64,000 bases of DNA from Porphyra umbilicalis (lineage: Eukaryota > Rhodophyta > Bangiophyceae > Bangiales > Bangiaceae): the NCBI GenBank assembly GCA_002049455.2, contig KV918792.1, positions 62,001-126,000 on the forward strand, written 5' to 3'. The number at the start of each line of letters is the position of its first letter. The first letter of the stretch is position 1. The notes beneath the pieces were generated by a model, which ran no database searches, was not told the origin of the DNA, and saw only the letters and a program-made list of their open reading frames with translations. Shown piece after piece: positions 1 to 64,000 of this stretch. Made by a program: the position numbers and the translations under genes.

Positions 1-1974
1 GCGCTGTCTAAGGCGCTCGGCGGTGTCTTCTATTCCGCCACGACCGAGAAGAAAAACACCATCACCACCCTCACCGCGATGCGCGGCAACGTCATGGCCT
101 TCATTGTGCTGGCGGGCTACGTCGTGATCGACGGCGCCGAGCGGACCTTTGCCGGCAGCACGTTGACTCAGAAGAAGAGCAAGAACGAGCGCGGGTGGGA
201 TCCTGTGGAGGACGGTGGCGTGCGGCTGGAGCTGATTGAGTTTCTCCGCGCGTTTTTCGTGTGCGGCCGGGCGGGCCGCGCCTTGGCGATGGACATCTTG
301 GGCGCGCCGCTGGATCTCATCCGTCGAGTACCTCGACCATTGATTGAGGCCGTCAAGGCCGCCGCGGCCGACTTTTCGGACGACGCCAACGATGTCAGCG
401 GCGGCTCGCCACTAGACGATGCGGGCGACGAGGACGAGGACGCTGCCGAATTGGACCAGTCGGGTCATCTAGACGGGCAAGATGAGGCGCCGGGCGACAG
501 CTCCGTGGCTGCGAGCATGGGCGGCGCCCCAGCCAACGACGGCTGGGCGAGTGACGGGGAGCTTTCCGACAACGGGGCCGTCACCACCTACGAGCAGGCG
601 ATGGGTGACGACGACTTTGGCGTCGGCCCTGCCTACGAGCCGCCGGAGAGGGAGTGGGACGACGCAGCGCCGCTGCGGTTTTTCGCTGAGCAGTTTTCCG
701 AGCCGGCGTTGGCCGACACCGGGGGCGACGCCGCCGCGGAGCGGATCCGCAAGCTCGTGCTGCCTTTGCGCGTTGGCTCGCCGTGCACCGCCGCGTCGGC
801 TCTCAAGGTGCTCGACTTTGTCCGCGCCGTCGTGGTGGACCCCTTCACCGTGTGGGCACCCGGTGACGACTGGTCCGCCGTCAATGCCGTCTTTGACTGT
901 GTGCTCTCGGAGGACTTCACGGTCGCAACTCTGTCCGACGTCGTGGCGCGGGCGGATGTGAGTGAGCTACGGATCCTGCGGGGTGCGGTTGCGTGTTTGG
1001 CGCCCACGCTGTGCCGCAGCGAGGAGCTGCGTCGTGTCTTTGGGGAGCTGTTGCTCTGCCTGGTCGAGACGCGCGGGGACTACATGGAATATGTGGAGGA
1101 CGCGCCGCCCGCCGACTCCGACACTGACTCCATGCAGTCGCGCAGCGGCGGCTCTGGCCACGACGACGGCAGCGACGAGGAGCTCGTCACCAAGGAGGCG
1201 ATGGTGCTGGCCCACCCCGACCAACCCTTCACCGCGCAGCAGTACACCAACACGTGGCTGCTGCCCGAGGCGACCGCCGAGGCGTACGCGACGGCGCACG
1301 GGCTGCCGGTCGGGGCGGCAGAGGACTTTTTAAGGACGGGTGTTTGGGCGCCGGGGCTGCCGCCGCTCCGCAGCATCCCTGGATTTGTTGGCGCGTCGAC
1401 CGCCCAGACGGACTTCCCCAACTGCCAGCACGAGATGGGCAAGCAGAAGGCGCACACGGGGGGAACGCTGGGGGCCTTCTGCTCGTGCAAGCACCCCAAG
1501 TGCCTGGGCGTGGTTGTGCTCGACAAGTCGGAGAGCCAGAGGATGCCCATTGAGTTCGTGGTGCAGCGGTTTTCGACGCTCCCCGACGTCATCATCTACG
1601 ACTTTGCTTGCGCTACCCTCAAGACGGCTCTCGTGCGCCTCCCCCACGTCGCCAAGAAGGTGTCCTTGCGCGTCGACCGGTTTCATTGGCGGAAGAACCA
1701 CACCCTTTGCAGCAAGGCCATGTCACCCGACTCGTTCGTGTCAATGGATGGGACAAACACGTCCTCCGCCGAGGAGCGCAACGCGCTGTCGCGGCGGCAA
1801 CAGCACCACGTACGTCAGATGAAGCAGGACGCGTTAATCATCTTTACTGTCTACCAGCAGGCCGTCTCCAACGTCGTGGCTATGTACCGCGACAACATCA
1901 CCAATGAGACCACCATCAAGTGGCCTGAGTGGTACCGCCGTACGCACGTGGACATTGACAACGAAGATAAATAA
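1..1974 (+). CDS. KDZ-superfamily transposase, 3' part (5' end outside window)
   Basis: The frame is open from base 1, so the gene starts upstream; the first internal Met is at 79. The first two thirds are acidic and low in complexity. A Cys/His cluster (FPNCQHEMGK, then FCSCKHPKC) lies near residues 450-475 counted from Met79. It is followed by the KDZ core: VIIYDFAC with the conserved Asp at codon 1600-1602 (D508), then VDRFHWRKNH, a CS pair, MDGTNTSSAEERNA and RQMKQD. KDZ proteins are DNA transposases of RNase-H-like type; these motifs match the D..D/H..E core as I know it. The stop TAA at 1972-1974 overlaps a possible AATAAA polyadenylation signal (1970-1975). Unlike element B, there is no Ulp1 domain at the C-terminus; a separate Ulp1 gene lies on the opposite strand at 5221-8424. 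The core looks intact. Superfamily is fairly sure; membership of the A-D family is not shown. Confidence 0.75.
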   Translation, partial: ALSKALGGVFYSATTEKKNTITTLTAMRGNVMAFIVLAGYVVIDGAERTFAGSTLTQKKSKNERGWDPVEDGGVRLELIEFLRAFFVCGRAGRALAMDILGAPLDLIRRVPRPLIEAVKAAAADFSDDANDVSGGSPLDDAGDEDEDAAELDQSGHLDGQDEAPGDSSVAASMGGAPANDGWASDGELSDNGAVTTYEQAMGDDDFGVGPAYEPPEREWDDAAPLRFFAEQFSEPALADTGGDAAAERIRKLVLPLRVGSPCTAASALKVLDFVRAVVVDPFTVWAPGDDWSAVNAVFDCVLSEDFTVATLSDVVARADVSELRILRGAVACLAPTLCRSEELRRVFGELLLCLVETRGDYMEYVEDAPPADSDTDSMQSRSGGSGHDDGSDEELVTKEAMVLAHPDQPFTAQQYTNTWLLPEATAEAYATAHGLPVGAAEDFLRTGVWAPGLPPLRSIPGFVGASTAQTDFPNCQHEMGKQKAHTGGTLGAFCSCKHPKCLGVVVLDKSESQRMPIEFVVQRFSTLPDVIIYDFACATLKTALVRLPHVAKKVSLRVDRFHWRKNHTLCSKAMSPDSFVSMDGTNTSSAEERNALSRRQQHHVRQMKQDALIIFTVYQQAVSNVVAMYRDNITNETTIKWPEWYRRTHVDIDNEDK

Positions 1975-4900
1975 AATGGGTGCCTGTACCCTTCGTTATT
2001 ACCTTGCTCAGCATAAACACATTGCTTTGGGAAAAGGGGCGGGTGCGCTCGGCCGCCGCTGCTGCGACAGAGTCGATGCGCCCAAACGATGCAAATGGCC
2101 CAGTGCGCACCTGTTGCCCAGAGGTGCTCATTTCCCATTGTGGGCACCCGCCCCCCCCGCCCAGATGGGCCACAAACGGCGATCCGATCACCCCCCCCAA
2201 TTTCACGCACTGGCCCAGGTCAGGACCGTGATCCGTACCCGATTGGGGCCACCCCAGCGGCGCCAGACCCCACAGTCCCGCTCAACCGGGCGTCGCTCTC
2301 CGCCGCTTGCCACCTCCGCTGCCCCGTCCCCCCGCTGCCTGCCACCCCCCGCCACCTCCTCTGGTGACCGTGGAGGTGGCCGCGGTACAGAGCTGGACGC
2401 GTGCTCCGCTGCTGAGTGGCAGCGGGCGGCGCAGGAGGCCGTATTTGGGTGGCGCGGGCGGAGTGAGCGGGCGGCGCCGGCGGCCGTAGATGGATGGCGG
2501 TGGGCGGAGTGGGCGGGCGTCGTCGCCGAGCAGGGCGCAGGGCCCTGCAGGCATGCACACAGCGCCCCGTCGAAGGGGGAGGGGGGGGCGGGAAAAGCCC
2601 GGGCACAGGTGATGGTGGTGGTGGTAGCGGCGGCTGTTGCGGCCGCCGCGGCGGCGGCGGCGGCGGTCGTTCTTGTCGCGGTCACAGAGTCGGCTGTGGC
2701 GACGGAGACACGCCAGGCTACTCCGCAGGGTGGAGGCGACGGTGCCGGCAGGTGGGCGCCGGCGTCGCTCCCAGTGCAGGGTACCTGCCCTCTTTAAAGC
2801 CGTGGGGGCAGGGGTTGGGCACTGGGCGGCTTGGGGGCACGCCCGTGCGGGTGGCTGTGGCGGCATACACCCACCACGCGCACCCGCCTACGGCAACAGC
2901 GTCGACCAGCTGTGCCCGCTGGTTACCGCAATCCTCGTCGGTGGCACTTCCGTCTGGCGGCTGACTGCAGCGACGGCGGAGACGTAGTGGTAGCGTGGGG
3001 CAGCTTGTATCTGGATAGTTTTGTGCCTTGGCGACTCGCATACATATACTTAGACTTTCTTCCGCTGCTCTGGCTCCTGTACTCATCCAGCGGGAGGCTC
3101 CATTGCCATTACTCATCGTTTTCATGTATACGGGTACAAGAAGAGACGAAGCAGTAGTCTGTGCTCTTAGCGACCCAGACCACCATTCTCAGCGTCCTCG
3201 ATAGGCCTGGGAACGAGCCAGAAAAAAAATGGCGTTCTCATGTCTCGAGCAATGTGTCATCCGCACCCCCCGCTGGGACCGCTGCAGGGGCCTTGACGAG
3301 CAACCCGCACCCAACAAAATCTTTTAACCACTGCAAGTGCTGTGACCCATCGACCGTGCTTTTCTGTCTCCTTCGGTGCATCCCAGACCTGTTCTGGACA
3401 CTGAAGCTGATGGTGGAACTCGCATCATCCACGGGTGCTGCATGCGGCGCGTGTCATTGTGTGGCGTAACTGGCGGGTTGGCGGCAGCACGCTGGTTTCC
3501 CCGCCCAGCGGGACGGCCACCACCTTCTGCCTGCAGAAGGGGCCGAGGACTGAGCTTGTGCCGTCTGTGAACGGCTTGGCTCGTCAATGTGTTTTCTTAG
3601 CGGGCCTTCTGCGGGGTACTCTGGGTAGGCTGATAACGTTCAAGAATCCGCAGCGCCACCGACTCCGCAGCCGGTGGCGCCGACGGGTTCGACAGCCGTG
3701 ACGGCCGCCAGCCCGCAGTAGCAGGGCGCTACCGGCGCCGGTGGTAGTCAGGGCGCGCCATCAGGTGGGGGCAATGGCTACTGCGGTGGGCGGCAGCAAG
3801 GAAGGGGAAAAATGGGCGCCAACAAGGCAGTCCACAGAACGGGGGCACGCGGCAACAGCCTGCCACGGCATGGCCATGAGAAGCAACAGCTCGTGCGTTC
3901 GCATTTCGCCAGTAAGAGAGGAACAAAATCACATTCAACATCTCGAAAGTATTGTGGCTTGCATCTCCTCAAAAGAACGCGCTGCATGGCACCTGAGCGC
4001 CTCGGAAAGATGGGCTCTTCCAGAGGTATTCGGTACTCCATCAATGCCGAAGTATATCTGAGACCGCTTCATTGCTACCGAAGTCCTCACTCCCTGTGTC
4101 CCGGAATCGTTCGATCTTGCGCCCCCAGGCGTCTCAATGGATGACTCAGAAAGTCTTCGCGGAGCCGCCATGGCGCACGACTTTTTCCTGTTCGTGAAAC
4201 ATGCATTGTATGGCTGTATTGACAGAGTACGTAAATGATATTAATAATGTACTTTTATATTCCGATGTACAACGGGGGATATCCTCACTCTGATTTGATT
4301 GTTTGTTGCTGATGAGGCTTGGCGTCCCTCTGAGCAGGGTTCCAGCGATGGTCTGTCCCATTATGGCAAGGTTCATATTGCTGTTGTGCTTGTTAATTCA
4401 AATGCCATGATCGGAAGTGCTGTTCAGTGGAAAGTGTAGTTCAGATCATTGTGACCAATCGGGGTTGGATGCACGTGCGTTTTGGGTGCTCTGTCCTCGC
4501 GGCCTGACCGACCCAGCCAAACACGCGCCCCTCAACGTCTCTGGGCGCTCTTTCCGGCTACCCTAACCCCGCCACGACCGCCCCGCTCCTCCCGGCTCCC
4601 CACACCGAACAACTGCCTCGGTCCCCCTCAAGCCTCCTTGCTGCTGGGAGTCTGGCATGCCCGCGTGGCTGGCCGGCCACCTCCCCCCTCCCTCTCTCCC
4701 GCCGCTGTCCGCCTTGCCGTCTGGCTCCTCGTCGCCACTCGGCCGCTGTTGTCGTCAGCTGCTGTGCGCCTGACAGGGGCGACGCCCCGTTTTCGTACTA
4801 GGGTCGGGCCAGTCACCCCCACGGCGACGGCGCCTCCGTCGACTGCTGTTGCGTGGTCCGCTCCCTGTGGCGCGTGAGACCGTTGGCGCTTCCTGTGCAG

Positions 4901-5220
4901 GCCGAGCGATCCCGCAGCGAAGGCATGGACGTGGAGCAGCCAGCGACTGTTTCCTGTGGTGTGCCTGCTCATGGAGGAGAGAGCACGGTTGGGGCGCGTG
5001 GTGCATGCTGCTGGGTGTGGTGGTTTTTCTCTCGTGCTTGTTTCATGTTGGGCGGACCTGTGTGTGACCGCTTTGCTCTCATTACTCGTTTTTCCCGTGG
5101 CTCCTGTTGCTCTATCGACAAGCATGTGCTTGACTGCAGTCACTGGACCGCTCCCAGTTGCCCGTTCTGACTGTAGTAGTGTGAGGCGGCCATGAGATAG
5201 AAGGAAAGACGCGACACATT
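1975..5220. other. gene-free spacer between KDZ and Ulp1 genes
   Basis: No convincing coding region. 2240-2780 is GC-rich with GCG/GGC triplet runs, notably 2630-2680. 4560-4860 is pyrimidine-rich on +. The many short overlapping open frames on both strands reflect GC bias, and none has a recognisable motif. Confidence 0.5.
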
Positions 5221-8200
5221 TCATATCTTGGCGCCGGCCCCATTGCCCGCTAAAGCCAACTCCCTCTGCCGCGCGTCGTCGTAGCGCTTTCCACATTGCA
5301 ACAGAGTGAGCAAAATGGCAAGTCGTAGATGGTCACCGACCAGCCCCGATATCTCCCCCAACACATGCCCATTCACAGCACACCAAAGATGAGCCAAAGC
5401 AAAAGGGCCACAGTTGTACCCGTCGCCCTGAGAGGGTGAGTTAATAAAGGAGACGTCCCACCGCTCCACGACGGGCGCCCCCGAGTTCCCCATCCGCCAC
5501 AACCGGTCCACCTCCCGGGCAAAAAGCTTGACGCGCGACACGGCCAAGTCCTTCTCCTTGGGGTAGCCCCCGGCCAACGAGTCGAACACGTTGATCTTGC
5601 CGACGGGCGCGCCGGGCACCACCTCCGCCGATATCCAGTGGTGCTGGCCGAGGTTGAGGAGCATGACAAATCGTTGGTAGCGGGCGTTCGGCATGGCGTC
5701 GTAGATCTCCTTGATGCGGTCGATGGCCACGGCCTCGCCGACCACCTGGCCGTTGCACACCGTGAAGGACGCCGACTGCCCCGTCATGAGCACAAACGAG
5801 GGGTGCATGCGGACCGCGCTGTGCAAGCGCATCTCGACGAGGGCGGCATCGAGCACGCCGTTGGTCATGTACTTGCGTTGCCCGCCGTACACCACGTCGT
5901 AAAAGGCCACCGTGCAGCCACCGTACAGCCGCGAACCGACCACATCGCCGATAGAGCCAGCGCCCACGAGGAAGTAGCGCCACGCCAAGTCGCCGACGCG
6001 GCGCTCGGAGCAGGACGCCCACACGTAGTCTGCAGCGGCCGCCACGGACAGCGTGGAGCCAACCAAAAACTCAAGCTCCCAAGGGAACTTTGCGGTGCTC
6101 TCCGTCAGCTCTTTCACCCAGCTCTCAAATGCGGGGCACAGCACCAGCTGCTGGTTGAGGTAATGCACCCCCGACATGGTGACGAGCGTCGGGGTCGAGC
6201 ACATCATCGGCGCGTGCTTGCCGACCGTGATGCACAGCGCCGGCTGTCGTCCCACCGCCGACCCGCCTGCTGCCGTGGAGGAACCCGACGGTGCGTCGCC
6301 AGCAGATGCACTTGGCGCCTGTGGCGGGTCCACATCCACCGAGCAGCCCGCGCTACCCGAACTACCGGCCGTCCCGAGGATGCGGAACGCCTCCTTGAGC
6401 AGGTTGCGTGGCAGCAGCACGCGCAGCTCGGCCTCGGCACGCTGCATGCGCTCAAACTCGTCAGCGGTGAGCGTCACGATAGAGATACACGTTGAGGTGG
6501 GGAGGACTGGGGACGGGTCCACCAACAGCAGGTCCGAAATGGGGTACACCTCGGTGGCGCGCGCCAGCTCGATGATCGTGCCGGTGGTCAGCGGCAGCGG
6601 CCCATCCGCGGCAGGTGGCTTGGGTGGGGAGGGCAGCTTTGGAGGGTGGTCGCCGTCAGCATCCTCGGGCGGGTCTTTGTTGCCGTTGTTCAGCTTGAAC
6701 CCCCCATTCTGCCGCCCGCGCTTCCTCGTCGCCTTGCCAAAGGCGTCGTCTGCGCCGCGGAAGCGCTTGGAGACTGCGACCTTGTTGATGGGGTTGTCAA
6801 TGAAGTACTTGTGCAGGGTAAAACTCCAGAATGGGCAGAGGTGGGCGGCGACGCAAAGGGCAAACCGCTTCTTATCGATGCCGCCCTGGTGTCTGGCGTT
6901 GGTGTGGCCGGGTGCGAAGAAGCACCCTCCGTCTGCTTTCACCGTTGCGCCTTCCAGGCTCCACATGTTGAAGAGGAGCTCAGGGGGGGTCGCCAGCGCC
7001 CACGAAAAGGAGCCCTTGCGCACGCCCTGCGCCTTGAGCGCCTGGAAGCCCAGGCGGAAGACGCCCCGGACCAGGTTGTACGTCAGCTGCTTGTAGGTCC
7101 GGAGGCCGCACATGCTGAGCAGCAAGTTGAGTTCTGCCTGCTTCAGCGTCTTGGACCCCATCTGGATCGTCGACAGCAGCGGCACCACATTCGGGTCGTT
7201 CATGGTCATGATCGGGTAGGCGTCGTCCTCCCCCGCCACGCTGCTGCCACTGGCCGCGTCTCCGTCTTGGTCGTTCTTGTCATCGCTGCCGCTCCTCTCC
7301 GCGTGCTTGTCCGCCAGGGCCGATGGCGTGGCCGGCTCCTTGCGCCTGGCGCCCTGGCCGTAGCTGCTGCCGCCGCCGTCAATCCCAGCCCGCCTCTGCC
7401 TCCACTCTCCCATAATCATGGCCTTCTCTTCCACCGACCTGCCGGCCCCGTAGCAGTCGATGATGATGTTCTTGGCGCTGTCGCCGTCGACACCGGTCGA
7501 GGTTTGCAGTACCGCGTAAAAGCCCGTCAGCTTGGCGGGGCCGCGGTGGCCGTCGATCAGCTGCCGGGCAAGCGACGCGATAGCTTGCATGAGCCCTGTG
7601 CCGCTGGGGCCCAAGGAGACTGGGACGACCTCCTTGACTTCGGTGCCCACCAAAGATGGGGACGGTGACGCCGGCGTTGACCGGGCGCGAGTTGAAGGCG
7701 TCGCGGTAGAAGAAGAGGGGGGTGCACCAGGCGCGGCCGGTGATGGACGTGTCATGGTTGCGGCAGGCGCGGTGAAGGTTGACGGCGTTGGTGCCTCGTT
7801 GTCCGGCGTCGGCGCTCGTGTCGTGACGGTACCCGTCGACGACCGCGCGATGGCGTGTGTCGGAGGAGGACCAGCGGTGGGGGGAAGTGGAACGTCAAAC
7901 GAAGCGGCCGACGGCGACCCAATCGACGGCGGAGGGGGTGTCGCTGGTGGCGTGGAGAAGCGCACGTCCCGGGATTTGGCCAACGCCGTCCGCGCCAGCC
8001 CAGGAAAAGTGACTGGCTGTGAGAAGCCGATGGCGGGGGCATCCGTGGCGGGACACGCGCGTCCCGCCATCGTCCAGGGTTCCCCGACCCCAGTAGCTTT
8101 CCCTTCTTCCCCCATAGGGCACGCGCCACGTCCTTGGCTGCCCGCATACTCCAGGGAAGTGCCGAGTGGCGGCAAGCACGACGACGGGACGGGCGCCAGG

Positions 8201-8424
8201 GGCGGACCATCCGCGCGCGGCGCCGCGAGAGCAATCCCGGAATAAAGAGGCTCGCACTGTGACCAGGCACCGCGGAAAGAGACGGCACCACCAAGCAGTT
8301 GCGACACGCCAGGCAATGCAGCCTGGGATCCGAGCTGAGAAAAATGCAGTGGGGGTGGCGGTTGTGAGTCGAAGGAGCAATCAAAGCCGCCGACGCCATC
8401 GGCACCCGGTCGGTCGTCACCCAT
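5221..8424 (-). CDS. Ulp1/C48-type cysteine protease of transposon origin
   Basis: About 1067 aa if translation starts at the Met at 8424 (MGDDRPG...). The frame is open further up to 9051, but that stretch is low-complexity Arg/Pro. The N-terminal 400 residues are Pro/Ser/Thr-rich and probably disordered. A conserved-looking middle (near LLLSMCGLRTYKQL and FALCVAAHLCPFW) is unrecognised. The C-terminal 200 residues are a Ulp1 (SUMO/Ub-like protease) fold with its triad visible: His in GQHHWISAEV (codon 5638-5640), Asp in NVFDSL (5581-5583) and Cys in GYNCGPF (5410-5412), preceded by the oxyanion Gln of SPSQGDG. In KDZ-type transposons Ulp1 domains are usual passengers; their target is unknown. 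The gene faces away from element A and towards the KDZ gene at 1-1974, and may belong to the same element. It ends in TGA and shows no break. Confidence 0.72.
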   Translation of the reverse strand: MGDDRPGADGVGGFDCSFDSQPPPPLHFSQLGSQAALPGVSQLLGGAVSFRGAWSQCEPLYSGIALAAPRADGPPLAPVPSSCLPPLGTSLEYAGSQGRGACPMGEEGKATGVGEPWTMAGRACPATDAPAIGFSQPVTFPGLARTALAKSRDVRFSTPPATPPPPSIGSPSAASFDVPLPPTAGPPPTHAIARSSTGTVTTRAPTPDNEAPTPSTFTAPAATMTRPSPAAPGAPPSSSTATPSTRARSTPASPSPSLVGTEVKEVVPVSLGPSGTGLMQAIASLARQLIDGHRGPAKLTGFYAVLQTSTGVDGDSAKNIIIDCYGAGRSVEEKAMIMGEWRQRRAGIDGGGSSYGQGARRKEPATPSALADKHAERSGSDDKNDQDGDAASGSSVAGEDDAYPIMTMNDPNVVPLLSTIQMGSKTLKQAELNLLLSMCGLRTYKQLTYNLVRGVFRLGFQALKAQGVRKGSFSWALATPPELLFNMWSLEGATVKADGGCFFAPGHTNARHQGGIDKKRFALCVAAHLCPFWSFTLHKYFIDNPINKVAVSKRFRGADDAFGKATRKRGRQNGGFKLNNGNKDPPEDADGDHPPKLPSPPKPPAADGPLPLTTGTIIELARATEVYPISDLLLVDPSPVLPTSTCISIVTLTADEFERMQRAEAELRVLLPRNLLKEAFRILGTAGSSGSAGCSVDVDPPQAPSASAGDAPSGSSTAAGGSAVGRQPALCITVGKHAPMMCSTPTLVTMSGVHYLNQQLVLCPAFESWVKELTESTAKFPWELEFLVGSTLSVAAAADYVWASCSERRVGDLAWRYFLVGAGSIGDVVGSRLYGGCTVAFYDVVYGGQRKYMTNGVLDAALVEMRLHSAVRMHPSFVLMTGQSASFTVCNGQVVGEAVAIDRIKEIYDAMPNARYQRFVMLLNLGQHHWISAEVVPGAPVGKINVFDSLAGGYPKEKDLAVSRVKLFAREVDRLWRMGNSGAPVVERWDVSFINSPSQGDGYNCGPFALAHLWCAVNGHVLGEISGLVGDHLRLAILLTLLQCGKRYDDARQRELALAGNGAGAKI

Positions 8425-9592
8425 GCGGGTGGCTGTCGCAAGCCACGCTCCAACGGCACCCGCCCACGAGGCGGGCAAGCGCTCCCAGCACGCGACACAT
8501 GCAAAATCAAGGCGTCGACCGGGGGGGGGGGGGGGTGGCACGGGGACGGCAGGTGGGGAAGAGCAACCAAAGAAAAAAGAGCAAGCATCTACGCACCACT
8601 GTCCGGCCGCGTCACCGTGGCTGCAGAAGAAAGGAAGCACCCGGCGGCAGCCCGCCGCAGCGCACCGCCGGAGCCCGCCGCGAGCTGCCGCCGCCGCCAC
8701 CCCCGTCAGCAGGCAGCCGGCACGCCATCGTGCGTGCGGGCAGTGCAACGAGGCCGGTAAACGAAAGAGGCGGGACGCGCATCGCCGCCCGCGGGAAGCG
8801 TCGAAGAAGCGCGGGATGCGTAGCGAAGCCCGCGCCCGGCGCCCGGAAACCGTGGGAAGCGCAGCGAGCGCTGCGGGGGACGGCGTGAGCAGGCCCCCGC
8901 GGCCGGCCCAGCGACGCGGGCAAACCCCGCGGACGACGTCCCAGGGCACCCCCCAGGCAGAGCCCAGAAGCGGGCCCGATCTGGCCACCCAGGCACGCCG
9001 TGGCAGGGTGCCAAACAGGGTGCGGGGGCCGCTGCGCGGCCCACAAGACATCGATGAACGAAAACTTATCTACCGAGAAGCTGAAAATATGGGCCAGCCA
9101 ATCTTGAAGCCCGCGCTCTCGAGTGCCCCCGCCCACGAACGGGCCGCCAGGAGGTGTAATCGGTGGCGGTGCGGATCCCTCATGCTCTGTCAACCGCCAC
9201 CAGAGGTGGCCTGGGCGCGGGTGCCCTTGAGCATGAGGGACGCGCACAGGCACTGTGAGAGCATGCGAAATTTTCATGTGTTATTGCATGCTCCAACCGG
9301 CGGAGGGCGGGGCGCGGGCGGATCGGCGGCACGGTGTGCCGCCACAGAAAGCCGGGGGCGCTGCCAAGGGTGACGGGAAAGGAGGCTGCGCCAGTGCAAC
9401 CGCCACCAGGAGCAGATCGTGGCACGTAAATAAATCTCTAGGGAACCGAACGTAGGCGCGGCGACATAAACCGCAGCGGCCGCAATGAACACCGAACCTT
9501 GCGTCGTGGGGGGAGCGCGGGGTTACGCCGGACCAGGTTGGGGGAGCGCGCACGGAGACAGGGTGCTCAACGGTATGGGTGGGGAAGCGGGA
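8425..9592. other. upstream region of the Ulp1 gene
   Basis: No gene recognised. It holds a 12-G run (about 8521-8534), the upstream open extension of the Ulp1 frame (to 9051), and a strong inverted repeat at 9176-9240. It ends at the left TSD of element A. Confidence 0.45.
9176..9240. repeat. nested stem-loop
   Basis: TCCCTCATGCTC (9176-9187) and its exact reverse complement GAGCATGAGGGA (9229-9240) form a perfect 12-bp stem. Inside it a second hairpin, GCCACC-AGA-GGTGGC, lies at about 9196-9210. It sits upstream of the Ulp1 gene; role unknown. Confidence 0.75.
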
Positions 9593-9600
9593 GAGCGTCG

Positions 9601-9676
9601 CGTGAAGGAAACGGACGCTGCAGCTTTCACATCATATTCGCGTGAACTTGCTGTGTGAAAGCAAACCGGCCAATCA
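9601..9676 (+). repeat. left terminal module of element A
   Basis: Terminus CGTGAAGGAA, then a hairpin with arms GCTTTCACA (9623-9631) and TGTGAAAGC (9654-9662), then a CCAATCA box at 9670-9676, 69 bp from the first base. The same parts at the same spacing occur in B, C and D. Confidence 0.85.
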
Positions 9677-10078
9677 GATCACTGCCTGCCGAGCTCGAGC
9701 GCTGAGCTGCCGACCTGACCGGCCCGCCTGCACGACCCTTGAGAGGGTGTACAGAACCGGATACGTGCCAGACATAAACTGGGCCGCCAGACATCAGCGA
9801 CGAGGAAAGGCCCGAGCGGGGCCACAGACACCAAAGCCTGTCCTGATCAGTCGTCGTGTCTGAGGCCGACGACACATGTCAGCGCCCTGGAGCACCCAAA
9901 AAAAGGGCTCCCAGATCGACAGCAAAATGATATACCGTTGTGTCTGCGGCCCTCAGCAGCCCTGTCTGGCGAGATACAGGCCTCCAGGACCCCTGGGCGC
10001 CCCCACCGTGGCGAGATAGTATCAGCACATGCGGTCAACAAAGCGAACGGGGAACCTCCTACGGACTGGCGCCTGTTT

Positions 10079-10410
10079 CATTGGCCAAGATGACACCTTC
10101 GTTTCCGCCACCTGGCCAATCAGCGGGCTGAAATGATTGTGCGCGCTTTGTGGCCCCTTTGGGGCACCCCCTGCACGGTACCTCTGGCGGGGGTGGGCGA
10201 TGGCGAATCTCGGGGGCCGTGCACGGGGGCGCTGGCAGCCCCTGGCGCGCCGGTAGAAATTTCATGCGGCCAGGATGCCGCCATCGTTTCCGCCATTTGG
10301 CCAATCAGCAGGCTGCAATGTTTGTGCGCGCTTTGTGGCCCCTTTGGGGCACCCCCTGCACGGTACCTCTGGCGGGGGTGGGCGCTGGCGAATCTCGGGG
10401 GCCGTGCACG
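10079..10410 (+). repeat. left subterminal minisatellite of A (185-bp unit)
   Basis: About 1.8 units of a 185-bp repeat containing GGCCAATCAGC and CCGTGCACG. The CCAAT word recurs at 10117 and 10302. The array is cut by the Mutator-like insertion at 10411 and resumes at 11722. Element C has four units at the same distance (478 bp) from its left end. Confidence 0.85.
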
Positions 10411-10732
10411 AGCGTGGAAAAACACTACCAGATCCCGCAGGTGCAAATCGGCTTCTGTACCTATCAAACTCATCCCGCATGTTGGACCGCACCGGCCCCT
10501 CTTGCCCCTCTGAGACGGTGTGTGAACACGAGATCTCTAACCTTTGCAGAGCCTTGCATCACGATTGCAGCGTTCGAACCCAGGGCACAGGCATCAGATC
10601 AGGTAAGTTTAGGCAACATCATATTTCTGAGCAGAAGTGGCTGTTTATTGTATTTCGAGGCCGAGGTGTCTGACGCCGTCTCATACCCCAATCTGACCGT
10701 GATCATGGCCTAGTACGACTACAGGACACGGC
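10411..10732 (+). repeat. left TIR of the MULE
   Basis: About 320 bp, matching the reverse complement of 11325-11721. Similarity is strongest over the outer 85 bp and again around the TGATCATGGCCT word near 10700. Confidence 0.7.
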
Positions 10733-11324
10733 GGAGGGGGGGGGCTGTTCTTCTACACCATACCGATGCAGAAAGGATAACAACGAAAGAGGGGGGGGGG
10801 GGGAGGGGGGGACACAGGCGAGAGAAAAAGAAGAATGCATCGGCGAAAGGAGGAGGACATCGGCCCACAAAGAGAGAGGAAAGAATCCCAACTGGACGCA
10901 AGCCGGCCGTCAGGGAAGGTGGGGAGGGGGGGGGTGGGGGGTGAAGCTGAGGGGGGAGCACAGCGGGGCAGGTGGGTGAAGGAGGCGGGGGGACCGCTGT
11001 GGGCAGCGAGAAACAGGTGGAGACAGCCCAGAAGACCAGCAGAAGGCAGGCCGGCAGGAGACGGGGGAGGGGAAGGTGGGGAGGGAGGGAAGGCGACGTG
11101 GAGGCGGCAGGACGGGGGGGGGGAGTGCACAGTACGAGGAAGGGGGTGGGGAGTGCACAGTACGAGGGGGGGGGGGGGGGTGCACAGTACGAGGGGGGGG
11201 GAGGGGAGTGCACCGTGCGGCAGGTCAGCGAAGGGGGCAGAGAGGGCCGTGTGGGAAACATGCTGGGTGTCGTTTCAAGTCAGGCCGTCACTCGCAGGGC
11301 GGGCAATCTTGAATCCCCCCCCCC

Positions 11325-11721
11325 CGCCGTGTCCCGCAGTCGTAGTGTACCAGGCCATGATCAGGGGCACTCGGGAACGAGGAGGAGGGAAGGCGCGTCG
11401 GACTCGAAGCATAGAATTTCGCTTCTCCAAACCCATAAATGAAGCCTGTCATTGTGAAACCTTTCAGATACGGGAGGAACGAATCCATAGCCTTGCATGA
11501 TGTCGGGGCTCTCACGTGTGGTCATGTGACGGGGCTCTCACGCGTGGTCACTGTGTTGGTCGCGCGATAGCTCCCCACGACTGTTCTGGCCCACAATCTC
11601 TAAGTTTTGCTGAAGGCTGCCACAGGGGCCTTCAGGGGTGGGCGCGTGCAACATGCGGGATGCGTTTGATTGGTGAAATGGCCGATTTGCACCCTAGAGA
11701 CGGCGAGTGTTTTACCATGTA
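11325..11721 (-). repeat. right TIR of the MULE
   Basis: About 400 bp, longer than the left arm partly because of a short internal duplication (two copies of GGGGCTCTCACG near 11504-11545). The outer tip GTGTTTTACCATGTA pairs imperfectly with the left tip. Confidence 0.7.
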
Positions 11722-12331
11722 CCGTGCACGGGGTTGCTGGGGCCCCCTGGCGCGCCGGAATTACAGTGCTGCCAAGCGTCATCCGCAACTGTAAGCAAAT
11801 CAACGGACAGATCCACCGACGAAACAGAAACACGTTCCGCTTGCTGTCGTAAAAATATTTTGATACATCAAATCGGTCTCGACTTTTTCTTCTCTCAGAG
11901 AATACTTTGAATCCGTCCACTTCCTTCCAAGATCAGGCGATTTCGAGGTTTCCAAGTGCCGACTGGGTCTGACACGGTGGACGACCTGCCCCGCGCGTCG
12001 CATCTGGCGGCAAGCACCGGAACGCCGCCCGTTTTAGCAACTTATCAAAAACCTGTTAGTTCACTCTCATGGCCTTGTTCGGCTGAAATTGCAGGACAAT
12101 CTAAAGTCTGTTCCATGGACGGGGCGCAGTGCCTACTGGTAGATATTTTAAGCCTCTGGAAGGGCCCTGGAGAGGCTCACTGATGTGTAATATGCTGGTG
12201 TGGATCGAAAATGATTGACAAGGGGTCCATTTTATTTTTTCGATCACCTGTGTCTGATCCAGATGGGTCAGGGTTGTGGGCCAGGGTTTTATCCCTGTGC
12301 GTAGGTCAATGCCGGCGATGCAGGCTCCTCA
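11722..12331 (+). other. interior of element A between its two insertions
   Basis: Matches 41697-42314 of element C closely. No coding region seen. It ends with TCA (12329-12331), the left target duplication of the Harbinger insertion. Confidence 0.7.
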
Positions 12332-12348
12332 GAGCACAGCCAACAATG
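12332..12348 (+). repeat. left TIR of the Harbinger element
   Basis: Pairs with 23605-23621 as an inverted repeat: 15 exact bases at the tip, 16 of 17 overall. Confidence 0.88.
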
Positions 12349-13263
12349 TCGCATTCCGCAAATATTGCATCCACGTGTCTAACGTGGCCCAACGTGGCAG
12401 CTCTATGCAGAAAACGGCACACGCAGCAATGTAGCTATGCGGAACCTCCACATAGAGTAGGTATTGACTTAAAGAAAGGTACTAATTCCAGTCCCATACC
12501 CATTTCTGGGGTTCGGAGACTGTCGGGAATCTGAGGCCCTGATCCGCATGGAGGCCCTCTATGCGGACGCAGAGCGTTGATTTCGAAGCGTCCCGAACCA
12601 ATTAACAGCGAATCGTAGCGCTGTCCGTGCATGCCTGTGGCCTCGGACGACCGCGACGGCCACCACGTGTGGTCCATCTGATCCCGATTGATCGCACAGC
12701 TGGATTTCAATCTGCACTCACCTGTGGACCCACTGCTGGCGGGACGCCGCAGGCGCTAGGATCGCCCAATACGTGACCACCGCAGACGAACAGGGCACCA
12801 GATTTTCGGGCCGTGCCGAGCATCTCAGGCGGCGAATGATACGTGCCTCGCGCGCCTTCTCACTCGGCTGTTGACACCGCCTCGCTTCAGCTCGCCAGAC
12901 GAAACGTGGAGGTCCTTCCGTCCAGGCGGATGAGCCGTGGACGGGACTGGATTTCTCCCCCAGTGCCGGCCCTGACGAGCCCTGATCCTGGCCCACCCCG
13001 GGCAGCGGGCCCGATTTGACAGTGTACACTGTCACACGGCCCCACGCGGGCATTTCAGGCCAGCCGAGGCCGCGGACAGCATGCTCCGCCGCCCCCCGGA
13101 AAGAGCCTGATTTTAGCGGGAGGAGGCACCTGCTGGCGCGGTGCCGTGATATTTTCGACGGCCCACACGACACCCGTGATTTCCCCGGCGTGGCACCCGC
13201 CGCCGCGCTGCCCACGCACATGCCCTGCCGTCGTCGTCACGGCGCCCACCACCACCCACCGGT
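12349..13263. other. 5' non-coding region of the Harbinger element
   Basis: Related short words containing CTATGCGGA recur at about 12435 and 12558. An open frame on - at 12718-13221 has no recognisable motif and is not called. Confidence 0.45.
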
Positions 13264-14808
13264 GTGCCCTCCGTCCTCGTCCCTCTTTTTTGCGGGTCTG
13301 CTGCCCGGCTCGACGCGGAAGGCAGCATGCTTCTTGACGGCCAGTTTGACGAGGACCTGGACCTGGCCGTCGTGCTCGGGGCCGCGGCTGGCCTTTCCTT
13401 GCGACGAGCGCTGCGCGTCGTGCGCGGGCGGGTGGACAAGCGGCCCATTGGTGGCTCCCGGCGCGGCCGGCGACCAAACCGCAACCGCGGTTTCGACGAG
13501 GGGGCGCACGCGATTTTGCGTGACTATTTTGGAGTTGGCGGGAAGCCGCCGGTCTGCAGTGAGCCCGATTTCGAGAAGAGCTTCCGCATGCCGCGCGCCG
13601 TCTTCCAGCGGCTCTACGTGGCCGTGTGTAACAAGCCTTGGTGGAAGCGTTCCGTCAACGCTACCGGGCGTTTGCAGTCGCACTCCATCCAGAAGCTGGT
13701 AGCGGCGTTGCGCGTCCTGGGCTATGGCGAGGCCTATGACCGTCCCGACGAGTACTGCCGCCTGTCACGCTCCACCATTTGCGAGGCTACCCGGCGCCTG
13801 ACCGACTTCATCGTCGAGAAGTGGGAGCCGACTTACCTACGCCGCCCTACCGAGGACGAGCTGAAGCACATCCTGGCCCGGAACGCGGCCCGTGGCATGC
13901 CGGGCTGCATTGGCGCCATCGACTGCACGCATTGGCAGTGGATCAAGTGCCCCAAGGCCCTTGCCGGGCAGTACCACGACCGCAAAGGTAAGCGCTCGGT
14001 GGTTATTGAGAGTGCGTGTGATGAGGACACGTACATTTGGCACTTTTTTATTGGGGCGCCAGGGAGCTACAACGACAAGAACGTGCTGGCGTCGTCCCCC
14101 CTCATGCTGGACGTGAACGCCGGTTTGTGGCCGCCGCGGAACCTGTCCTCCACACTAAACGGCCGGACCCGTCGCTCACTTTACTACACGGCCGATCAAG
14201 GATACCCCCGCTACCCGATTTTTGCCATGCCTCACCCCGCCCCCGACACCCGCAAGCTGCTCGTGTACAACCGACTACAAGAAGCCGTCCGCAAGGACGC
14301 CGAGCGTCTCTACGCGGTGATGCCGTCACGGTTCAACATTGTGCTGCGTCCGGCACGCTTTACGTCGGTGGAGCGCATGATCAACACCGGCAAGACAGTG
14401 GCCATTCTGCACAACATGGCCATAGAGTGCACACGCGCCGGCTTCTTGGCGCACCGAAGAATGCAAGCGGCGCCTGGGGGACCTACAGATGGGATGGGTC
14501 GACAAGCAGACGGCAATGCCTCTGGACGGGACGGCGCGCGCGACGAGGACGCAGGTGGCCACGGCTTCTTTGTCAATGACGGGCCGCGGGGCCCTGGCGT
14601 CTGGGGCCCCCCAGTGCCCGCTGATGATCAGGGCCGCGACCCCAGCGACCACGACGGGCCCGAGCTTATTGCTGGCTCTTTGCGGTACACCGATGGCGCC
14701 GAGTGTGAGGCCAAGGACAAGGACGCCCACTTTAACCTGATGCGCGACCTGTCTGAGCACGTGTGGAAGGACAGAGGCCGTTTTCTGTCGCCCTACGTCT
14801 GTGGGTAG
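13264..14808 (+). CDS. PIF/Harbinger DDE transposase (Plant_tran type)
   Basis: 514 aa from Met at 13264; the Met at 13327 (MLLDGQFDED) is an equally good start. The order of motifs follows the plant PIF/ALP1-like family: RNRGFDEGAHAILRDYFG, FRMPRAVFQRLYVAV, LSRSTICEATRR (helix-turn-helix-like), then the catalytic core GCIGAIDCTHWQWIKCP (Asp220, codon 13921-13923), SYNDKNVL, YYTADQGYP (Asp311, 14194-14196) and RKDAERLYAVMPSRF (Glu347, 14302-14304), closing with ILHNMAIE. All three DDE residues are present and no break is visible. A poorly conserved acidic tail of about 115 aa follows. It would cut and insert DNA at 3-bp targets, normally with the SANT-type partner encoded convergently at 15359-17278. 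It ends in TAG. Confidence 0.93.
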   Translation: MPSVLVPLFCGSAARLDAEGSMLLDGQFDEDLDLAVVLGAAAGLSLRRALRVVRGRVDKRPIGGSRRGRRPNRNRGFDEGAHAILRDYFGVGGKPPVCSEPDFEKSFRMPRAVFQRLYVAVCNKPWWKRSVNATGRLQSHSIQKLVAALRVLGYGEAYDRPDEYCRLSRSTICEATRRLTDFIVEKWEPTYLRRPTEDELKHILARNAARGMPGCIGAIDCTHWQWIKCPKALAGQYHDRKGKRSVVIESACDEDTYIWHFFIGAPGSYNDKNVLASSPLMLDVNAGLWPPRNLSSTLNGRTRRSLYYTADQGYPRYPIFAMPHPAPDTRKLLVYNRLQEAVRKDAERLYAVMPSRFNIVLRPARFTSVERMINTGKTVAILHNMAIECTRAGFLAHRRMQAAPGGPTDGMGRQADGNASGRDGARDEDAGGHGFFVNDGPRGPGVWGPPVPADDQGRDPSDHDGPELIAGSLRYTDGAECEAKDKDAHFNLMRDLSEHVWKDRGRFLSPYVCG

Positions 14809-15358
14809 TTTGCGTTCCGTCTCCTAGCCGGCTTGCGCGTGTCGTTCTCTTTTCCAAAAGGTTTTTTTTCCCCGCTCGGCAGGGTTTTTTTTTCCTCGAC
14901 AACTTCGCCACCGAAGCCCAAGCCCAAGTGAGCCGACCGACGCCGGTATGAGGTCGTGCGCGGTGTGGTGACAACAAAGGCGCTGAAAGACACTGATAAA
15001 GGCTGTCCGCTGCCCCTGCTCAGCGGCTGTGTTGGGACTACTGGGGCCGTCCATTAAAGGGGTGCATTAAAGGGCCTGCATTTTCTCGATTGAAGAGATT
15101 CGCCAAGGCATTTTTCCGGCCTTAGACGATTCTTCAAACCGTTGGGAGGACTCTATGCAGCGCGGCGTGACTCACAAGGCACAGGCTGATACACAGCGTT
15201 GTGGCAAAGGCTGATGGCAACCAGCATCACTTTGCAAGAAAAGGAATGCAAAAGAACATGTGCACACACACATACAGAAAAAAAGCAAAAAGCAGAGCAA
15301 CTGGCTACTCGGGCATGCTCATCGGTCGCGGCCGCGTAAAAGACGGCCGTCCGTACAT
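14809..15358. other. spacer between convergent Harbinger genes
   Basis: No gene. It contains two T-runs (near 14865 and 14886), expected in a shared 3' flank, and a small ATTAAAGGG repeat at about 15053-15074. Confidence 0.5.
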
Positions 15359-17278
15359 CTATCCCTCAGCGTCGGTGGCGTGTGCCTCAGGGGCGATGGT
15401 GCCGGCCGGGGTACGGCAGCGGCGAGTCGGCAAAGGTGGCCGTTTGCCACGCGCCGTGGCACGGCCGCGTCGCGAGCGGCCGTCCTGCTCCAAGTCATAG
15501 TCGTGGTCTGTGGCAGTGTTGTCGGCCATGAACTCCTCGCTGTCGGCACGATGCGCAGCTGCCGCCATCATCTCCGCGGCCTCCTCAGCGGCCGCCTCAA
15601 CAGGTGTGGACGGTGTCACCTGAGAAGCCATGGGCGTAGAGCGCCGCTCACGTGCTGCGCGTCCGTCGCTGCCTGTGGTGAGCCCCTGGTCCGAGTTCTT
15701 GTCTTCGTCAGTCGTCGATGACGCGTTAGTGGCGCCGCGTCGCGACCAGGTTGGCGGAGGAGGCGGCGTCGACGAGGATGAAGAGGATACAACAGCACAA
15801 GAAGTGCGCACACGCTCACAGCGGCCACCACGGCCGCGTCCACGACCACGGCCGTGTCCTCGGCCGCCTCGAGCGCCGCGGGCACCACCAAAGCCGCGGG
15901 CACCCGCTCTCGCGGCTGCTCGCTCAGCTTCCTCCTCAACCTCGTCCGTGTTGTAGTCGAGCTCGTCACGTGGCCGGCGGCGACGCCCGCGCGCTCCTTG
16001 GGCTTGGCCACGCGGCGCGCTCGGCAAGGCCACCAACAGGTCACCATCGTCCATCTCACGACCTTTCTGCGCGTCCTTATCCTTGTCCTCCGACTCCTGC
16101 AAGCGACGTCGCACCTCGTTGGCCCACCACTTGCGTCCTTCGCTTTAGTTGGATGCCTCAGGCGTTGACCAAAAGGCCAACGCCGTGCGTTGCGCAGCGG
16201 ACGCGGCCAGCGACTCAAGGGCGGCCGTGTTGGCGGCCGCCTCCCGATTAAGATGCGCTTCCGCCCGAGACGTGGCCTTAGCGGCCTTGTTGCCCATAGG
16301 CTGCTCTTGAAACAGGCGCTGACCGCGCGTGAACGTGGAGGACAGAGGGGCGTTGCCGTTGCCATCATCGTCGTCTGAGTCCCCCATAGCGCCAGTAGAA
16401 AGCGGGTCTTCGCTCCCAGTCGTGCGCCGCCCGCGGGGCGACGCCGCCGTCGAGGGTGCCGCGCTCGCCAAAGCCATTAGCGTGGCACCACCGCTAAACT
16501 TGTCGGTGTCCTTGAGGATTCGCCAGTTGCTGAGCGGAGGGCATTTGAGCTTGGCCGCGACCGCCGCGTTGAGGCCATCGTAGGGGTTCAGGCCGTTGTA
16601 CTTAGCCTTGGCCGCGTTGATGAGCTGCTCAGCTGTCGGGTTGCCCGTCATCTTGAGGTTGACCACCGCCAGATAGCATTCTTTAAAGCGATTAATAGCC
16701 GGGAACATGTTGTATCGGAGCTCCTTCATGATGGCCGCCGTCGAGCGGGCACGCCGCCGCTCCACTTGGTTCATGTCAGCGGGCAGGCGTCGGCGGAAGC
16801 GGTCGGCCACGTCCTCGTCAAAGCGCTCCAGGCTCTGGTCCACCCCCACCTCAGCGTTAAGCGTTGCTTCCTTGTAGATGGAGGCAAGCACGTTGCGCTC
16901 CGCTTCAACCCAGGACACGCCGCGCGTGCCGCGGCCGCCGGCAGTTGAAAAGATGCTGGCCCGTCGGCTGCGCTGCTCGATGAGGCCGCGCGACGCGGCG
17001 GCCTCGGCGCGGAGTTGTAGGACCTCCGCGCGCAACTGGTCCTCCTCCGTCTGCAGGGGCTGCTGCTCCAAGTGCCTGTCCAGTCCCCCGGAAAGCATGC
17101 TTTCGTCGGCCCCAACCGGCGCAGCACGTCGCCCAACTACTAGGGACTCGCCCTGCCCCGTCGGCGCGGTGAGCGCCGTGCCGGGGACGTCGTCGTGGTT
17201 GGCTGGTTCGGTGTTGACAGAGCCGTCTTTGGTAGCAAAAGTGGCCATGTCTTGGCCATCGGCGTTGAAGCTGGCCAT
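15359..17278 (-). pseudogene. SANT/NAM-like accessory protein of the Harbinger element
   Basis: From Met at 17278 (MASFNADGQD) one frame runs 377 aa to a TAA at 16145-16147, then continues in the same frame for about 260 aa to TAG at 15359. Residues 95-250 resemble the SANT/Myb-like plus NAM-associated domain of PIF second proteins: GVSWVEAERNVLASIYKEAT, RSTAAIMKELRYN, NRFKECYLAVVNL, AKAKYNG and NWRILKDTDKF. A coiled-coil-like Gln/Glu stretch precedes it. The part after the TAA begins SEGRKWWANEVRRRLQESED and is then low complexity, with an RG-rich block and an acidic tail. Such partners bind subterminal DNA and bring the transposase to the nucleus (known for rice Ping/mPing and fish Harbinger). 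Either the TAA is a nonsense mutation, or the 377-aa form is the product and the rest is a former tail. Confidence 0.7.
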
Positions 17279-17454
17279 GTCTTAGCCAAAAGGTCTTGGG
17301 CGCTTGTTGAGCACCGACACGGCCAAGGTAGCCACAATGCCGACGGCCTTGATGGGCCGGTGCTCCGGGGCGGCTAGAACCGTTTAGGCAACGGCAGTCG
17401 GCCCAACGCCTTGGGTGCCCACCAGACCGGCGCCGCGGGGAGGTTGGTGTTCAC

Positions 17455-18237
17455 TCAGTACTCCTCGCGCTTGCCCTCAGCGTCCGGCAAAGCTAGGCGG
17501 CGCTCCCACCGCGGAGGCCTTGTGAGCGCCTCCTCCCGCACGGCCTCGCGCCGCTGGGCCAGCACCCGCTGGTGTTCCTCCCACGTCACGGTGACCTCGA
17601 CACCGTGCTCGTCGGGGGGGAGCTTGATGAGACGCGGCGACGCCCACGGGCAGGGTTACCGCGGCGGGCACGTTGGGTGCTCGTCCCCGACAGTGACGGC
17701 GCACCTACACACGTAGCACATACGACGATGCGCCCGCCCCTCAGCAGTCCGACTCCAAAACGCGCAGTCACCTTGTGGGATCCACTCCCAGCCCCAGCCC
17801 GGCTGTGCGGGGGGCCGGACCGCCCAAGGGCACGGACAATCACGAGGGCACATAGCGATGTTACTGCTCACCTTCTGCGACCGCTTACACTGCGTGCAGA
17901 TGCTGAGACGGCCACGCTGCAACTCGGCCTTGGAGATAGTAGGGGCCCTCGGGCCATACCGCGGGCGAGGTGTGTACGCGGGAGCGTCGCCGCGAGCTCG
18001 AGTGCGCGACGTCCGCGACAGAGCCGCAGTGTCATCAGCTTCGGGCATGACCGCCGCCGAGACAGGTCCCGCACCACCTCCGGCAGGCCCTGAGTGGGCA
18101 GCGGTGTCCGCACGTCGTGGGCTGTTAGGCCTCTCAGCAGCAGCGCTCGACGGAATCGGCCGGGGCGGCGTCGCCACGCGCACGCATGGTGGCGTCGGAG
18201 GGGGCGTCGTACGGAACGGCGGGGCGCCGCTAGCCAT
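17455..18237 (-). pseudogene. Cys-rich (zinc-ribbon-like) protein in the Harbinger element
   Basis: Likely start is Met at 18237 (MASGAPPFRTT); the frame is open to 18813 with low-complexity sequence. A Pro/Ala/Ser-rich N-terminus is followed by two Cys clusters: SICTQCKRSQ...AMCPRDCPCPW and CAFW...HRRMCYVCRCAVTVGDEHPTC, plausible zinc ligands. A TAA at 17656-17658 interrupts the frame. The same frame then continues with coding-like sequence (LIKLPPDEHGVEVTVTWEEH, RWERRLALPDAEGKREEY) to TGA at 17455-17457. A similar motif, LCVRCHVLGEEPHTC, occurs in an open frame in element B (32435-33385). Family unrecognised. It could be a DNA-binding accessory protein or captured cargo. Confidence 0.5.
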
Positions 18238-20563
18238 GGCGCGCACCTCGGCTCGAGTTCGGAACGAGCCGGATGGTAGCGCTGGCTCTGCGGCTCCCCA
18301 AAACCACAGCCACACGCACAGCGCGCTGGCAGCCGGTCGCAGCGTAAAGGTTGCAGGCCGCGAGGGAGAGCGCAAGTCGTAGAAGTGGCCGCCGTCAAAG
18401 AAAAACGGCCGCTGCGCGCGCGCGGCCGTAGTAGAAATGCAGCCCCACGGCTGGGCCCAAGCGGCGGCACGGGAGCACGGTCGTGGGCGTGGTGGCGTCC
18501 GCGCAGCAGTGTGGCGGCCAAGCGGCGGCACGGGAGCAAGGTGGTGGGCGTGGTGGTGTCGGCGCCGCGCCGCAGTGTGGTAGCGGTGACGGTGTGCGGC
18601 GGCGTGACAGTGCGCGTAACGCAGGTTGACGAAGACGGCTTTAAACCGGTTAGTGCAGGGGGCCGTCCGAAAGGGGCCTCTAGAAGGCTTCTGCCTGCTT
18701 GCTGCTGAGGCTCCGAGATGCGGATGTGTCACACAGGGCAGAGGTGGCACGTTTCTCCAAAACGAGGCCGGGCACAGGGCCTGTGCCCCCACGCTCACAG
18801 GCCTTGTGTCCACAGGCCACAGTCAGGCAAGCAGTCAGGTCCACGCAGTGTCTGCTTGCATGAGCGAGCATAGAGACCAAATCGCGAGGCCCACACCAGC
18901 ACCCGTCGATCTTGGCGTGCCTGGCGAGGCGCCATCACTCGTGGCGAGGCCACAGCGCCTGATGTCCATCCGCCTGGGTTCTGAGCGGACGGTTGGGAGA
19001 CAGGGGACTGCCCCAATGTTGGTGAATCGGGCCCCATCAAGAGAAAATAGTGACGCGTCACGGGTATCGCTTGTCACTGGGCCCTGAGCGGAGCGATCAG
19101 TGGCAGTCAATAGCGCATATGTGTCGTGCCGGCCATGTCAGCTTGGCCACAACGCTCATTTTCCAGCCAAGGAGGGCCACACAATGTGATCGCACCACAT
19201 GACCAGTGACCAATAACGGTGAATCGTCTGACCCCTCGAGGGACACTGCGCGCTGGAGCCGGCTCGCAGGGCCACCCCACCGTAGTGTGGTCATCCATCG
19301 GACAGCATGCGAAGGCGTGTGGTGCGGAACGTCCCTACGCACAGGTTGTCCGTCGGCGGGCCACGGCGCAGGGGCCAGCACGTGGCGGTCATTCTAGACC
19401 GTCCAATCAAAATTGGGGCGGCCTTGATCCAACTCACTGGCCCTCCTCGTGTCACGCGGGACTCACTCACGGTGTTGCACCGCAATCTCATATCTCGGGC
19501 CTGATCGGACCGCCCGACGAGGCAAGCGGCCGGGCCCAGGCGTTTGTGAGTTGTGTTGACGGTTTCTACACACAGGGGCCAGAGCGTGGCGGCCATTCGC
19601 CAGAGCGTGGCGGCCAGTCTCTCTGGTCCAATCAAAAGCGGTTCGATCTTTTTTGATCCGCGCGGAACTGGCTCACGTGATCTCACCACGATCGCATCTT
19701 TCACATGTGGAACCTCATTTTCTGCGGCCGTGGAGGGCGGTGCTTGCACAGAACTGGGGGCTACTGGTTTACAGAGGCTTGGTTACAGTAAATAAGCTCA
19801 AATATTGACGATGCCTGTAGCCTGCATCGGATCAGTGTGAGAGGCGCCCTCTGTAATCGCACTCACTGCATGATGTGGAAACTGACAGAGTGCCGTGTGG
19901 ACTGCGTCTCCGTACGAAGGCGGTCAGCGCACAGCCATGGCACCGACCGACACGACCGCCACGCGGCCGTCACGCGTACGGGGGAGGCCAAACGCGTACG
20001 GGGGAGGAGGGGGGGGAGGGTGGGAGGGGGGGGAGGGTGGGAGGGGGGGGTGCGCCCGTAGCTTCCAGTCGTACGCTTCGACGCTTGGACGCGCTGAAAA
20101 GGCAATCTCCGTACAAAAAGGGAAGAACGCTCACGTCCTTTTCATATACTCTGCACAGGGACAGGCGCGCAGTGACAATGTCATGAAGATAGTCGCACCA
20201 AGCCCAACGCGCAGAGAACAGTAACACGAAGCGTGACGGAAAAGCAGCAAGAGGTTTATGGAGAGGCATCAAGACAGATGATGGTACAGAGGCCGCGCCC
20301 CATGTACGCAATCCAGTATGTATAGAGCACGAAACAGAAAATGCGGAAACCAAGCACGCCCGACGTACGCCCGACGTACGCAGTGCTAGAAAGAAAGTAT
20401 GGAAGTGCCAACGGCCCGGCCCGGCAAAGGCCGTCCAGTGAAGAGACAAAGCGAGAAAGACAGACGCCGCCCCAAAGAGCAGCCAGTGCTACCAGCACGT
20501 GCATGCCATGGTCGTACAGCCAAACACCTCGGGCACCTACCCGATACTGTGGGGCCCAGGGCG
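18238..20563. other. non-coding interior of the Harbinger element
   Basis: No gene recognised. Degenerate direct repeats lie at about 19375-19680 (CGTGGCGG...TCCAATCAAAA recurs near 19380 and 19598). A very G-rich tract at 19978-20052 could form G-quadruplexes on +. A short duplication containing CGCCCGACGTA lies near 20359-20383. This stretch may include an unrecognised nested insertion. Confidence 0.45.
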
Positions 20564-21820
20564 TCACTCATCCCCGTCCCACTCGTTCCACTCCTCCCCG
20601 TCGTCGACATCACCCTCTCCCTCATCGTCTTCGTACCCGAGGACCACTGCAGCAGAAGCAGCCGCCGAGACTCGCGCCAGTACCGCAGCCGTCGTCCTTG
20701 CCGCCCCCCCAGCCGTTGCCGTGGGAGTCTGGTCCTGCTCGCTCGCGAGGATGACCTTAACGATGACAACTTCATCGTCGTCGTCAGTCGCCGCGGAGGC
20801 CGCCACGGCCTTGCCCTTGCCGGTCGACGGACCCCGGCCAGTCGAGGCCACGACCTCCCCAGCGCCTTTCCCTCGTGCCCCAACTGAGGCCGCGTCGGCC
20901 ATTCCCTTCCCCTTGCCCGACGGCGCCCCCTCGGGCCCGGTCACGACCTGGCCAACGCCCACATCTTGTGCCCCCGCCGAGGCCGACACGGCCTTGACAT
21001 TGCCATTAGCCGCCACCGCCCGAGCGCCAGACGCGCCGCCAGGCCCGGCTTCGGCCGCCAAGGCCGCCATCACTACGGCCTGTCCCGGACCCTTGTACGC
21101 TTGTTTGATGGCCTTGCAGTTTACGTAGGCCATACCGTGCGGCCCGGAGGCCTCCATGCCCTTCTGGACAAGGCGGTAGTTGCGGCACTCATCCCAATAG
21201 AGCTTGGCGGCGGCCCATTGTCGCATCTTGGCCGCGAACAAGCGCTCGGCCAGAAAGAACGCAATAGCGCGCTGCTCCGGAGTGGCACCGCGCAGGGCCG
21301 CCCGCTGCTTGCGCGTTGTCCACTGCAGGCCAAGCACATCTACGGCCTCGAGCGCGCGGGAAAAGTCGCCGGCTGGAAAGTGGTATATCGCCTCCATCTC
21401 CACAACGTCGGCATCGGTCTCATCCTTGGCCGACTTGACGGCCACGACACCCCCCGCCTCCTGGCTGCTATCGCCGCGAGTGCTCTGCTTGGAGGTCTTG
21501 ACGGCCACATCGGCCCGGCCGTCCTCGGCCGCCCTTGCGAACTTGGCCACCTTGGGGGCCACACCAGCAATGAGTGGAGCTTCTCTGGCCTTGCGCTTGT
21601 CACGTCTGCCGCCGGCCTCGACCGAGGCCGCGCCCCCCGCCGTGGCCGTCTTCACGGCCACATGCTTGTACTCCTTCTTGGCCTCGTCGGCCTTGCGCAT
21701 GGCCGGAGAGCTGCCGCGCGTCGTGTTGTTCTCGATGAAGGTAATCGTCGCCTTGGCCGCGTCCTGGCCAATCTTGGTCGCCTCTGCCATTTCCCGCTCG
21801 TACATCTCCGGCTGCCGCAA
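20564..21820 (-). CDS. hypothetical protein, Harbinger cargo
   Basis: 418 aa, start Met at 21820 (MRQPEMYERE), stop TGA. The N-terminal 130 residues are Lys/Ala/Glu-rich with three VAVK words spaced about 40-50 residues apart. The middle (residues 140-240) looks globular: EAIYHFPAGDFSRALEAVDV, TTRKQRAALRGATPEQRAIA, AKLYWDECRNYRLVQKGMEA. The C-terminus is Ala/Gly-rich and ends in a strongly acidic tail. I do not recognise the family. Position inside the Harbinger TIRs makes it cargo or a third element gene. The unbroken frame and protein-like middle favour a real gene, but strong GC bias makes long frames easier to come by. Confidence 0.5.
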   Translation of the reverse strand: MRQPEMYEREMAEATKIGQDAAKATITFIENNTTRGSSPAMRKADEAKKEYKHVAVKTATAGGAASVEAGGRRDKRKAREAPLIAGVAPKVAKFARAAEDGRADVAVKTSKQSTRGDSSQEAGGVVAVKSAKDETDADVVEMEAIYHFPAGDFSRALEAVDVLGLQWTTRKQRAALRGATPEQRAIAFFLAERLFAAKMRQWAAAKLYWDECRNYRLVQKGMEASGPHGMAYVNCKAIKQAYKGPGQAVVMAALAAEAGPGGASGARAVAANGNVKAVSASAGAQDVGVGQVVTGPEGAPSGKGKGMADAASVGARGKGAGEVVASTGRGPSTGKGKAVAASAATDDDDEVVIVKVILASEQDQTPTATAGGAARTTAAVLARVSAAASAAVVLGYEDDEGEGDVDDGEEWNEWDGDE

Positions 21821-23604
21821 GGAAGTGCGAGCCCAAGGGCCACGCGGCCGGTCGAGGCCGAACAGATGCAGGCAGGCGGCTCACGGGCAGGCGGACCGAC
21901 GGCGGCAGAGAGCTGAGTAATGGGAGGTTCCGGCCTCGTAGACGGCGACGACGTCAAGGCCGGAGTAGGTGCACGAGCAACCTGCGGGCGGCGGGTGAGG
22001 TGTAGGCATGGGAGCAGTGGGTGGTGCGTGGCGGGTGTGCGTGAAAGAGCAGTGGTGGTAAGCACGACGTTTCCGCGACGGTGAGCACCCTATGCTGTGA
22101 TCTGGGCACAGAAGAACCCTTCCGAGCCACCCGCCCATCCGCTCCACACGTGCTCTGCAATCCCCCCGCCACCCTGGCTAAGTCCCTACCCAGACTCAGC
22201 GCCCCCCGCGCGGCGGGTTGAAATCGATGGCCAAATCTATGGCCCCCCAGCGTCAATCGAGTCACCACCTGCGTACAACAATGATCAACAACAGGCACCT
22301 ATTGGTCCGATAACCATTCGTTGGCCCAGGCGTCAGCTGAGCGGCACGTGCAATGTGCTGAGAGGTCCCGCGGCAACGGTATTTTGATGCTGGAAGGCTC
22401 CTCGTTGTGAGAGAGCCGTGCGCGCGGGGCGTGGCACGCCAGTCTCGCGAGGACGGGTAAAATAGAAGATCCCACGGCGGGGCGCCTGTGCCCCTCAGAC
22501 GTTTGACGCACACACAACGTTGACGGCCAAGCTCTTTCACCGCGTTCCCGCGTCGCCAAAAGAAAGCAGTCCACCAGGCCGCGCCTCGTGCGGCTGTCGA
22601 ATCACTGATGCAGCGCATGCGGGCGCCCCGCAACGAGAGCGGACCAGATTATGAGTGGGAGAGGAGGCTGCACCTCATGAATCACAGGTGGCGCCCTACC
22701 AAACCGTAGCCTGGCTGGCCACCGCCCACACACGCACACACAAGACAACAGAATATAGTCCGACGAGGCTTTGCCGCGGCTCGTGTGGTGCTGACTCAGC
22801 GATCGAGCGACGTAGGCGGGCCGCCCGGGCCCCAGAATGGGCGACCAAGGGCCAGTATAAGGAGATTCCATGCCTCCCATATCCCTCCTATATCCTTGTC
22901 TATGCCCTCCCGCAACGTCGCCGGGCTAGCCGCGGCCCATACACGCCCTTGCGTCACTGGGAGACCTGGATTTTGCCATGCCTCGTGCGCTGGGTGCCGA
23001 AGCCCTGGGCCAATGATACTGTGGCGCATACGGCGAGAGCGGACGTGTGGAAGAAGACGGCATGCCTTGCGTTTGCCCCCTCGTCCCTCTTGCAACGTAT
23101 CTGGGCCAGGGGGCCATTCAAGGCAACTGCGTGCAGGCGAGATGCAATCTGGTTGCTTGGGACCACTTTCGACATGACTGAGACACGTGGTGACCCCAAT
23201 CGCTGCTCCAATCGGCTCGACGACCGCCGCATTGTCTGATGATATCAACGAAAGTAGCTGTCTGATCGCAGAATGTCGGCTAAATTCAACGACGATTGCA
23301 TGCGCTTTTGACAACGATCGCACTCTCCGGCCAGGACTCTCGCGCTGGTACACCTGGCAGCGTCAAAAGCCTCAAGAAGGACGTAAAGCCGGTTGCATGT
23401 AGACAGGCACAGCCATCAATGAGCGTTCTGACTTCCACAAATGTTTACGTTGGTTGGAGAATGTAGCCCCTGTTTTCTATCAAGTACAATGCAGCTCTCA
23501 GGACTTTGAGGTTGCAGGGTCGGAACGTCCTCGACACCAAATCATACGCCCACGCGTTTCATACGTGGCGGGCCTAAATTGCTTCGGATCCGGAGTCGAT
23601 GCAG
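21821..23604. other. 3' non-coding region of the Harbinger element
   Basis: No convincing gene. Several open frames of 90-195 codons overlap on both strands without motifs. Confidence 0.45.
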
Positions 23605-23621
23605 CGTTGTTGGCTGTGCTC
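23605..23621 (-). repeat. right TIR of the Harbinger element
   Basis: Ends TTGTTGGCTGTGCTC, the inverse of 12332-12346. The TCA duplication follows at 23622-23624. Confidence 0.88.
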
Positions 23622-23694
23622 TCAGCAGCCGATTCCAGGCCCTACGGAAGGGCATGCTCCTCATTCCTGTTTGCTTCCCACCTCTGACCGAGGT

Positions 23695-23801
23695 GGCGTC
23701 CTGCTGGCGACTGATCCTCTTGCTAGGAACTACAGTGGCTGGCAAGAGGACCAGTCGCCAGCAGGACGCCATGGTGGAGCCAGCAGCTGCTGGCTCCACC
23801 A
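23695..23801. repeat. two adjacent long hairpins in element A
   Basis: First hairpin: arms of 29 bp at 23695-23723 and 23742-23770, one mismatch, 18-bp loop. One base later lies a perfect 30-bp palindrome at 23772-23801 centred on CAGCTG. In element C the palindrome is intact (42462-42491), but the first hairpin's right arm has several mismatches (42385-42413 with 42432-42460). Confidence 0.9.
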
Positions 23802-24960
23802 GCCGGCAACAGCCTCGCAGCCGCACTGGTCTGTCACCAGTGGCCGCGTTCTTACCCACCCAGCCCCGCTGTGGGAGCTAACTCAGCAGCTGCCCGACTG
23901 ACGCTGCATTCGTTTCGGTTGCTGCGCACAGTCCCGTAACCGGCCCCACCGACCGCTGCCCTGGCCGCACCCGCAGCCCCAAGCATACAGAAGAACAGAA
24001 ACAGTACCTTGGCTGTTTACGTAAGAGCGGACCTCCAGCAAACGGCAGCAGACACGCATGGTCAGAAAGACTGGAAGATATAGAAAGCGAAAGTAGGTTC
24101 TGTTTACACAGCGATGATGCCCACGAGCCGCACTCCAGTCACCCACGCTTTTTACCCATACCAGCTCATGTCTCCCCAGTACACAGTGGGGGCGTCGGTG
24201 GGCGATTATCGGGGAGCACGTCACTCGGCAATCCGCGAACATACTCACTGTCCCCCATCCGAGAGATAGACTGGTCAAGCATCCAGCGTGGTGCTGGGCC
24301 GTGAGCGGTCACAGGATTCTGGGAGACCCAGCCACGTCGGGATAGTCCCTCGTTGAGGAGCAGTCGGTCACCTGCGGAATGGTATCTGCTGATGGCTCCC
24401 AGTAGAACCCAAACGCCATCTGCCTGGTCACCTATCGCCTCGGTTTCCAAAGTGGGGTCCCACGGTCGACCGCGATACGCGCATGGCCCCACCAGCAGCA
24501 GAGCTGGAAGAGATGGAAAGAGCGCCGCACGCTGAATTGGCCTGCCACCAGTGGCCGAGCTCCCACCCGTCCCGCCTCCCTGTCGGGGGTGACCCAGAAG
24601 CCGCCCGACTGTTGCTGTTTCGTTTATACTGTCTGCGCATAGAATCGGCGTGCGCCCCGGCGGTCGCTGTGCCGGCCTCACCCAGAGTGGCATGCAAGCT
24701 GTCCACCTGCCGCCTGAGCATTGGCGCCTGAAGGGGTACATGTAGCAGCACACTCGGTACACCAGCCCGCTGTACTGAAGTGTCTTCGTTGTTTGCGTAC
24801 GAGCGGACCGCACTCATGCTTCAGTGGACAAGTGAGGTCAGACAGAATGGAGCTGAGAGAGAGCAAAAGAAGGTATTGACTACGATGTGATCGTGCACGC
24901 GCGCCACTCTCCAGTCACCCACAATGCAGCCACCCACGCCCGCTACCCGCGCTAGCTTGT
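23780..24960 (+). repeat. degenerate internal duplication in element A
   Basis: Two related stretches, about 23780-24170 and 24480-24960. Shared landmarks include GCCCGACTG (23892 and 24603) and an A/G-variant of TTTACGTAAGAGCGGA (24016 and 24792). The same arrangement is in C. Open frames here (for example 24166-24813 on -) are conserved only because the DNA is copied. Confidence 0.5.
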
Positions 24961-24967
24961 GCCAACC

Positions 24968-25118
24968 CTAGTCCACTGCAGCTACATCGGCCAACGAAGA
25001 AAGAGGGGGGCGGGCGCAGGCGTCGGCCGCGGTCAAGCTGTCCACATATAGAGCAACACCAATACGCTGCCGGAGGACTGGCATGTCAGGTTGGGCAAAG
25101 CATAGCGGTGCTCCAAGC
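24968..25118 (-). pseudogene. Ulp1 C-terminal remnant in element A
   Basis: Encodes the tail that matches the end of the KDZ-Ulp1 protein of B (AQPDMPVLRQRIGVAL then SLTAADA), up to TAG at 24968-24970. The catalytic part is missing: compared with C, 388 bp (43809-44196 there) are absent at the 25118/25119 junction. Confidence 0.75.
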
Positions 25119-25482
25119 CGGGTGCACGGGAACCGCACTTACGGGTGCCCGATGCCGGTCCGCCCGAAGGAGACGCACGCCTGGTAAAAGCGGCGCCATG
25201 GTGGTGGGCGCGACGACGATGGCGTCAACCGCGACGGCATCAGCGTCCACGCACACATCGTGGCGGCGGATTCGGTACGGCGGCGGGGGGACCGATCCGT
25301 CGGGTCCTGTGTCGCCGTGCTGTCCTCGACGACAGTGGGGACCGATTCGCCACCCCGATCCGGAGATCTTTGTGGTCGGGCCCCAGTTCTGGTTGGCCCC
25401 AATCGGTCCTGATTGCTGGCACCGATGTCGAGGATGCGCCCGAATTTGATGGAATCTCACTGTTGATTTCGTCAATCGACGA

Positions 25483-25603
25483 GCGCATCCGGCCCCCCCC
25501 GGAGGCGCGCGGAGCGCGCGCGACCCCCCCCCCCCCCCCGCGTGTTCACATCGCATATTCACGCGAATGTCATGTGAAAGCTGCACGGCGCTTTTCCTAC
25601 CTC
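25483..25603 (+). repeat. right terminal module of element A
   Basis: In order: GCGCATCCGG box (25483-25492), GC palindrome (25505-25521), run of 16 C (25524-25539), hairpin TTCACAT...ATGTGAA, terminus TTTTCCTACCTC. The C run ends 64 bp from the terminus. Confidence 0.85.
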
Positions 25604-25666
25604 GAGCGTCGTGCACCTGCCGCTGTGCGAGGCAGAGTGCGGCGAGCGGCCGTTGTGCGGAGCTGT

Positions 25667-25742
25667 CGTGAAGGAAACCGGCCCAACAGCGATCCCACGA
25701 ACTGCGTGGGAACCCACACTGGGAAACCTCCTCGACCAATGA
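25667..25742 (+). repeat. left terminal module of element B
   Basis: CGTGAAGGAAAC, hairpin TCCCACG...CGTGGGA (25693-25711), then CCAATGA at 25736-25742, 69 bp from the first base. The hairpin sequence differs from A and C but its position is comparable. Confidence 0.83.
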
Positions 25743-25935
25743 AATCGCACTGCAAGCCACGCGATCGCGGAGCGTGTGCCAAGCATCTCACGACTGGGTG
25801 ACACATGCGCGCAGCCGGATGACCCCCAGACACAGACAGAAAAGCCGATCCGCCTCCCTCAGACAAGTCTGAAGAGCGGTCCAGACAGCAACATCATGAG
25901 CCCAGTGAGCATGTCTGGGACCACAGCACTACTTG

Positions 25936-26930
25936 TAGCCCTGGTGTGGCCCACCCTCCCAGCGGCATATTGGGGACACCCCCCTCTGGCGGGTGCGTGC
26001 TGGCCGCTTTCTCAGCCCCAAATCCAATCGTTACCGCCAGATCCGCCGCTGATTGGTGCGCCAAACTGCTGAGCAGGACGCCCATGGCGCCCCCTGGCGG
26101 CTGCAATCATTTTGATGAATGTAGCCCCGGTGTGGCCCACCCTCCCAGCGGCGTATTGGGGGCACCACCCTCTGGCGGGTGCGTGCTGGCCGCATTCTCA
26201 GCCCCAAATCCAATCGTGGCGGCCAGAACCGCCGCTGTTTGGTGCTCCAAATTGCTGAGCAGGACGCCCAGGGCGCCCCCTGGCGGCTGCAATCATTCTG
26301 ATGAATGTAGCCCCGGTGTGGCCCACCCTCCCAGCGGCGCATTAGGGGCACCACCCTCTGGCGGGTGCGTGCTGGCCGCTTTCTCAGCCCCAAATCAAAT
26401 CGTGGCCGCCAGATCCGCCGCTGATTGGTGCTCCAAATTGCTGAGCAGGACGCCCAGGGCGCCCCCTGGCGGCTGCAATCATTTTGATGAATGTAGCCCC
26501 GGTGTGGCCCACCCTCCCAGCGGCGCATTGGGGGCACCACCCTCTGGCGGGTGCGTGCTGGCCGCTTTCTCAGCCCCAAATCCAATCGTGGCGGCCAGAT
26601 CCGCCGCTGATTGGTGCCCCGAACTGCTGAGCAGGACGCCCAGGGCGCCCCCTGGCGGCTGTAATCATTTTTAATGAATGTAGCCCCGGTGTGGCCCACC
26701 CTCCCAGCGGCGCATTGGGGGCACCACCCTCTGGCAAGTGCGTGCTGGCCGCTTTCTCAGCCCCAAATCCAATCGTGGCGGCCAGATCCGCCGCTGATTG
26801 GTGCCCCGAACTGCTGAGCAGGACGCCCCCTGGCTGCTGCATTCGTTTTACTGAATGTAGCCCCGGTGTGGCCCACCCTCCCAGCGGCGCATTGGGGGCA
26901 CCCCCCTCTGGCGGGTGCATGCTCGTCGGT
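25936..26930 (+). repeat. 186-bp minisatellite near the left end of B
   Basis: Units start at 25936, 26122, 26308, 26494, 26681 and 26858 (spacings 186, 186, 186, 187, 177). Each contains GTAGCCCCGGTGTGGCCCAC and CCGCTGATTGGTGC. Because 186 is a multiple of 3, reading frames stay open through most of the array (a 62-residue repeat). This is taken as a by-product, not a gene. Confidence 0.93.
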
Positions 26931-27279
26931 AGTCCTGTTTTTGCGGACATGCTTGTTCAGTCTGTCGGACCAGGTCGAGGTGGTTCGTTTGCCCCCACCT
27001 GAGCTAGCTGGTCAACGCCGCGCCTTTCTCGCCGTCGTCGCGGTGGTCATCCTCCCTCCCCTCCATCGACGTCCGTGTGCCGTGCTTGCTCGGAGTGCTG
27101 CATGTTCGCTACCACCGCTTCGTTTTAGGTCCCACCTCGCTCCCCATTCTATTTTTTGAGGGACCACCCCTCCTCACCCCGTGGCGACTGCTGCTCTTGT
27201 CCCATTGTTGCTGCCATTTTTTCGTCGATCTGATGAGCGCTGGTGTTATTGGGCGCCCGCCTCACATTTGGCGGCCGAC

Positions 27280-30200
27280 ATGCCGGGCGGGGAGCCCCGC
27301 CGCAAGCCGCGTTTTCACGCCCACGTTGTAGCCCGTTATGCCGGGGGCGACGCGTCGTCGCCGGCCTTCGCAGCTCATCTGGCCTCACTTCCGGTGGCCG
27401 GCGTCGGCACCGTGGCCAGGCGGCACGTGGCTGTCTCCAACTGCGTGCCGGTGGATGTTGCTTGGGCTATGCGTGCCCATGTTGGTGGTCCGTCTGGCTC
27501 GGCAGCGGCTGCGGGCTCGTCGGCGGCCGCCGCCGCAACGCCAACCAGTGCTCCCACTCGAAAGCGTCGGCGGACGGCGGCGGCGACGGCACCATTGGAG
27601 GACCCTGCTGAACTGGACGGTGGATTGGAGGATACCCTTGCTGCCGCCGCGGCTGCTCCCGCCGCTCCTTTGCGGCGTCGCCGACGTGGTGCACGTTGCG
27701 TGGTCGACTCGCACGCCAAGGAGGTCCTCGGCGCGTGTGTCCGCAGTGCTTGCGGGCTACCGTCGTCTACTGCCGTCGGCAAGGGCTCGTTGCCTGTGTC
27801 GGCCGTGCTCGTTGGAGACCCGCAGTAGGGGTCTCGCGCCATCCTGTTGCGGGTCGGTGCTGGAAAGAACGACAGCTGCATCCTCTGGGCGTCTCGTCGA
27901 GGTGGGCTTCTGCGCTCGTGCTTTTCGGGCACGCAGAACGCGCTCTTCCTGTCGGCCTCTTCGCGCAGCACGACGTGTCAGCACACGACGGCGTTGCGGT
28001 CGTGCTTGTCCGACGCCAACATCCCCTTTACCAGATTTTGGACGCGCATGCACCTGGGCTCTATGGCGGCGGACTTTGCTGTCAAGAAGCAGCTCGGGTC
28101 GTCGCTGGTGTGGGTTGCGCTCTACCGCTCCGTCTTCTCGTTGGTGTCGTTCTCGGCGGCCAATGCGGCGGCGTACAATGCGCCTAGCTGTCGTCGTTTC
28201 CGCTCCCGGTGTGGTCATGTCACATTTGTGCGTCCTCTCCACGAAGACCATCGGGCAACGGCGGCGGCCGGCGACGCGATGGGGAACACCACGCGCTCTG
28301 CATCTTACGAAACGGCAGTGCGGGCGGATCCACCTTCTGCCATTGACGGTGTGCCGGATGACGATGTGGGTATTGAGAGCGCGCCGTGTGACACGGCACG
28401 GAGCTCGACTGACGCAGCTGAGGCGGCCGTCTCCGCACGTGTGCGTCGAAACATGCTCCCGTGTGCAGGGGAAATTGAGAGTGGCGACGTTTGGGCGAGG
28501 ACGGCGGACTGGCGGGGCCTCTTCTTACGTTGTGCAGCCGGCAGTGCTGCTGGCCGGGCAAATCACCTCGCGACGCTGAAGGGCATCATGGAGGTCATGG
28601 GGAACGCCGGTCAGGTCCACCACTTGCGGCAGCCAGAGGTCGAGTCGTATTGCGGCAGTTGTGGGCGTCGGCGGGGCGAGCAGCACGTTGTCACCAAGGA
28701 GGCCGCAGTGCTGTATACACACCACCCGTCCGCGCCTGCCATGCAAGTATGTTCGTTGAGTTTCTCTTGTGTTCGTTGTGTGTCTGGGTTCAATTTGTTG
28801 GCATCAGTGGCAGGCATGTCGTGAGGTGGGTAAATGCCGTGGCTGACGAGGGTGCCTTGCTCTTTCGCGCGATTCTGTCGTTTTCGTGCCTGCAATGGTC
28901 CTCTGGCAGCTCATCATCGGTCGATGGACGTGCTACGGACCGGGGTGCGGCCGCCAGGTGGAGTACGATGGCGCCGCCGATGGCCTTTTCGCTTTGAGGC
29001 GGCGGGACAAGAGGAGGCGCTGGCTTGTCTTCACTCGAGCGTTGCTGGACAAGTTATATTCCTATATTATCACAGCTCGTACGACCCACACGGCCGCCAC
29101 CCGGCACCTGTCTTCCGATGTGTTTTGCTTCAACTTACGGCGCCAAGACGTGGTTAAGTTGGGCACGGCGATGCTACGGACGTTGGTTATCCCCCCCGAA
29201 ACGGCCATCTGCTCCTTGTGCGGTCCCAACCCCAAGTTCGTTGTGATCGACGGCCAAGCTCTGGGCTGCTCCGACCCTGACGATGCAAACCCCGCGCGGC
29301 TGGAGGAGGAGTGCCCTGTGCTGGACATCCCGGCCTCGTCGCTGTGCGCGATCGCTGCGCCCCCTCTACGAGCCGTCATCACCAAGATCTTGCGGTCGTC
29401 GGCGCCACTCACTGGCCCACAAGTGGTGCTGATGAAGTCGTGGCACGAGCTGATCTCCATCAACGACAAGGCCTGCGTCGAGACGGCGGCGGCGCGCGTT
29501 TTCTTCCGGTTTTTTCCCTTGGCGACGAATACGGCCGCCAGCAGCGCTGCTGGCAAACGGGCGCCGCAGTCCTCCCCCGTCGGCAAGGACGACGCACCAC
29601 AATTTAGTGGACTTGAGTCCAAGCTGCGAAAGGACGAAGATGGCAACGTCACGCTGGGTGGCAAAGGTACGCCATTCAAGGTTGCAGCAGAGACATGGCG
29701 CGACCGCGTCGGCATCTGCTCTCCGGACTTTAGCCGGTTCTCCAAGAGCGATGATGGCGCGTGGCTAAACGTGCGCCTCTTCCTACAGGCTCTGTTGGGG
29801 GAGACAGTGTCGGGCATGTTTGCCGGGCATGACGAGGCCGCGGTACGCCTGCTCTCCAACTCGCTTCGTTTGCAAGGATCCGGAAAATGGCGGGACATCT
29901 CCGCGGCCATTGACGGCGTCGGGTTTTTGACCAACTTCTTCGGCTGGTTCGCCGACGACATTGACGCGGACGTCGAGTTCCGGATGGCTTTGGGGCTCGT
30001 GCTGCTTCGCGCGGTTGACATGGAGGTGACGGTGGACGAACTCTTCGCCAGCGCGGCCAACAAGAAGGAGAATGTGGACCGCGGCTTTGTGAATGCCGAG
30101 TCCTGCCGAAAGTGGAGTGGAGTGCCAACATCCGCCGACTACCGCGGCTGGCGGGAGAAGCAAGAGAGGGGCGGGCTCGACCTCGACGACCTTCTGATGA

Positions 30201-32002
30201 GCTACGAGTCGTTTCCGAACCTGGATCGCGTGCGACCGGGCATCAAGGACACCGCCGCCAAGCTACGGCGTGTAGGCTTCAAGGGTAAGGACCGGCATGC
30301 CGCCGACGTGGAGGGCGACGGGGACGCCTGCAACAAGGCGTTCTCGATCAAGTGCGGCTTGACCCAACGCGTCTTTAACGTGGTGTGCACCCACGTCGTG
30401 ACGCCCGGCTTCCGCTGCCACTTTCGCGCGGAGAGCGTGAGCGAGGCTCTCTCCATCGTCCTGGAGCGCTTCCCCAAGCTCCCGGAGGTCATCTTCTACT
30501 ATGTCGCATGCAAACTCGACAAGAATGCTCTACGTCGAGTGCGGCCCATACTGCGCGCCCACGGCGTGCGGTGCATCCTGGATCGTCCTCACTCCATCAC
30601 GCACACGTGTTCGCCCATCTACATGCCGGATGAGAGCTTGGGCTCCACGGCGGGTGTGGCCACCCAAGTCGCTGAGGTTTCGCATTCAATTGCGGTGGCC
30701 AACCGTACGAGCTTGGCCTACATGCATCCCTCGACGTACATGTTGCACAAGATGATGCAGGTGGCGCTGATAAATGTTCGAAAGCTGCAGCGCCTGGCGT
30801 CGGACAACGTCGCCGGCGAGAACGACCACGTCCCGCTCGCGCCTTTCTTCCACTCCCACATCTCGCGCCAGTGCCAGCGCGGGTCAAGCTGCAGCTGTGC
30901 AGGTGCCCGTGCGGACGACAATTCGGTGGAGCACAAGATTGCTGACCCCGAGGCCACCGTCGTGGAGAGGGGTGAACCAACCCCAACGCCGGCGCAGCTG
31001 ATCGACACGACGGCGTGCTCAGGCGCGGGTCATGTACCTGCGGATGAATCCAGTGACGACCGCGGCGTCGGGTCTTCGACAGCCGTTGATCGACTTCTTC
31101 TCCTTCGTCCAGTCGGCCACATTGGTGTCGATGCCACCATCGTGCAAGGCGATGCGGCAGTTCATCTCGCCCCAATGAGCACACTTCCTCTGCCGGGTGT
31201 TTATGCGGGTGCATTGGACGCGTTGGTCGCGGACCGGCCACCAACTGCTGTTGTCCGGACCGTCAACAAGGCCAAGATCACTTTGACTGTGTTTGACTAC
31301 ACCCGGCTGCAAGGCGTATTGTGGCTCAACGACGCGTTGATGAACTCCTTTGTGGGGCTCATCAACCACCGCGGCCAAGTCGTCCGCGCCGAGCGGTCAC
31401 GGGGTCTTGTCGGGAACGGCGGGCTGGCACTCGTGGACGTGCCGCGTGTCTTCATGTTCAACACCTTCTTCTTCGGGCGATTGCGGGAGCGCGTGGGGTG
31501 TTACGACTACGCGGGCGTGCGGACGTGGGGATTTAAGAACAGTCTTCACGTTGGCGAGGTCGAAAAGGTGCTCATCCCCGTCAATGTTGAGAACACCCAC
31601 TGGGTACTCGTCGTCGTCGACGTCCGTGAACGCAGCTTGCTGCTCTATGACTCCCTCTTCGGCGGGGACAGGGCCTCGGTGATTGACACGATCCGGCGCT
31701 GGCTACGGGACGAGGTCGTCGATCGGCTCGGCGAAGAGGTGGCGCTTGAGTGGGGCGTCGAGGAGTGGGTATTGGTGTGCAACGACGGTCTACCGAGGCA
31801 GCACGACTCGGGCAGCTGTGGTGTGTTTGTGATGGCGGCTGCGGATTGCTTCTCTTTGGGGCTCCCGGCTGCATTCTCGCCAGATGACATGAGTGTGCTG
31901 CGGCAGCGCATGGGTTTGGCTCTCTTTGTGGATAGCCTGACTGTGGCCGACCCGGGGTCGCAGCTCCAACTTGACGTAGCCGCTGAAACGGAGACCGATT
32001 AG
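27280..32002 (+). CDS. KDZ transposase fused to Ulp1 protease (element B)
   Basis: Start chosen at Met 27280 (MPGGEPRRKPRF). Exon 1 is 27280-28746, with an in-frame TAG at 27826-27828; exon 2 is 28910-32002; total about 1520 aa. The junction joins YCGSCG...EAAVLYTHHPSAPAMQ to LIIGRWTCYGPGCG, building one Cys cluster across the intron. The KDZ core follows: RVFNVVCTHVVTPGFRC, FPKLPEVIFYYVACKLDKNA, ILDRPHSITHTCSP and ATQVAEVSHS. The conserved Asp of the YD motif is Tyr (codon 30500-30502). The C-terminal 250 aa are Ulp1, with His in NTHWVLVVVD (31598-31600), Asp in LYDSLFGGD (31649-31651), Gln in RQHDSGSCG (31799-31801) and Cys (31817-31819). The protease triad is intact while the transposase looks disabled. 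Stop TAG. Confidence 0.82.
28747..28909 (+). other. predicted intron in the KDZ-Ulp1 gene
   Basis: 163 bp, donor GTATGT, acceptor CTCTGGCAG, phase 0. Removing it joins two different frames and completes the zinc-type Cys cluster. It is the only intron in the window I can argue for. Confidence 0.7.
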
Positions 32003-34118
32003 TTGTTGTTGGTGGGGCTGCTCGGACGTGCCATTGTGCCTTTCCAGTCTGGATGTGGGCAACTGTTGGTAGTGAGCACCGGCCGCTATGGGCGCATTGC
32101 TTCTTGTTGCTTCTCGGTGGCGTGTTAGGAACGAGTTAAAGTTGCTTGTCTCTATATCAGCTTTTCCTCTTCACCAGCAGCTCGTCATGGTTGTCGGAGT
32201 GAGGGCAACACAATAGGAATGAAAAGCGGCAATCTCGTTACCCCCGCCGTGGATGATAACCATACTCTCGTTCGCACAACACCCAAGAGTTCGTGTTGTC
32301 GTGACAAATGCGATTGGTGTCGTATGCAGCACAGGCACTTGTACAATCGTGAACCGCCATCACCACACAGTCCCCATGGCCCACGGGGAGAACGCGCGGC
32401 TCGTCCAACGTCCAAGCACCAAGCGCGGTACCAATTACTGGTGACACCATGGCGCGCGGGTAGCCGGCTTGCCATATGACCACGACATGGAAGAAGCTGA
32501 CGTGAACGCCTGGCTTTCCCGGTCTGTTGCAAACTGCCATGTATTCTTCGTGTGCCTGATGCGCCTGATTTGGTGCAAGGCGAGTGGGAACCTCCGGGGG
32601 CTCACATATCTCGTCCCACAAATATCCATTTGGACACTGGCGAATGCAGGGGGGACAAAGATGGAAGGGGTGCTCCACAAGATGGTGGGGGAGAGATGTG
32701 AAAGGGAGCTAGACAGCATCAGCCGTGTCAGAAGGAAGGCAGGCATCCAGCCCGGGTTAAAGCTACCACAGAAGAGTTGCGTGCCAATAACGCACCCCGT
32801 GCAGGTGTGAGGTTCTTCGCCCAGCACGTGGCAGCGTACGCAAAGTAACAAATAAGAACGGATGGAAGACGCACTCCCGCCGCACTCTATTCTCCATCCT
32901 AGTAGTTGCGACACTCCCCTCGACTGACGGGCGTTCGTCGCTGGTCGGACTGCTGCAGCCTTCTTCTGCCCAACTCCCCCATCCAACCCGCCAGTCATCG
33001 TGGCAACCGGCACGATCGCCTGTGATGTAACGGCGGCCAGCTCCGCAGCCGGTGCCAGCCCCACCACGCACAGAGTGGGAACAACTGGCGACGAAAACGC
33101 CAAGCAGACGTCCTGCAGGAGGCGTGGGTCAGTGTCACCGCCGTCGAAGCAGCCCAACGAGAACGGGCGGCAGCGGTGAACGTGGGGCGTGAGAACAGCG
33201 CGGCGTGAGTTGGTCGCCCCACGCATGAGGCACCGCGGGCTGCGGAAGCGGCTGGGAAGAGCGCTGGGGTGACCCAAGGGCAGCAAAGGGGCGGTCTCCC
33301 GGAACCCATCCCCCACGACCAGAAACCCCGTATCGGCAGACGCGGCTGCGACACCGCCGCCAGAGATGCCCTTGACGCAGGTCAAAAATCGCCTTCAGAG
33401 ACCCCCCAGGCATCGGTTCTGATCCACCCCCCTCAGGAGCACTTTCAAGGCAGCCCCGTTCAGAACGGCCAAAACAGGCGGTTGGCACGCAGACGACACT
33501 GCCGCCAGGCAGTCGATTGATCGTCCACCACCCCATGTTCAAAGAAATGTGGACGAAATGCCGTTCCTGCGAGGTATGTTTTTGGAATGGCGATTCGGCA
33601 GCGATCAGAATGCAGGACAGAATGTCCGTTGCTGGACCGTTGCAACCATCGACGGGAGGCGCCACGCGCGTCGGTTGAAACAAGAGGACTGAGACTTGGT
33701 CGGTCGATGTCAGAAGTGTCGACAGAATTGCCAACCCACACATTAGTGAACTTATGTATTTATTGAATCTCATGTTTACTTGGCCCAAAGGGTGATGGGT
33801 GAAACTGGGTGGATGTTGCGTGAGAGTCAAGCCCGCAGCTCGGTCGATGTTTCCATGAATTTGAGCTGCAGTTTTATGAGTTCTAGAAGATGTCATCTCC
33901 GAGTGCTTATCGTTCATAATGAATGTGTCGAACCCATGTTTTCATTCATTCATCGGTCCTGGAGCGTGTCTGTCCGCGGGAAAAGAGCCCGCGCAACCCC
34001 CCCGAACGCCCCATTTCGCGTCGGTTGCAGTCGGTTGTTACCCCATGCTCCCAGACCTGCTCGCCGCGTGTTGGCCACCGCCGTCTGTGCTTGAGCTAGG
34101 CGTTGGTCCCTTTTAGTT
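32003..34118. other. region between KDZ-Ulp1 and helicase genes
   Basis: Mostly unassigned. Between about 32240 and 33385 the - strand has protein-like pieces (see the next entry). The rest shows no motifs. The gene order would allow a promoter for the helicase here, but none can be pointed to. Confidence 0.4.
32435..33385 (-). pseudogene. possible Cys-rich protein remnant in element B
   Basis: A 316-codon open frame with a plausible zinc cluster in its middle: LCVRCHVLGEEPHTCTGC then QLFCGSF. Coding-like, Cys-rich sequence also continues in another frame at 32238-32678 (HLCPPCIRQCPNG, GHGDCVVMAVHDC), suggesting a decayed gene with a frameshift near 32.65 kb. The C..C...HTC motif resembles the Cys-rich protein of the Harbinger element (17455-18237). 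Family unknown; it could be a chance frame in GC-rich DNA. Confidence 0.33.
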
Positions 34119-37031
34119 GTGTGTGTGCTCGCCTACCACTTGCTTGTGACACACGCGGGCGCTTGGGGAGCACGTTCGCAGGCCGACCTTGTCCGGGACC
34201 GCGTTAGGGTTCCTCGAGTTGTAAGGCGGGGTGCTCTCACGGGCTTGCTGTCTGCCGCCATCTGTGGGCTCCCAATGGCTCTTGGGGCATTGAGAGAGCC
34301 CGTTCCCCTCCCCCTCCTTGGTATCATCTCCCTCCTTATTTCTATCCTCCTCCGTCCATCGGACGAGTCGGCCATCGCCCGCCAGTTGTTGGCCCTGCAG
34401 CCTGGCGGCGTGTTCGCGTGTTGTGCGTTCCCAAGCTCCGCGCCAGCCACTTGTTGGCTGACGGATCCCACGACCTTTGATGTCGTGACCGACGGCTCGC
34501 AGTGCACGCCAGCTGGCGCGGTGGTGGGCGGCTCGGCAGGCTGGATGGCCGTGATCACTCACGGCTCCCGTTCGTGCTTTGAGATTGACCGGTCGCGCGT
34601 CGGCGGCGTGATGCGACAGCTGTGGTCGGTGACGTCGATGCCGTGTGTCGTGGCGCTGTTTGCGGCTGGGCCTGATGCGTATTTGTGGCTGGCCGGCGAC
34701 TCGGCGGCGTCGATGCTCGAGCTGCTCGTGGCGACTGCCCACTCGACCTCGTCGGTCGCTGGTCTGCCTTGTCGTCGATTGCTTCCCCCGCCATCATCGT
34801 GCCCCAAAACCTTCAAGGTTAAGAGCGTCCCGCCTCGGACAAGCCCACCCGTTCGTGGTGCGGGCGCTCCTTTATCTGTTTCCGTGCAATTGGACAAGTG
34901 TGTCGTTCCAGCCGTGGCGTCGTCTTGCGAGACGCGGGGCGGGGCAAGTTCTTCACGGGCAGTTCCGGGGCAGCTGAGGTTCTTTGTGGGCAGCTGTGCA
35001 GCGTCGGGCGCGTCACCGAGGCGTGGAGCCGCTGGTAAGCACCGCACGCCGAGTGTGTCGACATGCCGGTCCGCATTGGCTCCCCTTCCATCACCCGCAA
35101 CGTCTTGGAGGGGTGGCTTTTGAGCGGGCCCGCTTGGCGCCTCGCCGCCGCCGTCGTCTGGCCGTGGCGTCGGACACGGCGCGAGACGTGGGCGCGCGTG
35201 GAATGGGAGCGAGGGCAGCAACCCCCCCTCCCCTAAGCGGCGGCAGCTGGACGAAGCGGGCGGGCCCTCGGCGGCGCTCAACCCGGCCGGTGTCGGACGG
35301 GACGGCATGGATGGTTTGTTTTCTTTTTACGGCATCCACGAGTCGATCAAGGACTCTGTCGCGGCCTGGAAGGACGATGACGTGGAGGAGGCGTTGCGCC
35401 GTGACGCGGCGCTGTGCGCGCGGCGAAAAGTGGTGTCGACCGACGATTGTGATTCCTCTCGGTGCTCGACCATCATGGTGGCAACGCGCGCACCTGCTGA
35501 CGTGTCCTCTGTGCCTGGCCTGGACACGACCGCCAGTAATGGAGGCGGCGCTCTTGTCGCCCGTGGCGGGTCCAATGCTGTCGCTGCTGACGCAACTGCC
35601 GACACCGCACCTCTCCCTCAAGGTTCGCTTACCCACATGGCCGCCAACCAGTCCTGGACGTTGGTGTTTGCGCGGCTGTTTGAGAACGGCGTGAGCACCT
35701 TCATTACCGGTGGCCCCGGTGTCGGGAAGTCGATCTTTTTGCGCTGCTTTACGAGCTTCTTGCGCAGTCGATTGCCGCAGCCTGGTTCCGTGGTTGTGGC
35801 GGCGCCCACCGGCAGCGCCGCGAAGACGGCGAAGGGGGTGACTTTCCACTCTTTTTGTGGCTTCCCCAAGAACTACAAGATGCAGGGCGATGACCCGGCG
35901 CACGAGGCGGCGCACTTGCTCGGCCAAGATCGATGGAAGCCCATCGCCCGGCGGCTGGCCAAGGTCGAGGTGCTGCTGCTCGATGAGATCTCGATGGTGG
36001 CGGCTGACAAGCTCGACGTCATAAACAAGCTGCTGCGGCAGTCACGCCGGCAGGGCTCACCCCCGTTCTTGGTCTACACCTTCGGTGACTTTTTGCAGCT
36101 CAAGCCGACGATTGGCGCGCTGGCCTTCACCGCGCGGTGCTGGCGGCCGCTGTTTGGGGACGGTATGCTCGAGTTGACTCGTGTCCACCGTCAAGAGCAG
36201 CCCGACTTTGTGCAGGCCATCCGCGACGCTCGGCTAGGGCGGTGCACGGAATTTGTGCAGAAGCACATGGACGAGTGTTTCGTGGACGACGAAGCGTACG
36301 AGGCGCTCGGGTGCACGGTGCTGCATCTGATGCCGCGCCACAACGACGTCATTGCACACAATGCCAAGTGCCTGCTGCGATTGTGCCTGGGCGACCGGCC
36401 CCAGGATTTTGTTGCTGTCGACAGCGTCAAGGCGGACCCGAACCGTGACCGCTCGCTACGCGACCCCGACGTCCACAATGTCTCCCCCTTCTCCCGAGAC
36501 GCCGCTTTTCTCGACTGCATTGCGCCGCTGCGCGTGCAGCACTGCTGTGGTGCGCGCGTTATGCTGGTGTGCAACAATTTACTCGCCATCGGTCTCTTCC
36601 ATGGCAGCATCGGGAATGTGCGCGACTACGACTGTGACGGCTCCCCTGTGGTGCGCTTTGAAAACCACCAAGTCGTGGCGGGTACGCGGGTGGGGACGCA
36701 CGGTGTTCGAGACGCAGGCGTGGACTGGATCGAGGTTGCTTGCACGCCGGTTGACTTTGAGGCCTGTTTTTTTTCTTGCCCTGGTGCTTTGGCGGTGCGT
36801 CGGTAAGTTCCTTTTGTGCTATGGTGGGCGATTACGGTCCATCGGTCGCAGAGCTTGACGCTGACGGAGGCTGTGCTCGACGTGGGGGAGGCGTTTGGCG
36901 CGGGGATGGTTTTGGCTGCCATGAGCCGGGTCCCCGAAAAGCGGAGAATGCACGTCCGGTCGTTTTCCGGCAGTCGCTTGCTTGCCGACCCGGAGGCCGT
37001 ACGATTTTACCGCATGAGCATCCGTTGGTAG
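34119..37031 (+). pseudogene. Pif1-like helicase of element B
   Basis: One frame runs from 34119 to TAG at 37029-37031, interrupted in frame by TGA (35121-35123) and TAA (36804-36806). The helicase proper starts near Met 35307 (MDGLFSFYGI). Motifs in order: Walker A TGGPGVGKS, AAPTGSAAKTA, FHSFCGFP, Walker B VLLLDEISMVAADKLD, GDFLQLKPTIG, LTRVHRQ, GARVMLVCN, and after the TAA, LWWAITVHRSQSLTL. In Pif1 relatives the residue before the (V/L)P..L.WA stretch is often Gln, so the TAA plausibly replaced CAA. The N-terminal 400 codons (ATCWLTDPTTFD, VMRQLWSVTSMPC) are unrecognised. The last 50 residues end VRFYRMSIRW. The helicase could assist DNA synthesis or strand separation in transposition. This is the only such helicase in the window. 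Confidence 0.8.
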
Positions 37032-37328
37032 CAGGTAGGATAGGGAATACACGGGCTCTTTCCTTTCTCATCTTTGAACAATGTGTCAGACTGGATGCTC
37101 CTCCTTGATTTCCTGCTACGACCGTGGACAGCTTCTAGGAGGAGAGAAAAAGAGACAGAGCTCGATATTTATGGTGCTGCTAGATGGCCATGACATCTCG
37201 GTCACCCAACTCCGACACATCCCTATCTGACCCTGAACTGGACAGCAGAGAGCCTAGAGAGACAACCAAGTTTACGAGTAGTGGAGGTTGACCAAGTGCG
37301 GTCTGCAGTCGGCCGTGCTCAGTATGGC
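37032..37328. other. spacer between convergent genes of element B
   Basis: About 300 bp with no gene; the 3' ends of the helicase (+) and the third gene (-) face each other here. Confidence 0.5.
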
Positions 37329-39665
37329 TCATGGCTCCGTGGCAGTTAGTCGGGACACCGACGCTTGTGAAGCAAGCACGCTGGCGGCAATGGGTTGCCG
37401 ATCCTCAGCTGATGGCAGCCGACTTGCCGGGTCATGCGGAGCGGAAGCTGATGCCCCAACAGGATGGGGACCGACAGTCGGCACACAGGCAAGATAGTCA
37501 ATCATGGAGTGAGAAACAGAAGGCAAAGAAGGCGCGGCGCTGTCAACCGAAGGTGGAGACAAGCTCAAACCGGAAGGCCCGCCGGCGGCCCCATCTTGCA
37601 CGAGTTCCGAGGGCAGCTCAAGCGCACGAGGGACGCCGACATGAGCCGCTGCAGACGCGGCGCCAAAGGAAGCACTGGCCCCCGCACGAGCAGGTGATGG
37701 GGGACCGGCAAGTGTGCTGCCGGTTGCAGAGCCGTCCGCAGGTGCTAGCTTGGCACGTTTTCCTCCCCGGTCCCGGGAGGATGTCGGCCCCACCCGCCGG
37801 GAAGCGACACGAGGCCGTGGCGGCAAAGCACCACCAGCACGAGCTCGGGTGGCAGCGGTCATAGGAGACGGAGCCACATCAGGGCAAGGACGAGCACGAG
37901 CGGAGGGCGGAGCTGTCTCGGCGGACGACCGAGTTTGACGACGGATCTCAATGCGTTTGGCCCTGCTGGCCACGACCTGCGCGGTCTTCTCAGCCCGCAA
38001 CAGCTCGTCAATTTCCCGCTGACGCTGCTCCTTGGTCGCCTCCCACTCGCGCTCGACGCGCTGCGCAGGTGATCCGGCGGAAGAAGCACTGCCCGCCGAT
38101 GCCGCACCTGATCCACCGACCAACGACTCGTCGTCAGTGCAGCCGCCATCGTCCGATCCGTCGTCACTCTCCACAGCACCGTCCTGTGGTGTTGGTGACT
38201 CCTCCAGACCCGCCGTCTCGAAGTGGTGGCACGCAGCCGCCACCAGCGGCGACACTTGTCGAGCAGGCGACCGACCCGCAAGCGCCAGGTGCTTCAGGAT
38301 GGAGCAGAAAGCGTCCTCCCACGGCCCGACTACCAGCATACTTTCCACGGTGGTGGGAAGCGGGGCCTTGTGATGGGCGCCCATGCGGCCGACCTCGACG
38401 ACCGCTGGGAGCATCCCCTTCTTGAAGTATCGTTGCGACTTGGTCGCCATGCTACAGATGATGGGGTTGATCGCGCTCATGTCCACCGCAATGGCCCACT
38501 TGCCCGAATGCGTGGGGCGACCGGCGTGAGAGCTGTTTGCCACAGACCCGGCAAGTGGCATGCGGCCAGGCTCCCCATCCGCCACTTGCCATGTCGGCCA
38601 GAACCGCGCGAGGAGCGCGCGCACTGCGGGCCACCCGGTCGCAACGTTCTTCTTCACCGCCTCGGCCTCGTTAGACTGTTGGCAGTGATGTAGGCGAGCC
38701 CAGCACAGGAGGCCGTCGCAAAAGAGGCGGCTGAGAACGTCCTTGGCATCTGTGCGTTGTTAGACGGAAGTAAGCACCTCCTCGATGCAGCGGATGGCAG
38801 TGGTAGACGGACCGAGCGATGGTTGCGAGTCGACACGTGAGCTCCTGGCAACGGCCACAACCTCAACGACGGGATCGTTAGGGGGCTGGGTGCGTCCACC
38901 AGAGGCGTCGCCCGCAGTGCGACGCGCGATAATGAGCGCGCCCTCCTCTGGCACCAGGTCGTCGCCATCATGTGCAGTAGCGCCGGCGCTGCTGCGGAGC
39001 AACGAACCACCGAGAGGAACGTCAAGGTACCCATCCCCATTACCCGTTCCGTCACGCTCGTCCTCTTCACCAGTGTTGACGACGACGGCACCATTTGCTC
39101 CCGCGTCTGCTTCTGTTGATGCACCGCCAACTGCTCCAGGCAAAGCGTGACGAAGAAAAGTTCCGCCAATGGGCACGTCCGTCTCGTCGCCACTTGCACA
39201 GGATGGGGTACTCGGATCTGGTGGGGCCCCGACGCCGGAGAGAGGTGCCTTTAGCCCTAGACGCTCGAGCTGTAGCGCATTGGCATCGGCTATGGCATCG
39301 AGCTCCTTGTGCCGGTAAGCGTAAGAAAGCCCGACGTTGACGATACGGCTCGAGTGCTCGTCCTCGTCCGAAAAGAAGCCCAGGCGGTCGTGCACTCGGA
39401 TCCATCTATGATGCGGCGCGTGCAGTGGGTTGTCGGGTAAGCACATGCGGCTGATGGCCGTGTGAAGCGCCGCGCCGGTGGGGTTCAGGTGCTCGTCCAG
39501 CGTTGTGGCAATCTCATAAAACGTCTGCAGCTGCCGCCCCAGGAAGGCCACCTTCGTGTTGTTGGTCAACCGCAGCGACCGGAAGAACTCAAGATACTCA
39601 TCTCGAGCAGCGGGAGCAGCAGTGTCCACGCTCCCCATGGCCTGTAGAAAGTCAACTAATGCCAA
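37329..39665 (-). pseudogene. third protein of element B, unknown function
   Basis: One frame of about 778 codons from Met 39665 (MALVDFLQAMG) to TGA at 37329-37331, with a single in-frame TAA at 38760-38762. The N-terminal 140 residues look globular: YLEFFRSLRLTNNTKVAFLG, QTFYEIATTLDEHLNPTGAA, RWIRVHDRLGFFSDEDEHSS. A disordered acidic linker follows. After the TAA comes DVLSRLFCDGLLCWARLHHC, then WAIAVDMSAINPIICSMATK and WEDAFCSILKHLALAG, then a charged coiled-coil-like stretch (REWEATKEQRQREIDELL) and a Ser/Ala/Pro-rich tail. No family recognised. The head (residues 10-60) could be a DNA- or protein-binding module in a transposition partner. That frame is kept over 2.3 kb argues for a real former gene. 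Confidence 0.6.
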
Positions 39666-40379
39666 AGAGAGGAGCCGTACAGATCAGAGGACGATGGGTG
39701 CCGAGGTCAGCGAGACGCTCAATGAGCAACGTACAAAAAATCAACACCAAGCGAATGGGCTACGTCTGTGGCATGACACCAAGACCCCGAACACGTCAGA
39801 TCGAGAGAAAACATACAGTCTAAAGCACAGGGACACCGCACCGGGATCAGGTCGTGGAGGAGGGGGATCACGGTTGAAGGCGTGTAGACCGGGTACGAGA
39901 AACGGCGGTGATTGGTGGTGCGAGGACAACGGTGGGGGGGTGAGGCGCCCGGGGGGCCGTACAAGCGAGCGGAGCGCAACGGCAATGGCAGACGACACAA
40001 GGATCTCCTTGAGGAAAGATGCGCACAGGAGGGGGAGGGGGTGGCGGTGCCGAGTAGCGGCTCAAAGGGTAAAATGCGCCGCGACGAAGGCGGGCCGTGG
40101 TGCCAGGCGTGCATGACGATGTCGGCGACGTCGGTGGGAACGGCGCCATAGCGTGTGGAAGCGCCGTGGTGCCCACGTCGGTGGTGCCAGCGTGCCCGTG
40201 TGGGGTGCACGAAGCGCGCGCAGTCATCGCTCTGGGGGACCCGCACAAACCGCCACCACTCTTGGCGAAGCGCAGTTCGAGATCGGGCCCGGGCAACTGA
40301 CCGGCCCGATGTGGCGTCAAGTGACCAAGATGCCTTAAAAATCAGTAGAATCATTTCCATAGATGGGCAGAATCAGATT
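39666..40379. other. right subterminal region of element B
   Basis: No gene. It likely includes the promoter of the - strand gene ending upstream. GC-rich words recur around 40100-40200. Confidence 0.45.
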
Positions 40380-40510
40380 GCGCATCCGGCCCCCCGCCCA
40401 GACGCGCGCGTGCGCAGCGCGCGCACCCCCCCCCCCCCCCCCCCCCTTTGGTTTCCCACTAGCTTTCCCGCGATATTCGTGGGATAGCTGTTTCGTACAA
40501 TTCCTATCTC
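40380..40510 (+). repeat. right terminal module of element B
   Basis: GCGCATCCGG (40380-40389), GC palindrome (40404-40424), run of 21 C (40426-40446), an imperfect hairpin, terminus TTCCTATCTC. The C run ends 64 bp from the terminus, as in A. Confidence 0.85.
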
Positions 40511-40524
40511 GGAGCTGTCCGGAC

Positions 40525-40600
40525 CGTGAAGGAAACGGACGCTGCAGCTTTCACATCATATTCGCGTGAACTTACTAAGTGAAAGCAAACCGGCCAATCA
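40525..40600 (+). repeat. left terminal module of element C
   Basis: Starts CGTGAAGGAAACGG, hairpin as in A, CCAATCA at 40594-40600 (69 bp from the end). Confidence 0.85.
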
Positions 40601-41002
40601 GATCACTGCCTGCCGAGCTTGAGCGCTGAGCTGCCGACATGATCGGCCCGCCTGCACGACCCTTGAGAGGTTGTACAGAACCGGATACGTGCCAGACATA
40701 AACAGGGCCGCCAGAAGTCAGCGATGAGGAAAGGCCCGAGCGGGGCCACAGACACCAATGCCTGTCCTGATCAGTCGTCGTGTCTGGGGCCGACGACACA
40801 TGTCAGCGCCCTGAAGCACCCAAAAAATGGGCTCCCAGACCGACAGGAAAATGAGATACCGATATGTCTGCGGCCCTCAGCAGCCCTGTCTGGCGAGATA
40901 CAGGCCTCCAGGACCCCTGGGCGCCCCCACAGTGGCGAGATAGTATCAGCACATGCGGTCAACAAAGCGACCAGGGAGCCACCTACGGACTGGCGCCTGT
41001 TT

Positions 41003-41736
41003 CATTGGCCAGGATGACACCTTCGTTTCCGCCACCTGGCCAATCCGCAGGCTGAAATGATTGTTCGCGCTTTGTGGCCCCTTTCGGGCACCCCCTGCAC
41101 GGTACCTGTGGCGGGGGTGGGCGCTGGCGAATCTCGAGGGCCGTGCACGGGGTCGCTGGGGGCCCCTGGCGCGCCGGTAGAAATTTCATGCAGCCAGGAT
41201 GCCGCCTTCGTTTTTCGCCACCTGGCCAATCAGCAGGCTGAAATGATTGTTCGCGCTTTGTGGCCCCTTTCGGGCACCCCCTGCACAGAACGTCTGGCGG
41301 GGGTGGGCGTTTGCGAATCTCGAGGGCCGTGCACGGGGTCGCTGGGGGCCCGTGACGCGCCGGAAGGAATTTCATGCAGCCAGGATGCGGCCTTCGTTTC
41401 CGTCACCTGGCCAATCAGCAGGCTGATATGATTGTTCGCGCTGTGTGGCCCCTTTGGTGCACCCCCTGGACGGTACCTCTGGCGGGGGTGGGCGCTGGCG
41501 AATCTCGGGGGCCGTGCACGGGGTCGCTGGGGGCCCGTGACGCGCAGGTAGGAATTTCATGCAGCCAGGATGCCGCCTTCGTTTCCGTCACCTGGCCAAT
41601 CAGCAGGCTGATATTATTGTTCGCGCTGTGTGGCCCCTTTGGGGCACCCCCTGGACGGTACCTCTGGCGGGGGTGGGCGCTGGCAAATCTCGGGGGCCGT
41701 GCACGGGGTCACTGGGGGCCCCTGGCGCGCCGAGAT
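41003..41736 (+). repeat. 185/186-bp minisatellite near the left end of C
   Basis: CAAT words at 41041, 41227, 41412 and 41597 mark units of 186, 185 and 185 bp. Each unit carries CCGTGCACGGGG. The block starts 478 bp from the left end, the same as in A. Confidence 0.92.
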
Positions 41737-43657
41737 TACGGTACTGCCAAGCGTCATCCTCAACTGTACGCAAGTCAACGGACCGATCCGCCGACGAAAC
41801 AGAAACAAGTTCCGCTTGCTGTCGTCAAAATGTTTTGATACATCAAATCGGGCTCGACTTTTTCTTCTCTAAAAGAATAGTTTGAATCCGTCCACTTCGT
41901 TCCAAGATCAGGCGATTCCGAGGTTTCCAAGTCCCTACTGTGTCTGACACGGTGGACGACCTGCCCCGCGCGTCGCATCAGGCGGCAGTCACCCGAACGC
42001 CGCCCGTTCTAGCAACTTATCAAAAACCTGTTAGTTCACTCTCATGGCCTTGTTCGGCTGAACTTTCAGGACAATCTGAAGTCTGTTCCATGGACGGGGC
42101 GCAGTGCCTACTGGTAGATATTTTAAGCCTCTGGAAGGGCCCTGGAGAGGCTCACTGATGTGTAATATGCTTGTGTGGATCGAAAATGATTGACAAGGGG
42201 TCCATTTTATTTTTGCGATCACCTGTGTCTGATCCAGATGGGTCACGGTTACGGGTTTGTGGGCCAGGGTTTTACCCCTGTGCGTAGGTCAACGCCAGCG
42301 ATGCAGGCTCCTCAGCAGCTGATTCCAGGCCCTACGGAAGGGCATGCTCCTCATTCCTGGTTTCTTCCCACCTCTGACCGCGGTGGCGTCCTGCTGGCGA
42401 CTGATCCTCTTGCTAGGAACTACAGTGGCTGGCAAGAGGACCAGTCACAAGTAGGACGCCATGGTGGAGCCAGCAGCTGCTGGCTCCACCAGCCGGCAAC
42501 AGCCCCGCAGCCGCACTGGTCTGTCACCAGTGGCCGCGTTCTTACCCACCCAGCCCCGCTGTCGGAGCTAACTCAGCAGCTGCCCGACTGACGCTGCATT
42601 CGTTTTGGCTGCTGCGCGCAGTCCCGTAGCCGGCCCCACCGACCGCTGCCCAGGCGGCACCCGCAGCCCCAAGCATACAGAATAATAGAAACAGTACCTT
42701 GGCTGTTTACGTAAGAGCGGACCTCCAGCAAACGGCAGCAGACACGCATGGTCAGAAAGACTGAAAGATATAGAAAGCGAAAGTAGGTTCTGGTTACACA
42801 GCGATGATGCCCACGAGCCGCACTCCAGTCACCCACGCCTTTTACCCATACCAGCTCATGTCTCCCCAGTACACAGTGGGGGCGTCGGTGGGCGATTATC
42901 GGGGAGCACGTCACTCGGCAATCCGCGAACATACTCACTGTCCCCCATCCGAGAGATAGACTGGTCAAGCAGCCAGCGTGGTGCTGGGCCGTGAGCGGTC
43001 ACAGGATTCTGGGAGACCCAGCCACGTCGGGATAGTCCCTCGTTGAGGAGCAGTCGGTCACCTGCGGAATGGTATCTGCTGATGGCTCCCAGTAGAACCC
43101 AAACGCCATCTGCCTGGTCACCTGTCGCCTCGGTTTCCAAAGTGGGGTCCCACGGTCGACCGCGATACGCGCATGGCCCCACCAGCAGCAGAGCTGGAAG
43201 AGATGGAAAGAGCGCCGCACGCTGAATTGGCCTGCCACCAGTGGCCGAGCTCCCACCCGTCCCGCCTCCCTGTCGGGGGTGACCCAGAAGCCGCCCGACT
43301 GTTGCTGTTTCGTTTATACTGTCTGCGCATAGAATCGGCGTGCGCCCCGGCGGTCGCTGTGCCGGCCTCACCCAGAGTGGCATGCAAGCTGTCCACCTGC
43401 CGCCTGAGCATTGGCGCCTGAAGGGGTACATGTAGCAGCACACTCGGTACACCAGCCCGCTGTACTGAAGTGTCTTCGTTGTTTGCGTACGAGCGGACCG
43501 CACTCATGCTTCAGTGGACAAGTGAGGTCAGACAGAATGGAGCTGAGAGAGAGCAAAAGAAGGTATTGACTACGATGTGATCGTGCACGCGCGCCACTCT
43601 CCAGTCACCCACAATGCAGCCACCCACGCCCGCTACCCGCGCTAGCTTGTGCCTACC
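41737..43657 (+). other. interior of element C
   Basis: No coding region believed. It holds the empty Harbinger target TCA (42312-42314), a degraded hairpin (42385-42460) and the perfect 30-bp palindrome at 42462-42491. Confidence 0.65.
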
Positions 43658-44150
43658 CTAGTCCTCTGCAGCTACATCGGCCAACGAAGAAGCAGCGAGG
43701 CGGGCGCAGGCGTCGGCCGCGGTCAATCTGTCCACATGAAGTGCAACACCAATACACTGCCGGAGGACTGGCATGTCAGGTTGGGCAAAGCATAGCGATG
43801 CTCCAAGCGAGAAGCAGTCCGCAGCGGCCATCTCAAACACACCACAGCTCCCGCCGTCACTTTGATGAGGCACGCCCACGTCCATAACACCCGCCCACTC
43901 TTAAATCTCCCAACCACGGACAGCGTCTTCCCCCTGCCGAGCAGCAACCTCGTCACGCAACCAGCGGCGCACAACTTGCAATACCGGAGCCGCCCCGCCA
44001 CCGCAAAGGAAGTCGTTGTACAGGAACTGGCGCGCCAAGATGTCAACAACCACGAGCACCCAGTGCAGATTGTCGACGTTGACGGGGATGAGGACACCGT
44101 CGCACGAGGCGGGCCTCGGACAATGCATGAGAGGAGGGTGTGGCAATCAA
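43658..44150 (-). pseudogene. Ulp1 remnant in element C
   Basis: Two pieces of the Ulp1 domain seen in B, in different frames. The upstream piece (about 43901-44146) has VLIPVNVDNLHWVLVVVD, keeping the catalytic His. The downstream piece has SDGGSCGVFEMAAADCF, keeping the catalytic Cys, and the tail to TAG at 43658-43660. A frameshift lies between them, and there is no KDZ part. The remnant runs opposite to the L-to-R direction in which B carries its KDZ-Ulp1 gene. Confidence 0.8.
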
Positions 44151-44560
44151 CATACCGGCAACAGCTGAAACACCGCTAGCGACCACTCAGCAGTCCCGGG
44201 TGCACGGGAACCGCGCGTACGGATGCCCGATGCCGGTCCGCCCGAAGGAGACGCACGCCTGGTAAAAGAGGCGCCATGGTGGCGGGTGCGACGACGATGG
44301 CGTCAACCGCGACGGCATCAGCGCCCACGCGCACATCGTGGCAGCGGATTCTGTACGGCGGCGGGGGGACCGATCCGTCGGGTCCTGTGTCGCCGTGCTG
44401 TCCTCGACGACAGTGGGGACCAATTCGCCACCCCGATCCGGAGATCATTGTGGTCGGGCCCCAGTTCTGGGTGGCCCCAATCGGTCCTGATTGCTGGCAC
44501 CGATGTCGAGGATGCGCCCGAAGTTGATGGAATCTCACTGTTGATTTCGTCAATCGACGA

Positions 44561-44692
44561 GCGCATCCGGCCCCCCCCCGAGGCGCGCGGAGCGCACGCA
44601 GAGCACGCGCGCCCCCCCCCCCCCCCCCGCGTGTTCACATCGCATATTCACGCGAATGTCATGTGAAAGCTGCACGGCGCATTTCCTAACTC
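44561..44692 (+). repeat. right terminal module of element C
   Basis: GCGCATCCGG (44561-44570), GC-rich partial palindrome, 16 C (44612-44627), hairpin TTCACAT...ATGTGAA, terminus TTTCCTAACTC. Confidence 0.85.
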
Positions 44693-44700
44693 GTGCGGAC

Positions 44701-45253
44701 TGGTGCCGTCCGGTGCCTGGCGTCTGCGCCGCAGGCCCAGCTGAGCCAAAGCAAGGCTGCTTGGCCAGTGCCTGTGAGCAGGTGTGGCCACGGGGCCAGG
44801 TGGACTGGGGTGGTACGCCAGGCTGTGGTATTGTCCCAGACGCGTGTTTGGATCACGTTTCTCGCTATGGAGCATAGCGTCATGGGATGTTGTCAGAAAA
44901 GAGATCTGAAGGCATATCTGAGAAGGCCGTGAGGAGAGCGTTCTTTTGCCTACGGCATGTGCTGCCTTTTTCTTTGTTCTCTTTGCCCTGTCTGTAGGCC
45001 GAAGTTGTGTTTCACTGACGTCGTTTCGGTACAGTGCGTTCTCGTTTCAAGAGACAGCTGATTCGGCTCAATATGAAGAAAACGTGGCCCACACGGACTG
45101 GAAAGGAAGCCTCGCGACCCGTTTTCTTTTGTAAACGATTCTCTCATAACGAGAACGCACTGTACTCCAGCGACGCGAAGATGGATCACTCAAAATTGGA
45201 TTGATTACATGGGCTACTTGATAACTGATGGCGATCATGATTCTGAGCAGTCC
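44701..45253. other. spacer between elements C and D
   Basis: About 550 bp, holding one small MITE (45032-45162) and no gene. Confidence 0.6.
45032..45162. mobile_element. Tc1/mariner-like MITE, copy 1
   Basis: 131 bp with inverted ends CAGTGCGTTCTCGTT / AACGAGAACGCACTG, flanked by TA on both sides (45030-45031, 45163-45164). A TA duplication suggests the Tc1/mariner group. It has no coding capacity. A second copy lies inside element D. Confidence 0.85.
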
Positions 45254-45261
45254 GATCGAGT

Positions 45262-45394
45262 GAGGTAGGAGATGCTCGTTAACAGTTTCACGTGACATTG
45301 ATGGGAATATGCCGTGTGAAACCTCCGGGGAAGGGGGGGGGGCGGCGGCGCGCTGCGCGCGCTCGCGCCCGGCGGCCGGGCGGGCCGGATGCGC
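45262..45394 (-). repeat. right terminal module of element D
   Basis: Read on -: GCGCATCCGG (45385-45394), GC palindrome, run of 10 C (45333-45342 as G on +), hairpin around TTTCACACGG...CACGTGAAA, terminus TCCTACCTC at 45262. The C run ends 71 bp from the terminus. Confidence 0.8.
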
Positions 45395-46283
45395 CGGGCG
45401 ATTGTTAGAATTGTCCTGGTGATTGCACCGATTTCTGGTCCTTCAATAATTGCATATCTCGTAGCTGCGGGTCAGAAATATCCAGGGGCGTCGATCTGCG
45501 GATGATCACCCGCCATCCGGACCACTGTCTCGGTAAACAAAACCGTCATCCAGGTGGACCGCTCCGCCTCCCCTATCCGCCACCATGACGGACTGCCGCG
45601 AACCCGACCACCCCGCGCCCGACCCGCAGCGACCGTCGTCACCACCACCATGGCGCAATGTACCGTTCCTCGTGGAGCACGTCGGCTCGTAGCGCTTGTC
45701 GGGTTCCATGCGCGGATGTACCGATATGCAGGTAGCGCGGCCGGACGTGGCGACCCTAGGGGAGTGTGCGTAGCTTACGCGGGGCGTGTGGGCCCAGCAG
45801 CCGACGAGGGAGCGCGTGTGAGCCTGCCACCGACCGCGGGAGCGTGTGAGGAGGTGTCGCCGACCATAGTGCGCGCAGGGAGACGTCGTTGTCCGGGGAG
45901 GGCGTGTGGGCGTGCCGTTGACCGGGGACCGCGGTAGGGGGAGACGCTGTGCGTGTTACCCCGTTGTGTGCTGCCTGTGATGTTCTGCAGTGAGCTGCTG
46001 TGTGCCATTGTGAGCTGTACGTTGTCGACCTGCTCTCGAATCCACACTTGGTTTGGATGTGCGCGGCCGTGGGACTGGTGCCTTCTTCTGCACCTGGTTG
46101 CCGCCATTTGTCTTTCCATTTTGTGTCCTTGGGCAGGAGTGAGGCTCGTGCTCTGTTTTTGCCGGATGCTAACCGCCTTCCGTCCTGTCCTGCCCGTTTT
46201 CTTATTGCTGTCCTTGGGGAACAGATCATGCCAGAGATCACTGCCGCCGCCATGCCCGGCGATGCCAACGACGAGACGACGGT
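45395..46283. other. interior of element D, left part
   Basis: No convincing gene; several overlapping open frames up to 210 codons without motifs. It may contain eroded upstream parts of the WD40 fragment. Confidence 0.4.
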
Positions 46284-46504
46284 GGCGGTGGCGGCAGTGT
46301 GCAGCGGGTGGTGTATGGGTTGCAAGACCGGACGCTGCGCGCATGGGACGCGGGCCGGGGGAAGTGCGTTGGGGTGCTGAGCGGCCACTAAGTTTTTAGG
46401 CTGTGGTCAACTGCGTGTGTCTGGTGGAGGTGAGTGGGAGTGGTACACGAGGAGTCATTCCGGGCACCGGCACAGGTGCGAGCAGGCGAAGTGTGCGCGC
46501 TTGG
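46284..46504 (+). pseudogene. WD40-repeat fragment inside element D
   Basis: Reads RVVYGLQDRTLRAWDAGRGK then CVGVLSGH, the D-R-T-L-R-x-W-D ... L-x-G-H pattern of one WD40 blade. A TAA (46389-46391) and frame change follow, then the next blade: AVVNCVCLVEVSGSGTR ... RSVRAW. Two consecutive, decayed blades with no start. Likely a piece of a WD40 gene picked up by the element, or an older pseudogene it inserted around. Confidence 0.6.
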
Positions 46505-46632
46505 TAAAAGTGGGGGGGGCGATGACGTAGTCACGTTGTGTCCGGGTGCGCACTGCGCGCCTTTGCCCGAGACAGGCATTGAAGCGGCCAAAACCGTTCT
46601 GTGCGCCCACCGACTCGGATGGCCTGGCAGGA

Positions 46633-46764
46633 CAGTGCGTTCTCGTTAAAAGAGACAGCTGATTCAGCTTAATATGAATAAAAAAGTGGCCTACACGGAC
46701 TGGAATGGAAGACTCGCGACCCATATTCTCTTGTAAACCATTTTCTCGGAACGAGAACGCACTG
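46633..46764. mobile_element. Tc1/mariner-like MITE, copy 2
   Basis: 132 bp, same inverted ends as 45032-45162 and a clearly related interior. The right flank is TA (46765-46766); the left flank is GA, probably one mutation. Confidence 0.82.
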
Positions 46765-47152
46765 TAGTCGTCTGTCGTCTGAGGAGGCACTCTTTTGTCC
46801 ATATGTTATTCCACTTCAACGCTCACCTCTTTAGGTGGACGATTTCCCGTCCGTTTGTATTGTGCAGATCGCGTCTCTTGCTTGGGTGTCCGGCTTGTTT
46901 GATGGCCTGGGGGCTAATGTGTTGCTTGTCGCCGAACCTACGAAACATATGTATCGAAGAATTCTTCGAGATATGGCTCAGGGTAAAGTCCGACCCGACC
47001 ACGAGTGCCAGCTGGAATCATCGGTGGTTCATCGCGGGCTTGGCCATTCGGCCAACATGTTTAGGGGGATCGCCCCGATGGCCATGCCCGGTTGCATTGT
47101 CACTCCTGTCTCCAGCACTCCGGCGGGGTCGGGTTGCATTGCAGAACCACTG

Positions 47153-47400
47153 CTCTGGAGCCATCTGGGCAGGGGTGGGGTTGACCCCAGTTTCCCGCAC
47201 TGCTGCCTTCTTGGGGAGCGGGTGTCTGTGTCTCTGATCTGCCGCATTAGAGGCATGCGTGGGGGGATGATGGCGCCTCCACCCCACTGCCAAATCCCTA
47301 CTCTGGAGCCATCTGGGGAGGGGTGGGGCTGACCCCGGTTTCCCGCGCCGCCTTCTGGGGGGGGGGTCTTTGTCCCTGATCTGCCGCATCAGAGGCATAA
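47153..47400 (+). repeat. two direct repeats of about 148 bp
   Basis: CTCTGGAGCCATCTGGG occurs at 47153 and 47301, followed both times by GACCCC...TTTCCCGC and CTGATCTGCCGCAT. Confidence 0.75.
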
Positions 47401-48733
47401 GTACGGGGAAGGAGGCGCTTCTCATACCTCCGCTGTTGGAAGCTCCTCATTTCTGCCGGCACCCCACCTCAGTCGGCTCTGTGTATCCTGGCCAGCGGTC
47501 CAGTCACCGCATGGGGAGGAAGCTCAGTGCCTTTTGGAGCTGTGCGCTCTAAGCGGCAGGGGCAGCCATTCTGCAGTCAAGCAAGAGCGAGTCACAGAAC
47601 CAACTGACAGAGTGGAAGGGGCTGCTCGTTCACTACTACCCCACTGTATTTCTAATCTTGCTCTCTGTTCCACCCCTCATACCCAACCGTGTCCAGTCCT
47701 ACCAACAGCTGGGACATCACCGTATGCTCAGCCGCGCGCCTCGTGGCTTCTGCAGCACTGAGGTGAGGTCAGCCATCTTTCCAATGTCGATGATACCTGG
47801 CTAGACCAGCCATGATTGTCTGTCGGCAGTGTGTGGGCAGGAGTCGCCGGGGATGTGCCTTGTCACGTGCAGCTTTGTCGAGACGGACACCGTGAGGTCG
47901 CGACCGGCGCTCAGCCTCAATGAAAGCAAAACCACACCCTTGCCCTTGTACCTAATGGGGGCATCCCGCTTTGGGCTGGATGGGAGACCACCACTCGAAA
48001 CGTATACTCTGCGGAAACCATGACGGTCACAGCACAATTGCCTCGTTCAACTTAACCAGGCTATCCCACCTCAAGGATGTCCACCGACAACTCAAGGTCC
48101 AAAGCTTGAGTCCCGTCCACCCTCAGACGGGTTCGCGAACAGTCAAGCATCCGCAGCGTATCCCTGCCTCAACCACTTACCCGCCACCTGATGATGAAGT
48201 GATTGCCCGTGGCGCCGCCAACCATGGCATTCTTCGGTCGGTGTGTGTCTTGTGTCAGAGTATCGCGCTGCTCCCCTGTTCTGTCGATGAGCTGACCTGA
48301 CCCCGACCGGCACCTTCCCCCACTCCAGTGCCACTTCGCCCGCTCTGGCCACACCCAGTTGGTGGCAGCTGTTCGTGTTGTAGCTGTGAGGGAGCTTCGG
48401 TAGCCGCCACTTAGCAGCCTGGCCTGCACGCGCCATGGGGTACGGTTCGTACCGCGTGCTGGTAGAGGGTAGACTCATGCTTTGGGAGAAGCGACTCAGT
48501 GCCTGACGGAGGGGGATTAGCTCTCTAATTTCGGGGGTGTAGGCTTTGAGTGGCAGGGGCTGCGAAGGCCATCTAGCCGGGTTGGTATGACCATGTCGGT
48601 CCAGCCTTCCTCTTCCCTTTTAGTAGTCAAGTAGAATACACAGACAAAGATTCGATGGGTATGTAGAAAAAAAAATGTAATGGACAGCAGGCCTCAAGAC
48701 CGGGCGACTAAAACAATGCCGTGTCCCAAGTGC
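47401..48733. other. interior of element D, middle part
   Basis: No gene or repeat that I can support; only short motif-free open frames. Confidence 0.45.
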
Positions 48734-48860
48734 CTACTCTTCAACGGCGTCGTCGCCGTCGCGCACGTCAGGAAGAAACGCGCAGCCGTCTACAGCGGTC
48801 AAACTACCAACAAACAGCGCAACACCCATGCGCCAGGGGAAAAGCAGGGAGCACAACGAG
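48734..48860 (-). pseudogene. Ulp1 C-terminal remnant in element D
   Basis: WRMGVALFVGSLTAVDG followed by a short acidic tail and stop matches the last 30 residues of the B protein (RMGLALFVDSLTVAD...). No catalytic residue remains. It reads in the L-to-R direction of D, as in B and opposite to A and C. Confidence 0.65.
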
Positions 48861-48999
48861 AGCAGCAACCACACTGGGCGCTGATGCCGGCGTCGCAGGA
48901 AGCACCGGGAAAAGCAGCGAGGACCACGACGAACGGCACAACGGAGGGATGGCACCCTGCTCTGCTGACTTGCCCAGATCGGGGGGCCGCCCACAGGGT

Positions 49000-49800
49000 G
49001 CGTGCACGCAGGTGCCGCAGCGTCCACAGGGATCGAGTGCTGCCGCCAAATGGCGATGTGTGGCCCACAGATGCCCCCACTGGAAATACGGGCCAGACAT
49101 TATTGGCCCGAACACTTTGGGCTCGCGATTCTAAACGGAGCGCCCACAGGGTGCGTGCACGCAGATGCGAGGGCTGAATGGGGGAATGTGGCCCACAGTG
49201 GCCCCCGTGGCAAATGCGGACCAACAATTATCGGCGGGCCGACTTTGGGCCCCCATTTTTGGCTGGTGCGCGCGCAATCCGGGCGCGAGCAGGGCGCCCA
49301 GAGGGTGCAAGCACGCAGGTGCGGGGGCTGAATAGGGGGGTGTGGCCCATAGTGGCCCCCGTGGCGAATGCGGACAAGCAATCATCGGCGGGCCGATTTC
49401 GGGCCCCCATTTTTGGCCGGTGCGCGCGCAATCCGGGCACGAGCAGGGCGCCCAGAGTGTGCGTGCACGCAGGTGCGGGGGCTGAATAGGGGGGTGTGGC
49501 CCACAGTGGCCCCCGTGGCAAATTCGGACCAGCAATTATCGGCGGGCCGATTTTGGGCCCCCATTTTTGGCCGGTGCGCGCAAAAACCGGGCGCGAACAG
49601 GGCGCCCATAGGGTGCGTGCACGCAGGTGCGGGGGCTGAATAGGGGGGTGTGGCCCACAGTGGCCCTCGTGGCAAATGCGGACCAGCGATCATCAGCGGG
49701 CCAATTTCGGGCCCCCATTTTTGGCCGGTGCGCGCGCAAACCGGGCGCGAGCAGGGCGCCCAGAGGGTGCGTGCTCGCAGGTGCTCCGAATTGTCCTGTT
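49000..49800 (-). repeat. 154-bp minisatellite near the left end of D
   Basis: GGGCTGAAT words at 49171, 49325, 49479 and 49633 give an exact 154-bp period. A degenerate first unit starts near 49000, and the last is cut at about 49790. The block begins about 430 bp from the left end of D. Confidence 0.93.
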
Positions 49801-50150
49801 CTACGTGATATCGGCATGCTCGCTGGGGCCACTTGATAGGTCCGATATTTTTGACTACCGGATCTGTGGCTGAGAGCTGTGGTCTAACATGCGTTTTTAT
49901 CAGCTTCCGAGGATCGGGTTTCCGTTGGATATGCCATCTGGACCGTATCTCGCTCGTCATATGCCCCTTGATACGGGCCCCGCCCCCTCGACATGCCGCT
50001 TCTTGGGGGGCTGCTTTGTGTCAGGGCTGGGTCGGTCGGCGTGTCTGGGGGCTGGTGTCTGTGTCTGGCACGTATCAGGCTGCCCCATGGGCGTCTCAGG
50101 GTGGTCTGTTCTGCTGTGACCACAGCGCTCGCTGGCGGATCGTCGTCATT

Positions 50151-50226
50151 TGATTGGCTGAGTTGGTTATACATGACAAGTTCCCACCAATGTCATGTGA
50201 AACTGCGCACGGCCGATTCCTTCACG
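50151..50226 (-). repeat. left terminal module of element D
   Basis: Read on -: CGTGAAGGAATCGG, hairpin with arms CATGACA and TGTCATG, then CCAATCA (TGATTGG at 50151-50157 on +), 69 bp from the end. Confidence 0.83.
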
Positions 50227-50234
50227 GATCGAGT

Positions 50235-51972
50235 CCTCTGCATCGATGGTCCACAACGCGGACGCCGCGCCCTTCTCACCGACTCGCTGCTGTTCCTCGC
50301 CAAGCGCCATCGCCCGCCCACAACCCCTCCCCTTCCTTCCGTCCCTTTCTCCCGCGTGGCTCCCCACCGCTTTCTTCCCCCCCGCCCACACCCCCTCCCC
50401 TTCCTTCCGCCCCTTCCTTTCGCGCGGCTCCCCTCCGCTTTCTTCCCACCCGCCCCCCGCTAGACATCTTTCGACGGGCGGCAAGTGGGCGGCGACGGGC
50501 GGCAAGTGGGCGGCGACGGGCAGGCGAGGCCGCGGCGACGGGGGGGCGTCAGTTGCGGGATGACGGTGCTGTGTTGCATGTGTCGGTGGAGCCACAATTG
50601 CACTGTCGGCTGCTCCGTGCTGCGTTGCGGGTAGGTACAAGGTGGGACATATGAGGTGGGATCTGGGGCGGAGTTTTGGGCGGGTGGCATCGGGCGACGA
50701 GGCGGCATGCTGGTTTTTACCGCCGTCGAGCCATCTTGTGCGGACTAAGAGAGTGCAGGTAGTGTGGGGGTCGGTGGGGGCGAGGGAGGCAGCGGCGGCG
50801 GCGCGGGAGACAGTGGTGGCCGGGGGGGGAGACTTATTCCCGGAAGGATTGGCCGCGGTTTTTCGTATACACGTTTCATGCTGAGCCGCTGCTTGGCAGG
50901 TGACGAGGTTGGGCAAGTGGGGAGGACCGAGCGGGAGCGAAGGTTGGTGCGGGAGGGTGCGGCTGGCGGGACTGTCGTTTTGCCTGTCGGCTGAGAGACA
51001 ATGGCCGACGCTGCCGCAAGAAAGGGCGCGCGCTCGCAGACTGCCACCACCTGCTGCGAGCTTGATCCCGATCGATCCACTTTATCCGTAATGTTTCGGG
51101 CACTTCGACGCTGAGAAGCGCTATGTGCGCTCAACCCATCGATCACTGCCCTTTTTTTCGAGCCTACGAGCGCAACTGGCACCAAAAGAAGCGTCTTTCC
51201 TAGAGCTTCCTTCAAGTATGTTTATCCCCTGTTCGGCTTTATATCGAGGCAACGGCGTTCGTGGGGAGAAAAAGCAATGGGCAAACAAGCTGGAATCGAC
51301 GATTCTGGTGATCCACTTTGGGCGTCGTTGATCCAGAATCGCGTCAGGGACAATACCCGATGCGCCGACGAACGTAGGTGGCCTGTTGCCAGTCGGGGAC
51401 AGGTCAGCCGGCAGGGGGGGGGGAGGTCTCCAAGCATTAAATACTTTATCATTACCGTACCGAATCATACCGACGTGTGAGCATGTGGAGAATACCGTTT
51501 ACCGATCGGGATACCGACCGTTACCGATTTCGTGTACCGACCAAACTTACCTATCTGCCAACCTTACTTTGCGGGGGGGGGTGGGGCTTGGCCCGCGGGC
51601 TGTTTCTCGCGGGCGATTTGTCTGTCCCCGTTGCCCTGTACAGGGGGGGTAGGGGCAGAGCGCCCTGTTCGGCGTGTTCAAGCGGGATGGGTTGGTGCCG
51701 TGCGCACGCCGTGCGCGCGAGCATGAGAGGGCCGCTCCGCACCGATTTGCGAAGAAGCGGTTGCCCCGTAGCGCTTGTACCGACGTCGTCGACCCCCCTT
51801 TAAGGGTGGGGTCTGCGACTGTCGGTGTCAGGCGCACTGCGCTTACACTGCGTTTGTTCTTGATTCTCGCCGTGTACCCACAATCGCGATTTCTTTCGCG
51901 GCGAGCGAGACGCGCGCGTCGAGCTGGCGACTCGCGCGTCTATGACGAACGGGTGCAGCCTGGGTTTTGGCG
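50235..51972. other. unassigned DNA between D and the 45-bp repeat
   Basis: 50310-50460 is a pyrimidine-rich tandem of about 78 bp, two copies. 50477-50525 has three copies of a GGCGGCAAGTGGGCGGCGAC-like 20-mer. A frame at 50642-50884 (GRSFGRVASGDEAACWFLPP) looks mildly coding but is unrecognised. 51451-51545 is rich in TACCG words. Confidence 0.45.
51451..51545 (+). repeat. cluster of TACCG(A) words
   Basis: About eight TACCG pentamers within 95 bp at irregular spacing, unlike the flanks. Could be a decayed short tandem repeat or a protein-binding cluster. Confidence 0.55.
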
Positions 51973-52190
51973 TGTCGGCGCTGCCGCCGCCTATCCTGTG
52001 CTGCTCGGGTGATGTCGTGTCGGCTCTGCCGCCGACTATCCTCTGCTGCTCGGGTGTTGGCCTGTCGGCGCTGCCGCCGCCTATCCTGTGCTGCTCGGGT
52101 GATGTCGTGTCGGCTTTGCCGCCGCCTATCCCGTGCTGCTCTGGTGTTGGTGTGTCGGCTCTGCCGCCGCCTAACCTGTGTTGTGCACTC
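51973..52190 (+). repeat. 45-bp minisatellite with alternating units
   Basis: Five 45-bp units built around TGTCGGCGCTGCCGCCGCCT. Neighbouring units alternate between GGTGATGTCG and GGTGTTGGCC-like ends, so the true period is 90 bp. The frame stays open (15-residue repeat VSALPPPILCCSG) as a by-product. Confidence 0.88.
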
Positions 52191-52458
52191 GTGTTGTCTT
52201 GGTGGCCTCCACCCTGCCCACGTGTGCGTACTGCTTCTGATCCGACGGCGGCGTTCCTTCTGGGGCGTCGTCAGTGAAGTGGACGCAATCCCGAGAGAGG
52301 TGGCGAGTATCCTTCTCCGATTGTCCCAACTGGGGCCTCGGCCTGTCTAGAAGGGGTAGGGGGGGTCGGCACGGTCGGGGAGGTGGCTGTCTAAGGACTT
52401 TGACCCACCTTGTGTGATCCGCTGCCCACCTCGATCCGGTGAGCTTCACGCTTGCCGT

Positions 52459-52851
52459 TGTAGCATATCTCTGCTCCCAATTGGCAATTAGCCACGAGTA
52501 GCCCCCTTGACTGGCTGAATCCACGGATTTGTGTGACTCGGCTTGTGGCACGTCCTTTGGGGGGTTACTTCCGCATTGCTTATTTTTTATTGCTTGTTTG
52601 CTTGCCCGTCTTATCTGTCTGCCGGCACTCATTACGATCGATTGATCGGATGGTCGATCGACCAGTGCCGTTGCTTGCATTAAACCACCGTGGGTCCGGG
52701 GTCGCCGTCGTGGGCGCCACCCGGCTCCCCATCGGATGCCCTTCAACAAAAGGTCTTCTTCCCCGCCGCGACGGCGATAGAACTGGCTTTATTGCTTGGC
52801 TACGGTCGGTCTCAGTACACTGGTAATTGAACTAATGTTATTAATACCACA
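52459..52851 (+). repeat. 5' LTR
   Basis: 393 bp, TG...CA bounded, about 89% identical by eye to 60735-61129. A primer-binding-like TGGTGGAGC follows after two bases. Confidence 0.92.
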
Positions 52852-53240
52852 TTTGGTGGAGCAGCAGGGGATACCCTCGCCTTCATCGTGCCTCGCGGCA
52901 CGGTGTCCCCGAAAACTTTCTCGCTGCCTCGTGGCATTGTGACGGCGTCGATACGGTCGCTTGGCGCGCGGGGCGTGAGCCATTGACTTGTTGGCGTGGT
53001 GCCGTGGGCATCACGGTTGAGATCTCCGACGTTGGCGCGCAGGGCGTAAGCCAAGTCGGAACACTTTGTTCAGGTCCCAGTATGTCAGCCCTTCCGCTTA
53101 TGGTCTTTCGACTAGCCGGCAACGCCAAGATGGCCTTCTCCGGCGCGCTTAACAGCACCCTCGGACGTAAGCGTTACGCCATTTGTACCTACGGAGATGC
53201 CGTCAACTGGCTTCTTTCGAAGTAAGCGACACACGCAACT

Positions 53241-53726
53241 ATGGCGAACGCCTATCAAGACATCATTACCATGAAGCAACAAGACAACGAGGCGCCCACG
53301 GCCTTTGGTCATCGCGTGGAATCGCAATGCGACCTCCTGAACGGTTTGTTCGACATCCAAGACGTTAAGCACGTCTTCATAACTGGTCGTTTGGACCTCG
53401 TGCAAGCGCACGTGCGGGTCTTGAATGACCAATTCCCCGACCGAACCCTGTCCGAGACGGTCGCCACCGCCCAGATGTATTGGGACGGTACGAACAAGTT
53501 GCATTTGCATCTCAAGATGACCCGCCCAACGGCGATAAAAGTCGTTTACGCGACACAAGACCAGCGGACGACGACGGAACGACCGTTCACACCGGTTCGC
53601 ACCCCGACGCCCCCTCGGGCCGCCGTCCCCCAAGCCAATCGGGCTGACGTCTGTTACAAGTGTGTCAAGCCGGGGCACTTCGCCGCACAGTGTGCCGAGC
53701 CTTATCGCCCTCGCGAGCGTCGTTAA
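53241..53726 (+). pseudogene. gag-like region of the LTR element
   Basis: Capsid-type sequence ending in a zinc knuckle of CCHC pattern (CYKCVKPGHFAAQC). Fossil part; no repair attempted. Confidence 0.8.
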
Positions 53727-53827
53727 CCGCCTATCGGCGTTCATGCCCTTGCCGACGGTAACGTCGGAGAAGACGAGGTCGAGCATCCGGCCAACGCCGT
53801 GGACGACTCGAAAAACGTCTTGGCCAG

Positions 53828-56800
53828 GTGCCCGACTTGGGGTTGCCCGCCGGAACGCAAAAGCGTACGGTGACAATTCTCTTACGTCGTGCCCTTCGGC
53901 ACTACGAGATCGCAGCCACGCTAGGCCCATGCCTGCGCGTAATGCGAAGTTGCCGCCCTGTCTTAGACACGGGCGCCGGCGTGAACATAGTGCGAACTAG
54001 TGTTCTCCCTTCGAACTGGATGGCTTACGCCGAAGAGTTGACCACGCTTCCGCGCATCCGAGATGCAAACAACAATCGTCTTGTGACGAAGTATGCCATA
54101 CATCTCTCTGTAGACACCGGAGGTGTGCGTCTATTAGACCGATTCCTCGTTTCCGACAACTTGTCAGTCCCGTGCATTCTTGGCACCGAGTTCATTGAAC
54201 AAAACATCGAGGGCATCTTGCCGCGCTTGCGCAAGATCGTCTGGCAAGAGCACGTGCGCTGCACGCAAGAACAACCTCGGCCAACGCCGATCTTAGCTTG
54301 TCTTAACGACAGCACGTGGGACCGCCACTGGCAAGATAAACCCGCTCGGGTTCGAGCCTGCAAACAGGTGCGTGTCAACGGACACAAGGAGGAGTGGATC
54401 ATGGCCACGTGCGACACCCCTGGTATGGTTACAATCACACCGGACATTCGGTTGTGCCGACACAAGTCCATGGCAGTCGCCCGCGGCATCGCCATCGTCA
54501 AACCGGACTAACCATTCCTGGTCAAGTTATGCAACTTCGGCAAGGACCAAGTCATTGTTCGCAAGAACTCAACCTTGGAGTTCGCAGAACCCTACCAAGG
54601 GCCGATGCTTTCCGCCGTCTTGGATGACAACAATCAAAAGGGTGGAACCGATAACTCATCGGACGACGCGAGTCGTGACCCACTCGAGGACCTCGACCTC
54701 AGTGAGGCACCCGAGTACCTGCACAAGCAGATTCGTGACATGCTTAAGACGCATTCGTCTATGTGGGATAGAACCCTTGGCGTCCTCCGTGCTACGTAGT
54801 ACGCCATCGTCACTCCTCCCGACGCTCTGCCCATACGGGCCCAACCCTACCGGACCGGGCCGTTCAAACGGCAGAGCATTGCTGATCAGATCAACAAGAT
54901 GTTGAAGCTCAACGTCATTGCCCCTAGCCATGGTGCTTGGGCAAGCCCCGTGGTAATTGTACCGAAGAAGAACGGCAAAGCCCGATTCTGTGTCGACTAT
55001 CGTCGGTTAAACAACATCACCAAGAAGGACGCTTATCCCTTGCCTCGGATGGAGGACTGCCTCGACTCTTTGGGAGATGCCCAGGTGTTCACGTCTCTCG
55101 ACTGCACCGCGGGGTACTGGCAAGTACCCTTACGCAAGGAAGACCAAGAGAAGACAGCGCTCACAACGCATTGTGGTGTAAACCACTGGTTATCCATGCC
55201 CTTCGGCTTGACGAACGCGCCGGCTACCTTTCAGCGCGCGTTGGATATTATTCTCTCGGGCTTTAAGTGGCAGATATGCCTTGTCTACCTAGACGATATC
55301 ATCATCTTCTCCGCAAACGCGGAACATTACGTCAAAGACGTTGGCACGGTTCTTCACCGTCTCCGCGAAGCCGGGGTTACCCTCAACTTGGAAAAGTGCG
55401 CGTGGTTCTCCGATGAGGGCGAGTCACTCGGACACATTGTCCGCCCCGGGCAACTGCACGTGCACAACAAGAACGTGGATGCTCTGAAACATGCCAAGTT
55501 CCCAACTACAAAGACCCAGCTGAAAAGCTTTTTGGGCATGTGCAACGTCTATCGACGGTTTGTCAAAGACTTTGCCAAGCAAGCAAAGCCCCTGAATCCC
55601 CTGACTAGGGCCGAGATCCTACCGGATCTATCACCACCAACGGACATTGCTATCGCCGCATTCGAAGACCTTCGAAACGCACTATTGTGCCCACCGGTAC
55701 TTGCCTTGCCAAAGGCCAATCGGAAGCTCGTCGTTGACGTTGACGCATGCGCCGACCAAGATGGTTGTACCCTGCTCCAGGAGGAACCGGGCCAGCTGCT
55801 TCATCCTGTCGGATATTGGAGCCGAGGACTCACTGCTGCAGAGCAAAACTAATCCACCACGGAGCGAGAATGCCTCGGCGTCGTGTGGGCTGTCCTCAAG
55901 TTGAGACACTTCCTCGACGGACAACGGTTCCTCATCCGAACGGACCACCAAGCACTTAGCTGGATCTACAGCACGACCGACTCAAGCGGACGCTTGATGC
56001 GATGGCGACTTCGCCTCTCCGAATACACATTCGACATGGTTTATAAACCAGGTGCATCGCACCACTTGCCCGACTTCCTGTCGCGCGCCTCTACGGTGGC
56101 GCCGCCAGAAGATATCCATGATGATATACCTTGTCTGGCATTGGCCGAGACGGCCAACGGCTTAAGAACGGGGAGGTAAACGGGTACCGACACACCGGAA
56201 CCGGTGGGGTTCGACGATCTGGTCGAATCACAACAAACAGACGACTTCTGCGTCGAGATGTCCACTCGCGTGTAGCGCGGAGCGGCCAAGGCCTTCTTCC
56301 GCGATGAGCATCACGCTCTGTACCGCCGTGCGCCTTACGGAAATCAACTGGTTATTCCAAAGTCTCTACGTGAACGCGTGTTGACCCTCTAGCACCACGC
56401 AACCGTGGCCGCCCATACTGGTATGAACCGGATGTATTACACAATGTGGAAGGCATACTATTGGCCTTCAATGGTGACGGATATTCATTCGACCATCACC
56501 AAATGCACAACGTGTGCGCAAAATCGCCTCGCCTTGCGGCGACAAACAACGCCCTTGACCCTGTTCCAGGCTACCGAGCCTCTCACGGAGCTGTCCGTTG
56601 ACATCTTTGGGCCCATCCCGGCCTCCAAGAAGGGCAATCGCTTCATCTTGGTTATCACCGACCGCTTCGCCAAGCTCACCAAGTGCGTCGCCTTGCGGCG
56701 AATCACGGCCATGTCCGTGGCGTCAGCCATCATCGAAGCGTGGGTATCAGCCTAAGGGCCACCGGACCGGATCCTATCGAACCAAGGGCCCCAGTTCATG

Positions 56801-57613
56801 TCGAACTTCTTCATCGGTGTGATGAAAATGCTTGGCATTGAAACGGTTCGCACCACGGCGTATCACCCCCAAACTAATGGGCAAGTTGAACGGTACAACC
56901 GTACCATGGCTTCTTAGCTGCGACACTACGTCGCTGATGACACATCACGATGGGACGAGCTACTCCCGGTAATCACCATGGCATATGGTAGCCAAGCACA
57001 CCGGTCGACGGGCATCGCCCCATTTGAGCTCGTTATCCCAAGGCGGATCCCCAACCTCACGGTTCGCAGCTTGCCCCCGGGCACTCCGCTTACCAATAAG
57101 GGAACGCTCAAGGATGGGTATCACCTAGCTCGCAAACGCGAGCTCATAGCCCGCCTGCGCAAGCAGATCCCCATCGCAGTCGAGGCCTTGCGTAAGAAGC
57201 AACAACGTTACAAACGTCACTTCGACCATCGGGTCGCAATCCGCAATGCGGACGTCAAGATCGGCGACTACGTATACACGACCAACCACGATCGGCGAAA
57301 CAAGCTGCAAAGCAAAGCCATTGGCCCCTTCGTGGTCGTTGACGCCGATGCGAACGCCTCCACGTTTGTCATTGACATTGACGGGGAGAAGAAACGCGTC
57401 AGCAGTGACCATGTCACCCCAGCTCCTCGTCCAACGACGGCGGACACTGTGCCGCACCCCTTACTTGATGGTCTAGACCAACGCAAGTCACCCCCGGCTA
57501 CTGCCGATGAGTATGTGATCGACAAACTCCCAGGCTTATACGCGCATATTTCGAGTACGAAGTGCTTTTATCAGCAGATGCAAGGGATACAAATCCCAAA
57601 ACATGGGCCATGA
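53828..57613 (+). pseudogene. pol region of the LTR element (protease, RT, RNase H, integrase)
   Basis: Protease LDTGAGVN near 53.96 kb; reverse transcriptase with YLDDIIIF at about 55.3 kb; RNase H about 55.7-56.1 kb; integrase with an HHCC zinc finger near 56.4-56.5 kb and catalytic core to about 57.0 kb, then a C-terminal DNA-binding region. The order RT-RNase H-integrase places it in Ty3/gypsy. Broken. Confidence 0.9.
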
Positions 57614-57942
57614 TGGCCTGCCACTTCCTTCATCGCTATGACGATAAACAGAAAAACTGAGAAGTGGATACAAACATGTCAAGCGACAAACAACCACAAG
57701 ACGAAGAAACATCAACACCCTAAAAGGCGTAAGCCCCCGACATTGGCAACCCCCCCCCCCGGCGGGGTCAGCCGAGCAAGTCACTGAACAGTGAACCTCG
57801 CTTCTCTTCCTCCTCGTCACCATGACGCGAGTCCCGGCGGGAATCGCGGCTCGCGCCAACACCGGCCGCCGACTCCTGCGAGACGCTACGCGCACGCGTG
57901 TTGCGCGCCGAGTGCGGAGCTCCCGTCGACGGGCCACCGCCC

Positions 57943-60387
57943 TCATGGGTCCGACGACACAGGATGCTCTGCGCGTTGAAAACGCGCCAGCGTGGCCTCC
58001 TCCTCTGGCTGGAAAGCCTCTAGGTGCTGGGCGAATCGCCCGTAGTTGGCATCGCCGTCAACGGCGCGAGCCACGGCCTGTCCAATGCTGGACAAAGCCG
58101 ACGCGACACTTCGTCCGTCCGCGCGCTCAACAGCGGGCCGCAGGCCTGCGATCTGCTCGACCCAGGCGTTAGCCCCCGCCGACCAGGCTGCCCCACGGGG
58201 CGCGCGAGCGCGTACATCATGCGCGCGCGCCGACCCGAACAATGCAGCCGCCGCGGAGAAAGACGCGCGGGTTGGCCAAGTGACATCCATCTCCCGGGGC
58301 GGAGACGGCGAGCGATCGTGCCGCGGCGAACGCGGGCGGTAGCGGCCCTCTCGGGCGTCTCCAACGGCGTGAGCCCAGTTTCATTGACCGCGGCGCCACA
58401 CCCTGGGGTAGTTCGAAGTGATGCGAGCCATCGGGAGTGGCGCGTTCGGTTCCAACGTACATTCGCAATCGACACAAGGGTGACGAAGGCAAAAGCCGTA
58501 CTCCTTGGTCGGGTCGACCGTGATCCGCGCTTGACGGGCTTCCCCGGAGTCGCGGTCGCGCCAGACAACGTCCTTAAGGACCTCCTGCCAGGGAACCGCC
58601 TTTTCGGCCTGACGCATCTTGCCGTTTTAGACCTACTTGGCCTCACCGTCGGGCGCGTCCTTCAACTTGGACGTGTCCAACACGTCGAAATGACGATGCG
58701 TACTATCGTCCAAGTGGACGAAGAGCTTGTCCTCCTACAGGGTGTGAACCCACGCAGCAACTAAGTTGCAGTACCACTCGGAGTACACCTCCTGCCAGAC
58801 TGAGCTGTAGGCGTTGCGCAACGCATCCGCCAGGTACGACACCACTACGGGGGTCGCCACCCACAACCCCATATGAGGCTCCCATGCCGGAGTAGGCGGA
58901 AGCCAATGGGACAAGTTGAATGTCCGTGGCGCACGGAGAAATGCAGCCGCCCACGCGGTGGGAATCAACTCGCGACCGCGAAAGAAGCGCGTGTCGGCGG
59001 CCCGATGGTGGTCGGATGGGAACATCGGCAACCGGAAGGGCTTCGGTAACTCATTGACACGCGGACTGCGATCGTCCTCTACGTTATCGTCTTCCTCATG
59101 CTTCACCAGCGCGAGCTGGTGAAGGTACGGCTCCAGGCCGGAGTCGTGCCCGAACGAGACCGAAAGGTCCACGGCGAGATCCCGCTTGAGGAAGACGGCG
59201 TTCGGCCAGTTGCGCAACAAGCGGCAAAACGAGTTGGCCGCTGCCTCGATCGTCTCTGTAACCTTCACAGGGAACAAAAGCGCATTGGCGTAAACCAAGT
59301 GGTGGAACGGGTGCAAAGGCACTTGGTAGCGCACGACCTCGTTGTAAAACGTTATCACGTCGTACATACGACGCTGGGGGCCCTGGTTTTCAAAGTACGG
59401 GTCCCCATGGACGTCGGCCACGCGGTCGCCCGCGCGGTCTGGCAACCCGGCTTGCGCCATCACGTCAACGAAGTCAGGCAACGCCTTGTACTGCGCGTAT
59501 ACGCGACGCGTGTGCGCAAGAGCGCGGTTGCGCACGCACATGTCGTAGAAACGATTGTGGGTGACCCGCGGGACCCCGACAACCACCTTCACAGGCTCCG
59601 CATGTGCGTAGTACGAGCCGCGAGGCCGAGACTGGCGCGAGACCTCCGCGTTTGTGGAGCAATCCACTTCCGGATGGCCCCCCGCGGTGACATGCGCCCC
59701 GTCGACGACCGACTCGCCATCCGCAACGCCGCCGTCTACCGCCATCGCGGCCGAGTCCGCCATAGCTTTGGCCGTTCTGAGGTGTTGACCCTCGCCGCCG
59801 ACGCCGCGCTTGCCGCGCTTGCCGCCGCCGCCGCCGCGCTTGCCGTCCTTGCCGCCGTCGCCGCCGGGCTTGCCGCGCTTGCCGCCGTCGCCGCCGGGCT
59901 TGCCGCCCTTGCCGTCGTCGCTGCCGGGCTTGCCGTCCTTGCCGCCGTGCGCGCCGCCCCCCCCACCCAGCACAAACCCACACTCACCGGGTCCGAAACC
60001 CCGCGGTTTGCCACTTCGCGGTAGCGCACTCCCACACAAGCTTGCCGTTAGGCCTCGACCTGTTCGTGAGCACAAAGACACGGGATGGCCCCGTGCCGAC
60101 ACAACGCGGACCCGCGCCCCGGCTTTCGCCTTGTCGCCGGGGTAGTCAAAACCCCGACGAGGTCGGCGCCACCCGGCAACGACGATGACCACCCAGCAAA
60201 CGCTCCACCGCGCACACGACCCGGTGGTAACCGGTCTCGGGGTACGGACCCCACCCCTACTCTCGAAAACACGGACCCGCATCCCGGCTTTCGCCGTGTC
60301 CTCGGGGTAGTCAAAACCCCGACGAAGTAGGCGCCACTCGGCGCCGACGACGGTCGCCCCAACACGTGCTGCCCGACGCACCCGCAC
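57943..60387 (-). pseudogene. antisense coding tract between pol and 3' LTR
   Basis: The longest frame (58735-60387) encodes about 550 aa with a Gly/Lys collagen-like stretch (KDGKPGSDDGKGGKPGGDGG near 59.9 kb) and a globular-looking half (HNRFYDMCVRNRALAHTRRV, PLHPFHHLVYANALLFPVKV). Protein-like pieces continue on the same strand to about 57.94 kb. Family unrecognised. Extra antisense frames at this position are known in some plant Ty3/gypsy (Tat) lineages. Fossil part. Confidence 0.55.
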
Positions 60388-60734
60388 ACCAACGGGTCTT
60401 AACCCCGACGCTCGTCACCCGGCAACCGGCCGCCTGACCCCCACGCCCACGCCGACGGCGACCCGCCTGCGCGGGCGCGCGTACGCGCAAGCGCCGATCG
60501 GACCCGCAGCGCCAGCTGCTCGCCACACACGCCCACACGTGCGTGGCCGGACGGTCGCGACCGACGACGGCGAACCGCCACCTTTCCCCGATCGGGACTG
60601 GGCGGCGCGCCCCCCACGGCTCCCGCCGCGTTGGCGGTTACGCCCGCGCGGGCCCGTACGAGGCCGCGATCGCCCAATCGGGTTTCACCATCCTCGAATC
60701 TCACCGGGACGATTCGAATCTCGCGTTGGAGGTA

Positions 60735-61129
60735 TGTAGCATATCTCTGCTCCCAATTGGCAATCGGCCACAAGTAGCCTCCTTGACTGACCAAAGCCCA
60801 TGTATTGTGAGAATTGGCCTGTGGCACGCCTTTTGGGGGGTTACTTCCGCATTGGTCATTTTTTATTGTTCGTTTGCTTGCCTGTCTTATCTGTCTGCCG
60901 GCACTCATTACGATCGCTTGTGATCGGACGGTCGATCGACCGGTGCCCTCGTTTGTATTAAATCACCGTGGGTCCGGGGTCGCCGTCGTGGGCGCCACCC
61001 AGCTCCCCATCGGATGCCCTTCAACAAAAGGTCTTCTTCCTCGCCGCGACGGCGATAGAACTCGCTCTATTGCTTGGCTACGGTCGGTCCCAGTACACTG
61101 GTAATTAACCTCACGTTATTAATACCACA
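60735..61129 (+). repeat. 3' LTR
   Basis: 395 bp partner of 52459-52851. The base after it starts transposase sequence of a Harbinger-like element. Confidence 0.92.
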
Positions 61130-61767
61130 GTGCGGTGGACGGTTCGACGATTCCGCTGGCGTACGCGCCCAGTGGAAAACCCGTGGTGTTTTTTTGAAGG
61201 CCACGGTCGCTACAGCGTGAATGTTCTGGTTGTGTGTGATTGGGAGCGAAGGATTACCAATTTTGTACAAGTATTCATGGGGGCGGCGCCGCACACGGTC
61301 GTCCAGCCGGCCGCCAGTGGCACCGCTCCCCCCGTCGCTACTTCTTCTTGCGGGAGTACCTACTCGGTGACAAGGGGATGTTGGCATCTGTCTACGTCCT
61401 CCTGCCGCACAAAGGCCCAAGCGCAGCTGAGACGAACAACAAGAACTTCGACTACCAGCACGCACGTCGGCGTATTATTGCCGAGCAGGTCATTGGCCTG
61501 CTCAAGGGGCGCTGGTCAAGATTGCGGGAACTACGACTTCCATGTCGAACAAGCCGAGATGACAACACGATAATGGACTGGGTGGCAGCTTGCGCGGTGC
61601 TGCACAACATCTGCATTGCCCTGCTTGACCCTTCCGCCGAACCAGCACCAGTTGAGCGCCCCGTCGACTCCCTCCTGCCGGTCGAGCGACCAGAAGCCCT
61701 TGCTCGCGCGCAGGTCCAACAAGATGTGTTGCGCTTCTTGCTTCTGAATGGGTTTTATCACCGGTGA
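61130..61767 (+). pseudogene. Harbinger-like transposase, C-terminal part
   Basis: Begins at AVDGSTIPLAYAPSGKP (first catalytic Asp, 61138-61140), then GRYSVNVLVVCDWERRITNF, LREYLLGDKGML (second Asp, 61369-61371), NFDYQHARRRIIAEQVIGLL (Glu, 61483-61485), and AVLHNICIAL near the end; stop TGA. Two frame changes: one in the 7-T run at 61199-61205, one near 61.28 kb. It is a HARBI1-like rather than Plant_tran-like variant, so it is not a copy of the first element. All N-terminal sequence is missing. Confidence 0.85.
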
Positions 61768-61870
61768 TAGGTATGTGGCGAAACAGGATATGCCTATGCA
61801 TGCAACAAGAAATGTCACGTAAAAGAAAAAGAACACTGTGAACAAGCAAAAAGGTGAAGACAACGAAAGC

Positions 61871-63524
61871 TAGGGGGCACCCGCACGGAACTCGGACGCC
61901 AGCTGCTCCTGGTACAGGGCTTTGGTGGGGTCGGCTGCAGCCAGCCTGGACAGGGAGGCTACGCGCTCGTTGCGCAATGCCTCACGCTTGAGAAAGCACT
62001 CCTCGTCAAACTGCCGCCGACGGTCACGCATGCCGTCAGTAACCGCGGAAGGCTGCGACTCGATTCCGTCCGCTGCACCACCTCCAGCACCAGCGACCAG
62101 AAGATACCGTGCTTGTCGCCCGCTCGCCCCTCCAACCGGAGGGAGGGAGGTTACGGCTGCGGCCACACCCGCCGCAGGCGGCGCGGTCGAGCCCGTTGCT
62201 TCTCGTCGAGGCTCAGGTGCCGCCCCCCTTAGCCGCTCTCTCTCCGTCTCTCCGGTCCACGCCTCCCCCACACCCCCCCCAGCACGCGAAGAGGCTCCGT
62301 CCATCTCGGCGTCGCTGTCGCCGTCGTCATCCTCTTCGGCATCGGCCTCGCTGCCGTCCTCGCCGTCCCAGTCTTCACAGTGACCCGCGCCGTCGCCCAA
62401 GTCGTCGCCCCAGGCGTCCTCTTCGACGTTTTGCGCCACCTCCGATCCGCCGCTCACACAAAGAGAACCACGGTGAACGCCACCGACGACTGGTTGGGCG
62501 GCGTCGGCGAGCGCGAGCACGTCCTCGACGGTCTGCACCGACATCCTCCAGTCGGTGGCCTCTTTTTGAACAGCAGCTGCCACTCTCGTATTGACTTGCT
62601 CTGCCGTTGTGCCGGTCGCGGCTCTAAGCGCCCGTGCGACACGGTGTAAGTCGGCTGCTGCCTTGACAACCCGTGACAGTCCCGCCTTGTCCCGTCCGAG
62701 CGCGCTCACCTCATTGTCAGTCGAAAGCAAATGTGCCACTATATTGGACAGATGCAACCGAAGGTCTTGTCCCGTGGTCTGGTGTCGCGCCAGGCGGGCG
62801 ATCACGACATCGTGCCAGCGCTGAAGGACCAGCAGCCGCTCGGCACCGGTGAGCGTCCTTCGCGCCGCTTTACCGCGACCGCGTCGAAGAGCGGCTGCAC
62901 TGCGGCCGCGGCCCCGAGCTGGGCCGCCGTCACCACCTCGTTGTGACATCGCCGTGCCGCTACCACCCCAAATAGTGGCGGCTGCGCTGGCTCCATCTAG
63001 GTTCATATCGGGCACCTGGCTGCCTATCCGGCTCGGGCAACCCGCGCTGCTTCCGCCGCGGCTTGATGTCGGCGCGCGTCTACCACCGCGGCCCCGGGGA
63101 GCCCGGCCACGAGCTGCTTGTCTACGGTTGCGAGCTGCGGGGTTGATACTCGGGGAGCTTTCCCAGGTGAATGGTCTGCGGCGGCATTTGAGGCACCCGG
63201 ACCAATGAGGCTGCCGTCCAAAACGCCAGTCAGCAGGTTGGGAGGAGATCGTTGCCCAAAAGAGCTGAAAGGCGGGAGCCCCAGCGTCGGGACCACGCTC
63301 GGCAGTTGATCCCTTCGACCGCCTGCACCGCTGAACGTGCGTGAGCAGCCCGGAGTCAAAAAAAATTGGCGGCGGGAGGCAGAAGGCGGGGTGACACGCC
63401 CGAAGACTCCTCCTATAGTTGACGCCTGCGTGGAGGGTCCACACACTTCGGTGACGACACCAATGGAGGGGGGAGGACATCCGACTGTAGCTGGCGTCAT
63501 GATCGTCCGTGTATCCGCGCCCAA
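61871..63524 (-). CDS. accessory protein of the second Harbinger-like element
   Basis: The main frame ends in TAG at 61871-61873. A good start is Met 63006 (MNLDGASAAA) or Met 62949 (MSQRGGDGG), giving about 360-378 aa. The sequence has an RG-rich basic N-terminus, a helical middle (GAERLLVLQRWHDVVIARLA, LRLHLSNIVAHLLS, WRMSVQTVEDVLALADAA), a very acidic linker, and a C-terminal helix (RRRQFDEECFLKREALRNER). Upstream, 63024-63524 in another frame encodes 166 protein-like residues (MGADTRTIMTPATVGCPP), perhaps an earlier exon or a frameshifted N-terminus. No SANT domain is recognised, but the convergent position matches the partner gene of PIF/Harbinger elements. Confidence 0.55.
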
Positions 63525-64000
63525 AACACCTGGAGCCCCTTCGGCCGCCGCCCCACCACCGCCGACACTCGCCGTGTCGTTGATGACAAGCGCTTATGGG
63601 CCGCTGCTAGCCCCCATGGCGGCTGGCGGCCCGGCGCCCGCCTCAGCCATGTCGACCGTCGGCGGCAGAAGAAATTCAAACTGCGTTGGCACCGTCTGTC
63701 AGTCACAACGTCACGACAGGGCACGTCAGCACCGAGCAAAACGGACCACCCTTGCCCTTCAACACGAGCACCACCCGCAACCGCTGCCAGCGGAAGACAC
63801 AAAGGAGAGAAGGGGTTGTCACCCAGGGGCACCGTGTCAAGCGACGAGTGGAGCACTTTCTCTTGGGCCGCCAAGCCGCGGTCCTGTTCCGCGTTGGTAA
63901 GACGCGGACCGGAGAATGCCCACCCTGGACGGTCTGAGTCTTGAGATTACTCAACCCCACCCGTGCCTAGGTGGGGCGACTCGCGCCTCCGCTCTTACGG
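63525..64000. other. right edge of window
   Basis: Nothing I can name. Motif-free open frames on both strands. Confidence 0.4.

Follow-up and report, generated by a model that had tools for sequence, protein, structure and literature searches.

Among the described KDZ elements, Kyakuja-3_cRei of Chlamydomonas reinhardtii has an 8-bp duplication and imperfect inverted repeats and has been assigned to KDZ (PMC10828217). The giant KDZ elements of Ectocarpus are large, carry nested unrelated insertions and are inferred to move in trans, and pseudogenisation of their transposase genes is frequently predicted (PMC12477816). Zisupton and the rust Dileera element Zisupton-1_PGr have 8-bp duplications; fungal Kyakuja has a 7-bp duplication and is without terminal inverted repeats (TIRs) (PMC12730594).

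Within the 64-kb stretch of DNA analysed here (the window), four related DNA transposons, A, B, C and D, lie next to one another on a eukaryotic chromosome, and their ends are solidly defined (Table 1). The left end CGTGAAGGAA and the inward-reading right end GAG[AGT]TAGGA, given in the preliminary description as common to the four elements, each occur four times on the two strands of the window, and these are exactly the eight claimed ends (8/8, none besides); CCAAT starts 69 from the left terminus in 4/4 elements, as had also been described. The proposal of a four-member family with common ends and 8-bp duplications was borne out by the octamers flanking each element's own end pair, which are identical at 8/8 positions for A, B and D (the last reading ACTCGATC/ACTCGATC in element orientation) and at 7/8 for C. 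The 12 cross pairings of flanking octamers were identical at 0 to 4 of 8, and among 200,000 random octamer pairs from the window the frequency of 8/8 identity was 3e-5 and that of 7/8 or better was 5.7e-4. A length of 8 alone works: at flank lengths of 4–7 and 9–12, identity did not exceed half of the positions for any element. The left boundary is fixed independently of the duplications, as the alignment of A with C (92.6–97.7% identity across aligned blocks) begins precisely at 9601/40525; on the right it reaches 25608/44697, five bases beyond the ends and inside the target duplications.

Table 1 Features of the four elements and their flanks (window coordinates).
Feature	Position	Strand	Remarks
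Element A	9601..25603	+	16,003 bp; ~4.7 kb without nested Harbinger
Element B	25667..40510	+	14,844 bp; long transposase-candidate frame found in B only, not A, C, D
Element C	40525..44692	+	4,168 bp; no long transposase frame
Element D	45262..50226	-	4,965 bp; no long transposase frame; left end at 50226 (reversed)
A target duplication, left copy	9593..9600		GAGCGTCG
A target duplication, right copy	25604..25611		GAGCGTCG
B target duplication, left copy	25659..25666		GGAGCTGT
B target duplication, right copy	40511..40518		GGAGCTGT; 2-bp overlap with C's left copy
C target duplication, left copy	40517..40524		GTCCGGAC
C target duplication, right copy	44693..44700		GTGCGGAC
D target duplication	45254..45261		GATCGAGT
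D target duplication, second copy	50227..50234		GATCGAGT
A left TIR	9601..9662	+	CCAAT at offset 69
A right TIR	25542..25603	-	inward reading GAGGTAGGAA
Right-end motif of D	45383..45394	+	GGCCGGATGCGC
Right-end motif of other elements	25483-25494, 40380-40391, 44561-44572	-	GGCCGGATGCGC
B subterminal tandem array	25934..26923	+	186-bp unit, 5.4 copies
C subterminal tandem array	41008..41732	+	185-bp unit, 3.9 copies
D subterminal tandem array	49140..49784	-	154-bp unit, 4.2 copies
PIF/Harbinger-type element nested in A	12332..23621		11,290 bp; TIR GAGCACAGCCAACAA; 3-bp duplication TCA
Plant_tran match in nested Harbinger	13264-14808	+	E 2e-47
NAM-associated match in nested Harbinger	16145-17278	-	weak: E 0.003, 18.9 bits vs cut-off 27.7
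Open frame P0001 in B, candidate transposase	28847..31999	+	1,051 residues, stop to stop
PIF1-like helicase frame in B	35124..36806	+	E 7e-13
Ulp1-gene 3′-end relic in A	25022..25126	-	35 residues
Ulp1-domain relic in C	43721..44101	-	127 residues, 57% identical to B, E 4e-36, in-frame stop
Ulp1-gene 3′-end relic in D	48788..48832	-	short, 15 residues; E 0.49 alone

The ends are imperfect TIRs of ~60 bp. Within one element, left and right ends are 56–73% identical (62 nt, ungapped), compared with a maximum of 45% for 2,000 random pairs, which refutes the earlier view of them as only weakly inverted. A model of the left ends recovered all four right ends with E between 1e-7 and 1e-3 (best match outside the elements, 7.1), while a model of the right ends found three of the four left ends at E 5e-6 or below and that of B weakly (0.051; best outside match, 0.85); by these searches the left and right ends are homologous. 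For A, B and D the best partner of the left end is the element's own right end, by 0.56 to 0.55 (A's) in the case of B; the left end of C is slightly closer to the right end of A (0.71) than to its own (0.69). Three repeated end motifs, near positions 26, 41 and 54, show a tendency to covary within an element, as would follow from the binding of both ends by one protein: they read TTCACA/CGTGAA/TGTGAA in A and mostly in C, and TCCCAC/(T or C)GGGAA/TGGGAA in B, D being a mixture. The left tip of B carries CGTGAA, which is not a B-type motif and is present also in A, C and D. All four right ends carry GGCCGGATGCGC 109–121 bases from the terminus, and it occurs nowhere else in the window. The family combines the inverted terminal repeats and the fixed-length target duplication of TIR DNA transposons.

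Folded as single-stranded DNA, the eight 70-nt ends are mostly no more structured than shuffles (four z-scores of 0 to −0.6, three of −1.1 to −1.4), so that the description of them as strongly structured did not hold, and hairpins beyond chance are ruled out as a general feature; the right end of B alone reaches −2.94. The four right subterminal stretches gave z-scores of −1.17, −4.40 (B), −0.13 and +1.33. It is also doubtful that ordinary TIR searches would miss these ends, because they are imperfect TIRs of such length. All four elements have tandem arrays ~270–480 bp from the left end (that of A by blastn only). Homology of the arrays between lineages was considered and is unsupported: the first units from A/C, B and D are 34–38% alike when aligned circularly, without gaps, in their best register, and no E below 0.03 came out of a gapped search among them.

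Most of the 16 kb of element A is accounted for by a nested 11.3-kb element that is absent from C. With its transposase, 15-bp TIRs and 3-bp duplication (a 5-bp reading, CTCAG, is also possible), the nested element is a PIF/Harbinger transposon; it also has a DDE_Tnp_4 match (E 7e-11), and its Plant_tran and NAM-associated matches lie tail to tail, the latter being a weak candidate for the second, Myb/NAM-like gene of such transposons. A single 16-kb element with Harbinger-type genes of its own was rejected, as C is without exactly that stretch and has one TCA left.

Element B keeps a large gene, while A, C and D are decayed. The P0001 frame of B carries a C-terminal Ulp1/C48 domain (residues 866–1023, E 3.6e-25, Pfam). 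The tie between the ends and a protein is stronger than had been claimed for the Ulp1-bearing gene, since relics of its 3′ end survive clearly in A and C and weakly in D; the KDZ identity of that protein did not stand in the same way. The relics in A and C are oriented oppositely, relative to the ends, to the gene in B and the relic in D. A single-sequence structure model of P0001 was uninformative (mean pLDDT 35). In the PIF1-like frame of B, similar-looking sequence carries on in frame directly beyond the stop codon.

The preliminary description had given B a KDZ transposase with Ulp1; the Ulp1 domain was confirmed, but the Pfam KDZ model PF18758 (217 positions) had no match at E up to 10 in P0001, in P0002 (a separate frame in the left flank) or in trimmed pieces. 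HMMER filters remove most matches above ~0.1, so a divergent KDZ member could be missed; PF18758 likewise matched none of 14 control genomes and nothing in the one record searched. The Pfam scan covered 47 translated stretches, some overlapping, of 665 stop-to-stop segments of at least 60 residues (120 of the 157 matches to such segments listed), and TET/JBP had no match among the 47. No relatives were found in viral contigs, prokaryote contigs or phage DNA, the viral and prokaryote sets being poor places to look for such a family. P0001 and P0002 are 30% identical over 148 residues (pairwise E 6e-11), in a region with KDZ-like motifs. A search for a frame across the joined flanks gave eight frames of 121–346 residues near the site. 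KDZ transposases have the motifs YDxxC ... FHxxxHxxxC ... E, YDxxC being a catalytic motif. P0002 has IYDFAC and FHWRKNHTLC, the latter one residue off this spacing; B has FYYVAC (residues 550–555) in place of IYDFAC, has PHSITHTC, and keeps the E in TQVAEV. With YYVAC instead of YDxxC, B lacks what we take to be the catalytic Asp. KDZ kinship of the family is therefore plausible but unproven, the resemblance lying in motifs of which B departs from one. A target duplication of 7–8 bp is expected of KDZ elements, and all four have 8 bp, one with a mismatch, but this length is neither diagnostic of KDZ nor, as had been suggested, a pointer to the Zisupton branch, since Zisupton-1_PGr (Dileera) and a Chlamydomonas Kyakuja insertion also have 8 bp.

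Together, these results make it probable that the four elements are separate insertions from a single family of cut-and-paste DNA transposons, KDZ-like or of a sister lineage. We infer that a transposase would recognise the ~60-bp imperfect inverted repeat at either end, excise the element and insert it at a target site cleaved with an 8-base stagger; the 8-bp duplication would arise when the gaps are filled. B would be a large coding member, its gene predicted to combine a transposase-like region with an Ulp1-type (SUMO) protease at the C terminus. A, C and D resemble internally deleted members that could move in trans only; B may itself fail to produce active transposase and perhaps also moved in trans. 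The Harbinger entered A later than A's own insertion.

That the family belongs instead to another 8-bp cut-and-paste superfamily, or an unnamed one, in which the Ulp1 gene would form part of the transposase, is in our judgement unlikely. hAT, P and Merlin elements also make 8-bp duplications, and the missing Pfam KDZ match would suit this reading, but none of their transposase domains was found in the scanned stretches of B (not every frame), and the motif layout fits KDZ. We give a similarly low probability to the Ulp1 gene being a captured passenger, with the real transposase encoded elsewhere, a reading compatible with the others: the missing Asp and the opposed relics of A and C would fit a passenger, whereas, besides the ends, the 3′ end of this gene is the sole match of B to the other members, in 3/3 of them (D weakly; protein or nucleotide search), as for a family's own gene. 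Quite unlikely, we think, is a lineage outside the described KDZ clades, in which a transposase would be fused to an active SUMO protease whose substrate at the insertion complex would be host SUMO; its ends would be asymmetric (one tipped with CGT, the other with GAG), with a one-sided right-end module of a G-rich tract, a GC-rich stretch and GGCCGGATGCGC, and B would be catalytically dead yet translated, having moved in trans or serving as a regulator. Recombination or tandem duplication of a single insertion, which the close identity of A and C, 15 kb apart, might suggest, is highly improbable as the source of the repeated ends, as each element has a different octamer, on both sides.

The four insertions of the preferred reading provide precise ends, duplications and a linked gene for a large family missed here by every curated transposase model, and with such ends and gene the family becomes searchable across a whole genome. 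They also show that a ‘giant’ 16-kb element can be a 4.7-kb element enlarged by a nested transposon. A transposase–SUMO protease fusion would be of interest if true; a word search of one library found no literature joining Ulp1, transposase and KDZ, or Ulp1, transposon and 8-bp target site duplication.

Compared with the Zisupton, Dileera and Kyakuja elements of fungi and fish, A–D differ from fungal Kyakuja, with its 7 bp and no TIRs, and share 8 bp with Zisupton and with the Dileera element Zisupton-1_PGr, PF18758 and TET/JBP being without a match here; the word ‘Ulp1’ is absent from the main text of that account (PMC12730594). The passages on the giant Ectocarpus elements make no mention of Ulp1, unlike B here, but by description, termini and domains aside, those elements resemble A–D in size, nested insertions, predicted decay of transposase genes and inferred trans movement (PMC12477816). 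Kyakuja-3_cRei, again compared by description only, is like A–D in its 8-bp duplication and imperfect TIRs (PMC10828217).

In the window, the ten-base sequence shared by the left ends of the related transposons A–D has exactly four copies, as does the nine-base sequence of their right ends, and the elements lie where the preliminary description had placed them, each delimited by exact ends and by octamers that match as its own pair. The perfect or near-perfect 8-bp duplications it had described were also recovered: octamers flanking an element's own ends agreed at 8/8, 8/8, 7/8 and 8/8 positions (A, B, C and D), compared with 0 to 4 of 8 in the 12 cross pairings and a full-match rate of 3e-5 among random octamer pairs from the window, and no comparable flank match was seen at any other length from 4 to 12. 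The left octamer of C, GTCCGGAC, is a perfect palindrome, of which the right copy differs by one mismatch. The right-hand duplication of B shares 2 bases with the left-hand one of C, so either element may have inserted first. With the elements removed, the four insertions (9593–50234) fall within 622 bases of ancestral sequence; for four random insertions in the ~24 kb of other DNA in the window the chance of this is ~7e-5, a post hoc value, as the finding had been picked for these very elements. The clustering could stem from local hopping or from a permissive target.

The ends had been thought only weakly inverted, which did not hold. Read inward without gaps, the left and right 62 bases shared 73% identity in A, 56% in B, 69% in C and 68% in D, whereas the highest value among 2,000 random pairs was 45%; the left end of C matched A's right end (71%) slightly better than its own. 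A left-end model recovered every right end, at E 1.2e-7 for A, 1.1e-3 for B, 9.9e-8 for C and 5.5e-5 for D, and a right-end model recovered the left end of A at 3.1e-9, of C at 1.3e-7, of D at 5e-6 and, weakly, of B (0.051), with top matches outside the elements at E 7.1 and 0.85, respectively. The tip trinucleotides are consistently unlike (CGT left, GAG right). Three short end motifs near positions 26, 41 and 54, one forward and two reversed, are TTCACA-type in A and C, TCCCAC-type in B and mixed in D; no match to the third was seen in the left end of either C or D.

Other features are one-sided. CCAAT stands at offset 69 of every left end, while the right side carries, in order, a G tract (uninterrupted runs of 16, 21, 17 and 10 in A–D), a GC-rich stretch and GGCCGGATGCGC, which lies 109, 119, 120 and 121 bases from the respective terminus and is absent from the rest of the window. 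All four elements have subterminal tandem units of 154–186 bp, ~270–480 bp from the left end, the unit sequences showing no recognisable likeness among the three lineages. The arrays of B, C and D were listed as tandem repeats; A's, broken by an insertion, was visible only in a self-comparison of the window.

Features within and beside the four elements.
Feature	Position	Strand	Description
Nested PIF/Harbinger-type element in A	12332–23621		11,290 bp, 15-bp inverted repeat, 3-bp TCA duplication
Two further frames in the nested element	17659–18813 and 20567–21880	−	No Pfam match
Second insertion, in A's array	~10410–11715		~1.3 kb, short inverted repeats, apparent 8–9-bp duplication CCGTGCACG
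Long frame of B	28847–31999	+	C-terminal part Ulp1/C48 peptidase (E 3.6e-25)
PIF1-like helicase frame of B	35124–36900	+	In-frame stop before apparent last helicase motifs
MITE-like 135-bp repeat	45030–45164 and 46632–46766		87% identical; inverted ends near TACAGTGCGTTCTCGTT; one copy between C and D, the other inside D
Left-flank frames	1–1974 and 5221–9051	+ and −	One frame akin to the transposase-like region of B; a second long frame whose Ulp1/C48 match narrowly exceeds the curated cut-off
LTR-retrotransposon-like coding sequence, right flank	53762–55849	+	Reverse transcriptase and RNase H; retroviral-type aspartic protease match just under cut-off

A owes its 16,003 bp to the nested Harbinger-type element, for which a 5-bp CTCAG duplication also fits; in C the same site is uninterrupted, with a single TCA. 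By the length of its apparent duplication, the second insertion would be hAT- or MULE-like. The nested element encodes a Plant_tran transposase (E 2e-47); a second frame, arranged tail to tail with that gene, has a NAM-associated match that falls short of the curated cut-off. For Ectocarpus Harbingers, passages of PMC12477816 report a pair of genes placed tail to tail, as well as TNA targets. The transposon types, together with the reverse transcriptase and retroviral-type protease matches of the right flank, suggest a eukaryotic host.

In B's single long frame, the Ulp1 region found SENP1 as its top match among solved chains (E 8e-18) and contains NTHW, YDS and RQHDSGSC, with what we take to be the catalytic His, Asp, Gln and Cys. 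Sequence judged by eye to resemble the last helicase motifs continues in frame directly past the stop codon of the PIF1-like frame, which is therefore probably broken or spliced. Relics of the Ulp1 gene persist in the other three elements: the one in C spans 127 residues, is 57% identical to B's domain (E 4e-36) and has an in-frame stop, the one in A covers 35 residues (E 1.7e-7), and the one in D is a 15-residue stretch, weak alone (E 0.49) but supported by 54 bases that match A (76%; E 3.8e-5, or 1e-8 in a small comparison). The direction of the gene with respect to the left end is forward in B and D, backward in A and C. Given the inverted repeats, the fixed 8-bp duplications, the relic-only members and the shared gene, A–D almost certainly form a cut-and-paste transposon family.

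That the family is of Kyakuja-Dileera-Zisupton (KDZ) type seems likely to us. B had been said to encode a KDZ transposase with Ulp1; the Ulp1 domain stands, but the Pfam KDZ model, which the Pfam release used does contain, matched neither B's frame, nor P0002 (a separate frame in the left flank), nor trimmed pieces of both. P0002 is 30% identical to B's frame over 148 residues. Motifs expected of KDZ transposases are YDxxC and FHxxxHxxxC; P0002 reads IYDFAC and FHWRKNHTLC, and B at the corresponding places FYYVAC and PHSITHTC. If the Asp of YDxxC is catalytic, B would be unable to cut DNA alone, despite its open frame, and the enzyme would have to come from intact relatives elsewhere. B's situation would then be like that of the giant transposon families of Ectocarpus, in which, according to passages of PMC12477816, transposase genes are often predicted to be pseudogenes and movement in trans is inferred.
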